Under the pieces are notes generated by a model. The model saw only the letters and a list, made by a program, of their open reading frames with translations. It ran no database searches and was not told the origin of the DNA. A program made the translations under genes and the position numbers. A stretch of DNA of 64,000 nucleotides. Origin: Panax quinquefolius (taxonomy: Eukaryota; Streptophyta; Magnoliopsida; Apiales; Araliaceae). Below, in pieces: positions 1-64,000 of the stretch; the stretch's first letter is position 1, and the number at the start of each line of letters is the position of its first letter. The DNA lies in assembly GCA_020205615.1 (NCBI GenBank), contig CM035170.1, positions 115,180,213 to 115,244,212 of the forward strand. The letters run 5' to 3'.

Positions 1-281
1 TTTTGTTCCATTTTTCTTCTCGTGAGGCGAGAATATAAATGTACTGAGCCTGGGTATGGAATGAAGGTTTTAGAAAGAATTGTTTAGTAGTCCTCACCAT
101 TTTGTAAAATAATGTATAAATAAATGTGATGAGGATTTATTTGAGTATAGATATTGTCTAGAAGATAATATTTGTATTCAAACTCACGCTTTTCTGATTG
201 TAATAATAAAGTTGTAGTTATTTACGCACTATGATTGACAACCTCGTAATAGGTGATGTATACCTATTTTGGGGCGCCACA
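1..281 (+). mobile_element. 3' part of a family A gypsy LTR
   Basis: This stretch aligns by eye with the last part of the LTRs that end at 37359, 38039 and 45501. It ends in GGGGCGCCACA, close to the GGGGGCGTCACA end of the family, and a primer-binding site follows directly. The start of the LTR lies outside the window. It is the 5' LTR of the broken element at 282-4790. Confidence 0.85.
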
Positions 282-294
282 ATTAGTATCGAGC
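282..294 (+). other. degenerate primer-binding site
   Basis: The sequence right after the LTR resembles TTGGTATCAGAGC, the complement of the initiator tRNA-Met 3' end, but several bases are changed or lost around TATCAGAG. Position and context identify it. An intact version is at 38041-38053. Confidence 0.7.
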
Positions 295-466
295 TTAGGA
301 TATGATCTCCATGAGATCGGGGAATAGAACTAGGAGGGAGAGACGAGTAAATCCTTCGCTAAAGGTGTCCTACCTAAGCTTATTTTTTTAGTTGGTCAAG
401 ATATAAGGATATTATGTGATATATTGATTTCCTAATTAACCCTTGTTTTATATATAGTATTTGAGA

Positions 467-1565
467 ATGTCGAATCGAGAATATTAACAATGGAAATGAG
501 ACCGTGGAGACGCTCAGACTCACCAACGAGGAGAACGTGCAACAGTCGGCAATGTTCCTCCCGTGAACAACACCATTAACGAAAGCGATGATGAACGAGG
601 GATGTTTAGATGTTTTTGCAGCTTCATGCAAAATCGCATAAGGAGACTCGTGTTCAAAATACGGAGAAATGATAGCAATTCACGGGTTGTCACAACAAGC
701 GCTTCAAAGAGTTGGGACCACCGTAATTTAAGGGAAAGCGAGATCCGATCATGGCGGAAACACGAAGTCAAGCAAATTACCAAGATATTCGATGTCTTGG
801 GATGGACGGAGGAACGAAGGTTCCATTCGCCACCTTTATGTTCCGTGGCGAAGGCGCATCACTCGGTGGGAGTCTGTGAAGCGCACCCATCCAAACCGCA
901 GACTCAACATGTCTTGGGAGACGTTTAAAACTATTTAATGACAAATACTTTCCGAAAAGTGTTCGTCTATATGAAGGAAGTGGAGTTTATTAGATCGAGA
1001 GCGAAACAACATGACGGTGTCTCAAGACGAGGCAAAGTTTGCAGAGTTATCCAGTTCAGACCTCATTTGGTGGAGAATGAGGAACGATGACGCGGATGTT
1101 TCTTATAGGTTTGAAACCCTAAGATACGCCAAGATCTCATTTCTCATAAATTTTCTCTCTATTCGGATGTTGTAAATGGGCTCAATTATTAGAAATGCGA
1201 GATAACGTAGTACGGTCAACCGAGGACCACAACCAGATCGTATTCGTAGATAGCAATCAATGTAATAATGATAACCAAATGGAGAAAGAAACAGATTTTG
1301 ACAAAAATGGTAACCACTCCGGTGGTAATCATGGCCATGAAAATAGAAGAAGCGAGTCGAGGAGATTTTAAAAGAGGAGATTTAACAATGACCATGTGAA
1401 GACGACAAAGGTCTTAAAGAATCGGTTCTAAGGGAGGAGAACGACCACCCCATATATGTTACAAATGCGAAAAGAGGGATATATCACCAAACCGCCCACA
1501 CAATTCAAGGTATGCTATAATTATGGAAAGGAAGGACATATCGCCGAGATCAGACAAGAATAAAC
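467..1565 (+). pseudogene. gypsy gag remnant (element 1)
   Basis: Gag would form the virus-like particle that packages retrotransposon RNA in the cytoplasm. The likely start is the ATG at 467, which matches the starts at 38225 (plus) and 22257 (minus). The central Retrotrans_gag region is recognisable across frames: a lysine/glutamine-rich ITKIFDVLG stretch near 775-800, then the FNDKYF block near 935-955. Two CCHC zinc-knuckle remnants sit near 1455-1545. The second has the form C-Y-N-Y-G-K-E-G-H-I, so its second cysteine is already tyrosine. Several frameshifts make it non-functional as read. Many of the breaks fall at CNG-like sites that differ between copies, so part of the damage may be sequencing error. 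Confidence 0.8.
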
Positions 1566-1639
1566 CTAGTTCAATGGGGACGGTGACTCAAAAGATCGTT
1601 CCCGAAAAGTCAAAGTCAACGATTCCGGAAGAAGGCGTT

Positions 1640-2160
1640 TGTTATGACCGGTCATAATGCGAGGAACCTAAACGAGGTGATCACGGTAAGCTATTTATAA
1701 ATTCTTGCGAAGTTTATACCTTACTTGATACTGGTGGTATACCCATTCATTTATCTCTCCTGCATGTGCTCAACGCTTAAACTTGACTCCGGGATAAATT
1801 AGACTTTGACCTATCTCGTGGAAACTCCGTTAGAGAAACTTTCATCACATCCAATCGCTTATAAATCTTGTTTGATTCAAGTTGGCACCATCACCTTACC
1901 CGTTGACCTATCTCTTTAAAGATACTTGCTTTTGATGTGATTTTAGGGATTGATTGGTTAACTACTCATCATGCCAAAATTGATTGTTTTCGTAAGGTTG
2001 TTAGTTTTCATATTCCTAACCAACCCGTTGTATTTAATTCAAGCAACTAAACCATTAAAATCAATCATTTGTATCTAGTCATAAAGCTATTCGCTTATTG
2101 AAAAACGGATGTCAAGCTTTCTTAGCCCATGTTATGGATTTGAATAAAGACACGCCAAAT
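1640..2160 (+). pseudogene. retropepsin-like protease remnant (element 1)
   Basis: The aspartic protease of a gypsy polyprotein matures Gag-Pol. The catalytic motif appears as L-L-D-T-G near 1715-1735, after a KLFINSCEVYTL-type lead-in. The second half carries the conserved FDVILGIDWLTTHHAKIDC-type stretch, in pieces around 1930-1990. Frameshifts separate the two halves. The same order is seen at 39370-39900 and, reversed, at 20560-21070. Confidence 0.75.
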
Positions 2161-3500
2161 TTAAATAATATTCTGTTGTTATTGACTTTCCCGACGATTT
2201 CAAGAACTTCCTTGCCTACCCCCGTAACGTGAAGTTGAATTCTTTATTGATCTTGAACTCGTGCACAAAGCCCATTTCTAAAACCCCATATCGAATGGCT
2301 CCTATTGAACTTCGTGAGTTAAAGGTCCAACTACGTGAATTGTTGGACATCGGTTTCATTCGTCCCAGTACATCTCCTCGGGGTGCTCTGCTTTTATTTG
2401 TAGAAGAAGAAAGACGGGAGTATGCGACTTTGTATTGACTATCGGAATTGAACCATGTCACCATCAAGAATAGGTATCCTCTACCTCGTATTGATGACTT
2501 GTTTGACCACCAGTAAGGGGCACAATTCTTTTCAAAAATCGATCTTCGCTTACGGATATCATCAAATGAAGATTAGAACCGAGGATATTCCAAAGACCGC
2601 TTTTAGAACTCCTGGTGCGGGCATTATGAATTCTTAGTCATGTCTTTCGGATCGACTAATGCTCCTCGCGCTTTCATGGATATGATGAACCGAGTATTCA
2701 AGGAATATTTGGATCGGTTTGTTGTTGTCTTTATTGATGACATCCTTATATATTCCAAAAGTCGTGAAGATCATGAGCACCATTTGAAGTCGGTACTCCA
2801 AAGGCTTCGTGAAAACAAACTATATGCCAAATTAAAGAAATGCGAGTTCGGCTTGAGGAAGTAGCTTTCCTTGGGCACGTGGTGTCGAAACATGGAGTAT
2901 TTGTTGATCCGGCCAAGATTGAAGCAATACAAAGTTGGGAGCAACCGGCCGGTGGATCAAGACGTAGCTTTTTGGGCTTAGCCGTTATTATCTGAGATTC
3001 GTGGAAGGGTTTTCTCGAATCGCTACTCCATTAACTCAAATTTAACTCGGAAGGATACAAAATTCGCTTTGGAGTGAAGAATGCGAGAAAAGTTTCCAAG
3101 AGCTTAAGAGGAGACTTATTTCGACTGTTCTAACAATACCATCCGGTTCGGATGGATTTGTTATCTACAATGATGCTTCGTGCAAAGGGTTTGGATGTGT
3201 TCTCATGCAACGTAGGAAAGTCATAGCCTATGCCTCGCGACAACTTAAAGAGTATGAGAGGAATTATCCTACTCATGATCTAGAGTCAAGTGCAATCGTT
3301 TGCTAAAAAGATATGGAGGCACTATCTCAGATGGGGAGAAAGTGGAGATATATTCGCACCATAAAAGCCTTAAATATTTCTTCACTCAAAAAGAACTCAA
3401 CACGCTACAATGACATTGGCTCGAGCTATTGAAAGACTACGACCACACTATTCAATACCATCCTGAAAAGCGAACGTGGTAGTGACGCGCTGAGTAGAAG
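2160..3500 (+). pseudogene. reverse transcriptase and RNase H remnant (element 1)
   Basis: The RT fingers (ISKTPYRMAP, then a fragment resembling the LFV-KK block) lie in 2229-2438. The palm with the catalytic box [11 protein letters not shown] lies in an open stretch at 2640-2864; this is the gypsy version of the YxDD motif. RNase H follows, with the SDEC-like block near 3070-3100 and [14 protein letters not shown] near 3358-3400. Stops and frameshifts lie between these blocks. This enzyme pair would copy element RNA into DNA inside the particle. Confidence 0.85.
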
Positions 3501-3559
3501 ATCATATGCAGAACGAACGAGTGCGATGATGTCAAGTATACGCAGAGTCAACTTTAATA

Positions 3560-4790
3560 GAAAAAGTTAAGGTTGCTTTCCACCAACCCGGAAATGATGC
3601 GTATGAAGAAGAAAGTACAAGAATTAGCTATTCCTAAGCGAGAATTGATGAAGAAGGAATACTTCGAGTCCACTCTGACTTTTGTGTTCCTAACGACTCG
3701 ATTTGAAGTACAAGATTATGATGGAGGCACACAATACACCATTTGCAATCCATCCCGGAAGTACTAAAATGTAACGTGATCTTCGACATACATTTTGGTG
3801 GAACAATATGAAGAGAGAGATTGCAAAGTTTATCTCAATGTGTTTAACTTGTCAACGTGTAAAGGCGAGCATCTAGTACCTAAGGGTCCGTTGAACCACT
3901 TGAGATTCCGAAATGGAAGTGGGAACACATTACCATGGATTTCAAGACGGGTCTTCCTACGGTTTCTCGTGGCATCAATGCTATTTGGGTTATTGTTGAT
4001 AGATTAACCAAGTCTGCTTTCATTTCTTGCCGACACGGAGACTTATTCACTTGAACGCCTTCTTGCTAGTATGACGTGAATGAGATTGTGAGGTTGCATG
4101 GCATGCCTCAGATCCATAGTTTCAGATCGTGACCCAAGATTCACTTCAAGATTTTGGGTTAGCTTGCAAAAAGCTATGGGCACGGATTTACGATCTGGCT
4201 CGCATACCATCCTCAAACCAGACGGACAATCGAAAGGACTATTCAAACTCTTGAAGATTTATTAAGACTCTGTGTCCTGAACTTCAAGCGGATTGGGATA
4301 AGTATTTATCATTGGTGGAATTCTCCTACAACAACAAAGCTTATCGAAGCAAGTATAGGTGTAGCTCCATTTGAAGCATTATATGGACGAAAGTGTCGCT
4401 TCCCAAAGATGTTGGGACGAGGTGGGTGAAGCAACACCGTTGGGACCCGAGTCAGTACGTACGTATGACTACGAAAAAGATCCAAATGATTCGACAACGA
4501 TACAAACCAAGACAAGATCGACAAAAGAGTTATGCGGATCTTCATCGAAAGGACGTGGAATTTAGTGTAGGGGATCATGTATTATTGCGAAGTTGCTCCA
4601 TGGAAGGGAGTTACAAGATTTGGGAAGAGAGGAAAGCTCAATCCACGATTTATTGGTCCATTTCAAATTCTCGACCGAGTAGTAGAAATGTAGCCTATGA
4701 CTTGCGTTACCTCTCCAAGTATGTCTCGTGTTCATAATGTGTTTCACATATCCGTCATTTCAAATATGTGAAAGACCAACCACGTTATAG
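3560..4790 (+). pseudogene. integrase remnant, 3' end lost (element 1)
   Basis: Integrase inserts the cDNA into chromatin. The zinc-binding HHCC region (HxxxGxxK near 3750, CxxC near 3840) is followed by core pieces: a region matching [10 protein letters not shown] near 3910-3940, SDRDPRF near 4120-4145, and a LVEFSYNN-like block near 4315-4335. The GPY/F-type end is recognisable near 4600-4690. Several frameshifts are present. At about 4790 the frame stops matching the family and passes into LTR sequence, so the chromodomain-like tail, polypurine tract and 3' LTR are missing. Confidence 0.8.
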
Positions 4791-5820
4791 AATTATTGAT
4801 GCTTACGTGAGAAGTCACTCACCGGTATGCTTTCAATTATTGCAACAAAGAATTGTTGCATCATATCTCTTATATTATTGATTCAATTATTGTCACAAGA
4901 TTATCCTCAGATAATATGTTATAAAGATTAAATCAATAATTAAGACGACAAGTTATAAATGATTAATAATTGTTGAAAGATTAAATATGTGTTGATTAAA
5001 AATAAAATGATTTGTGGTAATATTTATTCAATCCTTGATATATAAAAGAGTCTCATTATGAGACGTTTGTGGTAAGTTTGATTATTTTATGGGGGCCCAT
5101 ATGTCATCATCTAAGAGTCTCTTCACAATAAGAATTACCTTCGTCAAATAGTAATTACCTTCGCAATAGTAATTACCTTTTACCGACGCCAAACCACTTG
5201 CCGTTTATATTACAAAAGGCCGAGCCACTTTTTGTTTCACATTACAAAAGCGCCGAACCACTTGTCGTTTCACATTATAAAGGCCAAAACCACTTTTCTT
5301 TTCACATCACTACCGTCAAGCCACTTGCCTTTTCACATGGCAAAAGCTTTAAGCTAGAAATCTTCTATAAATAGAGGCCTAGTGCTTCATTATTTTCACG
5401 AATTCATTCAAGCTATAAAGAGAGAAAGTATAGAGAGAATAAGAGAGAGAAGAAGAGTATTTTGTTACTACACTACTTTGCAGATTCAATCTCCTATTAA
5501 AAGTAAGGGGTGTTATTCTTTCTTATTCATGAAGAGAACTGTTGTTATTCCATTGCTTATTATTCTGGAATAACCTCGTATAATGTGGTTTACCCTATAC
5601 TTGGTGACATTCTTCTATTATTCTGTTGGAACATCCTCATGCATGTGTTTTACACATTCTGACCGGGTTCCGCTTTTTATTATTATTATTCTTGGAACAT
5701 ACCGTCTGTGTTTTACGCCGGACTGGTTCCATTATTTATTATTCATTTGAATATCCTCGCTTTATGCGTTTTACGCCGGGACCGGTTCCGTTATTTATTA
5801 TTCTCATTGAAATAACTCGC
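4791..5820 (+). mobile_element. internal fragment of a family B LTR
   Basis: This region matches about 8612-9672 inside the complete B LTR, in the same order: the GATGCTTACGTGAGAAGTCAC block, AATTACCTTCG repeats, the CCACTTG repeats, TATA box, and the roughly 59 bp leader repeat. It lacks both LTR ends. Integrase of element 1 abuts it on the left and RT of element 2 on the right, so both borders are illegitimate junctions. Confidence 0.8.
5366..5373 (+). promoter_or_regulatory. TATA box of the B LTR fragment
   Basis: TATAAATA is followed by GAGGC, identical in context to the box at 9211-9218 of the complete B LTR. Confidence 0.6.
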
Positions 5821-6650
5821 ATGATGAACCGAGTATTCAAGAAATATTCGGATCACTTTGTGGTCGCCTTTATTGATGACATCCTTATTTATTCCAAAAG
5901 CGGTGAAGATCATGAGCAACACTTGAGGTCGACACTCCAAAAGCTTCGTGAATATAAGCTTTATGCCAAGTTAAAGAAATGCGAGTTCGGGTCAAGAAGT
6001 AGCATTCCTTGGGCACGGGTATCAAGTCATGGAATATCCGTTGACCCAAAGAAAGATTGAAGCTATTCAAAGTCGGGAACAACTTAAATCGATGACCGGC
6101 ACGTAGCTTTCTCGGTTTATTTGGTTATTATCGAGATTCGTGGAAGGATTTTCTCGAATCGCTACTCCATCGACTCGAAAAGATACAAAGTTCGGTTGGA
6201 GCGAAGAATGTGAGAAGAGTTTTCAAGAACTCAAGAGAGACTTATTTCAAAGACTGCTCGACAATACCATCCGCTCTTTGAGGATTTGTCATCTACATGC
6301 GATGCTTCTCGCAAAGGGTTGGGATGTGTTCTCATGCAACATGGAAAAGTTATAGCCTATGCCTCGCGACAACTCAAAGAATATGAGAGGAATTATCCTA
6401 CTCATGATCTAGAGTTGGCAGCTGTTGTCTTTGCACTTAAAATTTAGAGGCATTACTTGTATGGGGAGAAAGTGGAGATCTTTACGGATCATAAAAGCCT
6501 CAAATATTTCTTCACTCAAAAGGAACTCAACATGCGACAACGACGTTGGCTTGAACTGTTGAAAGATTATGATCATACCATCCAATACCATCCTGGAAAA
6601 GCGAACGTGGTAGGCGACGATTGAGTAGAAGATCATATGCAAGTACGAAA
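5821..6650 (+). pseudogene. RT 3' half and RNase H remnant (element 2)
   Basis: The coding similarity begins abruptly at MMNRVFKKYSDHF, in the RT palm, with an intact [11 protein letters not shown] catalytic box at about 5870-5900. The leading methionines are not a real start; the upstream half of RT is missing. RNase H blocks follow near 6190-6640, including [14 protein letters not shown] near 6490-6530 and the HPGKANVV end near 6590. At least three frameshifts are present. The divergence from element 1 shows it is a different copy, linked to family B by its 3' LTR. Confidence 0.85.
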
Positions 6651-6779
6651 AGCGATATTGTCAACGCAGAGCCCATTTTGTGTGACTTGCAAAGGATGGA
6701 GATAGAGTTAAAGACTCTAGGGACGCATGTGATGATAATGAGTATACAAGTAGAATCGACTTTAATCGATAAAGTTAAA

Positions 6780-7937
6780 GTTCGCTTTCCTACGCACACG
6801 GAGCTAATGCGTATGAGTAAATAAAGTGCAAAGGTGCTATGCCTTGGGAGCAAGAATCGATGAAGAAGGAATACTTCGAGTCAACTCCGCACTTTGTGGT
6901 TCCTAACGACCTTGATTTAAAGTATAATATCATAATGGAGGCGCACAACACACCATTTGCAATCCATCTCGGGAGTACCAAATGTATCATGATATTCGGC
7001 TATACATTTTGGTGGAGCAATATAAAGAGCGAGATAGCGCTTTTTATCTCAAGGTGTCTAACTTGTCAATGAGTTAAAGCGAGCATCAAGTACCAAAAGG
7101 TCCATCAGAACCACTTGAAATTCCGAATGGAAGTGGGAGCACATTACCATGGATTTCGCTTCTGCGGCCTTCCTAAGGTTTCTTAAGGCATAGATGCGAT
7201 TTGGGTCATTGTTGATAGATTGACCAAGTTCCGCTTTCATTTCTTACCGATACGAGAAACTTATACACTTGAACGCCTTGCTTCAGATGTATATAAACGA
7301 GATTGTAAGATCGCATGGTATGTCGGTATCCATAGTTTCCGATCGAGACCCAAGATTCACTTCACGATTTTGTGTTAGTTTGCAAAAAGCTATGGGCACA
7401 AACTTATGATTTAGCTCGGATATCATCCTCAAATGTAATTTTACAAATGGAGAGGACTATTCAAACTCTTGAAGATCTATTAAGACTCGTGTCCTTGATT
7501 TCAAGGGAAGTTGGGACAAGTTCTTACCATTGGTGGAGTTTTCCCTACAACAACAGCTTATCAAACAAGTATTGGCATGGCTCCATTTGAAGCGTTGTAT
7601 GGAAGAAAGTGTCGCTCTCCAAAGATATCTTTGGGATGAGGTGGGTGAAGGTGAAACAACGTTGTTGGGACCGGAGTTGGTACGTATTGACTACGGAAAA
7701 GATTCAAACGATCCGACAACGTATAAAAACCTCACAAAATCGATAAAGAGTTATACCGATCTTCATCGAAAGGACGTGGAATTCGATATAGAGATCATGT
7801 GTTGTTAAGAGTTGCTCCATGGAAAGGAATTACAAGATTCGGAAAGAGAGGAAACTCAATCCTCGATTCATCTATTCCATTTTAATCCTCGATCGAGTAG
7901 GAATCGTGGCCTATAGACTCGCTTTTCTGCTTGAAGT
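6780..7937 (+). pseudogene. integrase remnant (element 2)
   Basis: The HHCC zinc domain is readable at 6839-7072 (HNTPFAIHLGSTK, then SRCLTCQ). Pieces of the DDE core follow: ITMDF near 7147, SDRDPRF near 7340-7360, and a VEFSYN-like region near 7530. The block matching APFEALYGRK is near 7580-7610. Frameshifts and one stop separate these parts. It continues into the open tail at 7938-8222. Confidence 0.8.
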
Positions 7938-8222
7938 ATGTCTCGTGTTCATAACGTTTTTCACATATCCATGTTACGTAAATATGTGAAAGACCCGAAC
8001 CATATTATTGAGTTAGAACCGGACGAAATAGCGGAAGATTTGACGTATGAAGAGGTTCCTGTTCAAATCTTGGATAAGAAGGAACATATTCTACGCTCCA
8101 AGGTTATACCTCAAGTCAAAGTTTTGTGGAGGAACCACGATGTTGAGGAAATGACTTGGGAGTTAGAATCAAATGAAATCAAGGTATCCTTACCTCTTCG
8201 ACATACCAGGTACATACCCTAA
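7938..8222 (+). pseudogene. intact C-terminal tail of a broken Pol (chromodomain-like)
   Basis: This 94-residue open stretch is the longest undamaged C-terminal piece among the elements here. It starts at [20 protein letters not shown], the end of the integrase GPY/F region. It continues with a YEEVPVQILDKKEHILR stretch and a VKVLWRNHDVEEMTWELE stretch, the degenerate chromodomain fold of plant chromoviruses of the Tekay/Del group. In such elements this tail is thought to steer integration to heterochromatin. The methionine is internal, so the piece is not a gene of its own. It ends 33 bases before the 3' LTR, with the polypurine tract between. Confidence 0.8.
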
Positions 8223-8242
8223 TTTCGAGGGCGAAATTTCAT

Positions 8243-8255
8243 AAGAAGGGGAGGT
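8243..8255 (+). other. polypurine tract of element 2
   Basis: A purine-rich run (AAGAAGGGGAGGT) lies directly before the LTR start TGTAAG. This is the expected plus-strand DNA primer position. The equivalents are 42781-42794 (plus) and 17685-17699 (minus). Confidence 0.75.
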
Positions 8256-8929
8256 TGTAAGAACCCAACTTTTATAAATAAAGATGAATTTTCTATAAAT
8301 ATTATTTTTGAATATTATGGAATAAATTTGATATAATGTTATAGTTGTGGGTAATATTTATAAATTTTGCAAAGTAAGCAAGTTGTTATAAAATATTCGT
8401 TTGGTCGGGGAATATTCTTTTTGTCGGGGAATATTCGTACGACGACTCAATTATTGGTGGACCCCACAACGGAAGTATTGTCGTAGTTAGAAAACAACAA
8501 AATTATCTTTCTATAAAAATAACTAAGAAAGGTGTTAACGTTAAAACTGTTGAACTACCCCGTAGTAAAAAAGTACAAAGAATACGCTGTAGTTGTATAA
8601 GAAGCACACGATATTGATTATCGATGCTTACGTGAGAAGTCACTCATCTATGCTCAATTATTGCAACGAAGAATTCTTTGCGATCATATCTCTTATATTA
8701 TTGATTCAATTATTGTCACAAGATCATCCGTATAATATGTTATAGTATTAAATCAATAATTGAGACGACAAGTTATAAATGATTAATAATTGTTGAAAGA
8801 TTAAATATGTGTTGATTAAAATAAAATGATTTGTAATAATATTTATTCAATCCTTGATGTATATAAAGAGTCCATTATGAGACGTTTGTGGTAAGTTTGA
8901 TTATTTTATGGGGGCCCATATGTCATCAT

Positions 8930-9028
8930 CTAAGAGTCTCTTCGTCAATAAGAATTACCTTCGTCGATAAGTAATTACCTTTGTGAATAGTAATTACCTT
9001 CGTCGATAGTAATTACCTTTTACCGTAT
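8930..9028 (+). repeat. U3 tandem repeat, AATTACCTTCGTCGATAGT type
   Basis: About four copies of a 19-21 bp unit with core AATTACCTT lie 180-280 bp upstream of the TATA box. The same array is present, shorter, at about 5130-5185 in the LTR fragment. Position suggests an enhancer-like U3 array; function is inferred. Confidence 0.7.
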
Positions 9029-9190
9029 TGCAAACCACTTGCCGCTTTCATATTATAAAGCGCCGAGCCACTTGTCGTTTCACATTACAAAGGCCGAACC
9101 ACTTGTCGCTTAACATTACAAAGCGCCAAACCACCACTTTTCTTTTCACATCACCAAATAAGTCAGCCACTTTTTTTTTTCACATGGCAA
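9029..9190 (+). repeat. U3 tandem repeat, CCACTTGTCGTTTCACATTA type
   Basis: About five imperfect copies of a roughly 30-33 bp unit containing CCACTT and TTTCACAT end 20 bp before the TATA box. The matching array is at 5195-5340. Subtype B' LTRs lack it and have other repeats in this place. Confidence 0.7.
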
Positions 9191-9210
9191 AAGCTAAGCT
9201 AGAAATATTC

Positions 9211-9218
9211 TATAAATA
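9211..9218 (+). promoter_or_regulatory. TATA box of the B LTR
   Basis: TATAAATA followed by GAGGC, about 955 bp into the LTR. The transcript start is expected 25-35 bp downstream, which would put the 59 bp repeats in the RNA leader. Confidence 0.65.
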
Positions 9219-9476
9219 GAGGCCTAGTGCTTCATTATTTTCACGAATTCATTCAAGCTATAGAGAGAGAAAGTATAGAGAGAATAAGAGAGAAAGAAGA
9301 AGAGTATTTTGTTATTACACTACATCAAGCGTTATTCAATCTCCTACTAAAAGTAAGGAGTGTTATTCTTTTCTTATTCATGAAGAGAACTGTTGTTATT
9401 CCATCGCTTATTATTCTCATTGGCATAACTCAGTAATCGTGGTTTACCCTATACTTGGTGACATTCTTCTATTATT

Positions 9477-9675
9477 CTCGTTGGAACATCCTCGTTTATA
9501 TGTTTTACAATCGACCGGTTCCGCCTTTATTATTATTCTGCTGGAACATCCTGTCATGTGTTTTTTACGCCGGACTGGTTCCATTCTTTATTATTCTGTT
9601 GAATATCCTGTCTGCATGCGCTTTTACGCCGACCGGTTCCGTTATTTATTATTCTCGTTGAATAACTCAGATGTA
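9477..9675 (+). repeat. roughly 59 bp leader repeat array (B LTR)
   Basis: Three clear copies and a decayed one share TTGGAACATCC near the start and GGTTCCG near the end, with TTTATTATTCT as spacer. GGAAC and GTTCC are complementary, so each unit can fold into a stem-loop. Related arrays are at 5620-5818 and 13136-13530 and, reversed, at 31003-31345 and 34915-35245. Confidence 0.75.
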
Positions 9676-10773
9676 TGCGGTCCACCGCGCATATACGGTG
9701 ATTTCTTTTGTTATTCCATTCTTTATTATACCCAAATGGTTAAAACTTTGACTTCTATACTCCATGAAATTAGTGGAATATCCTTGATATTTCAAGGCTT
9801 CATCCAAAGATCCTTTCATGGAAATATTCTTCTCAAGATTCTTGAATTTTACTCTACAAAGCGAAGATCATGTTGACGATTTGGATGTTATTGGTTACTA
9901 GATAAATTAATTCTTAAACTTGTTTTATTGAATTCTTATATCATTGTCATCATCCTCATGTTTATATTATGTTGAAAGTCATCTGTTTCTGTAGTGCATA
10001 GATGGACTTGGTATGATTATGACTCGAGAGACTATTCTTGTAATCATGACCGTAATGTTACAAATGATGTGGTAAAAAGTCTCGAAGGGCCTGTAGTGCA
10101 TTGATGGACAGCTTGTTGGCATGATCATGACCATTAATGAATACACAAATATTCTCGGCCGTAGGTGCGTGAATAATTGTGGTCGTGATACTAAAGAATA
10201 TCTTTGGTCGTAGTGTAGTAAGGTGATTCGATGATGTGGAATATTTATTAAAGTTGAGTCTCAAATATAACAAAGATGAAAAACCTTTTAAATCATAAAA
10301 GATAGTAGATTTTATTTTCTACTTGACTCTTTTAATGGATTCTTTGGTTCATTGTAGTTAAACTTGATGTTCATTATATTTTATCGCTTTAACATCGTTT
10401 CAGGCTAATGATAATTTATTCTGCATTATCTTAGTCATAATATTTTCTTCGAGCTAGTTGAGCTCACCCTTTCTTTCACCGTTCTCTTCGTGAAATGAGA
10501 ATATAGTTGGGACGAAAGCCTGGGGAACGAGATAAATGGTCAAGAGGATAAGATTAGTAGTCCTCACTATTCTCGTGAAATAGTGTGAAAATAATTGTAA
10601 TGAGGACTCTTTTTTTGAGTTTGTATAATATCTAGTAGACAATATTTGTATTCAAACTCACGCTTTATGTCGATTGTACACAACAGTTTATATTAATAAG
10701 TTGTATTTAAATTACATACTATGTATCCGACTACCCAAGATGGGTGATGTATACCTAATTTTGGGGTGTCACA

Positions 10774-11818
10774 TTATATGTCCCTCATCTCCGCATCTCA
10801 GAAGCATCTAACGGACGATTGTTTCTCCTCTCCCTAGAATTTGTTTCGTGTCTTGGTCTTTATTCTACGCTTTCCGTCCATCGTTAAATCTTCTTTCTTG
10901 AAATTTCCACTTGAATCATTTCTTCTATTATTCTTGGCCATGATTACCACCGAAGTGGTTACCATTTCGCATGATAATTTCTTCCACGATGGTTATCATT
11001 GTTCAGATGACCGCTGTCACCGGTGACGATTATTATCGTGTTGTTGCTCGTTATCCTTCGGTTTGGTGGGCTCGTTATCGCAAGACCACTAACCGAGCCT
11101 TATTCACAACATCCTAATATAAACAAAGTTTGTGAGAAATGAGGTATTGACGTATTTCAGGTTTCAACCCTCACAGAAATATTCGTGTCATTTGTTCCTC
11201 ATTATCAACCAAATGGGATGCAAATCGGGATAACTCCGCAAACTTAGCTTCGTACTGTGACACGTTCATATTGTTTTGCTCCAGCTTGATGAACTCAACC
11301 TCCTTCATGTGACAAATACTTTCGGGAAAGTACTTGTCATTGAACAATTCTTAAAACTTCTCCCAAGACATCTTTAGTGCGGCAGTTTGAGTACGTTTTA
11401 CCAATTTCCACCAGTAATCTGCATCTCCTCGTAACATAAAGGTGGCAAAGGGAACCTTTTGCTCCTCAGAACATCCCAAGACATCAAATATCTAGGTGAT
11501 CTGCTTTATCCACGTCTCGGCCGTAAGTGGTTCTGGCTTTCCCAAAAACTCCGGTGATCCCAGCTCCTTGAACTACTTAGCGGTGACCAACTGTGGGTTG
11601 CCATTGTTTCCACCTACATTATGAACAGGAGTCACCCTCGTTTGGTGTTGCATGAATTCTAAAAAGCTCCTAAATGTACCGTCGTTCGTCATTTGGTCGG
11701 TGCCGTTGTTCACCTGAGGATTATTGCCATCCTGATTCACATTAACCTGGGTATTGATAGTTGGTGACTCAACGGTCTTATATGCTTCATTGCTTATCAC
11801 AACATTTTTAGATGCCAT
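10774..11818 (-). pseudogene. gag remnant of a type D element
   Basis: Reading the minus strand from the ATG at 11818, the protein starts MASKNVVISNEAYKTVESP and is open to 11573. After a frameshift it continues with the Retrotrans_gag blocks ITxIFDVLG (near 11490) and FNDKYFPES (near 11330), and reaches the first cysteines of a zinc knuckle near 10795. It stops at the end of the B LTR, so everything downstream of the knuckle is gone. It is more divergent from the A gags than they are from one another, which fits its separate LTR type. Confidence 0.8.
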
Positions 11819-11991
11819 TTTCAAACACTGCAACAAAACAAAGGTTAATTGACATGTCACATATTATGCCTATACTCAAACCGGCCAAATAAATACCAAA
11901 CAAACTTAGGTAGGACATACTAGCAAAGGAATTTCCCATCTCTCCCCTCCTAGTTCTAGTCTCACATTTTAGCTAGGGATCATATCCCTAA

Positions 11992-12003
11992 GCTCTGATA
12001 CCA
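11992..12003 (-). other. intact primer-binding site (type D)
   Basis: On the minus strand this reads TGGTATCAGAGC, a full 12-base match to the usual plant initiator tRNA-Met primer site. Two bases separate it from the LTR end. It fixes the orientation of the remnant. Confidence 0.9.
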
Positions 12004-12005
12004 AC

Positions 12006-12235
12006 TGTGACGCCCCCAAAATAGGTATACAACACCCATTCTGAGTCGCCAAATACATGGTACAGAAAGCAAACTATAACTTCAATAATACAATTGTCGT
12101 GCAAAATACGACAACACATACTATGAGTTTAAATACAAATATTGTCTTCTAGACAATATCCACACTCAAATAAGTCCTCATTACAATTATTCAAACACTA
12201 TTTTACATAAATAGTGAGGATCGCTAAAACATCTT
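12006..12235 (-). mobile_element. 3' end of a type D LTR
   Basis: On the minus strand it ends GGGGGCGTCACA. It is a close reverse-complement match to 46745-46975, including CATGTATTTGACGAC-like and GTCGTATTTTGCAC-like blocks. The rest of the LTR is cut off by the B' LTR that starts at 12236. Confidence 0.8.
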
Positions 12236-12902
12236 TGTAAAACCCCAACTTTTTGAATAAAGATGAATTTTCTATAAATATTATTTTGAATATTATGGAG
12301 TGAAATTGATATAATAGTTGTGGGTAATATTTATAAATTTTGCAAAATCACGCAAGTTGTTATATAATATTCGATTGGTCGGGGAATATTCGTTTTAACA
12401 GGAATATTAGTACAACGGCACAATCATTGGTGGACCCATTAAACGAAATTATTGTTTGGATTGAGAAAACGACAAAAATATTTTATGAAAATAACGGCGG
12501 AAGTTTTACTGTTAATCGTTGAAACACCCTGTTAAAGAAGTGCGAATACGCGTGGTTGCATAGTAGCACCAGTATTAATTATTGATGCTTAAGTGATAAG
12601 TCACTCAGCTTTTGTTGGTATTATTAATGTAATAATACGTAAAATCTTTTTATATAAAATAGAATACTTTTATAAAGTTATTCTATAAATAGAATATATT
12701 ATATTCTATTATGCATAAGTGTTATATAAAGGTTGCAGACAAGTGTTTTTGCATAAGTAAAATCTTTTATAAAGTTATTCGCTTTTATTAGATTATAAAT
12801 AGAATATATTATATTTTATTTTGCTTTAAATATGGATCGTCAGATTAAAGTAAATAAATCTCGAATTGCTCATGAGTTAGTTACTTATGCATTCCATTTT
12901 TC

Positions 12903-12910
12903 TATAAATA
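12903..12910 (+). promoter_or_regulatory. TATA box of the B' LTR
   Basis: TATAAATA followed by GAAGCTCATT. The same context appears reversed in the two solo LTRs (31634-31641 and 35573-35580). Confidence 0.6.
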
Positions 12911-13135
12911 GAAGCTCATTCATTCATTATTTTCTTACGAATTCAATTTGAAACTCTGTAGAGATAAACTATAGAGAGAAGAAGAAAGTATTCTCGCTAC
13001 TTCACTACTTATATATCCAAAGATTTTCTTCTTAAGGTAGGAAATATTATTTGTTGTATTCGTAAGGGGTGTTATTCGTTCTTATTCATGAAGGGAACTC
13101 ATTGTTATTCCATTGCTTATTATTCTCATTGGAAT

Positions 13136-13530
13136 AACTCAGTATACGCGGCTCTACCCTATACTTGGTGACATTCTTCTATTCCGCCTTTTCTATTCTC
13201 ATTGGAATATCCTGTTCAGGCATTTTACGCCGGGACTTCGATTCCGCCTTTATTATTCTCGTTGGAATATCCTGTCAGGCGCTTTTATGCTTAATTCTGG
13301 GTTCCGCTTTTATTATTATTCTTGGAACATCCTGTCAAGGCGTTTCTGCCGGGACTGATTCCGCCTTTATTAATATTATTGGAATAACTCTGCCTCATGC
13401 CAAGTACCGCATGCACGGGTGATTTCGTTGTTATTCCATTCTTTATTATTCTCGCTGGAACATCCCGCTTGGCATTGCGAATTTCACCGACTCGTTCCTT
13501 TATTTAGTATTCTATTGAATAACTCCGCTG
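13136..13530 (+). repeat. roughly 59 bp leader repeat array (B' LTR)
   Basis: Five to six imperfect copies with TTGGAAYATCC and GATTCCGCC or GGTTCCGC ends are interleaved with TTGGAATAACTC variants. The copy number exceeds that of the B LTR. Confidence 0.7.
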
Positions 13531-14626
13531 CATGGCACCGCATGCATGGTGATTTCTTTTTTGTTATTCCATTCTTTATTATACTCGGTTGGTTAAAGTT
13601 TTGACTTCTATACTCCATGAAATTAGTAGAATATCCTTGATATTTGCGGCTCATCCAAAGATCTTTTTATGGAAATATTCTTCTCGATCATTCTTGAATT
13701 TTACTCTACAAAGCAAAGATCATGTTGACAATTTGGACATTAGTAGTTCTTGGACAAATTAATTCTTGAACTTGTTTTATTGAATTCTTATATCATTGTC
13801 ATCATCCTCATGTTTATATTATGTTGAAAGTCATCTCGTATTTTGTAGTGCATAGATGGACTTGATATGATTATGATCGTGGATTATTCGGTGTAATCAT
13901 GACCGTAATGTTACAAATAATGTGGTAAAAGTTCTCATTGGCCTGTGTAGTGCATTGATGGACGATTGTTGGCATGATCATGACCATTAACGAATACACA
14001 AATATTCTTGGCCCGTAAATGCATGGATAATTGTGGTCGTGATACTAAAGAATATCCTTGGCCGTAGTGCAGGGGTGATTCGATGATGTGAAATATTTAT
14101 TAAGTTGAGTCTCAGCGATAATGATGATGTAAAACCTTTTAAATCATAAAAGATAGTAGATTTTATTTTCTACTTGACTCTTTTAATGGATTGCTTGTTC
14201 ACTGCGCAGCTTAAACTTGATGTCTATTATATTTTATCAGTTTAACATTGTTGGAGACTAATGATAATTTATTCTGCATTATCTTAGTTATAATATTTCT
14301 TACTGGGCTAGTTGAACGCACCCTTTCTTTCACTCTTCTCTTCAGGAAATGAGAATATAGCTGAAACGAGTCAGGGAATGGAGTGATGGTCCAGAGGATA
14401 GTATTAGTAGTCCTCACTATTCTGTGAAATAGTGTGATAATAATTATAATGAGAACTCCTTTTGAGTTTGTATAATCTCTAGTAGATAATATTTGTATTC
14501 AAACTCACAGCTTATGTTTGTCGTTGCATACCTGACAGTTGTATTAGTAAGTTGTATTTGAATTACGTACTATGTATCCGGCGACCCAAGATGGGTGATG
14601 TATACCTAATTTTGGGGCGCCACGGT

Positions 14627-14639
14627 TTGGTATCAAAGC
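14627..14639 (+). other. primer-binding site (B' element)
   Basis: TTGGTATCAAAGC differs at one base from the consensus TTGGTATCAGAGC. It lies three bases after the LTR end. Confidence 0.85.
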
Positions 14640-14799
14640 TTGGGATATGATCCTCGCCAAGATGTGAGACTAGAACTAGGAGGGAGAGACGGGAATTCCT
14701 TCGCTAGTATGACCTACTTAAATTTATTTTGTATTTAAATTGGTTAGTCATAGTTTAGAGATATTATGTTATATGTCAATTAACCTTTGTTTTGTGGCG

Positions 14800-15126
14800 A
14801 TGTCTCAAAATGACATCCAAAATGTTGAGAATAAGAATGGAGCACAAGAGACCGTTGAGTCTCCACATATCAATAATCGTGAGAATGTGCATCGTGGAGG
14901 CGATAATCCTCATGCAAAAACAACAACACCACCAATACTTGAATGATGGATTGTTCGTAGAGGCTTTATGCAATTCATGCAACCAAGCAAGCAGAAAGCC
15001 GCGATCTCATCCAAAATGTAGGTGGAAACACTTGAAACTCTCAGGTCACCGCTAAACAGCTTTAAGGAGCCTGGGACCACCGGAGTTTAAGGGAGAGCCA
15101 AAACCACTTATGGCGTAAGCATTGAT
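14800..15126 (+). pseudogene. gag start of the B' element, truncated
   Basis: The ATG at 14800 opens a 48-residue frame (MSQNDIQNVENKNGAQETVE) that resembles the type D gag start. It shifts frame near 14935 and ends in a GPPEFKGEPKPLMA-like block at 15126. There the minus-strand A element begins. The rest of this gag is not found on the other side of that element at 25168, where coding resumes only near the zinc knuckle. Confidence 0.8.
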
Positions 15127-17684
15127 TGTGACGCCCCCAAAATAGGTATACATCACCTATTCTCGAAGTTGTCAATACATGGTACGTAAACAACTACAAC
15201 TTTATTATTACAACCGTAAAATCGTGAGTTTGAATACAAATATTATCTTCTGTACAATATCTATACTCAAATAAATCCTCATCACATTTATTGATACATT
15301 ATTTTACAAAAATGGTGAGGACTACTAAACAATTCTTTCTAAAACCTTCATTCCATACCCCCAGGCTGCATCTTCGCTATATTCTCGCCTCCCGAGAAGA
15401 AAAAATGGAACAAAAAGAAAAGGGTGAGCTCAACTAGCCCAAGAAGAATATTATGACTAAGATAATATACAACAAATTATCGTTAGTCTTCAACAGGAAA
15501 AATCTAATAGAATACAATAGACAACAAATTTTAAATCAATATTCGCAATGGAAATAATAATTCATTAGAAGAGTTAAGTAGAGAATGCAAACTACTATCT
15601 TCTATGTATGAATTTAAAAGTTCATCGCCTATCTTTTATCCCCAGAACATCAATCAATATACATCCTGAATCAAATATTCATCTTTGCACTATAGGCCAA
15701 AGATATTCATCATTGGTCATGTTCATCTAAACACTGCTCATCTTTGCACTACTACCAAAGATATTCTTCAGAAATCATTCATCTTTGCACTACAGGGCCA
15801 AAGATATTCAATAATATCATCATTTAAGACCGAGGATGATGAAAATATTTTTAAAGAAACGAATCCAAAGGAAACAAAAATGAGAAGGATTAAGGATTAA
15901 GGATTCGTACTTTGTTTTATCCATGTTCAAAAATACCTCAAAAATGATCATAGTGGTGTAAAATTCAAGAATGATCAAAACATGGATACAATCAAAGCTA
16001 GTATCCGTAATAGATATTTTGGACAAAAAGAAGAAATTTAATTTTTCTATGAATAAAGGTCGATACGTGAATAAATAGTCAGATATGCGTGAATAGTAAC
16101 TCTCGCACCAAAAGATAGAAATTCCACAAAAACATCTTCACGCTTCATGAATAAGACTTTCGTGAATAAGAATCGTGAATAAAAGATCTCATGAATAAGA
16201 ACTCGTGAATAAGAACTCATGAATAAGAACTCATGAATAGTAACCCCGATATGAAAAAGTTCCAAATTTGATAAAAAGTTCCAACCAATATTTCAAAGAT
16301 AATGATATTGAAGAAATAATATCATTTGAGAAAAATTAACATCCCTTACCTCGAAAGATTAAGACTTCTAAATTTGAATACCGGGTATAGTCTTCAAGGA
16401 ACTTGCACCGCCTAACAATACTCAAAGTATACTCAAAATACTCACAAGAATACGCTTCGATAATATAGAGAGAAAACTTCAGCTTCGGTGTGATTTTCAA
16501 TTCTAACCCAAGACCCTATTTATAGAAAATGCTTAGAACACCAAAGCGTAAAATTTAATATAATATTAATATATATATTAAGATTTCTACGCCCACCTTT
16601 CTAGATCTGATCTCAGCTCATTATGCACATGTTGTAGCCCACAAAACAAACAAAAAAAAACGTTTTATTATTTAAAATATTTTAAACTTCCAAAATCAAT
16701 TATTTTGAGCTTCAAACTTCAATAATTCATAATAAATAGCCCTTCTATCGTAAAATTTCGAATCTCGCTAGTTTTTATAGGAAATTCAATTCTCTACAAC
16801 TTTGCGTAAGAAAGTTTTTCTAAATTCCAAACAAAATTGACCGAAATCCACAAACGGGATTTTACAGCTATAATCAAATTTCACTCAATAAATGGGGTCC
16901 AATCGACATGTTTAACATGTTTTAAACATTTATTGCAACAAAAATACTCTTCCTCCTCAGATACTCATATATCCCACATTCGTTGTAAAAATATCACCAT
17001 TATTATATTATTAAAATATAATAATATATTTAAAAGAATTATTTTATCGTAAAAAGATAAAATTTCAATTTTCAACAATTGTCACATTAAAATTTTTCTC
17101 CATCTATATCCACATAAAATCAATATTTTCCTCATCATATGAATCAATAATTAATTATTCACAAATAATATTACGTAATCACAATATCGACAACCAGCGC
17201 TTTCAGAGAGGGGCTTTCCAATAAGAATTTTTTCATCATGCATACCGCAATTAGGTGACCAAACCTCTTCTTAGATGTAACTTTCTAGTTATTGCCAATA
17301 ATGTTATCTAATAATATTATTCGATAATATGAATTATTGCTTCGATAATAAAAAATCTTATCGTGTAAATGACAATTATCAAACAACCGCAATATAAAAT
17401 ATCAACGCAGTTAAATTATTAACTCAATAAAATACCGAATAAGAATTATCGTGACCATTATTGAGTAGTGCCTTCTTACGTAAGAATCAACAATTGGTAC
17501 TGCATACCGTATCTTCTTTGTTTTAACCACCGGTATTTTAACATATTAATAATGTGAACAATTATTTTATTTTGAAGTATTTATATTTTACCCCTAACTA
17601 TCCACATTAATCACATCAACCCTTACTATTTCAAAATAATAAATAGAAAATTAAATTTCATTAATAATAAGTTGGGGTCTTACA
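15127..17684 (-). mobile_element. 3' LTR of the minus-strand A element
   Basis: On the minus strand it starts TGTAAGACCCC at 17684 and ends GGGGGCGTCACA at 15127, 2558 bp. The TATA box is at 16517-16524. Hairpin repeats lie at 15675-15813 and the GTTACTATTCATGA array at 16180-16250. Compared with its partner it lacks about 200 bp of U3 around 17535-17570. Confidence 0.9.
16517..16524 (-). promoter_or_regulatory. TATA box of an A LTR
   Basis: On the minus strand it reads TATAAATA followed by GGGTC, the conserved context in all A LTRs. Confidence 0.6.
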
Positions 17685-17699
17685 ACCTCCCTCCTTATG
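17685..17699 (-). other. polypurine tract of the minus-strand element
   Basis: On the minus strand the sequence ATAAGGAGGGAGGT lies directly before the LTR start, identical to 42781-42794. Confidence 0.85.
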
Positions 17700-17704
17700 A
17701 AATT

Positions 17705-19120
17705 TCGTCCTCGAAATCGACGTCGTGCACTGTGTTTTCAAAATGTGAGGATACCTCGCTTTCATTTCCGCTTCCAATTCCCGTGTCATTTCTCTATAGC
17801 ATGATTCCTCCACAAAACTTTAACTTGTGGTATGACCTTTCAAGCGTAGGACATGCTCCTTCCTATCCAAGATCTTGACAGTACCTCCTCATACGTTAAG
17901 TCTTCTGGCTATTTCGTCTTGGTTCTAATTCTATAACGTGGTTCGGTCTTTCACATATTTACGAAAGCATGATATATGAAACACATTATGAACACGAGAC
18001 ATACTTGGAGGTAACGCAAGTCTATAGGCTACATTTCCTACTCGGTCAAGAATTTGAAATGGACCAATAAATCGTGGATTGAGCTTTCCACTTTCCCAAA
18101 TCTTGTAACTCCCTTCCATGGAGCAACTCGCAATAATACATGATCCCCTACACTAAATTCCACGTCCTTTCGATGAAGATCCGCGATAACTCTTTTGTCG
18201 ATCTTGTGCCGCTTTGTATACGTTGTCGAATCATTTGGATCTTTTTCGTAGTCATACGTACTCAACTCGGGTCCCAACAAAGGTTGCTTCACCCACCTCG
18301 TCCCAACATACCTTGGAGAGCGACACTTTCGTCCCATATAATGCTTCAAATGGAGCTACACCTATACTTGCTCGATAACTGCTTGTTGTAGGAGAATTCC
18401 ACTAATGATAAATACTTATCCCAACCGCCCTTGAAGTCTAGGACACACGAGTCTTAATAAATCTTCAAGAGTTTGAATAGTCCTTTCGATTGTCCGTCCG
18501 CTTGAGGATGGTATGCCGAATCAATCGTAAAACTGCGCTCCCATAGCTTTTTGCAAGCTAACCCAAAATCTTGAAGTGAATCTTGGGTCACGATCCGAAA
18601 CTATGGATACAGGCATGCCATGCAACCTCACAATCTCATTCACGCATATACTAGCAAGACGCTCAAGTGAATAAGTCTCCGACGGCAAGAAAAATGAGCG
18701 TACTTGGTTAATCTATCAACAATAACCCAAATAGCATTGATGCCACGAGAAACCGTAGGAAGACCCGTGAACGAAATCCATGGTAATGTGTTCCCACTTC
18801 CATTTCGAATCTCAAGTGGTTGCAACGGACCCTTAGGTACTAGATGCTCCGCTTTACACGCCGACAAGTTAAACACATCGAGATAAACTTTGCAATCTCT
18901 CTCTTCATATTGTTCCACCAAAATGTATGTCAAGATCACGATACATTTTAGTACTTCCGTGATGGATTGCAAATGGTGTATTGTGTGCCTCCATCATAAT
19001 CTTGTACTTCAAATCGTAGTCGTTAGGAACACAAAGTCTAGAGTAGACTCAAGTATTCCTTCTTCATCAATTCTCGCTTAGGAATAGCTCCTTCTTGTAG
19101 ATTTCTTCTTCATATGCGAT
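17705..19120 (-). pseudogene. integrase and chromodomain-like tail remnant (minus A element)
   Basis: Reading downward, the zinc domain is near 18860-19080, the core ITMDF near 18775, SDRDPRF near 18580-18600, and the LVEFSYNN-like block near 18385. A clean stretch [24 protein letters not shown] ends near 18100, followed by [15 protein letters not shown] (near 18045-18090). The tail (YEEV near 17890, VKVLW near 17820) is broken and ends near 17705, just before the polypurine tract. Several frameshifts are present. Confidence 0.8.
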
Positions 19121-19179
19121 CATTTCCGGCCTGTGGGCTCGAAAGAACCTTAACTTTTTCTATTAAAGTCGACTCTACG

Positions 19180-20540
19180 CGTATACTTGACATCATCGCA
19201 CTCGCTCCTCGCGATATGATCTTCTACTCAACGCGTCCGCCTACCACGCTCGCTTTTCCAGATGGTATCAATAGTGTGGTCGTAGTCTTTCAATAGCTCG
19301 AGCCAATGTCATTTGCCAGCATGTTGAGTTCTTTTTTTGTGAAGAAATATTTAAGGCTTTTATGGTCCGAATATATCTCCACTTTCTCCCCATATGATAG
19401 TGCCTCCATATCTTTAAGCGCTGGCAAACGATCACCGCTAACTCTAGATCATGAGTAGGATAATTCCTCTCATACTCTTTAAGTTGTCGCGAGGCATAAA
19501 GCTATGACTTTCCCACGCCAGATGAGAACACATCCTAACCCTTTGCCTCAAGCATCGTCAGAGATAACAAATCCATCCGAACTAGATGGTATTGTTAGAA
19601 CAGTGCCAAAATAAGTCTCCTCTTAAGCTCTTGGAAACTTTTCTCGCATTCTTCGCTCCAAACGAATTTTGTATCCTTCCGAAGTTAGTCGAGTTAATGG
19701 AGTAGCGATTCGAGAAAACCCTTCCATGAATCTCCGATAATAACCAAATTTAAGCCCAAAAAGCTACGTATTTCATCCACCGACTTTCTTGCTGTCTCTA
19801 ACTTTGTATTGCTTCAATCTTCACGGATCAACAAATACTCCATGTTTCGACACCACGCGCCCAAGAAAAGCTACTTCTCGCCGTAACTCGCATTTCTTTA
19901 ATTTGGCATATAGTTTGTTTTCACGAAGCCTTTGAGTACCAAATTTCAAATGGTGCTCATGATCTTCACGACTTTTTGGAATATATAAGGATGTCATCAA
20001 TAAAGACAACAACAAAACGATCCAAATATTCCTTGAATACTTGGTTCATCATATCCATGAAAGTCAAGAGAGCATTAGTCATCCGAAAGACATGACTAAG
20101 AATTCATAATGCCCGTATCGAAGTTCTAAAGGCGCTTTGAATATCCTCGCCTAATCTTCAAATTGATGATATCCGTAACGAAAGATCAATTTTTGAAAAG
20201 AATTGTGCCCTCAGAATCGGTCAAACAAGTCATCAATACGAGGTAGAGGATACCTATTCTTGATGGTGACATGGTTCAATTCCCGATAGTCAATACAAAG
20301 TCGCATACTCCCCGCCTTTCTTCTTTACAAATAAAACAGAGCACCCCAAGGAGATGTACTAGATTTAATGAAACCGATGTCCAACAATTCTCGTAGTTGG
20401 ACCTTTAACTCCTCAAGTTCAATAGAGCCATTCGATATGGGGTTTTAGAAATGGGCTTTGTACTGTGTTCAAGATCAATAAAGAATTCAACTTCACGCTC
20501 GGGGTAGACCGGAAGTTCTTCTGAAATACGTCGGAAAGTC
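19180..20540 (-). pseudogene. RT and RNase H remnant (minus A element)
   Basis: The RT fingers (SKTPYRMA) end near 20410 and the [12 protein letters not shown] block is near 20250-20290. The catalytic region is damaged near 19985-20010: [13 protein letters not shown] is read where other copies have ILIYSKS. RNase H runs from about 19770 to 19190, with the [14 protein letters not shown] block near 19330-19375. Confidence 0.8.
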
Positions 20541-20559
20541 AATAACAACAGAATATTAT

Positions 20560-21090
20560 TTAAATTTGACGTGTCTTTATTCAAATCCATAACATGGGCT
20601 AAGAAAGCTTGACATCCGCTTTTCAATAAACGAATAGCTTTATGACTAGATATGATGGTGATTGATTTTAATGGTTTAGTTGCTTGAATTGCATAACAGT
20701 TGGTTAGAATATGAAAACTAACAACCTTACGAAAACAATCAATTTTGGCATGATGAGTAGTTAACCAATCAATCCCTAAAATCACATCAAAAGCAAGTAT
20801 CTTTAAAGAGATAGGGTCAATGGTAAGTAAGTGATGGTGCCAACTTGAATCAAACAAGATTTATAAATGATGGATGTGATGAAAGTTTCTCCTAACGGAG
20901 TTTCCACAGATAGTCAAAGTCTAATTTATCCTGAGTCAAGTTTAAACGCTGAGCACACGCAGAGAGATAAATGAATGGGTAGCACCCCAGATCAAGTAAG
21001 GTATAAACTTCGCAAGAATTTATAAATAGCTTACCCGTGATCACCTCGCTTAGGTTCCTCGCATTATGACCAAATCAACAAACGCCTTCT
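20560..21090 (-). pseudogene. protease remnant (minus A element)
   Basis: The motif region KLFINSCEVYTLL is near 20995-21035; the catalytic DTG/DLG block after it is altered. The second half is readable as a long open stretch (20560-20857) containing FDVILGIDWLTTHHAKIDC. It joins the RT region without a clear stop because Pol is one polyprotein. Confidence 0.8.
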
Positions 21091-21099
21091 TCCGAATCG

Positions 21100-22257
21100 T
21101 TGACTTTGACTTTTCCGGGATGATCTTTTGAGTCACCGTCCCTCATTAACTAGGTTTTCATTCTCAGATAATCTCGAGCGATATGTCCACCCTTTTCCAC
21201 AATTATAGCATACCTTGAATTGTTGTGGGCGCTTGATCGATATGTCCCTCTTTTCCGCATTTGTAATATACGACCGGTGGTCGCTTCTCCTCCCTTAGAA
21301 CCGATTCTTTCACGCAAGACCGCTGCCTTCACATGGTCATTGTTAAATCTCCTTTTTAAAATCTCCTCCCGACTCGCTTCTTCTATTTTCATGGCCATGA
21401 TTACCACCAGAGTGGTTACCATTTTGTCCGTCTGCTTTTTTCTCCGCCGGGTTATCATTATTCTGCTGATCGCTATCTCCGGCACGATCCTCGGTTGTGG
21501 TCCTCAAATGGCCGTACTCGTTATCTCGCTTCTAATAATTGAGCCCTGCTTTACAACATCCGAATAGAGAGAAAATTTATGAGAAATGAGATATTGACGT
21601 ATGCCCGTTTCAAACCTCTAAGAAACATCCGCCATCATACGCTCCTCATTCTCCACCAAATGAGGTGCAAACTCGATAACTCGCAAACTTTGCCTCGCAT
21701 CGAGACACCGCCATGTTGTTCTGCTTCCAATCTAATAAACTCCACTTCCTTCATATAGCGAACACTTTCGTGAAAGTATTTGTCATTAAATAGTTTTTGA
21801 AACGCCTCCCAAGACATGCCGAAAAGCACCGGATGGGTACGCTTCACGCACTCCCACCAATGAGTCCGCCTTCGCCACTTTAACATAAAGGTGGCGAATG
21901 GAACCTTCTGTTCCTCCGCATCCCAAGACATCGAATATCTTGGTAATTTGCTTGACCCATGTTTCCGCCATGATCGGATCTCGCTTTCCCTTAAATTCGT
22001 GGTCCCAACTCTTTGAATCGCTTGGTGTGGATAACCCGTGAATTGCTATCATTTCCTCCTCATATTTTGAACACGAGTCTCCTCGTCTCGATTTTGCATG
22101 AACTGCAAAAACTTCTAAACATCCCTCGCTCATCATCTCGCTTTCGGTGGTGTTGTTCACAGGGAGGAACATTGCCAACTTGCACGTATCGCTCTCCTTG
22201 TTGGTGAGTACAAAGGCCTCTCTGGCCTCATTTCCATTGTTAATATTCTCACGACAT
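21100..22257 (-). pseudogene. gag remnant (minus A element)
   Basis: The start ATG is at 22257. The central Retrotrans_gag blocks are clear: AETWVKQITKIFDVLG near 21925-21975 and WEAFQKLFNDKYFHESV near 21765-21815. Zinc-knuckle remnants are near 21170-21270. Three or more frameshifts split it, notably near 21930. Confidence 0.85.
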
Positions 22258-22429
22258 TCTCAAATACCGCCATAAAACAAGGGTTAATTAAGGAAATCAA
22301 TATATCACATAATATCCTTATATATCGACCAACTAAAAAATAAGCTTAGTAGGACACACTAGCGAAGGATTTACTCGCCTTTCCCTCCTAGTTCTATTCC
22401 CCGATCTCCGCCAGAGATCATATCCCTAA

Positions 22430-22442
22430 GCTCGATACTAAC
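22430..22442 (-). other. degenerate primer-binding site (minus A element)
   Basis: On the minus strand it reads GGTTAGTATCGAGC, with the same kind of alteration (TTAGTATCGAGC) as at 282-294 in element 1. The consensus is TTGGTATCAGAGC. That the same change appears twice, at the CAG within the site, fits the CNG pattern described in the findings. Confidence 0.75.
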
Positions 22443-22443
22443 C

Positions 22444-25167
22444 GTGACGCCGCCCCCAAATAGGTATACATCACCTATTCTCGAGTTGTCAATACACTGA
22501 TGTAAAACAACTACAACTTTATTATTACAACCAGAAAAGCTGTGAGTTTGAATACAAATATTATCTTCTGCATAATATCTATACTCAAATAAATCCTCAT
22601 CACATTTATTGATACATTATTTTACAAAATGGTGAGGACTACTAAACAATTCTTTCTAAAACCTTTATTCCATACCCCCCACTGCATCGCTATATTCTCG
22701 CCTCCCGAGAAGAAAAATGGAACAAAAAGGAAAAGGGTGAGCTCAACTAGCCCAAAGAAAGAATATTATGACTAAGATAATATACAACAAATTATCGTTA
22801 GTCTTCAACAGGAAAAATCTAATAGAATACAATAGACAACAAATTTTAAATCAATATTCGCAGTGAAATAATAATTCATTAGAAGAGTTAAGTAAAGAAT
22901 GCAAACTACTATCTTCTATGTATGAATTTAAAAGTTCATCGCTCATCTTTTATCCCCGTAACATCAATCAATATACATCCGAATCAAATATTCATCTTTG
23001 CACCACAAAAGCCAAAGATATTCATCACCGGTCATGTTCATCTAAACACTGCTCATCTTTGCACTACTACCAAAGATATTCTTCAGAAATCATTCATCTT
23101 TGCACTACAAAGATATTCAATAATATCATCATTTAAGATCGAGGATGATGAAAAATATTTTTAAAGAAACGAATCCAAAGAAAAAAAATGACAAGGATTA
23201 AGGATTAAGGATTCAGTACTTTGTTTTATCCATGTTCAAAAATACCTCAAAAATGATCATAGTGGTGTAAAATTCAAGAATGATCAAAACATGGATACAA
23301 TCAAAGCTAGTATCCGTAATAGATATTTTGGACAAAAGAAGAAATTTCATTTTTCTATGAATAGTGTCAGATACGTGAATAGTGCCAGATACGTGAATAG
23401 TAATCTCACACCAAAAGATAGAAATTCCACAAAAAAACATCTTCACGCTTCATGAATATACTAAGACTCGTGAATAAGAAACTCGTGAATAAGAACTCAT
23501 GAATAGTAACTCGTGAATAAGAACTCATGAATAAGAACCCCGACATGAAAAAGTTCCAAATTTGATAAAAAGTTCCAACCAATATTTCAAAGATAATGAT
23601 ATTGAAGAAATAATATCATTCGAGAAGAAATTAACATCCCTTACCTCGAAAGATTAAGATTTTAAATTTGGAATAATGCATAAGGTCAAGAAGGAACTTG
23701 CAACCGCCTAACAATACTCAAAGTATACTCAAAATACTCACAAGAATACGCCGATAATATAGAGAGAAAAACTTCAGCTTTACGGTGTGATTTTCAATTC
23801 TAACCCAAGACCCTATTTATAGAAAATGCTAGAACACCAAAATGTAAAATTTAATATAATATTAATATATATATTGAGATTTCTACGCCCACCTTCCTAG
23901 ATCTGATCTCAGCTCATTATGCACATGTTGTAGCCTACAAAACAAACAAAAAAACGTTTTTATTATTTAAAATATTTTAAACTTCCAAAATCAATTATTT
24001 TGAGCTTCTAACTTCAATAATTCATAATAAATAGCCTTTCTATCGTAAAATTCTAATCTCGCGTTTTTTTATAGAAATTCAATTCTCTACAACTTTGCGA
24101 AGAAAGTTTTTCCAAATTCCAAACAGAAATTGACCAAATCCACAAACGGGGATTTTACAAAGCTATAATCAAATTTCAAATAATAAATGGGGTCCAATCG
24201 ACATGTTTAACATGTTTTAAACATTTATTGCAACAAAAATACTCTTCCTCCTCAGATACTCATATATCCCACATTCGTTGTAAAAATATCACCATTATTA
24301 TATTATTAAAATATAATAATATATTTAAAAGAATTATTTTATCGTAAAAAGTTAAAATTTCAATTTTCAACAATTGTCACATTAAAATTTTTCTTCATCT
24401 ATATCCACATAAAATCAATATTTTCTCTCATCATATGAATCAATAATTAATTATTCACAAATAATATTACGTAATCACAATATCGACAACCGTGCGCTTC
24501 CCTGTGAAAGAGGGGGGCTTTCCAATAAGAATTTTTTCTTACTCTGCGCAAGAATTAGGTGACCAAACCTCTTCTTAGACGTAACTTTCTAGTTATTGCC
24601 AATAATGTTATCTAATAATATTATTCAGATAATATGAATTATTGCTTCGATAATGAAAAATACCGTGAATGACAATTATCAAAACAACAAAGAATATAAA
24701 ATATCAACGCAAAGAATTATTAACTCAATAAAATAATCGAATAAAGAATTATCGTGACCATTATTGAGTAGTGCCTTCTTCACGTAAGAATCAACAATTG
24801 GTGCAATACCGCAATAATATCGTGTGTTTTAACCACCGGGTATTTTAACAAGATAATCTGTGAATAACTACGCTGTATTTTTAAACCACTTATATTTGTG
24901 CTTTTCTTCATCCAATCGCTTTCAAGCATATGGGCCCACACATGGTTTTCGCACTGTCGCATTTAATATTCCCCGACAAAGATTTAATATTCCACGACCA
25001 AACGAATATTCCCAAATAAACAATGAATATTTTATAACCACTTGCTTATTTTGAAGTATTTGCATGATTTTACCCCTAACTATCCACATTAATCACATCA
25101 ACCCTTACTATTTCAAAATAATAAATAGAAAAATTAAATTTCATTAATAATAAGTTGGGGTCTTACA
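22444..25167 (-). mobile_element. 5' LTR of the minus-strand A element
   Basis: On the minus strand it starts TGTAAGACCCC at 25167 and ends in a GGCGGCGTCA-like end near 22444, about 2724 bp. The TATA box is at 23814-23821, hairpin repeats at 22990-23118. It contains the roughly 200 bp U3 block missing from the other LTR (24850-25050). Confidence 0.9.
23814..23821 (-). promoter_or_regulatory. TATA box of an A LTR (5' LTR)
   Basis: On the minus strand it reads TATAAATA followed by GGGTC. As part of the 5' LTR it would be the promoter of this element. Confidence 0.6.
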
Positions 25168-25765
25168 ACATAGCTCGATTTTCCTCAGAGGCAAATCAAG
25201 TCCAATTGGGATGGTGGCACCAAAAGGTGGATACTGACAAAACAAAGTCGATGGTTTCAGAAGAAGCGTTTTATCGTGACTTCTCAAAGAAATGAAGTAA
25301 CCCGAACGAAATTAGCATGGGTTAGTTAATTATAATTTTTTTCAAGTCTATACCTTATTAGATACCTGTTCTACCCATTATTTTATCTCTCTTTTGCACT
25401 TTCAATGTTTAAATTTAACTTTCTAGAAAGTTAGACTTTGACTTATCGATTGAAACTTCGTTAGTAGAAACTTTCATTTCATGTGATATCCAAGTCTTGG
25501 ATGAGAGTCACAGTTTTTAAATGATATTTCTATTGTTAATAAATCTCCCGACGTATTCTCAAAGGGCTTCTTAGCCTACCCTTGTAGGCGTGAAATCGAA
25601 TTTTGTATTGATTTCTGATAAAAACTCATTTCTAAAACCCTTAAATATTTCTTCAACCAAAACGAACGTATAATGCGCCAAAGACGTTGGCTTGAACTAT
25701 TGAAAGATTACGATCACACTATTCAATATCATCTTGGAAAAGCGAACGTAGTAATCGATCGTTGA
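25168..25765 (+). pseudogene. gag end, protease and RNase H remnant with RT deleted (element C)
   Basis: The region opens in the last part of gag after the zinc knuckle, then a degraded protease (SLLCTFNV-like, 25385-25440). It reaches the first RT residues (ISKTP-like) near 25640. From 25647 it is RNase H (LKYFFNQNE, then [19 protein letters not shown]). More than 1 kb, holding nearly all of RT, is gone. The joined flanks both contain AAAA.CC, so a microhomology deletion is likely. Confidence 0.75.
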
Positions 25766-25919
25766 GTAGAAGATCATATCTTTGCAGTAGAGTGCGATAT
25801 TGTTAATGCAAAGGCCCATTCGTATGACTTGCAAAGGATGGAGGTAGAATTAAAGACTCTGTGGACCCACATGATGATGGCGAATATACGAGTAGAACCG
25901 AACTTTAATCGATAAAGTT

Positions 25920-27375
25920 AAAACCGCTTTCAAGCTACGGACACGGAGTCGATATACGTATGAAGAAGAAAGTGCAAGAAGGAGCTATTCTAGAAGCGAG
26001 AATCGATGAAGAAGGAATACTTAGATTCAACTCCAGACTTTGTGTTCTTAACGATTTTGACTTGAAGCATAGAATCATGATGGAGGCATACAACACCCCA
26101 TTTGCAATCCATCCTGGGAGTACCAAAATGTATCATGATATTCGACATACATTTTGGTGGAACAATATGAAGAGAGAGATCGCGGAGTTTATCTCGAGGT
26201 GTTTAACTTGTCAACGTGTAAAGGCGGAGCATCAAGTGCCAAAGGGTCCATTACAACCACTTGAGATTCCAAAATGGAAGTGGGAACACATTACTATGGA
26301 TTTCGTTCTGTGTCTTCCCAAAGTTTCTCAAGGCATATATGCGATTTGGGTTATTGTTGATAGATTAACCAAGTCCGCCCATTTCTTATCGATCGTGAGA
26401 CATATTCCTCGAACGCCTTGCTCGCGTATGCGTGAATGAGATTGTGAGATTGCATGGCATGCCAAAGATCCATAGTTTGGATTGTGACCCAAGATTCACT
26501 TCACGATTTTGGGTTAGCTTACGTAAAGCTATGGGCACGGATTCTGATTGATTCGGCAGATACCATCCTCAAACGGACGGACAATCGAGAGGACTATTCA
26601 AACCCTCAAGATCTATTAAGACTTTGTGTCCTAGATTTTAAAGGAAGTTGGGATAAGTATTTGCCAATCGGTGGAATTCTCCTACAACAACAAAGCTATC
26701 GTTAAAGTATAAGCATGGCTCCATTTGAGGCGTTGATGGACGAAAGTGTCGTTCTCCAAAGATATCTTTGACGAGGTGGGAGAAGCAACGTTGTTGGGAC
26801 CAAAATTAGTACGCATGACAACGTAAAAAGATCCAAATGATTCGACAACGATATACAAACGGCACAAGATCGACAAAAGAGTTATCGCGGATCTTCATCG
26901 AAAAGACGTGGAATTTAATATCGGGGATCATGTATTGTTACGTGTTGCACCTATGGAAGGGAGTTACAAGATTTGGGAAGAGAGGAAAGCTCAATCCACG
27001 ATTTGTTGGTCCATTTGAGATTCTCGACCGAATAGGAAATGTGGCCTATAGACTCGCATTACCTCCAAGTATGTCTCGTGTTCATAATATTTTCACATAT
27101 CCATGCTTCGTAAATATGTGAAAGACCCGAACCATATTATTGCGTTAGAACCAGACGAGATAGTCAAGATTTAACGTCACGAAGTACACAATTAAGATCT
27201 TGGATAAGAAAGAGCATGTCCTACGCACTGAGGTTATACCACAAGTTAAGGTTTCATGGAGAAACCATGCTATCAAGAAATGACCGAGTTGGAATCGAAA
27301 TGAAAGCGAGGTATCCTCACCTTTTCGAAACACTGTGTATCGTATGTCAATTTCGAGGACGAAATTTCATAAGGA
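25920..27375 (+). pseudogene. integrase and tail remnant (element C)
   Basis: An open stretch at 25960-26439 (159 residues) has the complete zinc domain (HPGSTKMYHDIRHTFWWNNMK, then CLTCQRVKAEHQVPKGP) and the first catalytic aspartate in ITMDF. This is the longest intact integrase N-terminus in the window. Downstream, the DRDPRF region is altered near 26485, and APFEALMDESV-like, LNPRFVGPFEILD and [17 protein letters not shown] blocks follow to 27100. The tail ends near 27360, before a GGAGGGAGGT polypurine tract. Confidence 0.85.
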
Positions 27376-27382
27376 GGGAGGT

Positions 27383-28394
27383 TGTAAGACCCCAACTTAT
27401 TATAAATAAAATCAATTTCCTCTAATTATATTTGTGAATAATAAGGTATTAATTTGATATAATTCTCTGGTTATGGGTGAAATATGCAAATTTTGCAAAA
27501 TATGCAAGTGGTTATAAAATAATCATTGTTGTTTGGGAATATTCGTTTGGTCGTGGAATATTCTTGTTGTTTGGGAATATTCGCATTTACCGAAAGCGAT
27601 CATTTCAGGGCCCCATAATGTAATAACCGCTTGGATGAAGAAAACGACAAGTTTGAGTTTTTATAAATAATCTACGTAGTTATTACTGCTTAACAATCGT
27701 TGGAATACCGGTGATTAAAATACGAGATGCGCTGGATGCACATGCGATTATTGATGAATTATTTATCCTTACGTAGCAAAGGCACTACTAATAATTGTTA
27801 CAAGAAGAGTCACTGCTCAATATTTTATTTTATTGATTCAATAATTGCTTGCGTTGATATTTTATATTATTGTTGTTTCAATAATTATCAACGCACTATA
27901 TTTTCCATTATCGGATCAATAATTCATATTTTTTGAATAATATTATTAGATAAAGATTATTGGCAATGTCTAGAAAGTTCTATCAAGGAGAGGTTTGGTC
28001 ATCTAATCAAGGCGCTACCAATAAGGAGAAATTCTTATTGAAAGCCCCCTTTTCTAGGAGAACTACCGGTTGTCATAAATGTGATTCTATAATATTATTT
28101 GTGAAAAATTAATTATCGATTCATATTATAAGAAATATTAATTTTATGTGGATATAAATGTTGGATATATTTATTGTGGTTAAAAATGAAGGAGTTAATG
28201 TTGAGGTGTTTTATCAAGATTTTTGTCGGAATGAAGGTATTAAAAATTAAACCAAAGATTTTTTGAGATATATTATGCGAGTTATAATTTTTAATCCGAT
28301 CGTTGGATCGTTGTAATTTTTTGGATATGTTATACATATATAAGTTGAGTATATGTCCACAAATTTTGAACTGTTAAAAATGAACGTATGATTT
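27383..28394 (+). mobile_element. 5' part of an A-related LTR (3' LTR of element C)
   Basis: It starts TGTAAGACCCC after the polypurine tract. It has the A-type U3 blocks (GCAAGTGGTTATAAAAT, GGAATATTCG) but differs in detail from the main A copies. It stops at 28394, before any TATA box, where another LTR start begins. Confidence 0.8.
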
Positions 28395-29778
28395 TGTAAG
28401 ACCCCAACTTATTATTAATGAAATTTAATTTTCTATTTATTATTTTGAAATAGTAAGGGTTGATTTGATTAATGTGGATAGTTAGGGTAAAATACGCAAA
28501 TATTTCAAAATAAGCAAGTGGTTATAAAATATTCATTGTTGTTTTGAGAATATTGTTACTTTGTCTTAGGAATATTCGATGCGGCCAAGCAGCCCATGTA
28601 ATGGGCCCCATAACTGAAAGCGATTGGATGAAGAAAAACGACAAATATAAGTTGTTTAAAAATAACTACAGTAGTTATTCACCGTTAACACTCGTTGGAA
28701 TACCCTTGGTTTAAAACACATTAATACGCGTTGTTGCACAAGAAGACACTTTCCAGTATTGCACCAATTATTGAAGGCACTACTCAATAATGGTTACGAT
28801 AATTCTTCGCTCAATTATTTTATTTTATTGATGCAATAATTGCTACGTTGATATTTTATATTCTTTGTTGTTTCATAATTGTCATTACAATCGTATTTTC
28901 CATTATCTGAGTAATAATTCATATTATCTGAATAATATTATTAGATAACATTATTGACAATGTCTAGAAAGTTCTGTCTAAGAGAGGTTTGAGTCATCTA
29001 ATTGCGGCGCCAAGAGTGAGAGAGATCCTTATTGGAAAGCCCCCATCCCTGAACCGCACGGTTGTCAATAATGTGATTCGTAATATTATTTATGAATAAT
29101 TAATTATTGATTTATATGATGAGAAAAATATTGATTTTATGAGGATATAGATGGAGAAAATTTTAATGTGACAATTGTTGAAAATTAATATTTTATCTTT
29201 TTCGATAAAATAATTCATTTAAATATATTATTTTAATAATATATTAACGATGATATTTTTTACAATGAATGTGGGATATATGAGTATATGAGGAAGAGTA
29301 TTTTGTGGCATTAAATGTTTAACACATGTTTTGTGTGTTGGTGGACACAATTATTGAATCGAAATTTGATTATAAATTTGTAAAATCGCCTGCTTATGGA
29401 TTTCGGTCAATTTACTTTTGGAATTTGAAAAACTTTCTTCTGCAAAGTTGTAGAGAATTGAATTTCCTATAAAAACTCGCAAGATTTGAATTTTCTGATA
29501 AAAGGGCTATTTATTATGAATTATTGAAGTTACGAAGTTCTGAAATAATTAATTTTTGGGAGTTTTAGTTAATTATTTTGAGAAAAACGTTTTTTGCAAC
29601 TAAGTTGGCCTCACATGTGATTCAAATGGGCTGAGATCAGTTGTCTAAGGAGGGCTAAAGAAAATGTGAAAAATATATTAATATTATATTCAATTTTCGC
29701 TTTGGTGTTCTAAGCATTTTCCTATAAATAGGTGCTTAGTTAAATTGAAAATCACAATGTAAACCGAAGTTTCTCTCA
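28395..29778 (+). mobile_element. family A LTR truncated just after the TATA box
   Basis: It starts TGTAAGACCCC and matches 42795-44175. The TATA box is at 29723-29730. The sequence ends about 45-50 bp later, in GTTTCTCTC, at a junction with yet another LTR start. No internal region is attached. Confidence 0.8.
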
Positions 29779-29961
29779 GAAGACCCCAACTTATTATTAA
29801 TGAAATTTAATTTTCTCTATTTATTATTTTGAAATAGTAAGGGTTGATGTGATTAATGTGGATAGTTAGGGTAAAATACGCAAATACTTCAAAATAAGCA
29901 AGTGGTTATAAAATATTCATTGTTGTTGGGGAATATTCGTTTGGTCGTGGAATATTAAATC

Positions 29962-32387
29962 GTGACGCCCCCAAAATTAGGTATACGTCCACCCATCTTG
30001 GGTCGCCACTTACATGGTACATAAATTCAAATACAACTTACTAATATAAGCTGTGTATGCAATACGACATAAAGCGTGAGTTTGAATACAAATATTGTCT
30101 ACTAGATATTATACAAACTCAAAAGGAGTCCTCATTACAACTATTATCACACTATTTCACGGAATAGTGAGGACTACTAATGCTATCATCCGGACCATTA
30201 CTCCGCTCCCCGACTTCGTCCCAATATATGTTCTCATTTCCGAAGAGAACGGTGAAAAGAAAGGGTGAGCTCAACTAGCCCAAAGAAGAAATATTATGAC
30301 TAAGATAATGCGAATAAATTATCATTAGCCTTCAACAAAGTGTTAAACCGATAAAACACAATAGACAACCAGGTTTAAGCTGCAATGGAATAAGCAATCC
30401 ATTAAAAGAGTCAAGTAGAGAATAAAGTCTACTATCTTTTAGGTTTTAAAAGGTTTTCATCAATTTTTATCATTTGAGACTCGACAATAAATAAACCACC
30501 ACATCTAATCATCCCGTACCACGGTCAAGGATTTTCATCAAATTATCAATGGTCATGACTATACCGAATCACCCCTCGGTCATAATCATACCAAAAACTA
30601 TCCATCATTTGCATTACAGCCACCGAGGACTTTTGTCACATCATTTATATCAAGTCATGATTATACCGAATGATCCTCGGTCATAATCATACTAAGTTCA
30701 TCTATGCACGTAAGCCAAAGATAACATAATATAACATGAGGATGATGACAATGACATAGTAATTTAATAAAACAAGTTCAAGAATTATTTAATCCATGAA
30801 TTATTAACGTCCAAATTGTCAACATGATATCGTTTTTAGTAGAGTAAAATTCAAGAATGATCGGAAGAATATTTCCATGAAAAGATCTTTGGATGAAATG
30901 CAAATATCAAGGATATTCTACTAATTTCATGGAGTATAGAAGTCAAAGTTTTAACCAACCTGGGTATAATAAAGAATGGAATAACAAAAGAAATCACCAT
31001 GCATGCGGTATTTCGCATGTAGACGGAGTTATTCCAATGTAATAATAATAACGGAACGGTCGGTGAAATTCACAATCGCAGGATGTTCCAATGTAATAAT
31101 AAAGATGGAACCGGATCCGTGTAAAACACATGAGATAGATATTCCAACAGAAATGATAAAGACGGAACCAGTCCTGTGTAAAACACACACACGAGGATGT
31201 TCCAATGAGAATAATAAAAAGCGGAACCGTGTCCTGTAAAACACACGCATGGATGTTCCAATGAATAATAGAAGAATGTCACCAAGTATAGGTAAAATCA
31301 CAGCGTATCAAAGTTATTCCAATGAATAATAAGCGATGGAATAACATAAGGATTTCACCAAGTATAGGGTATCTGCGTATCACAAGGTTATGTATAGAGT
31401 ATGCCACTTTTACAAAGTTATTCCAATGTAATAATAATAGTGAATGGAATAATGTAAGTTCTCTTCAAGAAGAAAGAATAACACCCTTACCGTAAAAAGA
31501 ACCTAATATAGAAGTAGTGAAGTAGCGAGAATACTCTTCTTCTTTCTATAATTTTCTTTATAGCTTCTCTCTATAATTTCTCTCTCAGAGTTTCAAATTG
31601 AATTCAATAAAAAATAATGAAGGAATGAGCTTCTATTTATAGGAAAATGGAATGCATAAGAATTCAATCCATGAATTATTCCAGATTGATTTACTTTAAT
31701 CGACTATCCATATTTAAAGCAAAATCTTTTAAATAAAATATAATATATTCTATTTATATAAAAAATATTTTACTATGCAAACACTATGCAACACTATGCA
31801 AAATACTATGCAAAACACTATGCAACACTATGCATAATAAAATATAATATATTCTATTTATAGAATAACTTTAATAAAGTATTCTATTTTATATAAAAGA
31901 TGTTTTCATTTTATTACGTTAATAATACGAATAAAACAAAACGCGTCATTATCGCTATAATAATTCATATTATTAATCGGCTGAATAATGGAATCAAACC
32001 GAGTGACTTCTCACATAAGCATCAATAATCAATACCGCGTAATGCTACTATGCAACCACACGTATTCATCGTACTTTTACTACCGAGTAGTTCAACAAAG
32101 ATCAACCAGTAAAACTTTCGTCGTTATTTCAATAAAATATTTTTGTCGCTTTCTCAATCCGAATAATAATTACGTTATGGGGTCCACCAATGATTGAGTC
32201 GTTGTCACGAATATTTCTGCTAAACCGAATATTCTCCACCAATCGAATATAATATAACCACTTGCATACTTTGCAAAATTTATAAATACTACCCATAACT
32301 ATAATATTATCTCAAATTCACACCATAATATTAAAAATTATTTCGACAAAAATTTAAATCTTTATTGATAAAATCTGGGGTCTCACA
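29962..32387 (-). mobile_element. solo B' LTR inserted in an A LTR (first)
   Basis: On the minus strand it starts TGTGAGACCCC at 32387 and ends GGGGGCGTCAC near 29962, about 2426 bp. It has the B' U3 with TATGCAA repeats, the TATA box (31634-31641 reversed), and the roughly 59 bp leader repeat (31003-31345). No internal sequence is attached, so recombination between two LTRs probably removed the rest. The flanks (AAATC and CGTCT) do not give a clear target duplication. Confidence 0.85.
31765..31837 (-). repeat. short U3 tandem repeat, CACTATGCAAA type
   Basis: Six or so copies of an 8-14 bp unit around ACTATGCAA lie upstream of the TATA box on the minus strand. A shorter version is at 35708-35762. 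The copy number differs between the two solo LTRs. Confidence 0.75.
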
Positions 32388-33876
32388 CGTCTTCGTCGGG
32401 GAATATTAAATGCACGAGTGCGACCATGTATGGGCCCCATAATGTAACGATTGGATGAAGAAAAAGCGACAAATATAAGTGGTTTAAAAATAATCGGCGT
32501 AGTTATTCATCAGAATTAATCTTTGTTAAAATACCCGGTGGTTAAAACACAAGATACACAGATTGCACCAATTGTTGATTCTTACGTGAAGAAGGCACTA
32601 CTCAATAATGGTCACGATAATTACTTTGCTCAGATATTTTATTGAGTTAATAATTGTCTTTAACGTTGATATTTTATATTCTTTGTTGTTTCAATAATTG
32701 TCATTACACGGATTTTTCATTATCGAAGCGATAATTCATATTATCTGAATAATATTATTAGATAACATTATTGGTAATGTCTAGAAAGTTACATGCTAAG
32801 GAGAGGTTTGGTAACCTAATTGCGGCATGAAGAAGAAATTCTTATTGGAAAGCCCCTCTTTCCAGGAACCGCTTTTGGTTGTCGATATTGTGATTCTGTA
32901 ATATTATTTATGAATAATTAATTATTGATTCATATGATGAGAAAATATTAATTTTATGTGGATATAGATGGAAAAAATTTTAATGTGACAATTGTTGAAA
33001 ATTGAAATTTTATCTTTTTCTCGATTAAATAATTCTTTTAAATATATTATTATATTTTAATAATATAATAATGGTGATATTTTTACAACGAATGTGGGAT
33101 ATATGAGTATACGAGGAGGAAGAGTATTTTTGTTGCAATAAATGTTTAAAACATGTTAAACATGTCGAAGGACCCCATTTATTGACCGAAATTTGATTAT
33201 AACACAGAAAATCCCCGTTTATCGATTTGGTTGAATTTCTGTTTGGAATTTGGAAAACTTTCTTCTAAGAAAGTTGTAGAGAATTGAATTTCCTATAAAA
33301 ACACGCAAGATTCGAATTTTCCGATAGAAGGGCTATTTATTATGAATTATTGAAGTTCGAAGCTCAAAATAATTGATTTTTGAAAGTTTAAAATATTTTA
33401 AATAATAAAAACGTTTTTGTTTGTTTTGTGGGCTACAACATGTGCATAATGAGCTAAGATCAGATCTAGGAAGGTGGGGCGAGAAATCTTAATATATATA
33501 TTAATATTATATTAAATTTTACGCTTTGGTGTTCTAAAGATTTTCCTATAAATAGGGTCTTTAGGTTAGAATTGAAAATCACACCGTAAACTGAAGTTTT
33601 CTCTTTCTATATTATCGAAGCGTATTCTTGTGAGTATTTTGAGTATACTTTGAGTATTGTTAGGCGGTTGCAGTTCCTTGAAGACTATACCCTTATTCCA
33701 AATAAAAAGACTAATCTTTCGAGGTAAGGGATGTTAATTTCTTCTCAAATGATATTATTTCTTCAATATCATTATCTTTGAAATATTGGTTGGAACTTTT
33801 TATCAAATTTGGAACTTTTTCATGTATGGGTTACTATTCATGAGTTACTATTCATGAGTTACTATTCACGAAGTTA

Positions 33877-33881
33877 CTATT
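33877..33881 (+). repeat. left target-site duplication CTATT
   Basis: CTATT precedes the solo LTR at 33882 and is repeated at 36304-36308. Five bases is the standard duplication size for gypsy integrases. Confidence 0.85.
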
Positions 33882-36303
33882 TGTGACGCCCCAAATTAGG
33901 TATATCACCCATCTTGGGTCGCCACTTACATGGTACATAAATTCAAATACAACTTACTAATATAAGCGTAGGTATACAATACGACATAAACCGTGAGTTT
34001 GAATACAAATATTATCTACTAGATATTATACAAACTCAAAAGGAGTCCTCATTACAACTATTATCACCTTTATTTCACGCGAATAGTGAGGACTACTAAT
34101 GCTATCCTCGGACCATTACTCCGCTCCCCGACTCGTCTCATTTATGTTCTCATTTCACAGAAAAAGTGAAAGAAAAGGGTGAGCTCAACTAGCCCAAGAA
34201 GAAATATTATGACTAAGATAATGCGAGAATAAATTATCATTAGCCTTCACGATGTTAAACCGATAAAATACAATGATACAACCGGTTTAATCTGCAGAGG
34301 AATATGCAATCCATTAAAAAAATCAAGTAGAGAATAAAGTCTACTATCTTTTAGGTTTTAAAAAGGTTTTCATCAATTTTATCACGAGACTTAGCTTAAT
34401 AAATAAACCACCACATCTAATCATCTACATACTTACGGTCAAGGATTTTCATCAAATTATCAATGGTCATGACTATACCGAATCACCCCGTCATAATCAT
34501 ACCAAAAACTATCCATCAACGCATTACATGTGCCACCGAGGACTTTAGTCACATCATTTATATCAAGTCATGATTATACCGAATGATCCTCGTCATAATC
34601 ATACTAAGTTCATCTATGCACGTAAGCGAAAAGATAACATAATATAACATGAGGATGATGACAATGACATAATAATTCAATAAAACAAGTTCAAGAATTA
34701 TTTAATCCATGAATTATTAACGTCCCAAATTGTCAACATGATCTTTGTTTAAATGAGAGTAAAATTCAAAATGATCGTAAAAATATTTCCATGAAAAGAT
34801 CTTCGGATGAAACGCAAATATCAAGGATATTCTACTAATTTCATGGAGTATAAAGTCAAAGTTTTAACCAACTAGGTATAATAAAGAATGGAATAACAAA
34901 AGAAATCACCACGCATGCGGTGCTTGCATAGACAAAGTTATTCCAACATAATAATAATAACGGAACCGGTCGTGAAATTCACAAGCGGGATGTTCCAACA
35001 GAATAATAAAGATGGAACCCGGATCCGGTGTAAAACACACGACATAGGATATTCCAACGAGAATGATAAAGATTTTAACCAGTCCTTGTAAAACACATGC
35101 ATGTGATGTTCCAATGTAATAATAAAAAGCGGAACCAGTCCCAAGTAAAACACACGCATGTGATGTTCCAAATGTAATAATAGAAGAATGTCACCAAGTA
35201 TAGGTAAAATCATGATCAAAGTTATTCCAATGTAATAATAAAGAATGGAATAACATAAGGATTTCACCAAGTATAGGGTATACCATGTGCACTGAGTTAT
35301 GTATAGGGTATGCCACTTTTACAAAAGTTATTCCAATGTAATAATAGTGAATGGAATAATGTAAGTTCTCTTCAAGAAGAAAGAATAACACCCTTACGGA
35401 ATACAACAAATAATATCCCTTACCGTAAAAGACAACTGGATATCAAAGTAGTGAAGTACCGTAATACTCTTCTTCTTTCTCTCTATAGATTTTCTCTATA
35501 TACTTCTCTCTATAATTTCTCTCTCTAGAGTTTCGGTGAATTAAGTAAGAAAATAATGTAGGAATGAGCTTCTATTTATAGGAAAATAGAATGCATAGTA
35601 ATTAATCCATGAACGGTCCAGATTGATTTACTTTAATCGACAAATCAAATTTAAAGCAAAATCTTTTAAATAAAATATCATATATTCTATTTATATAAAA
35701 ACATTTTACTATGCAAATACTATACGCAACACTACGCAAAACACTATGCAACACTATGCATAATAAAATATAATATATTCTATTTATAGAATAACTTTAA
35801 TAAAGTATTACATTTTATATAAAAGATGTTTCATTTTATTACGTTAATAATACGAATAAAACAAAACGTCATTATCGCTATAATAATTCATATTATTAAT
35901 CGGCTAATAATGGAATCAAACCGGTGACTTCTCATATAAACATCAATAATCAATACCGTGTGCTACTATGTAACCACACGTGACATCTTTATCTTTTACT
36001 ACCGAGTAGTTCAACAATGTCAACCAGTAAAACTTCCGCCGTTATTTCAATAAAATATTTTTGTCGCTTTCTTAATCCGACAATAATTACGCTAGGTCCA
36101 CCAATGATTGAGTAGTTATTTACGAATATTCCCTGCTAAATGTAATATTCCCCACCAATCGAATATAATATAACCACTTGCATACTTTGCAAAATTTATA
36201 AATACTACCCACAACTATAATATTATCTCAAATTCACACCATAATATTAAAAAATTATTTCGACAAAATTTAAATCTTTATTGATAAAATCTGGGGTCTC
36301 ACA
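33882..36303 (-). mobile_element. solo B' LTR with target duplication (second)
   Basis: On the minus strand it starts TGTGAGACCCC at 36303 and ends GGGGCGTCACA at 33882, 2422 bp. It is closely similar along its length to the solo LTR at 29962-32387. The CTATT repeats on both sides show a normal insertion followed by LTR-LTR recombination. It sits inside the GTTACTATTCATGA array of the host LTR, so it is younger than that LTR. Confidence 0.92.
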
Positions 36304-36308
36304 CTATT
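36304..36308 (+). repeat. right target-site duplication CTATT
   Basis: Partner of 33877-33881. Confidence 0.85.
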
Positions 36309-36356
36309 CATGAGTTACTATTCATGAGTTACTATTCACGAGTACTATTCATGAAG
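36309..36356 (+). repeat. GTTACTATTCATGA array of A LTRs (split copy)
   Basis: The 15-16 bp unit continues from 33829-33881 across the solo LTR. The other arrays are at 44396-44466 (plus) and, reversed, at 16180-16250 and 23455-23535. The unit number differs in each. Confidence 0.8.
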
Positions 36357-36685
36357 CGTGAAGATGTTTTTTGTGGAATTTCTATCTTTTGGTGTCTGAG
36401 ATTACTTATTCACGTATACTAAGACTATTCACGATACTGACTATTCAATTAAAAAATAAAATTTCTTCTTTTGTCCAAAATATCTATTCGGATACTAGCT
36501 TTGATTGTATCCATGTTTTGATCATTCTTGAATTTAACACCACTATGATCATTTTTGAGGTATTTTTGAACATGGATAAAACAAAGTACGAATCCTTAAT
36601 CCTTAATCCTTGTCATTTTGTTTCACCGGATTCGCTTCTTTAAAAATATTTTTCATCATCCTCGCCTTAAATGATGATATTATTG

Positions 36686-36820
36686 AATATCTTTGGCACT
36701 CAGTAATGCAAAGATGAATGATTTGAAGAATATCTTTGGTAGTAGTCAAAGATGAACAGTGTTTATATGAACATGACTTAATCGATGAATATCTTTGGCC
36801 CATAGTGCAAAGATGAATAT
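36686..36820 (+). repeat. stem-loop repeat array in the A LTR leader
   Basis: Three units contain ATCTTTG, a loop of about 9-10 bases containing TAGTG, then CAAAGAT or a variant. They are near 36690-36718, 36730-36755 and 36790-36818. The first and last arms are complementary over 7 bases. Equivalent arrays are at 44817-44947 and, reversed, at 15675-15813 and 22990-23118. Confidence 0.7.
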
Positions 36821-37359
36821 TTGATTCCGATGTATATTGATTGATGTTACAGGATATAAAGATAGACGATGAACTTTTAAATTCATACATAGAAGATAGT
36901 AGTTTGCATTTCTCTACTTAACTCTTCTAATGAATTATTATTTCATTGCGAATATTGATTTAAAATTTGTTGTCTATTGTATTCTATTAGATTTTTCCTG
37001 TTGAAGACTAACGATAATTTGTTGTATATTATCTTAGTCATAATATTCTTTACCGGGCTAGTTGAGCTCACCCTTTTCCTTTTTGTTCCATTTTTCTTCT
37101 CGTGAGGCGAGAATATAAGAAAAGCACGAGTCTGGGTATGGAATGAAGGTTTTAGAAAGAATTGTTTAGTAGTCCTCACCATTTTGTAAAATAATGTATC
37201 AATAAATGTGATGAGGATTTATTTGAGTATAGATATTGTCTGAAGATAATATTTGTATTCAAACTCACGGTTTTACTTTGTAATAATAAAGTTGTAGTTG
37301 TTTCGCATCATGTATTGACAACTCGTAATAGTGATGTATACCTATTTTGGGGGCGTCAC

Positions 37360-38039
37360 GTGTAGTCAAAAGATGAATGATTTCAAGAATATCTTTGGCC
37401 ATAAAGTGCAAAGATGAACATGTGTTTAGATGAACATGACCAATCGATGAATATCTTTGGCCCTCAGAGTGCAAAGATGAATATTTGATTCCGATATATA
37501 TATGATTGATGTTACACTTGATAAAAGATGAGCGATGAACTTTTAAATTCATACATGTAAGATAGTAGTTTGCATTCTCTACTTAACTATTCTAATGAAT
37601 TATTATTTCAGCTGCGAATATTGATTTAAAATTTGTTGTCTATTGTATTCTATTATATTTTTCCTCATTGAAGACTAACGATAATTTGTTGTATATTATC
37701 TTTGTCATAATATTCTTTATTGGGCTAGTTGAGCTCACCCTTTTCCTTTTTGTTCCATTTTTCTTCTCGTGAGGCGAGAATATAAGCGAAAGCGAGTCGG
37801 GTATGGAATGAAGGTTTTAGAAAGAATTGTTTAGTAGTCCTCACCATTTTGTGTAAAATAATGTATCAATAAATGTGATGAGGATTTATTTGAGTATAGA
37901 TATTGTCTAGAAGATAATATTTGTATTCAAACTCACGCAGCTTTCTTGTTGTAATAATAAAGTTGTAGTTGTTTCGCATCACGTGTATTGACAACTCGTA
38001 ATGGGTTGGATGGAATGGACCTATTTTGGGGGCGTCACA
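37360..38039 (+). mobile_element. partial family A LTR (3' part), adjacent repeat
   Basis: This 680 bp repeats 36695-37359 in order and ends GGGGGCGTCACA before a primer site. It begins in the stem-loop array, so two LTR 3' parts lie in tandem. It serves as the 5' LTR end of the element at 38040-45501. Confidence 0.85.
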
Positions 38040-38040
38040 G

Positions 38041-38053
38041 TTGGTATCAGAGC
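38041..38053 (+). other. intact primer-binding site
   Basis: TTGGTATCAGAGC follows the LTR end after one base. It matches the plant initiator tRNA-Met primer site throughout. Confidence 0.92.
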
Positions 38054-38224
38054 TTAGGGATATGATCTCTGGCGGAGATCGGGGAATAGAACTAGGAGGG
38101 GAGAGACGAGTAAATCCTTCGCTAGTGTGTCCTACCTAAGCTTATTTTTTTGGTCAGTATATAAGGATATTATGTGATATATTGATTTCCTTAATTAACC
38201 CTTGTTTTATGACAGTATTTGAGA

Positions 38225-39345
38225 ATGTCGACTGAGAATATTAACAATGGAAATGAGACCGTGGAGACGCCTGTACTCACCAACGAGGAGAAACGCAGTA
38301 ACAGTCGGTAATGTTCCTCCCGTGAACAATACCACCGAGCGATGATGAACGAGGGTTGTTTAGAAGCTTTTGCGCTTCATGCAAAATCGACGAGGAGACT
38401 CGTGTTCAAAATACGAGGAGAAATGATAGCAATTCACGGGTTGTTACACAAACAAGCAGCTTCAAAGAGTTGGGACCACCGAAATTTAAGGAAAGCCGGA
38501 TCCGATCATGGGCGGAAACATGGGTCAAACAAATTACAAAGATATTCGATGTCTTGGGATGCACGGAGGAGCGAAGGTTCCATTCGCCACCTTTATGTTC
38601 CGTGGCGCGAAGCGCATCTATCGGGTGGAGAGTCATGAAGCGTACCCATCCAAATGCACTCAAATGTCTTGGGAAGCGTTTGAAACTATTTAATGACAAA
38701 TACTTTCTTGAAAGTGTTCGTCATATGATGGAAGTGGAGTTCATCGATTAGAGCAAAACAACATACGACGGTGTCTCAATGACGAGGCAAAGTTTGCGAG
38801 TTATCGTGTTTGCACCTCATTTGGTGGAGAATGAGGAACGTATGACACTTGATGTTTCTTAGAGGTTTGAAACCCGATACGTCGAGATCTCATTTCTCAT
38901 AAACTTTCTCTATTCAGATGTTGTAAAATGGGGCTCAATTATTAGAAACGAGATAACGAGTACGGTCAAACCGAGGACCACAACCGAGATCGTACGTAGA
39001 TAGCGATCAACGTAATAATGATAACCAAATGGAGAAAAACAGACGGACAAAATGGTAACCACTGCGGGTGGTAATCATGGCCATGTAAATAGAAGAAGCG
39101 AGTCGGGAGGAGATTTTAAAAGAGGAGATTTAACAATGACCATGTGAAGAAGACGATGTCGGCGACAAGAATCGGTTCTAAGGGAGGAGAACGACCACCG
39201 GGTTATATGCTATAAATGCGGGAAAGAGGGACATATCACCAAACCGTCCCACAACAGCTCAAGGTATGCTATAATTATGGAAAGGAAGGACATATCGCTC
39301 GAGATTATACTGTAGCGAAACCTAGTTCAATGGGGATGGTGACTC
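38225..39345 (+). pseudogene. gag remnant (plus A element)
   Basis: The start ATG at 38225 gives MSTENINNG-like sequence after one early shift. Central blocks AETWVKQITKIFDVLG (near 38513-38565) and a LFNDKYF block (near 38690) match Retrotrans_gag. The zinc knuckles are near 39208-39245 (C-Y-K-C-G-K-E-G-H, followed by lost spacing) and 39265-39310 (C-Y-N-Y-G-K-E-G-H). At least four frameshifts are present. Confidence 0.85.
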
Positions 39346-39369
39346 AAAAGACTATCCCGTAAAAGTCAA

Positions 39370-39900
39370 AGTCAACGATTCCGGGAAGAGCGTTTGTTGT
39401 GGATCGGTCATAATGCTAGGAACCCAAACGAGGTGATCACGGGTAAGCTATTTATAAATTCTTGCGAAGTTTATACCTTACTTGATCTAGGTGCTACCCA
39501 TTCATTTATCTCTCTCCTTGTGCTCAACGCTTAAACTTGACTCGGAGAAATTAGACTTTGACCTATCTGTGGAAACTCCGCTAGAGAAACTTTCATCACA
39601 TCCACCGCTTATAAATCTTGTTTGATTCAAGTTGGCACCATTACCTTACCTGTTGACCTTTATCTCTTTAAAGATACATGCTTTTGATGTGATTTTAGGG
39701 ATTGGTTGGTTAACTACTCATCATGCCAAAATTGATTGTTTTCGTAAGGTTGTTAGTTTTCATATTCCTAACCAACCCATTGTATTTAATTCAAGCAACT
39801 AAACCATTAAAATCAATCATGCACCATTATCGTATCTAATCATAAAGCTATTCGTTTATTGAAAAAACGGATGTCAAGCTTTCTTAGCCCATGTTATGGA
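39370..39900 (+). pseudogene. protease remnant (plus A element)
   Basis: GKLFINSCEVYTLLD is followed by L-G-A-T-H-S-F-I-S near 39480-39510. The family motif is D-T/S-G-A, so the catalytic triad here reads D-L-G. The FDVILGIGWLTTHHAKID block is near 39680-39740. Frameshifts separate it from gag and RT. Confidence 0.8.
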
Positions 39901-41290
39901 TTTGAATAAAGACACGCCAAATTTGAATAATATTCCCGTTGTTATTGACTTTCCGACGATTTCAAGAACTTCCCTTGCCTACCCCGTAACGTGAAGTTGA
40001 ATTCTTTATTGATCTTGAACTGGTACAAAGCCCATTTCTAAAACCCCATATCGAATGGCTCCTATTGAACTTGAGAGTTAAAGGTCCAACTACGTGAATT
40101 GTTGGACATCGGTTTCATCTCGCCCTAAGTACATCTCCTCGGGGTGCTCTGCTTTATTTGTAAAGAAGAAAGACGGAGTATGCGACTTTGTATTGACTAT
40201 CTGAATTGAACCATGTCACCATCAAGAATAGGTATCCTCTACCTCGTATTGATGACTTGTTTGACCAACATTCTGGGGCACAATTCTTTTCAAAATCGAT
40301 CTTAGTTCTAGATATCATCACCAAGATTAGAATCGAGGATATTCCAAAGATCGCCTTGTAACTCAGTATGGGCATTATGAATTCTTAGTCATGTCTTTCG
40401 GATTGACTAATGCTCCTGCGGCTTTCATGGATATGATGAACCGAGTATTCAAGGAATATTTGGATCGGGTTCGTTGTTGTCTTTATTGATGACATCCTTA
40501 TATATTCCAAAAGTCGTGAAGATCATGAGCACCATTTGAAGTTTGGTACTCCAAAGGCTTCGTGAAAACAAACTATATGCCAAATTGAAGAAATGCGAGT
40601 TCGGCTTGAGGAAGTAGCATTCCTTGGGCACGTGGTGTCGAAACATGGAGTATCTGTTGATCCGGCCAAGATTGAAGCAATACAAAGTTAGGAGCAACCA
40701 AGTCGGTGGATCAAGTACGTAGCTTTTGGGCTTAATTGGTTATTATCGGAGATTCGTGGATGGGTTTTCTCGAATCGCTACTCCATTAACTCGCCTAACT
40801 CGGAAGGATACAAAATTCGTTTGGAGCGAAGAATGCGAGAAGAGTTTCCAAGAGCTTAAGAGGAGACTTATTTCTAAGACTGTTCTAACAATACCATCCG
40901 TTCGGATGGATTTGTTATCTCACAATGATGCTTCGGCAAAGGGTTAGGATGTGTTCTCATGCAACGTGGGAAAGTCATAGCTTTATGCCTCGCGACAACT
41001 TAACTTAAAGAGTATGAGAGGAATTATCCTACTCATGATCTAGAGTTAGCGGCGTGATGCGTTTCAGCTTAAAGATATGGAGGAACTATCGTCAGATGGG
41101 GAGAAAGTGGAGATATATTCGGACCATAAAAGTCTTAAATATTTCTTCACTCAAAAAGAACTCAACACGCAGAAGCGACGTTGGCTCGAGCTATTGAAAG
41201 ACTACGACCACACTATTCAATACCATCCCGGAAAAGCGAACGTAGTAGCCGACGCGTTGAGTAGAAGATCATATCGCGAACGAGTGCGAT
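39900..41290 (+). pseudogene. RT and RNase H remnant (plus A element)
   Basis: RT blocks: a KPISKTPYRMAP-like block near 40025-40060, an [17 protein letters not shown] block near 40190-40220, a [17 protein letters not shown] block near 40390-40440, and [21 protein letters not shown] near 40465-40535. RNase H is partly clean: [30 protein letters not shown] is open at 40726-40947, and [26 protein letters not shown] is open at 41077-41292, ending [15 protein letters not shown]. The open pieces are each shorter than 75 residues, so no active enzyme is encoded as read. Confidence 0.88.
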
Positions 41291-41299
41291 GATGTCAAG

Positions 41300-42525
41300 T
41301 ATACGACAGAGCCAACTTTAATAGAAAAAGTTAAGGTTGCTTTCAAGCCACCGACCGGAGCCGATGCGCGTATGAAGAAGAAAGTACAAGAAGGAGCTAT
41401 TCCTAAGCGAGAATTGATGAAGAAGGAATACTTGAGTCCACTCTAGACTTTGTGTTCCTAACGACTCGATTTGAAATACAAGATTATGATGGAGGCACAC
41501 AATACACCATTTGCAATCCATCCTCGGAAGTACTAAAATGTATCGTGATCTTCGACATACATTTTGGTGGAACAATATGAAGAGAGATTGCAAAGTTTAT
41601 CTCAATGTGTTTAACTTGTCAACGTGTAAAGGCGAGCATCCGGGTACCTAAGGGTCCGTTGCAACCACTTGAGATTCCGAAATGGAAGTGGGAACACATT
41701 ACCATGGATTTCGTTACGGGTCTTCCTACGGTTTCTCAGGGCATCAATGCTATTTGGGTTATTGTTGATAGATTAACCAAGTCTGCTCATTTCTTGCTGA
41801 TACGGGAGACTTATTCACTTGAACGTCTTGCTAGTATGTACGTGAATGAGATTGTGAGGTTGCATGGCATGCCTGTATCCATAGTTTCGGATCGTGACCC
41901 AAGATTCACTTCAAGATTTTGGGTTAGCTTGCAAAAAGCTATGGGCACGGATTTACGATTCGATTCAAAGATACCATCCTCAAACGGACGGACAATCGAA
42001 AGGACTATTCAAACTCTTGAAGATTTATTAAGACTCACATGTCCTGTACTTCAAGGCGGTTAGGATAAGTATTTACCATTGGTGGAATTCTCCTACAACA
42101 ACAGCTTATCGAGCAAGTATAGGTGTGGCTCCATTTGAAGCATTATATGGGCGAAAGTGTCGCTCTCCAGTATGTTGGGACAAGGTGGGTGAAGCAACAT
42201 TGTTGGGACCCGAGTTGGTACGTATGACTACGGAAAATATCCAAATGATTCGACAACGTATACAAACGGCACAAGATCGAAAAAAGAGTTAAGCGGATCT
42301 TCATCGAAAGGACGTGGAATTTAGTGTAGGGGATCATGTATTGTTGCGAGTTGCTCCATGGAAGGGAGTTACAAGATTTGGGAAGAGAGGAAAGCTCAAT
42401 CCACGATTTATTGGTCCATTTCAAATTCTTGACCGAGTAGGAAATGTAGCATATAGACTCGCGTTACCTCCGAGTATGTCTCGTGTTCATAATGTGTTTC
42501 ACATATCGTACTTCAGAAATATGTG
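41300..42525 (+). pseudogene. integrase remnant (plus A element)
   Basis: The zinc domain is near 41500-41640. An open stretch of 152 residues at 41605-42063 carries ITMDF with the first catalytic aspartate and IVSDRDPRFTSRFW with the second. The segment after KAMGTDLRF is scrambled near 41960-41985, where other genes of this family have a YHPQTDGQ block. The glutamate block lies near 42080. A second open stretch at 42314-42526 has [17 protein letters not shown] and [22 protein letters not shown]. It is the best-preserved integrase core here. Confidence 0.9.
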
Positions 42526-42780
42526 AAAGACCCGAACCACGTTATAGAGTTAGAACCCAGACGAGATAGCCAAGACTTAACGTATGAGGAGGTACTGTCA
42601 AGATCTTGGATAGGAAGGAGCATGTCCTACGCTAAGAAAGGTCATACCACAAGTTAAAGTTTTGTGGAGGAATCATGCTATAGAGAAAATGACCGAGAAT
42701 TAGAAACGGAAATGAAAGCGAGGTATCCTCACCTTTTCAAACACCAGTGCACGTCACGTCAATTTCGAGGACGAAATTTC
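42526..42780 (+). pseudogene. chromodomain-like tail remnant (plus A element)
   Basis: Recognisable against 7938-8222: [14 protein letters not shown] near 42527, a YEEV block near 42585, the LDRKEHVLR-like block near 42605-42635, and VKVLWRNHAIEKMT near 42655-42690. Each block is in a different frame. It ends at the QFRGRNFIRREV-like stretch before the polypurine tract. Confidence 0.75.
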
Positions 42781-42794
42781 ATAAGGAGGGAGGT
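42781..42794 (+). other. polypurine tract
   Basis: ATAAGGAGGGAGGT directly precedes the LTR start TGTAAG. Confidence 0.88.
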
Positions 42795-45501
42795 TGTAAG
42801 ACCCCAACTTATTATTAATGAAATTTAATTTTCTCTATTTATTATTTTGAAATAAGAAGGGTTGATTTGATTAATGTGGATAGTTAGGGGTAAAATACGC
42901 AAATATTTCAAAATAAGCAAGTGGTTATAAAATATTCATTGTTGTTTGAGAATATTAAATGCTGTTTTGGAATATTCGTGCGACGGCACAAATAATATGG
43001 GCCCCATAACTGAAAGCGATTGGATGAAGAAAACGACAAATATATAAGTTGTTTAAAAATAATGGCGTAGTTATTACTGATTAACACTTTGTTGGAATAC
43101 CCGGTGGTTAAAAACACGATGTCTGGCGTTGTTGCCAAGATGACACTCAGTATTGCACCAATTATTGAAGGCCTTTACTCAATAATGGTTACGATAATTC
43201 TTATTCGATATTTTATTTTATTGATTCAATAATTGCTACGTTGACATTTTATATTCATTGTTGTTTGATAATTGTCATTACAATCGTATTTTCCATTATC
43301 GGAGCAATAATTCATATTATCTGAATAATATTATTAGATAACATTATTGACAATGTCTAGAAAGTTACATCTAAGGAGAGGTTTGATCATCTAATCATGC
43401 GTGCGCCCGATGAGGAGAGATCCTTATTGAAAGCCCCTCTATCCCTGAACTGCTCGTCATTGTCAATAATGTGATTCTATAATATTATTTATGAATAATT
43501 AATTATTGATTTATATGATGAGAAAAATATTGATTTTATGAGGATATAGATGGAGAAAATTTTAATGTGACAATTGTTGAAAATTAATATTTTATCTTTT
43601 TCTCGATAAAATAATTCATTTAAATATATTATTTTAATAATATATTAACGATGATATTTTTACAATGAATGTGGGATATATGAGTATATGAGGAGGAAGA
43701 GTATTTTGTGGCATTAAATGTTTAACACATATTTTGTGTGTTGGTGGACACAATTATTGATCAAATTTGATTATAGCACAGTAAAATCGCCCGTTTGTGG
43801 ATTTCGGTCAATTTCTGTTTGGAATTTGAAAAAACTTTCTTCTGCAAAGTTGTAGAGAATTGAATTTCCTATAAAAACTCGCAAGATTTGAATTTTCTGA
43901 TAAAAGGGCTATTTATTATGAATTATTGAAGTTTCGAAATAATAAATTTTTGGGAGTTTTAGTTAATTATTTTGAGAAAAACGTTTTTTGCAACTAAGTT
44001 GGCCTCACATGTGATTCAAATGGGCTGAGATCAGTTGTCTAAGGTGGGCTAAAGAAAATGTGAAAAATATATTAATATTATATTCAATTTTCTGCTTTGG
44101 TGTTCTAAGCATTTTCCTATAAATAGGGTGCTTAGGTTAGAGTTGAAAATCACAACAGAAACTGAAGTTTCTCTCTATTTCTCTCTCGATATATTGAGCG
44201 TATTCTTGTGAGTATACTTTGAGTATTGTTAGGCGATGCAAGTTCCTTCAAAGACTATACCCTATTCCAAATAGAAGTACTAATCTTTCGAGGTAAGGGA
44301 TGTTATTTTCTTCTCGAGATGATATTATTTCTTCAATATCATTATCTTTGAAATATTGGTTGGAACTTTTATCAAATTTGGAACTTTTTCATGTCGGGTT
44401 ACTATTCATGAGTTACTATTCATGAGTTACTATTCACGAGTTACTTATTCACGAGTACTATTCATGAAGCGTGAAGATGTTTTTTTTGGAATTTCTATCT
44501 TTTGGTGTCGAGTTACTATTCACGTATCGGCATTATTCACGATACCTGACTATTCACGATACGCCACTATTCAATCGAAAAATAAAATTTCTTCTTTTTG
44601 TCCAAAATATCTATTACGGATACTAGCTTTGATTGTATCCATGTTTTGATCATTCTTGAATTTTACACCACTATGATTATTTTTGAGGTATTTTTGAACA
44701 TGGATAAAACAAAGTACGAATCCTTAATCCTTAATCCTTGTCATTTTGTTTCAATTTGGATTCGTTTCTTTAAAAATATTTTCATCATCCTCGGTCTTAA
44801 ATGATGATATTATTGAATATCTTTGGCTGTCAGTGGTCAAAAATGAATGATTTTGAAGAATATCTTTGGCCATAGTGCAAAGATGAAAAAGTGTTTAGAT
44901 GAACATGACCAATCGATGAATATCTTTGGCTCAGAGTGCAAAGATGAATATTTGATTCCGGATATATATTGATTGATGTTACACGGATAAAAGATAGACG
45001 ATGAACTTTTAAATTCATACATAGAAGATAGTAGTTTGCATTCTCTACTTAACTCTTCTAATGAATTATTATTTCACTACGAATATTGATTTAAAATTTG
45101 TTGTCTATTGTATTCTATTAGATTTTTCCTGTTGAAGACTAACGATAATTTGTTGTATATTATCTTAGTCATAATATTCTTTACTTGGGCTAGTTTGAGC
45201 TCACCCTTTTCCTTTTTGTTCCATTTTTCTTCTCGGGAGGCGAGAATATAATGAGTACGAGTTGGGTATGGAATGAAGGTTTTAGAAAGAATTGTTTAGT
45301 AGTCCTCACCATTTTGTAAAATAATGTATCAATAAATGTGATGAGAATTTATTTGAGTATAGATATTGTCTGAAGATAATATTTGTATTCAAACTCACAA
45401 TTTCTTCATTGTAATAATAAAGTTGTAGTTGTTTACATGCCATGTATTGACAACTTTCGAGAATGGGTTGGATGGAATGGACCTATTTTGAGGCGTCCAC
45501 A
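42795..45501 (+). mobile_element. complete family A LTR (3' LTR)
   Basis: It starts TGTAAGACCCC and ends GAGGCGTCCACA, 2707 bp. The TATA box is at 44118-44125. The GTTACTATTCATGA array is at 44396-44466 and the stem-loop array at 44817-44947. It is the reference copy for the other A LTRs in the window. Confidence 0.92.
44118..44125 (+). promoter_or_regulatory. TATA box of the A LTR
   Basis: TATAAATA followed by GGGTG, about 1.32 kb into the LTR. All A copies keep it. Confidence 0.65.
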
Positions 45502-46975
45502 GATTTGTTATGAATTTTAAGAGGTGATGATTTCGTAAATTAGGTTTATAAATGATTTTGGTGGAAAATTCTAGAATTGAGTGGGCCCCACTTGTGGTTG
45601 GTGAAGAAATGTCTTTGAATTTATTTCAAATGTGGTGGGTGGGAATAATAGCGGTAAAAGCCATCGGGTTCAGTCAAGTCCGCTAACGCTTTTCCTATAA
45701 ATAGAGGCTAAGTTAAAATTTAAAATCACACCGTAAACAAGTTTTCTCTTTTCTCTCTATTATTGAGTGTATTTTGTGAGTATTTAGATACTTTGTGAGT
45801 TTCTATTCATCGCTGTAAGTTTCCTTGACCTTTCTCTATAGATATTATATTCAAATCGTAAGACCGATATTTTGAGGTAAGGAATGTTATTTTCTTCATA
45901 TATGATATTATTTCTTCAATATCATTATGCCGAAGTATTGATCTGAATTTTTATCAAATTTAAAACCTTTTTTGTCGGGGTTACTATTCACGTATACGAC
46001 ACTATTCACGAATACGACACTATTCACCAAAAAATAAATTTTTTTTCTTTTTGTCCAAGATGTCTATTATGGTTACTATCTTTGATTGTATCCATGTTTT
46101 GATCTTTATTTTTAAATTCTGCTTCAAAATTGGTATTTATGAAGTATTATTGATCTTGGATAAACTGTTATACGAATCCCTACTATTTGTCCTTCCGTTT
46201 CACTGGATTCGTTTTCTTTAAAATATTTTTCATCATCCTCAGTCCTAAATGATGATATTACTAAATATATCTTCGGCCTGTAGTGCAAAGATAAATGATT
46301 AATCGATGAATATCTTTGGCCCGTAGTGCGAAGATGAACAAGTGTTGAGATGAACACGACCAACCCATGATATCTGAATGAATATCTTTGGCTGTAGTGC
46401 AAAGATGAATATTTGATTAAAGATGTATATTGATTGTTATTACGGGATAAAATATTGATGATGGACTTTTAAATCTTAGAAGATAGTAGAACTCATTCTC
46501 TACTTGACTCTTCTAATGGATTGTTGTTTCACCTTGCGAGTTGTTGATCTAAAACTTGTTGGCTATTATATTTTATCGATTTTTCCTCGTTGAAGACTAT
46601 CGATAATTTGTTGTATATTATCTTAGTCATAATATTCTTTATTGGGCTAGTTGAAATCACCCTTTTCCTTTTTTGTTCCATTTTTCTCGGGAGGTGAGAA
46701 CATGGCGAGGAACTAGTCGAGTAACGGAGTGATGGTTCTAGAAAGATGTTTTAATGATCCTCACTATTTTATGTAAAATAGTGTTTGAATAATTATAACG
46801 AGGACTTATTTGAGTGTGGATATTGCCTGTAAGACAATATTTGTATTTAAACTCATAGTATGTGTTGTCGTATTTTGCACGCGACAATTGTATTATTGAA
46901 GTTATAGTTTGCTTTCTGTACCATGTATTTGACGACTCAGAATGGATGTTGTATACCTATTTTGGGGGCGTCACA
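45502..46975 (+). mobile_element. 3' part of a type D LTR
   Basis: It ends GGGGGCGTCACA at 46975 and matches the reversed fragment at 12006-12235. The TATA box is at 45696-45703. Three clean stem-loop units lie at 46263-46290, 46308-46335 and 46377-46406. The U3 start is missing; it abuts the end of the A LTR directly. It marks the right edge of the transposon block. Confidence 0.8.
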
Positions 46976-47014
46976 CATAATCACAGAATATTATTTTTTT
47001 TAAGAGGGTGAAAG

Positions 47015-47051
<37 letters not shown>

Positions 47052-47058
47052 GGTGATG
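47015..47058 (+). repeat. GGGTGA hexamer microsatellite
   Basis: Six to seven copies of GGGTGA, with further G runs to about 47090, lie 40 bp beyond the last LTR. The tracts of three G with short loops could form a G-quadruplex. It is not the plant telomere unit TTTAGGG. Confidence 0.9.
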
Positions 47059-49336
47059 GGGGATAGGGGTAGGAGGTAGGAGATAGTGGTAGGTTTTTTC
47101 CGGTGATCATTGAATAATATAACCACTTATTTAAAAGTTTCTAATTAATTGTTCATTATTTTTTTATGTATAAATAAGTTTAAAATATGTTATTATTGAT
47201 AAGGGTATAATAGTTCAAACGATATTTTTTAACCCAATTTTGTAATTAATTCGGGAAAAAAAATAAACATAACATGTAATTATTTTAAGTTATATCATGA
47301 ATAATCTCATAAAAATAAATACGTAATTAGGACTATTTAATCTGTTGAGATTATAATCTTTGCCACTACTCGTATTCTTAATATAAATTCATCATATTTG
47401 GTGGACGAATTTGAATTCTTTTTCACTATTTTAAAAGTCAAATTTCCAGAGAGGAGAAGAATAAAATTAAAAGTTTAAATAATAAGCAGCAAATTGTGTG
47501 CTAATTAGCAAAGATAGAAGAAGCTTATAAAAGAAATAGTACAAATAACATATTTTTTTCTTTTGAATATCCTAATCTATTAGAAAAATTTATGATAGCC
47601 TCGTATAGATAGGGGAGAGATAATTTATCATATATTAGATATCTTTAGAGTGGAGGAGTATAGGTAGGGGAGAAGTATAGTTACGCACATACTTGACCAA
47701 TGAACTAAGTGGACCATTAATTATTGTGTGCTAATTAAATAAAGCATCATCTATAATTCATGAGTGATAATTAGCGATCTGCCTTTAAAGTCTTCAATCT
47801 TGGGTATCAAATAAATTCTTTATCAATCGTTAAAGAAGGAGTAGTAAAATTACTAACAATATTTGTGAATAGACTCACATAATAAAGTTTTTGAAGGGAA
47901 ATCATGGTGTCGGGACTATAAATTAATATTGATTTTTTAAAATTAATATTGATTTTTTAAAATTAATTTGAGATATATTTAAATTTTAATTTTAATTTTA
48001 ATTAATTTATTTGATGGATCACGCCACGTGACAAACTTGAATTTTGAGGGATTCATAGTCCTAAATGACTTGTAATTCTCATATTAAACCGACTTGTTAC
48101 TTTAAGGAAATCAAATCCAATCCAAAATCAAATTCAATCCTACCATAAATAGAAAATTAAGGACGTGTGATCAACTATAAATACTGGGTCATAATTTAAG
48201 TTCCACCTACCTTACACATTATTTACTTTTACATCCATGAGATAGTATTTCAATCATTTAAATAGACTATCTCATGGACTATAATATTAAAATATTATAT
48301 TATATTTAATGACTTATAGTACACCAATCATTATTCCATACTCCCATTAAAATACATTAAAAATTATATCAGATTCCTTGACATAGTCTTTTGTATCTAC
48401 CGAAAAATCTCCTAGATTATATTTAGTCTAACCGTTGGATAAGTAGCATGAGTCATAAACTATATTTAGTATAGAATTGACGGAGCTCCGGCCTGCTGGA
48501 GATGACCTAAAGCACTCGAGTAGGCTTTTCGGACGTGATGATTTGTTTTTTGTACAAGTTTTATATTTATTATTTGATAATTCGACGAGCGGTCAAATTT
48601 TATAGTTAACAATCACCATAACCATCTCGTTGTGATGCCTTATATTTCTACAGAACATTTTTTTCAATTTTGTGATTTTATTTATAATATTTTTATCATT
48701 TTAATATTTTATTAATTAAAATAATGTCATTTTGGGATGATCAGTATAATTAAGTTGTTTGTCAGTGATGATCACAACCACACATTTATTGATGTAAATG
48801 AGATACGGTAACAGTGGTTATCATAGACTTTCTCCTTACAGGCCTTTATATTTAAAGGCAACTTATTAATTTACTAATATTATTAACAATATTTTTATTA
48901 TTCTCAGTTTTCGTAATCAATACACTTAAAAGAATTAATATTTTTATAAAAAAATTAATATTTTCGTAAAACTCTCTTTCCCGTGATATTTTTGTAGAAA
49001 TATTATTATTTTTAATGAAAAAAATAATTGTCTTCCTTAATTAATACGTACCAAAGAATTGGCAGGGAATAGGGCCTCCCTATACACATGACACGAGTTT
49101 TGTTCATATCCTGCCAAGCTTTGTGATCTCAGCTACTATGTCCAGGAATTAGATCCCATATATTATAGTTTTTTTATGCGCGGACCATATTTAGAGATAG
49201 ATAAAATTATCGCTAAACTCATCGTCATAGGATCTAAATCGTTGCAATATCCAGCCCGATTCAGACCTTATAGCGACGATTTTGTCCGTCGCTAAAGGTT
49301 GTCCACATGCACCACCCGCATAGAAAGCTGGTATCT

Positions 49337-49510
49337 AAAACATATTCTCTTAAATAACATACTTTTATTAAAATTACGTCGTTTTGTGGTCTCATGTGAT
49401 ATTTTTGTATATAAAAGGAAAATAAGCGGGACAACTCTCTTTTAATATTATTTTATTTTTTAAAACGACATAATTTTAATAAAAGTATGCTATTTAACAG
49501 AGATATATTA
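49337..49510. repeat. MITE-like long inverted repeat
   Basis: The arms at 49350-49385 and 49462-49497 are inverted copies over 36 bases with two mismatches by eye. They extend outward with lower identity to about 49337 and 49510. The loop is about 76 bp. There is no coding capacity. Size and form suit a foldback or MITE, but no terminal motif or target duplication is secure. Confidence 0.65.
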
Positions 49511-51200
49511 TTTAAGAAATATATTTTAAATCCGTTATTATAGAAATGTCAAATGGTAGAAGTTAAATTATACGAACCTGTTTCTCATGCAGTCATGCTA
49601 CAAAAGAAAGTAGGGGGGAAAAACAAGAGAAGAGAGAAAAGGAGTGCTGCTATCAAGATTCAAGGAGTGCTGCTATTAAATATTTTTCACAAGGAGACTT
49701 AAATTATAGTGGCTTGAAAGTTCTAATTACAAATATGAACAAAGTACGTACCCTAATTACAGTTACTTCTATAACAAAGGGCTCCATGAAAAACTTCTTC
49801 ATATATGCTATCAAAACTACTATTATTGAAGGTCAAAGACTCAAAGGTAATTATTATAGCCTATAGTCGGAAGCTAAAGCAACTGTAGCGCCTATAAAAT
49901 CAAATGATAAAAAGAGTTATTTATTTGCAAACATGAGAATCTCATTTTAATGTTTAACCTTTTCTTAAATGTTAAGGTTTAATGGTTTATGAAACAAATC
50001 CCAAGTCCAGAACAAGTTTCGAGCCAAATTTATTAAAATAAAGTCTTAAATTATTGACTAAATAATATTTTATTAAGTCATCTTAAAAATAATTTTTTCT
50101 ATATCTTTCATGCGCAGACCAAGTATTTACAATTTAAGTAGTAAAATATACGCTTAATATAATTTTTTAATTAAATTTTCTATTGATATAAAAAAATACG
50201 AGTTTGAAAAGAAATTCATCACAAATAATAATTATGCATAAGTATAATAATTTTACTAGTTTTATTTCCACCCTAAAGTTTATATACAATACAATACTTT
50301 TGTTTGTCCGTTTCCAAAATTAGAGATGCATAAAAACTTTATTTTTACAATTAGGAAAGACTTCCTGGTGGACATTTTGTTAAGGCATCCTTTGTAAAAA
50401 AAACATTGACACCCTAGCTTATTAGCTGGTAATCAATTACTTACAGGAGAAGAAACAGCAGGCAATAAACAAGATGATGATGTGTATAGGTATAGCTTTA
50501 TATTTCCTCTCACATTCCTTATAACACCAAGGACTACTTTTAACAAACAATAGTAATTGGATGACAAAAAAAGTTGATTATAAAAATGATATGATTGATT
50601 ATAGTTAGTAATTGTTATCACTAGATCCGTGTGTATGTACAATGAATTATCAACTAATTACATATTATTTTCTAAACTAGTTTTGGTTTTAAAAAAATTG
50701 TGAACAGAGACCGACCGTGTACCAAACAGAAAACTCTAAAATTAATTAACAAGAGCCAAAGAATACAGGAGCACTACAGTTTTACCAAAAAGAAGTAAAT
50801 TACCACCCCAAGGGTAGACGGGGAAGAAGAGAGGAAGGGAAAGCAATTATTTTGAAACAGGTTTCATAGATAAAGATTGCCCGCAAGGATAGGGGTAAAG
50901 ATCCGATCGATGTTATCAGCATCAAAGTTATATACTTCTCATCTTAATTACCACAAAGAATCAGTAGCCTACTTCAAACACACAACCCCCCCCAATATAC
51001 ATAATACTAGTATATACTTTACCAGATTATAGCTCTTATGTCTCTTATGACATATGGGAGCATCACAGAATCCCAGAATGTTGCATGCTAGTATTATATT
51101 ATAAGAAAAATACAAATAACATGTGCCATGAGCTTTAACTTAACTTGATCTCCTTCGAAAAAGGATTTTCTGATGAAGTTGAAAAAAGAGCAGCAGATCT

Positions 51201-54200
51201 CTACTCTGGGCCATGCATGGAAACCATCATATGTTGAGTTTGCGGCTGTATATTTTCAAGAAACAAATAAAATTAGTGTTGGATCAAACAAAATATCAGC
51301 ATAGTTTTTTATTAAAGCAACTCACTAAAAACTAACACTGGCAGATTAAATTCATATTCAGTAGAAATGGAAAAATAGTAATAATAAAGCACTAAGACAT
51401 GCATGTAATGTACTTGTTCCATCATTTCTAGTTATCATTATCACATATATATGTCTATATATGTATATGTTTTTATGTATATATGTATGTTTATTCAAAA
51501 TCATTAAGCTTTACGCCTCTCCAGTGTCAATGCAAGTACACGTCATGACCAATGAATTTTTTGCAACCTCTTCACACAGCTTTTCAAATGTTCCAGATAA
51601 CTAAATACTCCTATGTAAAATGTAACACTTCTGCTCTACCTCTGTCACCCCAGTAAATTTCCCACAACGGCACAACCAAAACATATTTCCTGGATAAGAT
51701 CTTTTACACAATGTGGTCCCCCCCTCTGCTACAACACATATCCACCATTTCACGGTTTCTCTAGTCTCATATTTAAGTTCCATCCACACAATGCATAATG
51801 CAGAGTGAGCCCATGAGACAAGGCTGGACCAATATGTGAGGTTTTGGAAGCCCATGGAAATAAAAGAAGATTTTAGAGATTGTATAATAATTAATTCAAT
51901 TTATTTGTAATTTTGGTAGTTATGTTTAAGAGTATTATAAATAGGGACACACTTTGTTATACACAGTGAATTGTTATAATTGATTGAGATTTGTGATAAT
52001 TGTTCTACGTGAGATTTATCCTTCGTTCCTAAGAGACACCCTACCACTACAAATTTTTGCGAATCCCTGAATCCATATTTGGAGATTCTTGAATTCTTTT
52101 AGATTCCTCAAATCATAATCCTAACTTCCTAGGATTATACACACCGCCACCAAATTCAAAATTTATACTACTTCTTGTATAAGAGATTTGCAAACATATG
52201 TTAGGCAACAATATATATAGATATATATGAGTTAATATGACACAAACGTGTTATTTTTCAGTTACAAAGTTGCCAAGTTTAATTCTCTTTACTATTTTAA
52301 AAAACTATGTAATGCAGGAAAACTATTTTGATGGAGTTGATTTCTTCATGAACTTTATTTACAATAAAAGAAAGAATATGGGCTACAAAGTTCTAAAACA
52401 AAGGATAACAACATTGCCACACCATGGACATCAATGTGACTCAATACTACGCTGACAAAGAAAAGGAAAGAGTTGTGGAGAAGCACAAAAGAAATGAGGG
52501 TGGTACCAAGAACAGAGACAGAACCATAAAGAGAGACGGAGAGTAGATTAAATAGAAGATGAATAGAGAAAGCATAGAAGAAATAGAAAATAGCCAAACA
52601 AAGAAAAAGGCAGCGTTACAATTTGGTTTCGAACTCGGAAAGAGAGAAGGAAAGAAAAAGAGAATGACATGTAAAAAGGTTTAGGAGCTAGAACATAGTC
52701 CATTTACTTTGGCATTACAAATCTTTTTTAAAACTTTGAAGACTAAAAAAAGTTAGACTTCTGTTCATGAGAGGGGTTGCCTTATTGATTCTTTTTTTTA
52801 CTATAATTTCCCAGATGTTCTTTAGATCCAAACTCACCCTATAAAGTAAGAAACTTTTCAGTTCCAAATTCTAAATTTCTCACAAGAACTTTGCAGAGTA
52901 TATTTCCTTCAGTTGTTAAGTGGATTTGTTCTTAGACCAAAATGGACTAGAGCGCAACCAATCGATGGCCAAGACAACGTAGACATATTTTAACTCTGGA
53001 GAGAGGATAGCAAGAGAGTACCTCTGTACCTGAGAATTGTCTTAAGTTCAGACCTTGTGAAAAAGAACCTTGATGACCAAGCTGTTCCAAAAAAACATAA
53101 AAACAGTGGTCATTAAAGAACAAATAACAACATTATTCCCCCCAAAATAAATAAATAAATAAATAAATGTACAATGCAGATATCATGGAGAAAGAACTCC
53201 AGATGGAGATGATCTAAAAATATATACCTGTCCATTAGGATTACGTTGTAGCCCATCTCTTTTAGCAGATCCTTCTGCACCCTTTGATGACCCCTTAGTG
53301 TCTCCCTATCAAAATTCATCAATGGAAATGTTAAAAATTGAATAATGAAAGAATAACTCGACAACGTATAACAATTGAACGAATTAAACAATAATAGTGG
53401 CTAACCTCCATCTGCCACATCCCAATAAATCCAGAAAATAACCGAACCAAATCAAATAAACGCATCAGTCAAACAAAATGTCCAAACAATTGAAAACACA
53501 CTAGAACAAAGGAAAAAAATAGTTACCTCTCTGTATCTTGCCAGGTAAACCTTAAGAGGCTCAATGTAATATTCAAATCCAAGAGTGGCCATAGACCATA
53601 GCAGATCATCACCATTGATTGTCTTCCTCTTTTCTCTCTGGCATTTATCGCTTGCCCTTCAAATTCAACCAACAAGACATTCTATTTCTTAATATTCCAA
53701 AGATGAAAGCACACAAACATATAAGCATGTGTAAGTAGTTACACTCCCAATCACATTACCAATTTTCTACTTCTGATATAAGTTAAAACAGGAACTCAAA
53801 TGATTAATTAATTTTAATGAAACTTTACTATATTACTACTTATCAATAATGAATAAATCAAGTGGTAATGATTCAAATTTTGTGTCTCGAACATTGAAAT
53901 GAAATGAGCATAATATTTTATCAGACATACACACATATGAAAGAAAAATAGATATGTAAATAAATATTAACCAAATAGAAACATATTTAACACAGGCACA
54001 AAGACAGATTGTTAACAAATAATATTCACATACAAACGAGTAAATAATACAAACTAATATTTTTAAACATATGAAACAAAACAGAGAGAAAAATGTTTAA
54101 ATTTTGAATATATGTAGGGATCGAAACAGATAGAAAAAGGTTTAATTATTGAGTCATACTCGCTGGTGATGAAACTGATAAACTCGGAGACGCATTCCTG

Positions 54201-54374
54201 AACGGTCTCCTTAGCGTCCTTAGCGATCTTTCCATTGGCCGGAAGACCTTTTTTCATAATCCGACTAATGTTAGCGATGGGGAGGAACCTATCCTGCTCG
54301 CGAACAGACCTCGGACTCTGATCCCCGCCGCTCTCGTGGCTTCCACAGCCAGGACTCGTCGGAGCGTCCGCCAT
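51201..54374 (-). CDS. NF-YB: nuclear factor Y subunit B (NF-YB8/10-like)
   Basis: This is the histone-fold B subunit of the trimeric NF-Y transcription factor. It pairs with NF-YC, and the dimer takes up NF-YA to bind CCAAT promoters in the nucleus. Five coding exons give 175 residues: 54374-54160, 53656-53527, 53305-53228, 53081-53022 and 51245-51201 (stop TAG). All introns fit GT-AG, with phases 2, 0, 0 and 0. Residues about 29-115 form the conserved core: [18 protein letters not shown], then [15 protein letters not shown], then [20 protein letters not shown] and [13 protein letters not shown]. Short Gly/Ser-rich ends and the C-terminal [11 protein letters not shown] are typical of the NF-YB8/10 group. 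Two core positions are unusual (LLWSM for LLWAM, FEYYIEP for FEDYIEP). The fourth donor (53021) was chosen because it keeps the last exon in frame; CAG/GTAC seven bases upstream would not. The start is the first ATG after a likely 5' UTR intron. Length and frame are intact, so the gene is probably active. Confidence 0.93.
51837..52196 (+). mobile_element. candidate small solo LTR in the last NF-YB intron
   Basis: The segment starts TGAGG and ends AACA, about 360 bp. ATATG lies at both edges (51832-51836 and 52196-52200, the second overlapping the last base). A TATA box (51936-51943) lies about 100 bp in. These features fit a short LTR with a 5 bp target duplication. No primer site or polypurine tract is next to it. 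The orientation is from the TATA box and is opposite to the gene. Confidence 0.5.
53144..53168. repeat. AAAT microsatellite in an NF-YB intron
   Basis: About six copies of AAAT lie in the intron between coding exons 3 and 4, 60 bp from the acceptor at 53082. Confidence 0.85.
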
Positions 54375-54380
54375 TAAACC

Positions 54381-54586
54381 CTAGTGATCCAAACAAAAAA
54401 AATACACCACAGCAGGATACCAACAGATTCAATCTTAATAAACAACACAGCTCGCGATTGCAAGGAAACCCTAGCTCCACCATGATTCATATACATATAT
54501 GTATATGTATAATTATAGAGAGAGAAAAGTATAAAGGAAGGTGAAAGAGGGGATGGAATGAAACGGAGAGATTTGAATATACTTAC
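54381..54586 (-). other. probable 5' UTR intron of NF-YB
   Basis: On the minus strand a strong donor (CCAA/GTAAGTATA) at 54586 and an acceptor with a T-rich tract (GGATCACTAG) at 54381 bracket 206 bp. The acceptor lies six bases before the start codon. Splicing here would remove an upstream ATG at 54483 that opens a 64-codon frame. Confidence 0.6.
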
Positions 54587-54616
54587 TTGGCGATTAGAGA
54601 AGTAAAATTTAGTTAA

Positions 54617-54628
54617 TTTGGCGGGAAA
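54617..54628 (-). promoter_or_regulatory. E2F-like site near the NF-YB transcript start
   Basis: On the minus strand it reads TTTCCCGCCAAA, a full match to the TTTSSCGC core of plant E2F sites. It lies 30 bases upstream of the probable UTR donor, thus in the 5' UTR exon or proximal promoter. A role in cell-cycle control is inference. Confidence 0.45.
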
Positions 54629-55753
54629 TAATGTAGGGGAGGAGAGAGAAAGGGAACGGATAGATCGGACGCTGGAGAAGAGAGGAGAGAGGAGACGACT
54701 GAGATGAGAGCTTCAGGTTTTACTTTTTCGTATCAACACCGTCCGTTCTTCTGCCTGCCCATCCCTCTCTTCTGGATAGGGTTGTACAATCTTATTTCAA
54801 CACGTGTAACTGCCCAAGTGCGATGTCGTTTTAATTTTTCCAATTTGTTATTGGTATTTTGACTTTAGGCCATGGCAATGTTTGTTTCCACTCATTTTTA
54901 ACAGTTTTTAATTAATTTTAAAAAAAACTGAATTTTTTGCTTATTGATTTGTCACACAACTAGTTATTTTGAATAATTTAAAAATTAAAGATATAATTAG
55001 AAGAGCTCTTCCAAAATAAGAGATATATTTTGACTCTTTAAAATTAATTTTCAAAATTTAAAAATTTAAAATTGATATAATTTCATATAAGTTTTCAAAA
55101 CACAAATATGATAATTAGCAGTTCTTTATAGTTAGTTTACAATTATTATATTTGTTTATACTAAAATTAAATAATTTTATATTAATTTTATATTATAATA
55201 AATTTATTATAAAAATCAAACTATATCTCTAATTTTAAAATCGAAACAATAATATATTATTTCTTAAAACTTAATATATTCAACGTGAAACATTCAACAC
55301 GTTTGTAGTTTATTTTTCGTTCAAATTCATTCATTTTTTGACCAAAATTTGTTTGCTATAAAAGTGGTTAGTTTTTTTGTCTATTTCTTTTATTTTTTGT
55401 TCATTAAAAAATTTACTAACAAAAAAATTAGATAATTTTTTATTTTTTTCTTTTATTTGGCGTGCATTTTAAAACTTGTAAAAGAATCTTGTAAATTTTC
55501 ACTAGAGAGTAAAGACTTCACATGGCATGAGCATGACTAGCAGGTAAGGAACCAAACCGTCTCCGAAATCGTAAAATGGCACCAATGATTCCGACGTATT
55601 AGACAATTTTAGGTGGATTGAAAAATTAAATATACGAGTTTTGGTTTGGTTACTGGCCAAAATTGCATACATAAAATCGAAATCGCATCGTACTTCAACA
55701 AAATAAAGAAACCAAGTTGTCCATAGTGATTTATAAATTTTGATGGGAATATG
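54629..55753. other. NF-YB upstream region and AT-rich spacer
   Basis: The first 150 bp are purine-rich on the plus strand (CT-rich for the gene), as in many plant 5' UTRs. Beyond about 54850 the sequence is AT-rich with no recognisable gene. No clear TATA box for NF-YB could be assigned. Confidence 0.5.
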
Positions 55754-57827
55754 TGTAATACCGGAAAAAAAAATAAAAAAAAATAAAATAATAAATAAAT
55801 AAAATTAAAATTAAAAATAAAATAAATATTGCTTTGTTTTAAAACATATTTATTGCACTTTGTCTTTTATTTGGGTCAAACTAGTCAATTACTTTTGAAC
55901 TAATATGTATTAATAAATGATGAATAATTAAGTTAATAAATTGGGCCATAAAATTAATTTGATTTAATTTATATGTGGGTCAAATTAACATTCTATCAAA
56001 ATTAGGAGAGTTAGTAAATATATAAAAAAAGGGAGTAATTAATAAATAAATATCTAAAACCTAACCCTATATTAATTAGTTCTGTTCGGATTAAAATTGA
56101 TTGTGCGTGAGGCGGAAAAGAGCAGAAGAACTACGACGTCAACGTAAGAGGAGGAAGAGGAATATACGTAAGTCTGCTTCTATTTTGTTATCAGAACTAT
56201 TGGGAGTAGCTATCAATCATTATAAATATATTTGTACTGCTTTAGAATACTTGATTCGGGTAATAATTTAGATTATATATATATATATTGCGCCCATCAT
56301 CTTCTAACATGAAAGATCAATAAGTTTACAAGGTTAGCAACGTGTAAAGTAATAATAATAATAATAATCATAGGCAATGAACTTGGAATGTTACCAATCT
56401 GCTGTAATAAGGAATATTAGTATATATATATAATATTTTAGTAGGTAATTAAATCGTAATGTTAATCTAGTAAATTGTATTGAGATTTTGTATATTAATT
56501 CAAACTAAATAATTTTGTCGTTAAATTTATAAATTTTATTTAATAAAAAAATTAATTAATGAGATTATGTTGTTAATGGTTAGATTTGTAATAAAATTTT
56601 ATTTTATTATTAGATCGAATCGGAGGAAATTTAAGAAGTATTTTTGGAATATAAAATTTTTGGGTATTACATTGCTTAATCCAGTACTGGATTCCGTACT
56701 CTTTCAAATAAACTCTTTTGTTTTTGATTCGTTTCGTTTGTTATTCGTTTCAAAATTTAGTATTGTCTCTCATAATTGTCCTTGTCAATTTATTGTGATA
56801 AATTTATTTTGACGTTGCATTAGAATTCATATGTGTATTCTTTAGACTAGGGCATCATGTCTAAATTTTATTTTGATATTCATAGTGATGTACATGTTAT
56901 TATTTTAGAGACGTGTGTCGATGATTCGCTTCGATTTAACATGTACAATGTTAGAACCCCTTTCAGGTTGATATTTTGTCGCATGTGTTGTGACATTATA
57001 TTTTTGTTAGAATACCATAGGGTATACCGAGCTATAACCACCGTGGGGGTACCACAGTGCATATCCTCTTAACACCGAGGCATGACACCTTCCGTAAGCG
57101 GTGTGATCACCCCACCTGCGTCTCCGCTTTTGTGCTTCCGATGGGAGTTGGCCATTTGGTGTTTTGTTGTGGGGAGGCGTATGGGTGGACCCTAGTTTCG
57201 CTACGCTACATTATGCGGATTGGTGATGTTTGTGCCAAACACGCCTTGGATTTTACATGCGTTAGATTCGCGGTCCAATGTGTGTGACTTACGCCTGTGT
57301 GGCATTATGTGATTCGCTGTGTGGCATTATTTGACTTACTGTGTGGCAAGGTATATTCTATTTTGTTCGAGCTTCGGTATGAAATAACACCCAACCATTT
57401 GATTCAAATTTATTATTTCGCCGTGTTAGTTTTGTTCGCTTCGCTTCGATTCGCTCGTTTCATTTCATTTAATCGAGTTAGTAATTTGGTTCATTATTTG
57501 TATTCTATATTCCGCATCGGGCATTTGCTCATGCATGTTTTTCTTCCTAGAGTGTAATCGGGGACCAAGGGCAAGTGTGACGAGAGCTTCCTTTAATCCA
57601 ATACTTTTGATATATTTTGTTAGGTTTCAATACATTGATTTATTTAAAGTTGTAATAAGTATTTTAGATTGTGGATCGAGCAGGTTGGAGATTTATTATG
57701 GTTGACTTGTGGTATTCATCGCTTATTAAGACTATTCTTTTGTGGCTTTGAGCCTTGCTAATAAATTTATTAGTTTCATTTGTATTTTGAGTAACCTCTC
57801 TTTCTATTTTGGAAAGGGGTGTTCTGA
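55754..57827 (+). mobile_element. 5' LTR of gypsy element E
   Basis: It starts TGTAATACCGG and ends in GGGGTGTTCTGA before a degenerate primer site, about 2.07 kb. The TGTAATACC start is common in plant gypsy LTRs of another lineage than family A. It includes AT and AAT microsatellites (56272-56289, 56350-56368). The open frames inside (56567-57557) resemble no known protein and I treat them as chance. Confidence 0.7.
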
Positions 57828-57828
57828 G

Positions 57829-57841
57829 TTAGTATCGAGCC
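57829..57841 (+). other. degenerate primer-binding site (element E)
   Basis: TTAGTATCGAGCC is altered from TTGGTATCAGAGC in the same way as at 282-294 and 22430-22442. The gag start lies 160 bp downstream. Confidence 0.65.
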
Positions 57842-58004
57842 GTGTTCTTTCTTGTAGAAAACCTATTTAGGTTTGACCAGTGAGTTATGGGTAGACTTCT
57901 GGGTTAGGTTTTTGTTCTGTTTGATTTTCTGTTCAGCTATCCTATCCGCTATATTCAAATTTGTCTCTAATCTTCTTTGTTTATATTCGTGATTTCTTTC
58001 TTAG

Positions 58005-59235
58005 ATGGCTCAAGATCAACTAGAGAGTTCTTTGGGGCGAGGTAACAATAGGGGAAGAGGTGAAGGTCGGTCCAACGAAAGCAACCTAATGATCGATTAA
58101 TGCTCAATCGCTACCTTGGTGAATCAGCAATGAACCAAAGCTTTACCTCGCTTAGTTTACCCGGGTGGTACAGTAATGCAAAGAAATGCCACCGTAAATT
58201 TCGGCGGGGAGAACCCGGGAAATAATGGTCCACAGACAAACGTTGAGGAAGGGAATGCAGATGGTCAGTGGTCGTGAGGGGGTTCCAATGCGTGTGGTTG
58301 GAAAGGTTTCGAAGCGAAACCCACGATCCTTCGATTCGACTCAACTCCAATTGATGCAGAGAATTGGATTGCTCACCCAGAAAGATTTTTGATGTATTGG
58401 GGTGCCTTGGATAATCAGAGAGTATTGCTTGCGGTTTTACAAAGTTTGAAGGGATGCACAGAGGTGGTGGAAAGCGTTGAAAACGACAAAGGGTGATGGC
58501 TATGTTGAGACACTTAGTTGGGCGAGTTTTGTGAGGTCTTCATCGCCAGATTTCTTCAGTCTGGCGATAAAAAGCCTATGTTAGGGACTATCTCATCCAT
58601 TCGATGAAAAGATGATGAGTCTATCACGGACTTCATGACGAGGTTTACTAGTCGGCAGATTTATGAACCTCAAAGGGACTGCAGTGAATAAAGTGAGAAG
58701 TTCAAGTGGCGGATTCATTATAGGTATCGCCAAAGATCTTTATTAACAACAAGTTCCAAACGTGTGTAAGTGGCCAATGCGCCAAAAATATTGAGATGGA
58801 GCGACAGGACTTTCTATCTTCTAAACCGAGGGAGTCGAAAGAGGGACGAGATGACCAGCAGGTCAAGCTTCGATTCAAATGGGAGAAGTCAAGGTGGCAG
58901 TTGAACAGAATCGTGGTGGCTGCCAGGGCAATGGCGTGGCGAGTAATCGAATCGGGGGTTATCGGCAGATGCCTCAAATAGGGCAAAATCGTCGCCTTCA
59001 GCCTACCTTGGTATGGACAAAATCGTCGCCAAGAAGGATGTAATCTTCCGCAGGGCAAAATCGTAGTCGTTATCCGGACCCACCGTGGGGTAACCTTAAT
59101 CTAATTCGATAACTCCTGTGCTACTTGTGGGGCAAATCATCCGGAAGCGGTGCCACAGAGTACTCACCGGTGCATGCTTTTGTGTTGGCTGAGATGGGTC
59201 ATATTGCTAGGGATTGTCTTAGGTCCACGCGAAAT
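58005..59235 (+). pseudogene. gag remnant (element E)
   Basis: The ATG at 58005 starts MAQDQLESSLGRGNNRGRG, an Arg/Gly-rich head. The Retrotrans_gag domain is visible as FDSTPIDAENWIAHPERFL (near 58335-58390) and a RWWKALKTTKGDG block (near 58465-58500). A degraded zinc knuckle ending EMGHIARDCL is at 59185-59222. Frequent frameshifts are present. The sequence differs from families A, B and D throughout. Confidence 0.8.
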
Positions 59236-59339
59236 GGTGGAGGTGGTGGTGATAATGGTGGCAATGGAGGTCGGTCATTGTCGGGGTGGTCGGTATTTGC
59301 CTTGACATATAATCGGTGCCAGTGCACCGTATTTGTTTC

Positions 59340-60460
59340 GCACTCTTTTAGTTGGTAATCGCGAGGCTTCTATTTTATTTGATACGGTTCTACTCATTCC
59401 GTTGTTGCTTTCGGTCTTTTTTTTCGGACTTAGGCGTGCCATCTCGATCTTTAGGTTCTCGTGATGTCTATTGCTTTTCCCGATGGGGACTTCATTGTTA
59501 TTTCTAATTTGTATGAAGGGTGTCCGACAAGTTTTGGGGATAAGATCCAGAGCGTTAATCTTCTTCCATGTGTATGCACGATTTTGATGTCATTCTTGGG
59601 ATGGACTGGTTGGATAAACACCAAGCCACTATTGATTGTCAGGCGAAGAAGGTTATATTTGGAGATGTGAAGTCCCTAGAATTCGTGTATCAGGGTTCTC
59701 AGCCGAGTAGAGTGGTGAAGTTAATTTCAGCTTTAAAGGCTGGAAAGTTGGTGGCAAAGGGTTGTGATGGGTATTTGGCGTTTGTGAAAGATACCTCTAA
59801 GGGTGAGTCTCGTATTGAGGATGTTCCGATTGTCCGTGACTTTTCCGATGTGTTTCCTGAGGAGTTGTCAAGGTTGCCACCGCAGCGGGAAGTGGAATTT
59901 GCTATTGAGCTTGTTCCTGGTGCGGAGCCTATTTCTAAGGCGCCAGATGTCGGATGGCACCATTGAGTCAGCGGGAGTTAAGGGAACAGTTCACGAGAAC
60001 TATTAGATCGTGGTGTAATTACCCCGAGTGTTTCACCGTAAGGTGCTCCAAATCTTGTTTGTGAAGAAGAAGAATGGGTCTATGAGGTCGTGTATAGACT
60101 ATCGAGAGTTGAACAAGATCACCATCGAGAATCGGTATCCATTGCGAGGATTGATGACTTGTTTGACCAACTTGGTAGAAATATTTTTCAAGATAGACTT
60201 GAGGCTGCCATCATCGAGTTGAGAGTGAGGGATGAGGATATCCCTAAGACGGCTTTTCATTACTCGATATGGGCATTACGAGTTTACGGTGATGCCTTTC
60301 GATTGTAACTAACGCCCAAATGGTGTTTATGGATTTAATGAATCTGAATTGTTCGGATAAGATTTTAGACCAATTTGTCATTGTCTTTATTGACGATATT
60401 TTGGTTTACTCCAAGTCTAAGGAAGAGCATGAGGGTCATCAAGCGCTTTTGTCCTTCGAT
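59340..60460 (+). pseudogene. protease and RT remnant, truncated (element E)
   Basis: The protease start (LLVGNREASILFDT) is near 59347-59385. An open stretch at 59568-59966 has DFDVILGMDWLDKHQATIDCQ, then the protease-RT linker with DFSDVFPEELSRLPP, and then the RT entry EPISKAP. RT blocks follow: [21 protein letters not shown] at 60060-60125 and IVFIDDILVYSKSKEEHEGH at 60380-60440. Similarity ends about 60460, early in the RT thumb. RNase H and the integrase core are absent. Confidence 0.85.
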
Positions 60461-60816
60461 CTCTAATTCTTCAAAATTAATTCTAAATATTCCTATTACA
60501 AAACTATTTTAAAATAAATAGAAACCTCGATCGTGATCGAGGGGAAAGTACATAGGAAGGAGATAGAATTTACATTCGGAAAAATTAGAAGACGAGGTAC
60601 GCAGACTCCATTTAATAAAACCCATACATTCACGCATCCAACTAAAATAAAATCCAATCACATCGTCAATAATCCATAATCAATCCCATTTATTATCATA
60701 CACATCATCATATGCATCAATAAATAACATTCATCTTATGAATAATAAACATTTAATATATATATTGATTTCATTTAATGGGCAAATTTAGTTAGTATAA
60801 AATCTAATTTTGAATC

Positions 60817-61306
60817 AAAATAAACTCCTTTATTTTAATCCAAATTTAAATCAAAATAAAACTATTTTATTTTAATTTATCTAATTTTGAATAAAATAAA
60901 CTATTTTATTTTAATCAAATTTTTTTTTTAAATCAAAATAAACTCCTTTATTTTAATTAATTATGGAATCTAATTCCATATAAAAAATCTTTAATTAAAA
61001 TAAACTCTTTTATTTTAATTAATTATGGAATCCAATTCCATGTAAAAAAAAAATATTAAAGGAAACACTGATATTCTTTTCCTATTCACAAATAAACTCC
61101 TTTATTTTGAATAATATGAAATCTTATTTCATATCTAAATAAACTCCTTTATTTAAGGAAATTAGGATTCTCTTTCCAATTCACAAATAAACTCTTTTAT
61201 TTTGAATAATATGAAATCTAATTTCATATCTAAATAAACTCCTTTATTTAAGGAAAGATGGAATACAATTTCAACTCCAATTAGTTATCATGGAATCCAA
61301 TTCCAA
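60817..61306. repeat. alternating short palindrome array
   Basis: At least nine copies of a palindrome of the type AAATAAACTCCTTTATTT (60817, 60852, 60893, 60935, 60997, 61090, 61137, 61195, 61232) are interleaved with six of the type ATGGAATCTAATTCCAT (60963, 61025, 61116, 61211, 61258, 61290). Arms are 6-8 bases and loops 2-5 bases. A related pattern (CCTAATCCAATTAGG with AAACTCCTTTA) occurs at 62450-62540. Confidence 0.75.
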
Positions 61307-61940
61307 CTCTAATTAGTTAATGAAATTTAATTTTAAAATTAAAATAAACTTTTATTTTAATATTAAAATAAACCTTTTATTTTAAGATTAAAATAAACCT
61401 TTTATTTTAATTATAAAATTATTTAAAATTAAAATAAAACTTTATATTTTAATATTAAAATAAACCTTTTATTTTAAAATTAAAATAAACTTTTATTTTA
61501 ATTATATAATAATTAAAATATATATATATATATATATAAATATTACCGTAAATATTATATATATAATATATATTACCGAACCGTGGCTTAATCTAAAATT
61601 AAAAGGAAGCACGTGACTTCAATATGAGAATTAGCACCATAACCAGATTTTTTTTTTTTTTTTCTGATAAGTATCTAAGCCAAATATGTTGCCCGTAATT
61701 GAATTGAATGTTTCAAGTTTAAGGCATACTGATCTTCTAACTGATAGAATTTTGGCTAGCTCAAAAGTTTGAATTATTAAAATTAAAAAACAAAATAGCA
61801 CCGTGCTGCTAGCCTGCAAATGCAGATTTTATTTTATTTTTTAAATTTTATACAATTAAATTATGTCCAATTAAATTATTCTAAACACATATCAATATAC
61901 ATATCAAAACTGAACAATTAATAATTCGCATAAAGGTTTG

Positions 61941-61953
61941 GCTCTGATGCTAC
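61941..61953 (-). other. primer-binding site of the minus-strand LTR element
   Basis: On the minus strand it reads GTAGCATCAGAGC after the LTR end CCTAACA. It resembles the TGGTATCAGAGC primer site with two changes. Confidence 0.65.
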
Positions 61954-63830
61954 TGTTAGGTTTGTAATATTCAAGAACGCAATCAAATTGCATAAAAAGT
62001 GCGAAACGCCAGAAAAATCGAGTTTAAAAAATTTTACAAACCATATACCCGGATCACCCTTTATGCGATAATTATTAATTAAACGAAAAGATAAAGAATA
62101 AAATCATACCTCAAGATCGAAACTTTCCTCGCATGACAAGTTCACCTCCAAATCCTTTCGCGTTCAACTTGAATCCACCGGTTTTGTTCCTTCCTTTGAT
62201 CAACGTTAATACCCATATGTTTGGCTTCTGAGGTGATCCACCAAGAGAATTATAATGATTCAAGAAAAGGGTATTTGCTCAAACCCTGGCTTTTCTATCT
62301 CTATGAAAAGCAGTACTTCCAACAATTGGAATTACGTCGTTGTTTTGAAAAATCAACAACCCTCTCTACCCATAATAAGCACTTCTCTTATTTATAGATG
62401 TAGGCAACCCACCTTAACAATTAAGGAATTGGGATTTATTTAATTAATTAAATTCTTTTAATTAATTAAGCTCCCTAATCTTATTAGGGATAATTAATTA
62501 AACTCCTTTAACTAATTTTCCTTCCTAATCCAATTAGGAATAAATGAGAATACTTATATTAAATTAATTCCTAAACTCTTTTAGAAATTAAAATAATAAT
62601 AATTGTAATAATATTAATAAGACTCTCTTATTAATTTATATTTAATATTTCTAAAATATTAAATAATAAATATTAAGCTATTTAATTTATTCTATCACCA
62701 TAGATTAAATTAAATATACTTAACATATTATTACGATTATGCCATTAACTTCTTAAATAATTATTCTTCCTTTTATGGTGTGACCCTTTAGGTTCTCCAT
62801 ATTAAACCTATTGTGAATAAATCAATTAGAACAATTCTAATCTTATTTAAATAAATAAATTAAACAATTAATTTATTTAAATAATATTTATTCTACAATA
62901 GGGATAAGCCTCCCTAATGATCGATCAACGACTTTCCGTATAATATAGATTTCAACATTAATCATAAAAGAACCTTTAAGTAAATAATTACGCATAATTC
63001 AATCCTTCCACCATACTGATGTCCCAATTAAATATAAGACATGGAATTACTTTGTCAAGTCTTATTTTATTTAATTATATGTATTTCGATCCTTAAATAC
63101 ACAACTCAAATAATGCAAATTAGAAACTTCTTTCTAATTTCATTCTCATTCACCAAGGACTACTTTGGTTGTCATTTATCGAATCACATAGGACATTTCT
63201 CTTCTTTATTAGAAGTGGTAGATTCTTTATCGATCATACATTATCTCCATGTACAACTTATTATACCCAAGCATACCTTTTGATATACCCTAAGGGTCTT
63301 AAGAATAAGTCAAAGTATAACTCATCATACACAAGATACTATGATGATCTCAAGTCCAAGGATTACTTGTACTACTATCACTACTGAGAATTCCTATTGA
63401 CGAGCAAATAAAACTCCATTAGGTATTCCTTAGCGAGCCACGTTCAAAGGAACTTATTCTCTAATAAGCACCTACATACTTTGCTTTTAGTGTCTCCACA
63501 CAAATGATCATGAGATCAATCATCCTCATCCAATGAAAGCAAGCAACGTATGTATGTACTAATCTATCCGGATTCACTAATCCCCAATTTAGTAATCCAA
63601 TGATTGGGAACTATTTTAGTTTTAAGCTTTCTAAGAATTTAGATCTCATTAGAATGATCATCATCATTATTCTAAAAGCATTGCTTAAAACTATGGGTTT
63701 ATCACATATTATAAAACAAAGATCATGTAGATAATTAAAAGCCTTTAATAAATTAATACTTTTTATTAATAAATGAATAAGATTGTTACAAAGTATATGC
63801 TTTATCATCAAACATGATTGGCTTGTGTGC
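61954..63830 (-). mobile_element. LTR inserted in element E
   Basis: On the minus strand it ends CCTAACA at 61954, next to the primer site. The TATA box is at 62389-62396 on the minus strand, 435 bp before that end. The start is placed at about 63830 (TGCACACAAG on the minus strand) because element E coding resumes at about 63840; this border is uncertain. The LTR type (TG...CCTAACA) is unlike A, B, D and E and may belong to a Ty1/copia element. Confidence 0.55.
62389..62396 (-). promoter_or_regulatory. TATA box of the inserted LTR
   Basis: On the minus strand it reads TATAAATA followed by AGAGAAG. It sets the orientation of this LTR together with the primer site. Confidence 0.55.
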
Positions 63831-63839
63831 ATATTACTT

Positions 63840-64000
63840 TCATTAAGGAGTTATCATTATCATCCGTTGCATGTGGTGCAATATCCGTTCGATAAGATTC
63901 GGGAGGATCTTACTTGTGAGGAACAAGCCGACGCGATTTTGGATCGTCAAGAGCGAATTATGAGGAGGAAGACTATTCCGTTTGTTAAAGTTTTATGGAG
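63840..64000 (+). pseudogene. integrase C-terminal tail of element E
   Basis: The frame reads YHYHPLHVVQYPFDKIREDL, then ILDRQERIMRRKTIPFVKVLW, and runs off the window. It is the same chromodomain-like tail region as at 7938-8222, in the E lineage. It lies about 3.4 kb from the RT end; the RNase H and integrase core that should lie between are missing. The frame is open across 160 bases. Confidence 0.8.

Follow-up and report, generated by a model that had tools for sequence, protein, structure and literature searches.

Retrotransposon copies in a 64,000 nt stretch of Panax quinquefolius DNA (GCA_020205615.1, CM035170.1, positions 115,180,213-115,244,212, forward strand; hereafter the window) are interrupted by short blocks in which both sequence and length differ between copies. 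This raises the question whether the blocks are changes in the plant genome or errors in the assembly. An earlier note on this DNA had attributed them to methylation-linked base-calling error, and our analysis supports that reading. We consider it highly probable (roughly 0.86) that most of the blocks are consensus miscalls, made where a presumed nanopore platform met presumed 5-methylcytosine in CAG/CTG and never corrected in these high-copy retrotransposons. The predictions of that reading on the motif, length changes, strand symmetry, the NF-YB gene and the primer-binding sites all held. The letters themselves show which motif is affected, that the changes are rich in indels and lean towards CG, how genes and primer sites compare, and that the pattern recurs in a genome sample.

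The retrotransposons of the window had Ty3-type features, namely LTR pairs, intact initiator-Met primer sites and domain matches (Table 1). RVP_2, RVT_1 and Integrase_H2C2 exceeded the Pfam cut-offs, each in separate ORF pieces, and matches to Retrotrans_gag and rve in such pieces fell below the cut-off. In self-alignment the family A copy at the window edge matched the two other family A copies at 88-90%, with 149-159 gap openings. The variable block that the earlier note had placed in four copies was present in three of them at or close to the given positions; the fourth, given as 37797-37800, lies at 37785-37798.

Table 1. Features of the window, with the evidence for each.
Feature	Position	Strand	Evidence or remark
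Family A retrotransposon copy, start lost at window edge	1..4795	+	self-alignment; altered block 39-52
Family A copy	17926..22727	-	self-alignment, three-copy comparison
Family A copy	37748..42552	+	self-alignment, three-copy comparison; block 37785-37798
Variable block, flanks GCGAGAATATA / GGGTATGG	37118..37133	+	read from letters
Variable block, equivalent place in another LTR copy	45251..45263	+	read from letters
LTR, minus-strand element	15128..16197	-	partner 22444-23507
LTR, minus-strand element	22444..23507	-	partner 15128-16197
LTR, plus-strand element	36303..37360	+	partner 44415-45500
LTR, plus-strand element	44415..45500	+	partner 36303-37360
Primer-binding site reading TTAGTATCGAGC, CAG as CG	283..294	+	pattern and inspection
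Primer-binding site reading TTAGTATCGAGC	22430..22441	-	pattern and inspection
Primer-site-like word TTAGTATCGAGC, flanks unrelated	57829..57840	+	pattern and inspection
Intact primer-binding site TGGTATCAGAGC	11992..12003	-	pattern
Intact primer-binding site TGGTATCAGAGC	38042..38053	+	pattern
Gene-side control region, near-normal CAG/CTG (0.86)	47001..57500		observed/expected count
NF-YB piece, CBFD_NFYB_HMF domain, CAG retained	54063..54377	-	domain match, codon count

The disagreement between copies was concentrated at CAG/CTG. In four mutually disjoint self-alignments, picked from 15 overlapping ones, 113 of 177 CAG/CTG sites (64%) were not conserved, compared to 20% for all trinucleotides (odds ratio 7.4, p 6e-38), and the length changed at 28% of CAG/CTG sites versus 8% overall (odds ratio 4.4, p 7e-15). 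CAG/CTG also stood apart among the 32 trinucleotides in the set of 15 overlapping alignments. The enrichment at CAG/CTG lies far above chance. The earlier note had pointed to CAG/CTG-like sites, and to indels rather than C-to-T changes alone; both are real, and the effect at these sites is larger than the note could show. With an observed/expected ratio of 0.46 in 1-47000, CAG/CTG was the sole strongly depleted trinucleotide (next lowest, 0.86). When three family A copies were aligned, 50 of 125 length-changing blocks had CAG/CTG in one or more of the copies, compared to a mean of 18.2 and a maximum of 29 in 500 random placements; in set B it was found in 15 of 46 such blocks (random mean 8.1, maximum 16). 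In blocks that set one copy against two, CAG/CTG was present 14 times in the odd copy and 4 times in the pair for family A, with the opposite lean in set B (once and 5 times). The loss was symmetric between strands: sense-strand counts of CAG and CTG were 19/18, 22/18 and 20/18 in the three copies, both being equally rare. Across 30 overlapping alignments no flanking context was spared, CAG/CTG being kept at 18-35% whatever the flanking bases, and a scan of higher-order words gave nothing interpretable beyond CAG/CTG.

CCG/CGG was likewise enriched in the length-changing blocks of family A (61 of 125, against 25.4). In the window it was poorly conserved (48%) yet not depleted (observed/expected 0.95), and it is therefore more plausibly an outcome of the error than a second source, a role for which it was considered and set aside. 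The CHG context named in the earlier note is best narrowed to CAG/CTG.

The replacements of CAG/CTG were mostly other than deamination and were often CpG words, CAG to CG foremost, as counted with the 15 overlapping alignments included. Within the four disjoint alignments, 18 of 36 confined CAG differences had a non-transition, CG-containing product, and other non-CpG trinucleotides had one in 42 of 1285; CG was the product in 9 cases, CAA in 2 and TAG in none. C-to-T (G-to-A) transitions did not dominate at CAG in the window, and CpG was not depleted there (observed/expected 1.06 in 1-47000 versus 0.79 in 47001-57500). The miscalls are directional, towards CG, which amends the earlier reading.

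The primer-binding sites showed the same change. In place of the initiator-Met letters, which we take to be TATCAGAGC, TATCGAGC was read at 8 of the 10 sites caught by one pattern; this covered the GTATC..GAGC form only, so that other altered sites escape it. Altered sites at 282, 22430 and 57829 and intact ones at 11992 and 38041 had been listed before; all five were recovered, the first and last with starts at 283 and 38042. An eleventh primer-like site (14626-14639), outside the pattern, read TATCAAAGC, a transition. Among single-deletion control words, five had 1-3 hits each and TATCAAGC had 10.

Codon usage provided a gene-side control. Codons with at least five votes and 70% agreement were counted in 240 listed proteins out of 6206 + 4012 found. 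The conserved integrase glutamines were CAA 25 times and CAG 0 times, in several copies of one family that are not independent, and the glutamates of the same retrotransposon codon set were GAA 22 and GAG 21 times. Five of the six NF-YB glutamine codons were CAG and one was CAA, as expected from the claim that the NF-YB exons keep their CAG. Since nearly clean retrotransposons also occur in this genome, through either a lower methylation level or successful short-read polishing, part of the contrast between gene and transposon may come from such polishing.

The recurrence of the pattern was investigated in 200 kb sampled from the 3.57 Gb assembly. Loci L009-L028 were taken at round-number coordinates, each on a different one of the contigs C1-C20; L001-L008 were picked by primer-site match and were excluded from the CpG/GpC correlations, the homopolymer comparison and the primer-site pattern count. 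CAG was again the most depleted trinucleotide (0.72; next, 0.90). It was low where CpG was high (rho -0.62 over 20 loci, -0.52 over 80 bins), a correlation that may be partly compositional, since CAG observed/expected also climbs with that of GpC (rho 0.72, 20 loci). In 27 disjoint alignments kept of 197 among all 28 loci, including the eight selected by primer site, non-conservation at CAG/CTG was 58.5% versus 27.8%, and CCG/CGG was as badly conserved (58.9%). The 186 CAG products comprised 21 CAA and 18 TAG (39 of deamination type) and 22 CGG. Not all sampled retrotransposons were strongly affected: two Ty3 pairs were nearly clean, with length changes at 1% of 101 CAG/CTG sites in L024/L026 and at 7% of 110 in L016/L025 (from the 45 longest pairs, which are not independent). 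As CAG in the nearly clean L024 was still only 0.67, part of the CAG depletion does not come from base-calling error.

CHG is an established methylation context in plants. We propose that the native DNA of the retrotransposons carries 5-methylcytosine in this context, most strongly at CAG/CTG, and that the base-caller of a presumed nanopore platform was trained on 5-methylcytosine mainly before G. The signal of methylated CAG/CTG would then be rendered as CpG words (CG, CGT, CGG, CGAG), with bases gained or lost. Because CHG is symmetric both strands would fail, and the consensus could hence not repair the error. The high copy number would leave short reads without unique mapping, so that polishing would presumably fail as well.

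The error could instead be a nanopore error intrinsic to sequence context, or one left unpolished, with methylation uninvolved and the genes clean through short-read polishing. The nearly clean retrotransposon pairs would fit this, as would the scarcity of long A/T runs where CAG is scarce (rho 0.69, 20 loci). However, the homopolymer deficit was equal in the nearly clean L016, L024, L025 and L026; it therefore does not mark error, and we rejected it as a confounded nanopore signature. Furthermore, a single CHG trinucleotide pair stood far above the others in all flanking contexts, and we regard this explanation as improbable.

It appears very unlikely that old elements simply decayed in the ordinary way, even when deamination of methylated C at CHG and CpG is counted in. 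Deamination of methylated cytosine and RIP likewise target methylated repeats, but they produce C-to-T transitions and lower CpG, whereas the Panax elements show length changes and an excess of CpG. Transition products do exist, chiefly in the genome sample, but they are nearly absent from the confined differences of the window. The two LTRs of the minus-strand element differed at 104 of 1086 columns (9.6%), with just 9 isolated substitutions against 20 multi-base blocks; those of the plus-strand element differed at 141 of 1095 columns, with 8 isolated substitutions and 20 multi-base blocks. What decay looks like in this genome can be seen in the nearly clean Ty3 pairs, in which CAG was changed at 54% versus 42% overall and length-changed at 1%. 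The argument that random decay would not spare the flanks was borne out in part: the three-copy differences were modestly clustered (237 blocks; of nine simulations of uniform decay, the three with similar invariance gave 316-329), but the share of blocks in which all three copies differed was no higher than simulated. As these simulations gave 33-39% more blocks, we consider clustering weak as proof of an artefact. Plastid insertions (rbcL start) were also tried as ground truth and dropped; they occurred at 5 places, of which only three aligned with each other, over about 200-400 bases.

It is just as unlikely that the letters are true and that a real mutational process, for example base-excision repair that goes wrong once 5-methylcytosine has been removed at CHG, rewrites methylated CAG/CTG to CG-type words and small indels. 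Both motif and product are specific, and the assembly does report those letters, but such a process would need to have destroyed the primer site in the majority of copies (8 of 10 sites) of elements that still amplified, and to have been active in the time over which the two LTRs of one pair diverged. To our knowledge, no mutational process of this kind has been described. Least probable are subfamily variants that were handed down by descent or passed on through gene conversion, which would give the identical TATCGAGC form at 8 sites, but this form also has unrelated flanks (57829; L009 3744), and blocks that differ between the LTRs of one element, or in all three copies, are not inherited markers.

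Miscalling at 5-methylcytosine in CAG/CTG can be compared to Klebsiella, where nanopore consensus errors at Dcm CCAGG/CCTGG motifs make up about 70% of errors and default ONT models fail (Wick 2019, PMC6591954). A symmetric C-W-G core carrying 5-methylcytosine would be common to both cases. For Klebsiella the correct sequence and its methylation were known, whereas both are inferred for the Panax retrotransposons, in which the motif is a bare CAG/CTG and the miscalls lean to CG. For plants, CHG has been named as a methylation context (PMC8514461), and methylation missing from training has been proposed to lower nanopore base-call accuracy (Ferguson 2022, PMC9749173). The proposed cause is alike, but no motif appears to be given, and the main text of that study contains neither 'CHG' nor 'CAG' (PMC9749173). 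A full-text literature search, judged by titles and the beginnings of abstracts, returned no report of CAG-to-CG miscalls in plants, although one may exist in print.

LTR ages and pseudogene calls are unreliable in these elements, whose apparent age and damage are probably exaggerated. If the blocks are errors, LTR ages are inflated, as for the pair with 9.6% of its columns different, the counts of frame breaks and of dead primer sites are wrong, and copies can fall into false subfamilies. Low CAG/CTG together with high CpG offers a quick screen for affected assemblies that is usable on any plant FASTA, and it might serve as a crude map of CHG methylation where methylation data are absent. Provided that the sampled loci represent the 3.57 Gb assembly as a whole, many of its recent retrotransposons bear the imprint of CHG methylation as wrong letters.

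Positions 1-47000 of the window (C20:115180213-115244212, in an assembly of 3.57 Gb and 821 contigs) consisted of nested Ty3-like retrotransposons, with protease, reverse transcriptase and integrase zinc-binding domains scoring above the Pfam cut-offs and gag and integrase core domains below them. Next to this block lies genic sequence, which includes NF-YB at 54 kb. Self-alignment of the three copies of retrotransposon family A gave pairwise identities of 88-90% and ∼150-165 gap openings per pair, and the differences between copies were only modestly clustered. The variable blocks and the altered and intact primer sites described in an earlier note were present, with the position of one block off by ∼10 bases.

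Coordinates of family A copies and other features of the window
Feature	Position	Strand	Observation
Family A copy	1-4795	+
Family A copy	17926-22727	-
Family A copy	37748-42552	+
Segment within the retrotransposon block	10801-15100		CAG/CTG 0.72 of expectation, above neighbours; contains intact primer site 11992; ∼70% identity to family A
LTR part	36710-37359		Second tandem copy at 37369-38038 (91% identity), placed between the LTR and primer site 38042
Self-match cluster	60756-61512		Direct and inverted matches; includes self-complementary stretch 61319-61512
End of the window	62501-64000		Deepest CAG/CTG depletion in the window (2 observed vs 20.3 expected, 0.10); beyond the interval of the earlier note

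The copy differences, which had been said to cluster at CAG/CTG-like sites, were indeed enriched there, and the CHG context proposed for them narrowed to CAG/CTG. This was the least conserved of the 32 trinucleotides in 15 overlapping self-alignments (70% changed vs 21% overall). In four disjoint self-alignments it was changed at 113 of 177 sites (64% vs 20%; odds ratio 7.4, p = 6e-38) and changed in length at 28% vs 8% (p = 7e-15). CAG/CTG reached 0.46 of its dinucleotide expectation in 1-47000, with all other trinucleotides at 0.86 or more, and 0.86 in the gene-side region 47001-57500. By segment, the ratio was 0.35-0.49 across most of the retrotransposon block, 0.59 in 45501-47000 and 0.65 in 57501-60500. 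CCG/CGG was changed at 48% of sites in the disjoint alignments, yet stood at 0.95 of expectation in 1-47000, a pattern expected for a product and not a source.

The LTRs of the minus-strand element differed at 104 of 1086 columns, yet isolated substitutions numbered only 9; the other differences fell into 7 single indels and 20 blocks of several bases. For the LTRs of the plus-strand element (1095 columns) the counts were 8 isolated substitutions, 6 single indels and 20 multi-base blocks. We know of no mutational process that yields so few isolated substitutions and so many multi-base blocks between LTR partners. With simple transitions excluded, CG was present in the other copy at 18 of 36 differences confined to one CAG/CTG; the remaining non-CpG trinucleotides together gave 42 of 1285, a contrast with p = 2e-16. 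CG was the commonest product at these confined sites (9 of 36; CAA 2, TAG 0) and in the overlapping alignments (CG 18, CGT 9, CAA 5, TAG 2). Decay of methylated DNA should reduce CpG observed/expected, which was 1.06 in 1-47000 and 0.79 in 47001-57500. Where two copies agreed against a third, family A had CAG/CTG 14 times in the deviating copy and 4 times in the two that agreed, but the corresponding counts in a second alignment set (set B) were 1 and 5; these counts do not fix polarity, because CpG decay can create CAG/CTG too.

The primer-binding site, which we take to be TGGTATCAGAGC, the complement of the initiator-Met tRNA 3' end, was counted by one pattern across the window and 20 loci of 10 kb. 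Two of the 10 matches were intact and eight read TATCGAGC; the bases just upstream were CACAG in both intact sites and CACGG in four of the altered ones. An eleventh site, at 14626, read TATCAAAGC. At conserved integrase positions, judged against at most 120 homologs, glutamine was encoded by CAA 25 times and never by CAG, glutamate by GAA 22 and GAG 21 times, and leucine by TTG 31 times and CTG once. NF-YB, said to retain its CAG codons, kept 6 of 6 glutamines, five as CAG. The retrotransposons retained glutamine at 25 of 57 positions, which by itself is not specific, since threonine was equally poor (24 of 55).

The genome sample comprised 20 loci of 10 kb, each on a different contig and placed by the analyst. 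Here too CAG/CTG was depleted more than any other trinucleotide (0.72; the next stood at 0.90), with a per-locus range of 0.37-0.99. CAG was anticorrelated with CpG, with rho -0.62 among the 20 loci and -0.52 among 80 bins (p = 7e-7); CAC ran in the opposite direction and GAC showed no correlation with CpG in this sample. CAG observed/expected also rose with GpC (rho 0.72, 20 loci), so base composition may contribute to the link. In 27 disjoint alignments CAG/CTG was changed at 58.5% vs 27.8% of sites and changed in length at 17.0% vs 6.7%. CCG/CGG was conserved as poorly (58.9% and 17.0%) and deamination-type products were common (CAA 21, TAG 18 and CGG 22 of 186), which indicates that real decay is mixed into this signal. 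Short old pieces carrying the plastid rbcL start were seen on nuclear contigs (L029, L030, L031); the start was found at five places, three of which align mutually over ∼200-400 bases.

Two Ty3 pairs (domains checked in L024 and L016 of the four loci) were nearly clean: L024:1225-4292 and L026:6932-9999, 83% identical, were changed in length at 1% of 101 CAG/CTG sites, and L016 and L025 at 7% of 110. The error therefore appears patchy across the genome, reflecting either lower CHG methylation or successful polishing of diverged copies. Despite its near-clean pair, L024 still had CAG at 0.67, so part of the depletion is not error. A shortage of homopolymers was also seen, and the nearly clean retrotransposons shared it.

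Plant CHG methylation probably prefers CAG/CTG over CCG. A base-caller that met 5mC mainly as CpG would render methylated CAG as CG-type words and, because CHG is symmetric, would fail on both strands, so that the error would persist through consensus. In Klebsiella, according to Wick (2019, PMC6591954), ∼70% of consensus errors of then-current ONT base-callers lay in Dcm CCAGG/CCTGG, which carries 5mC in the same CWG core, and a human-trained Chiron model also had a Dcm error of 0.29%. Methylation differences are expected to lower base-calling accuracy in plants, as stated in Ferguson (2022, PMC9749173). Our results support the proposed base-calling error and sharpen it to a CG-directed miscall at CAG/CTG. 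In biological terms the pattern is very probably an artefact, useful as a warning and as a screening test. The retrotransposons are probably less broken than the assembled letters suggest, as the earlier note had proposed, and also younger.
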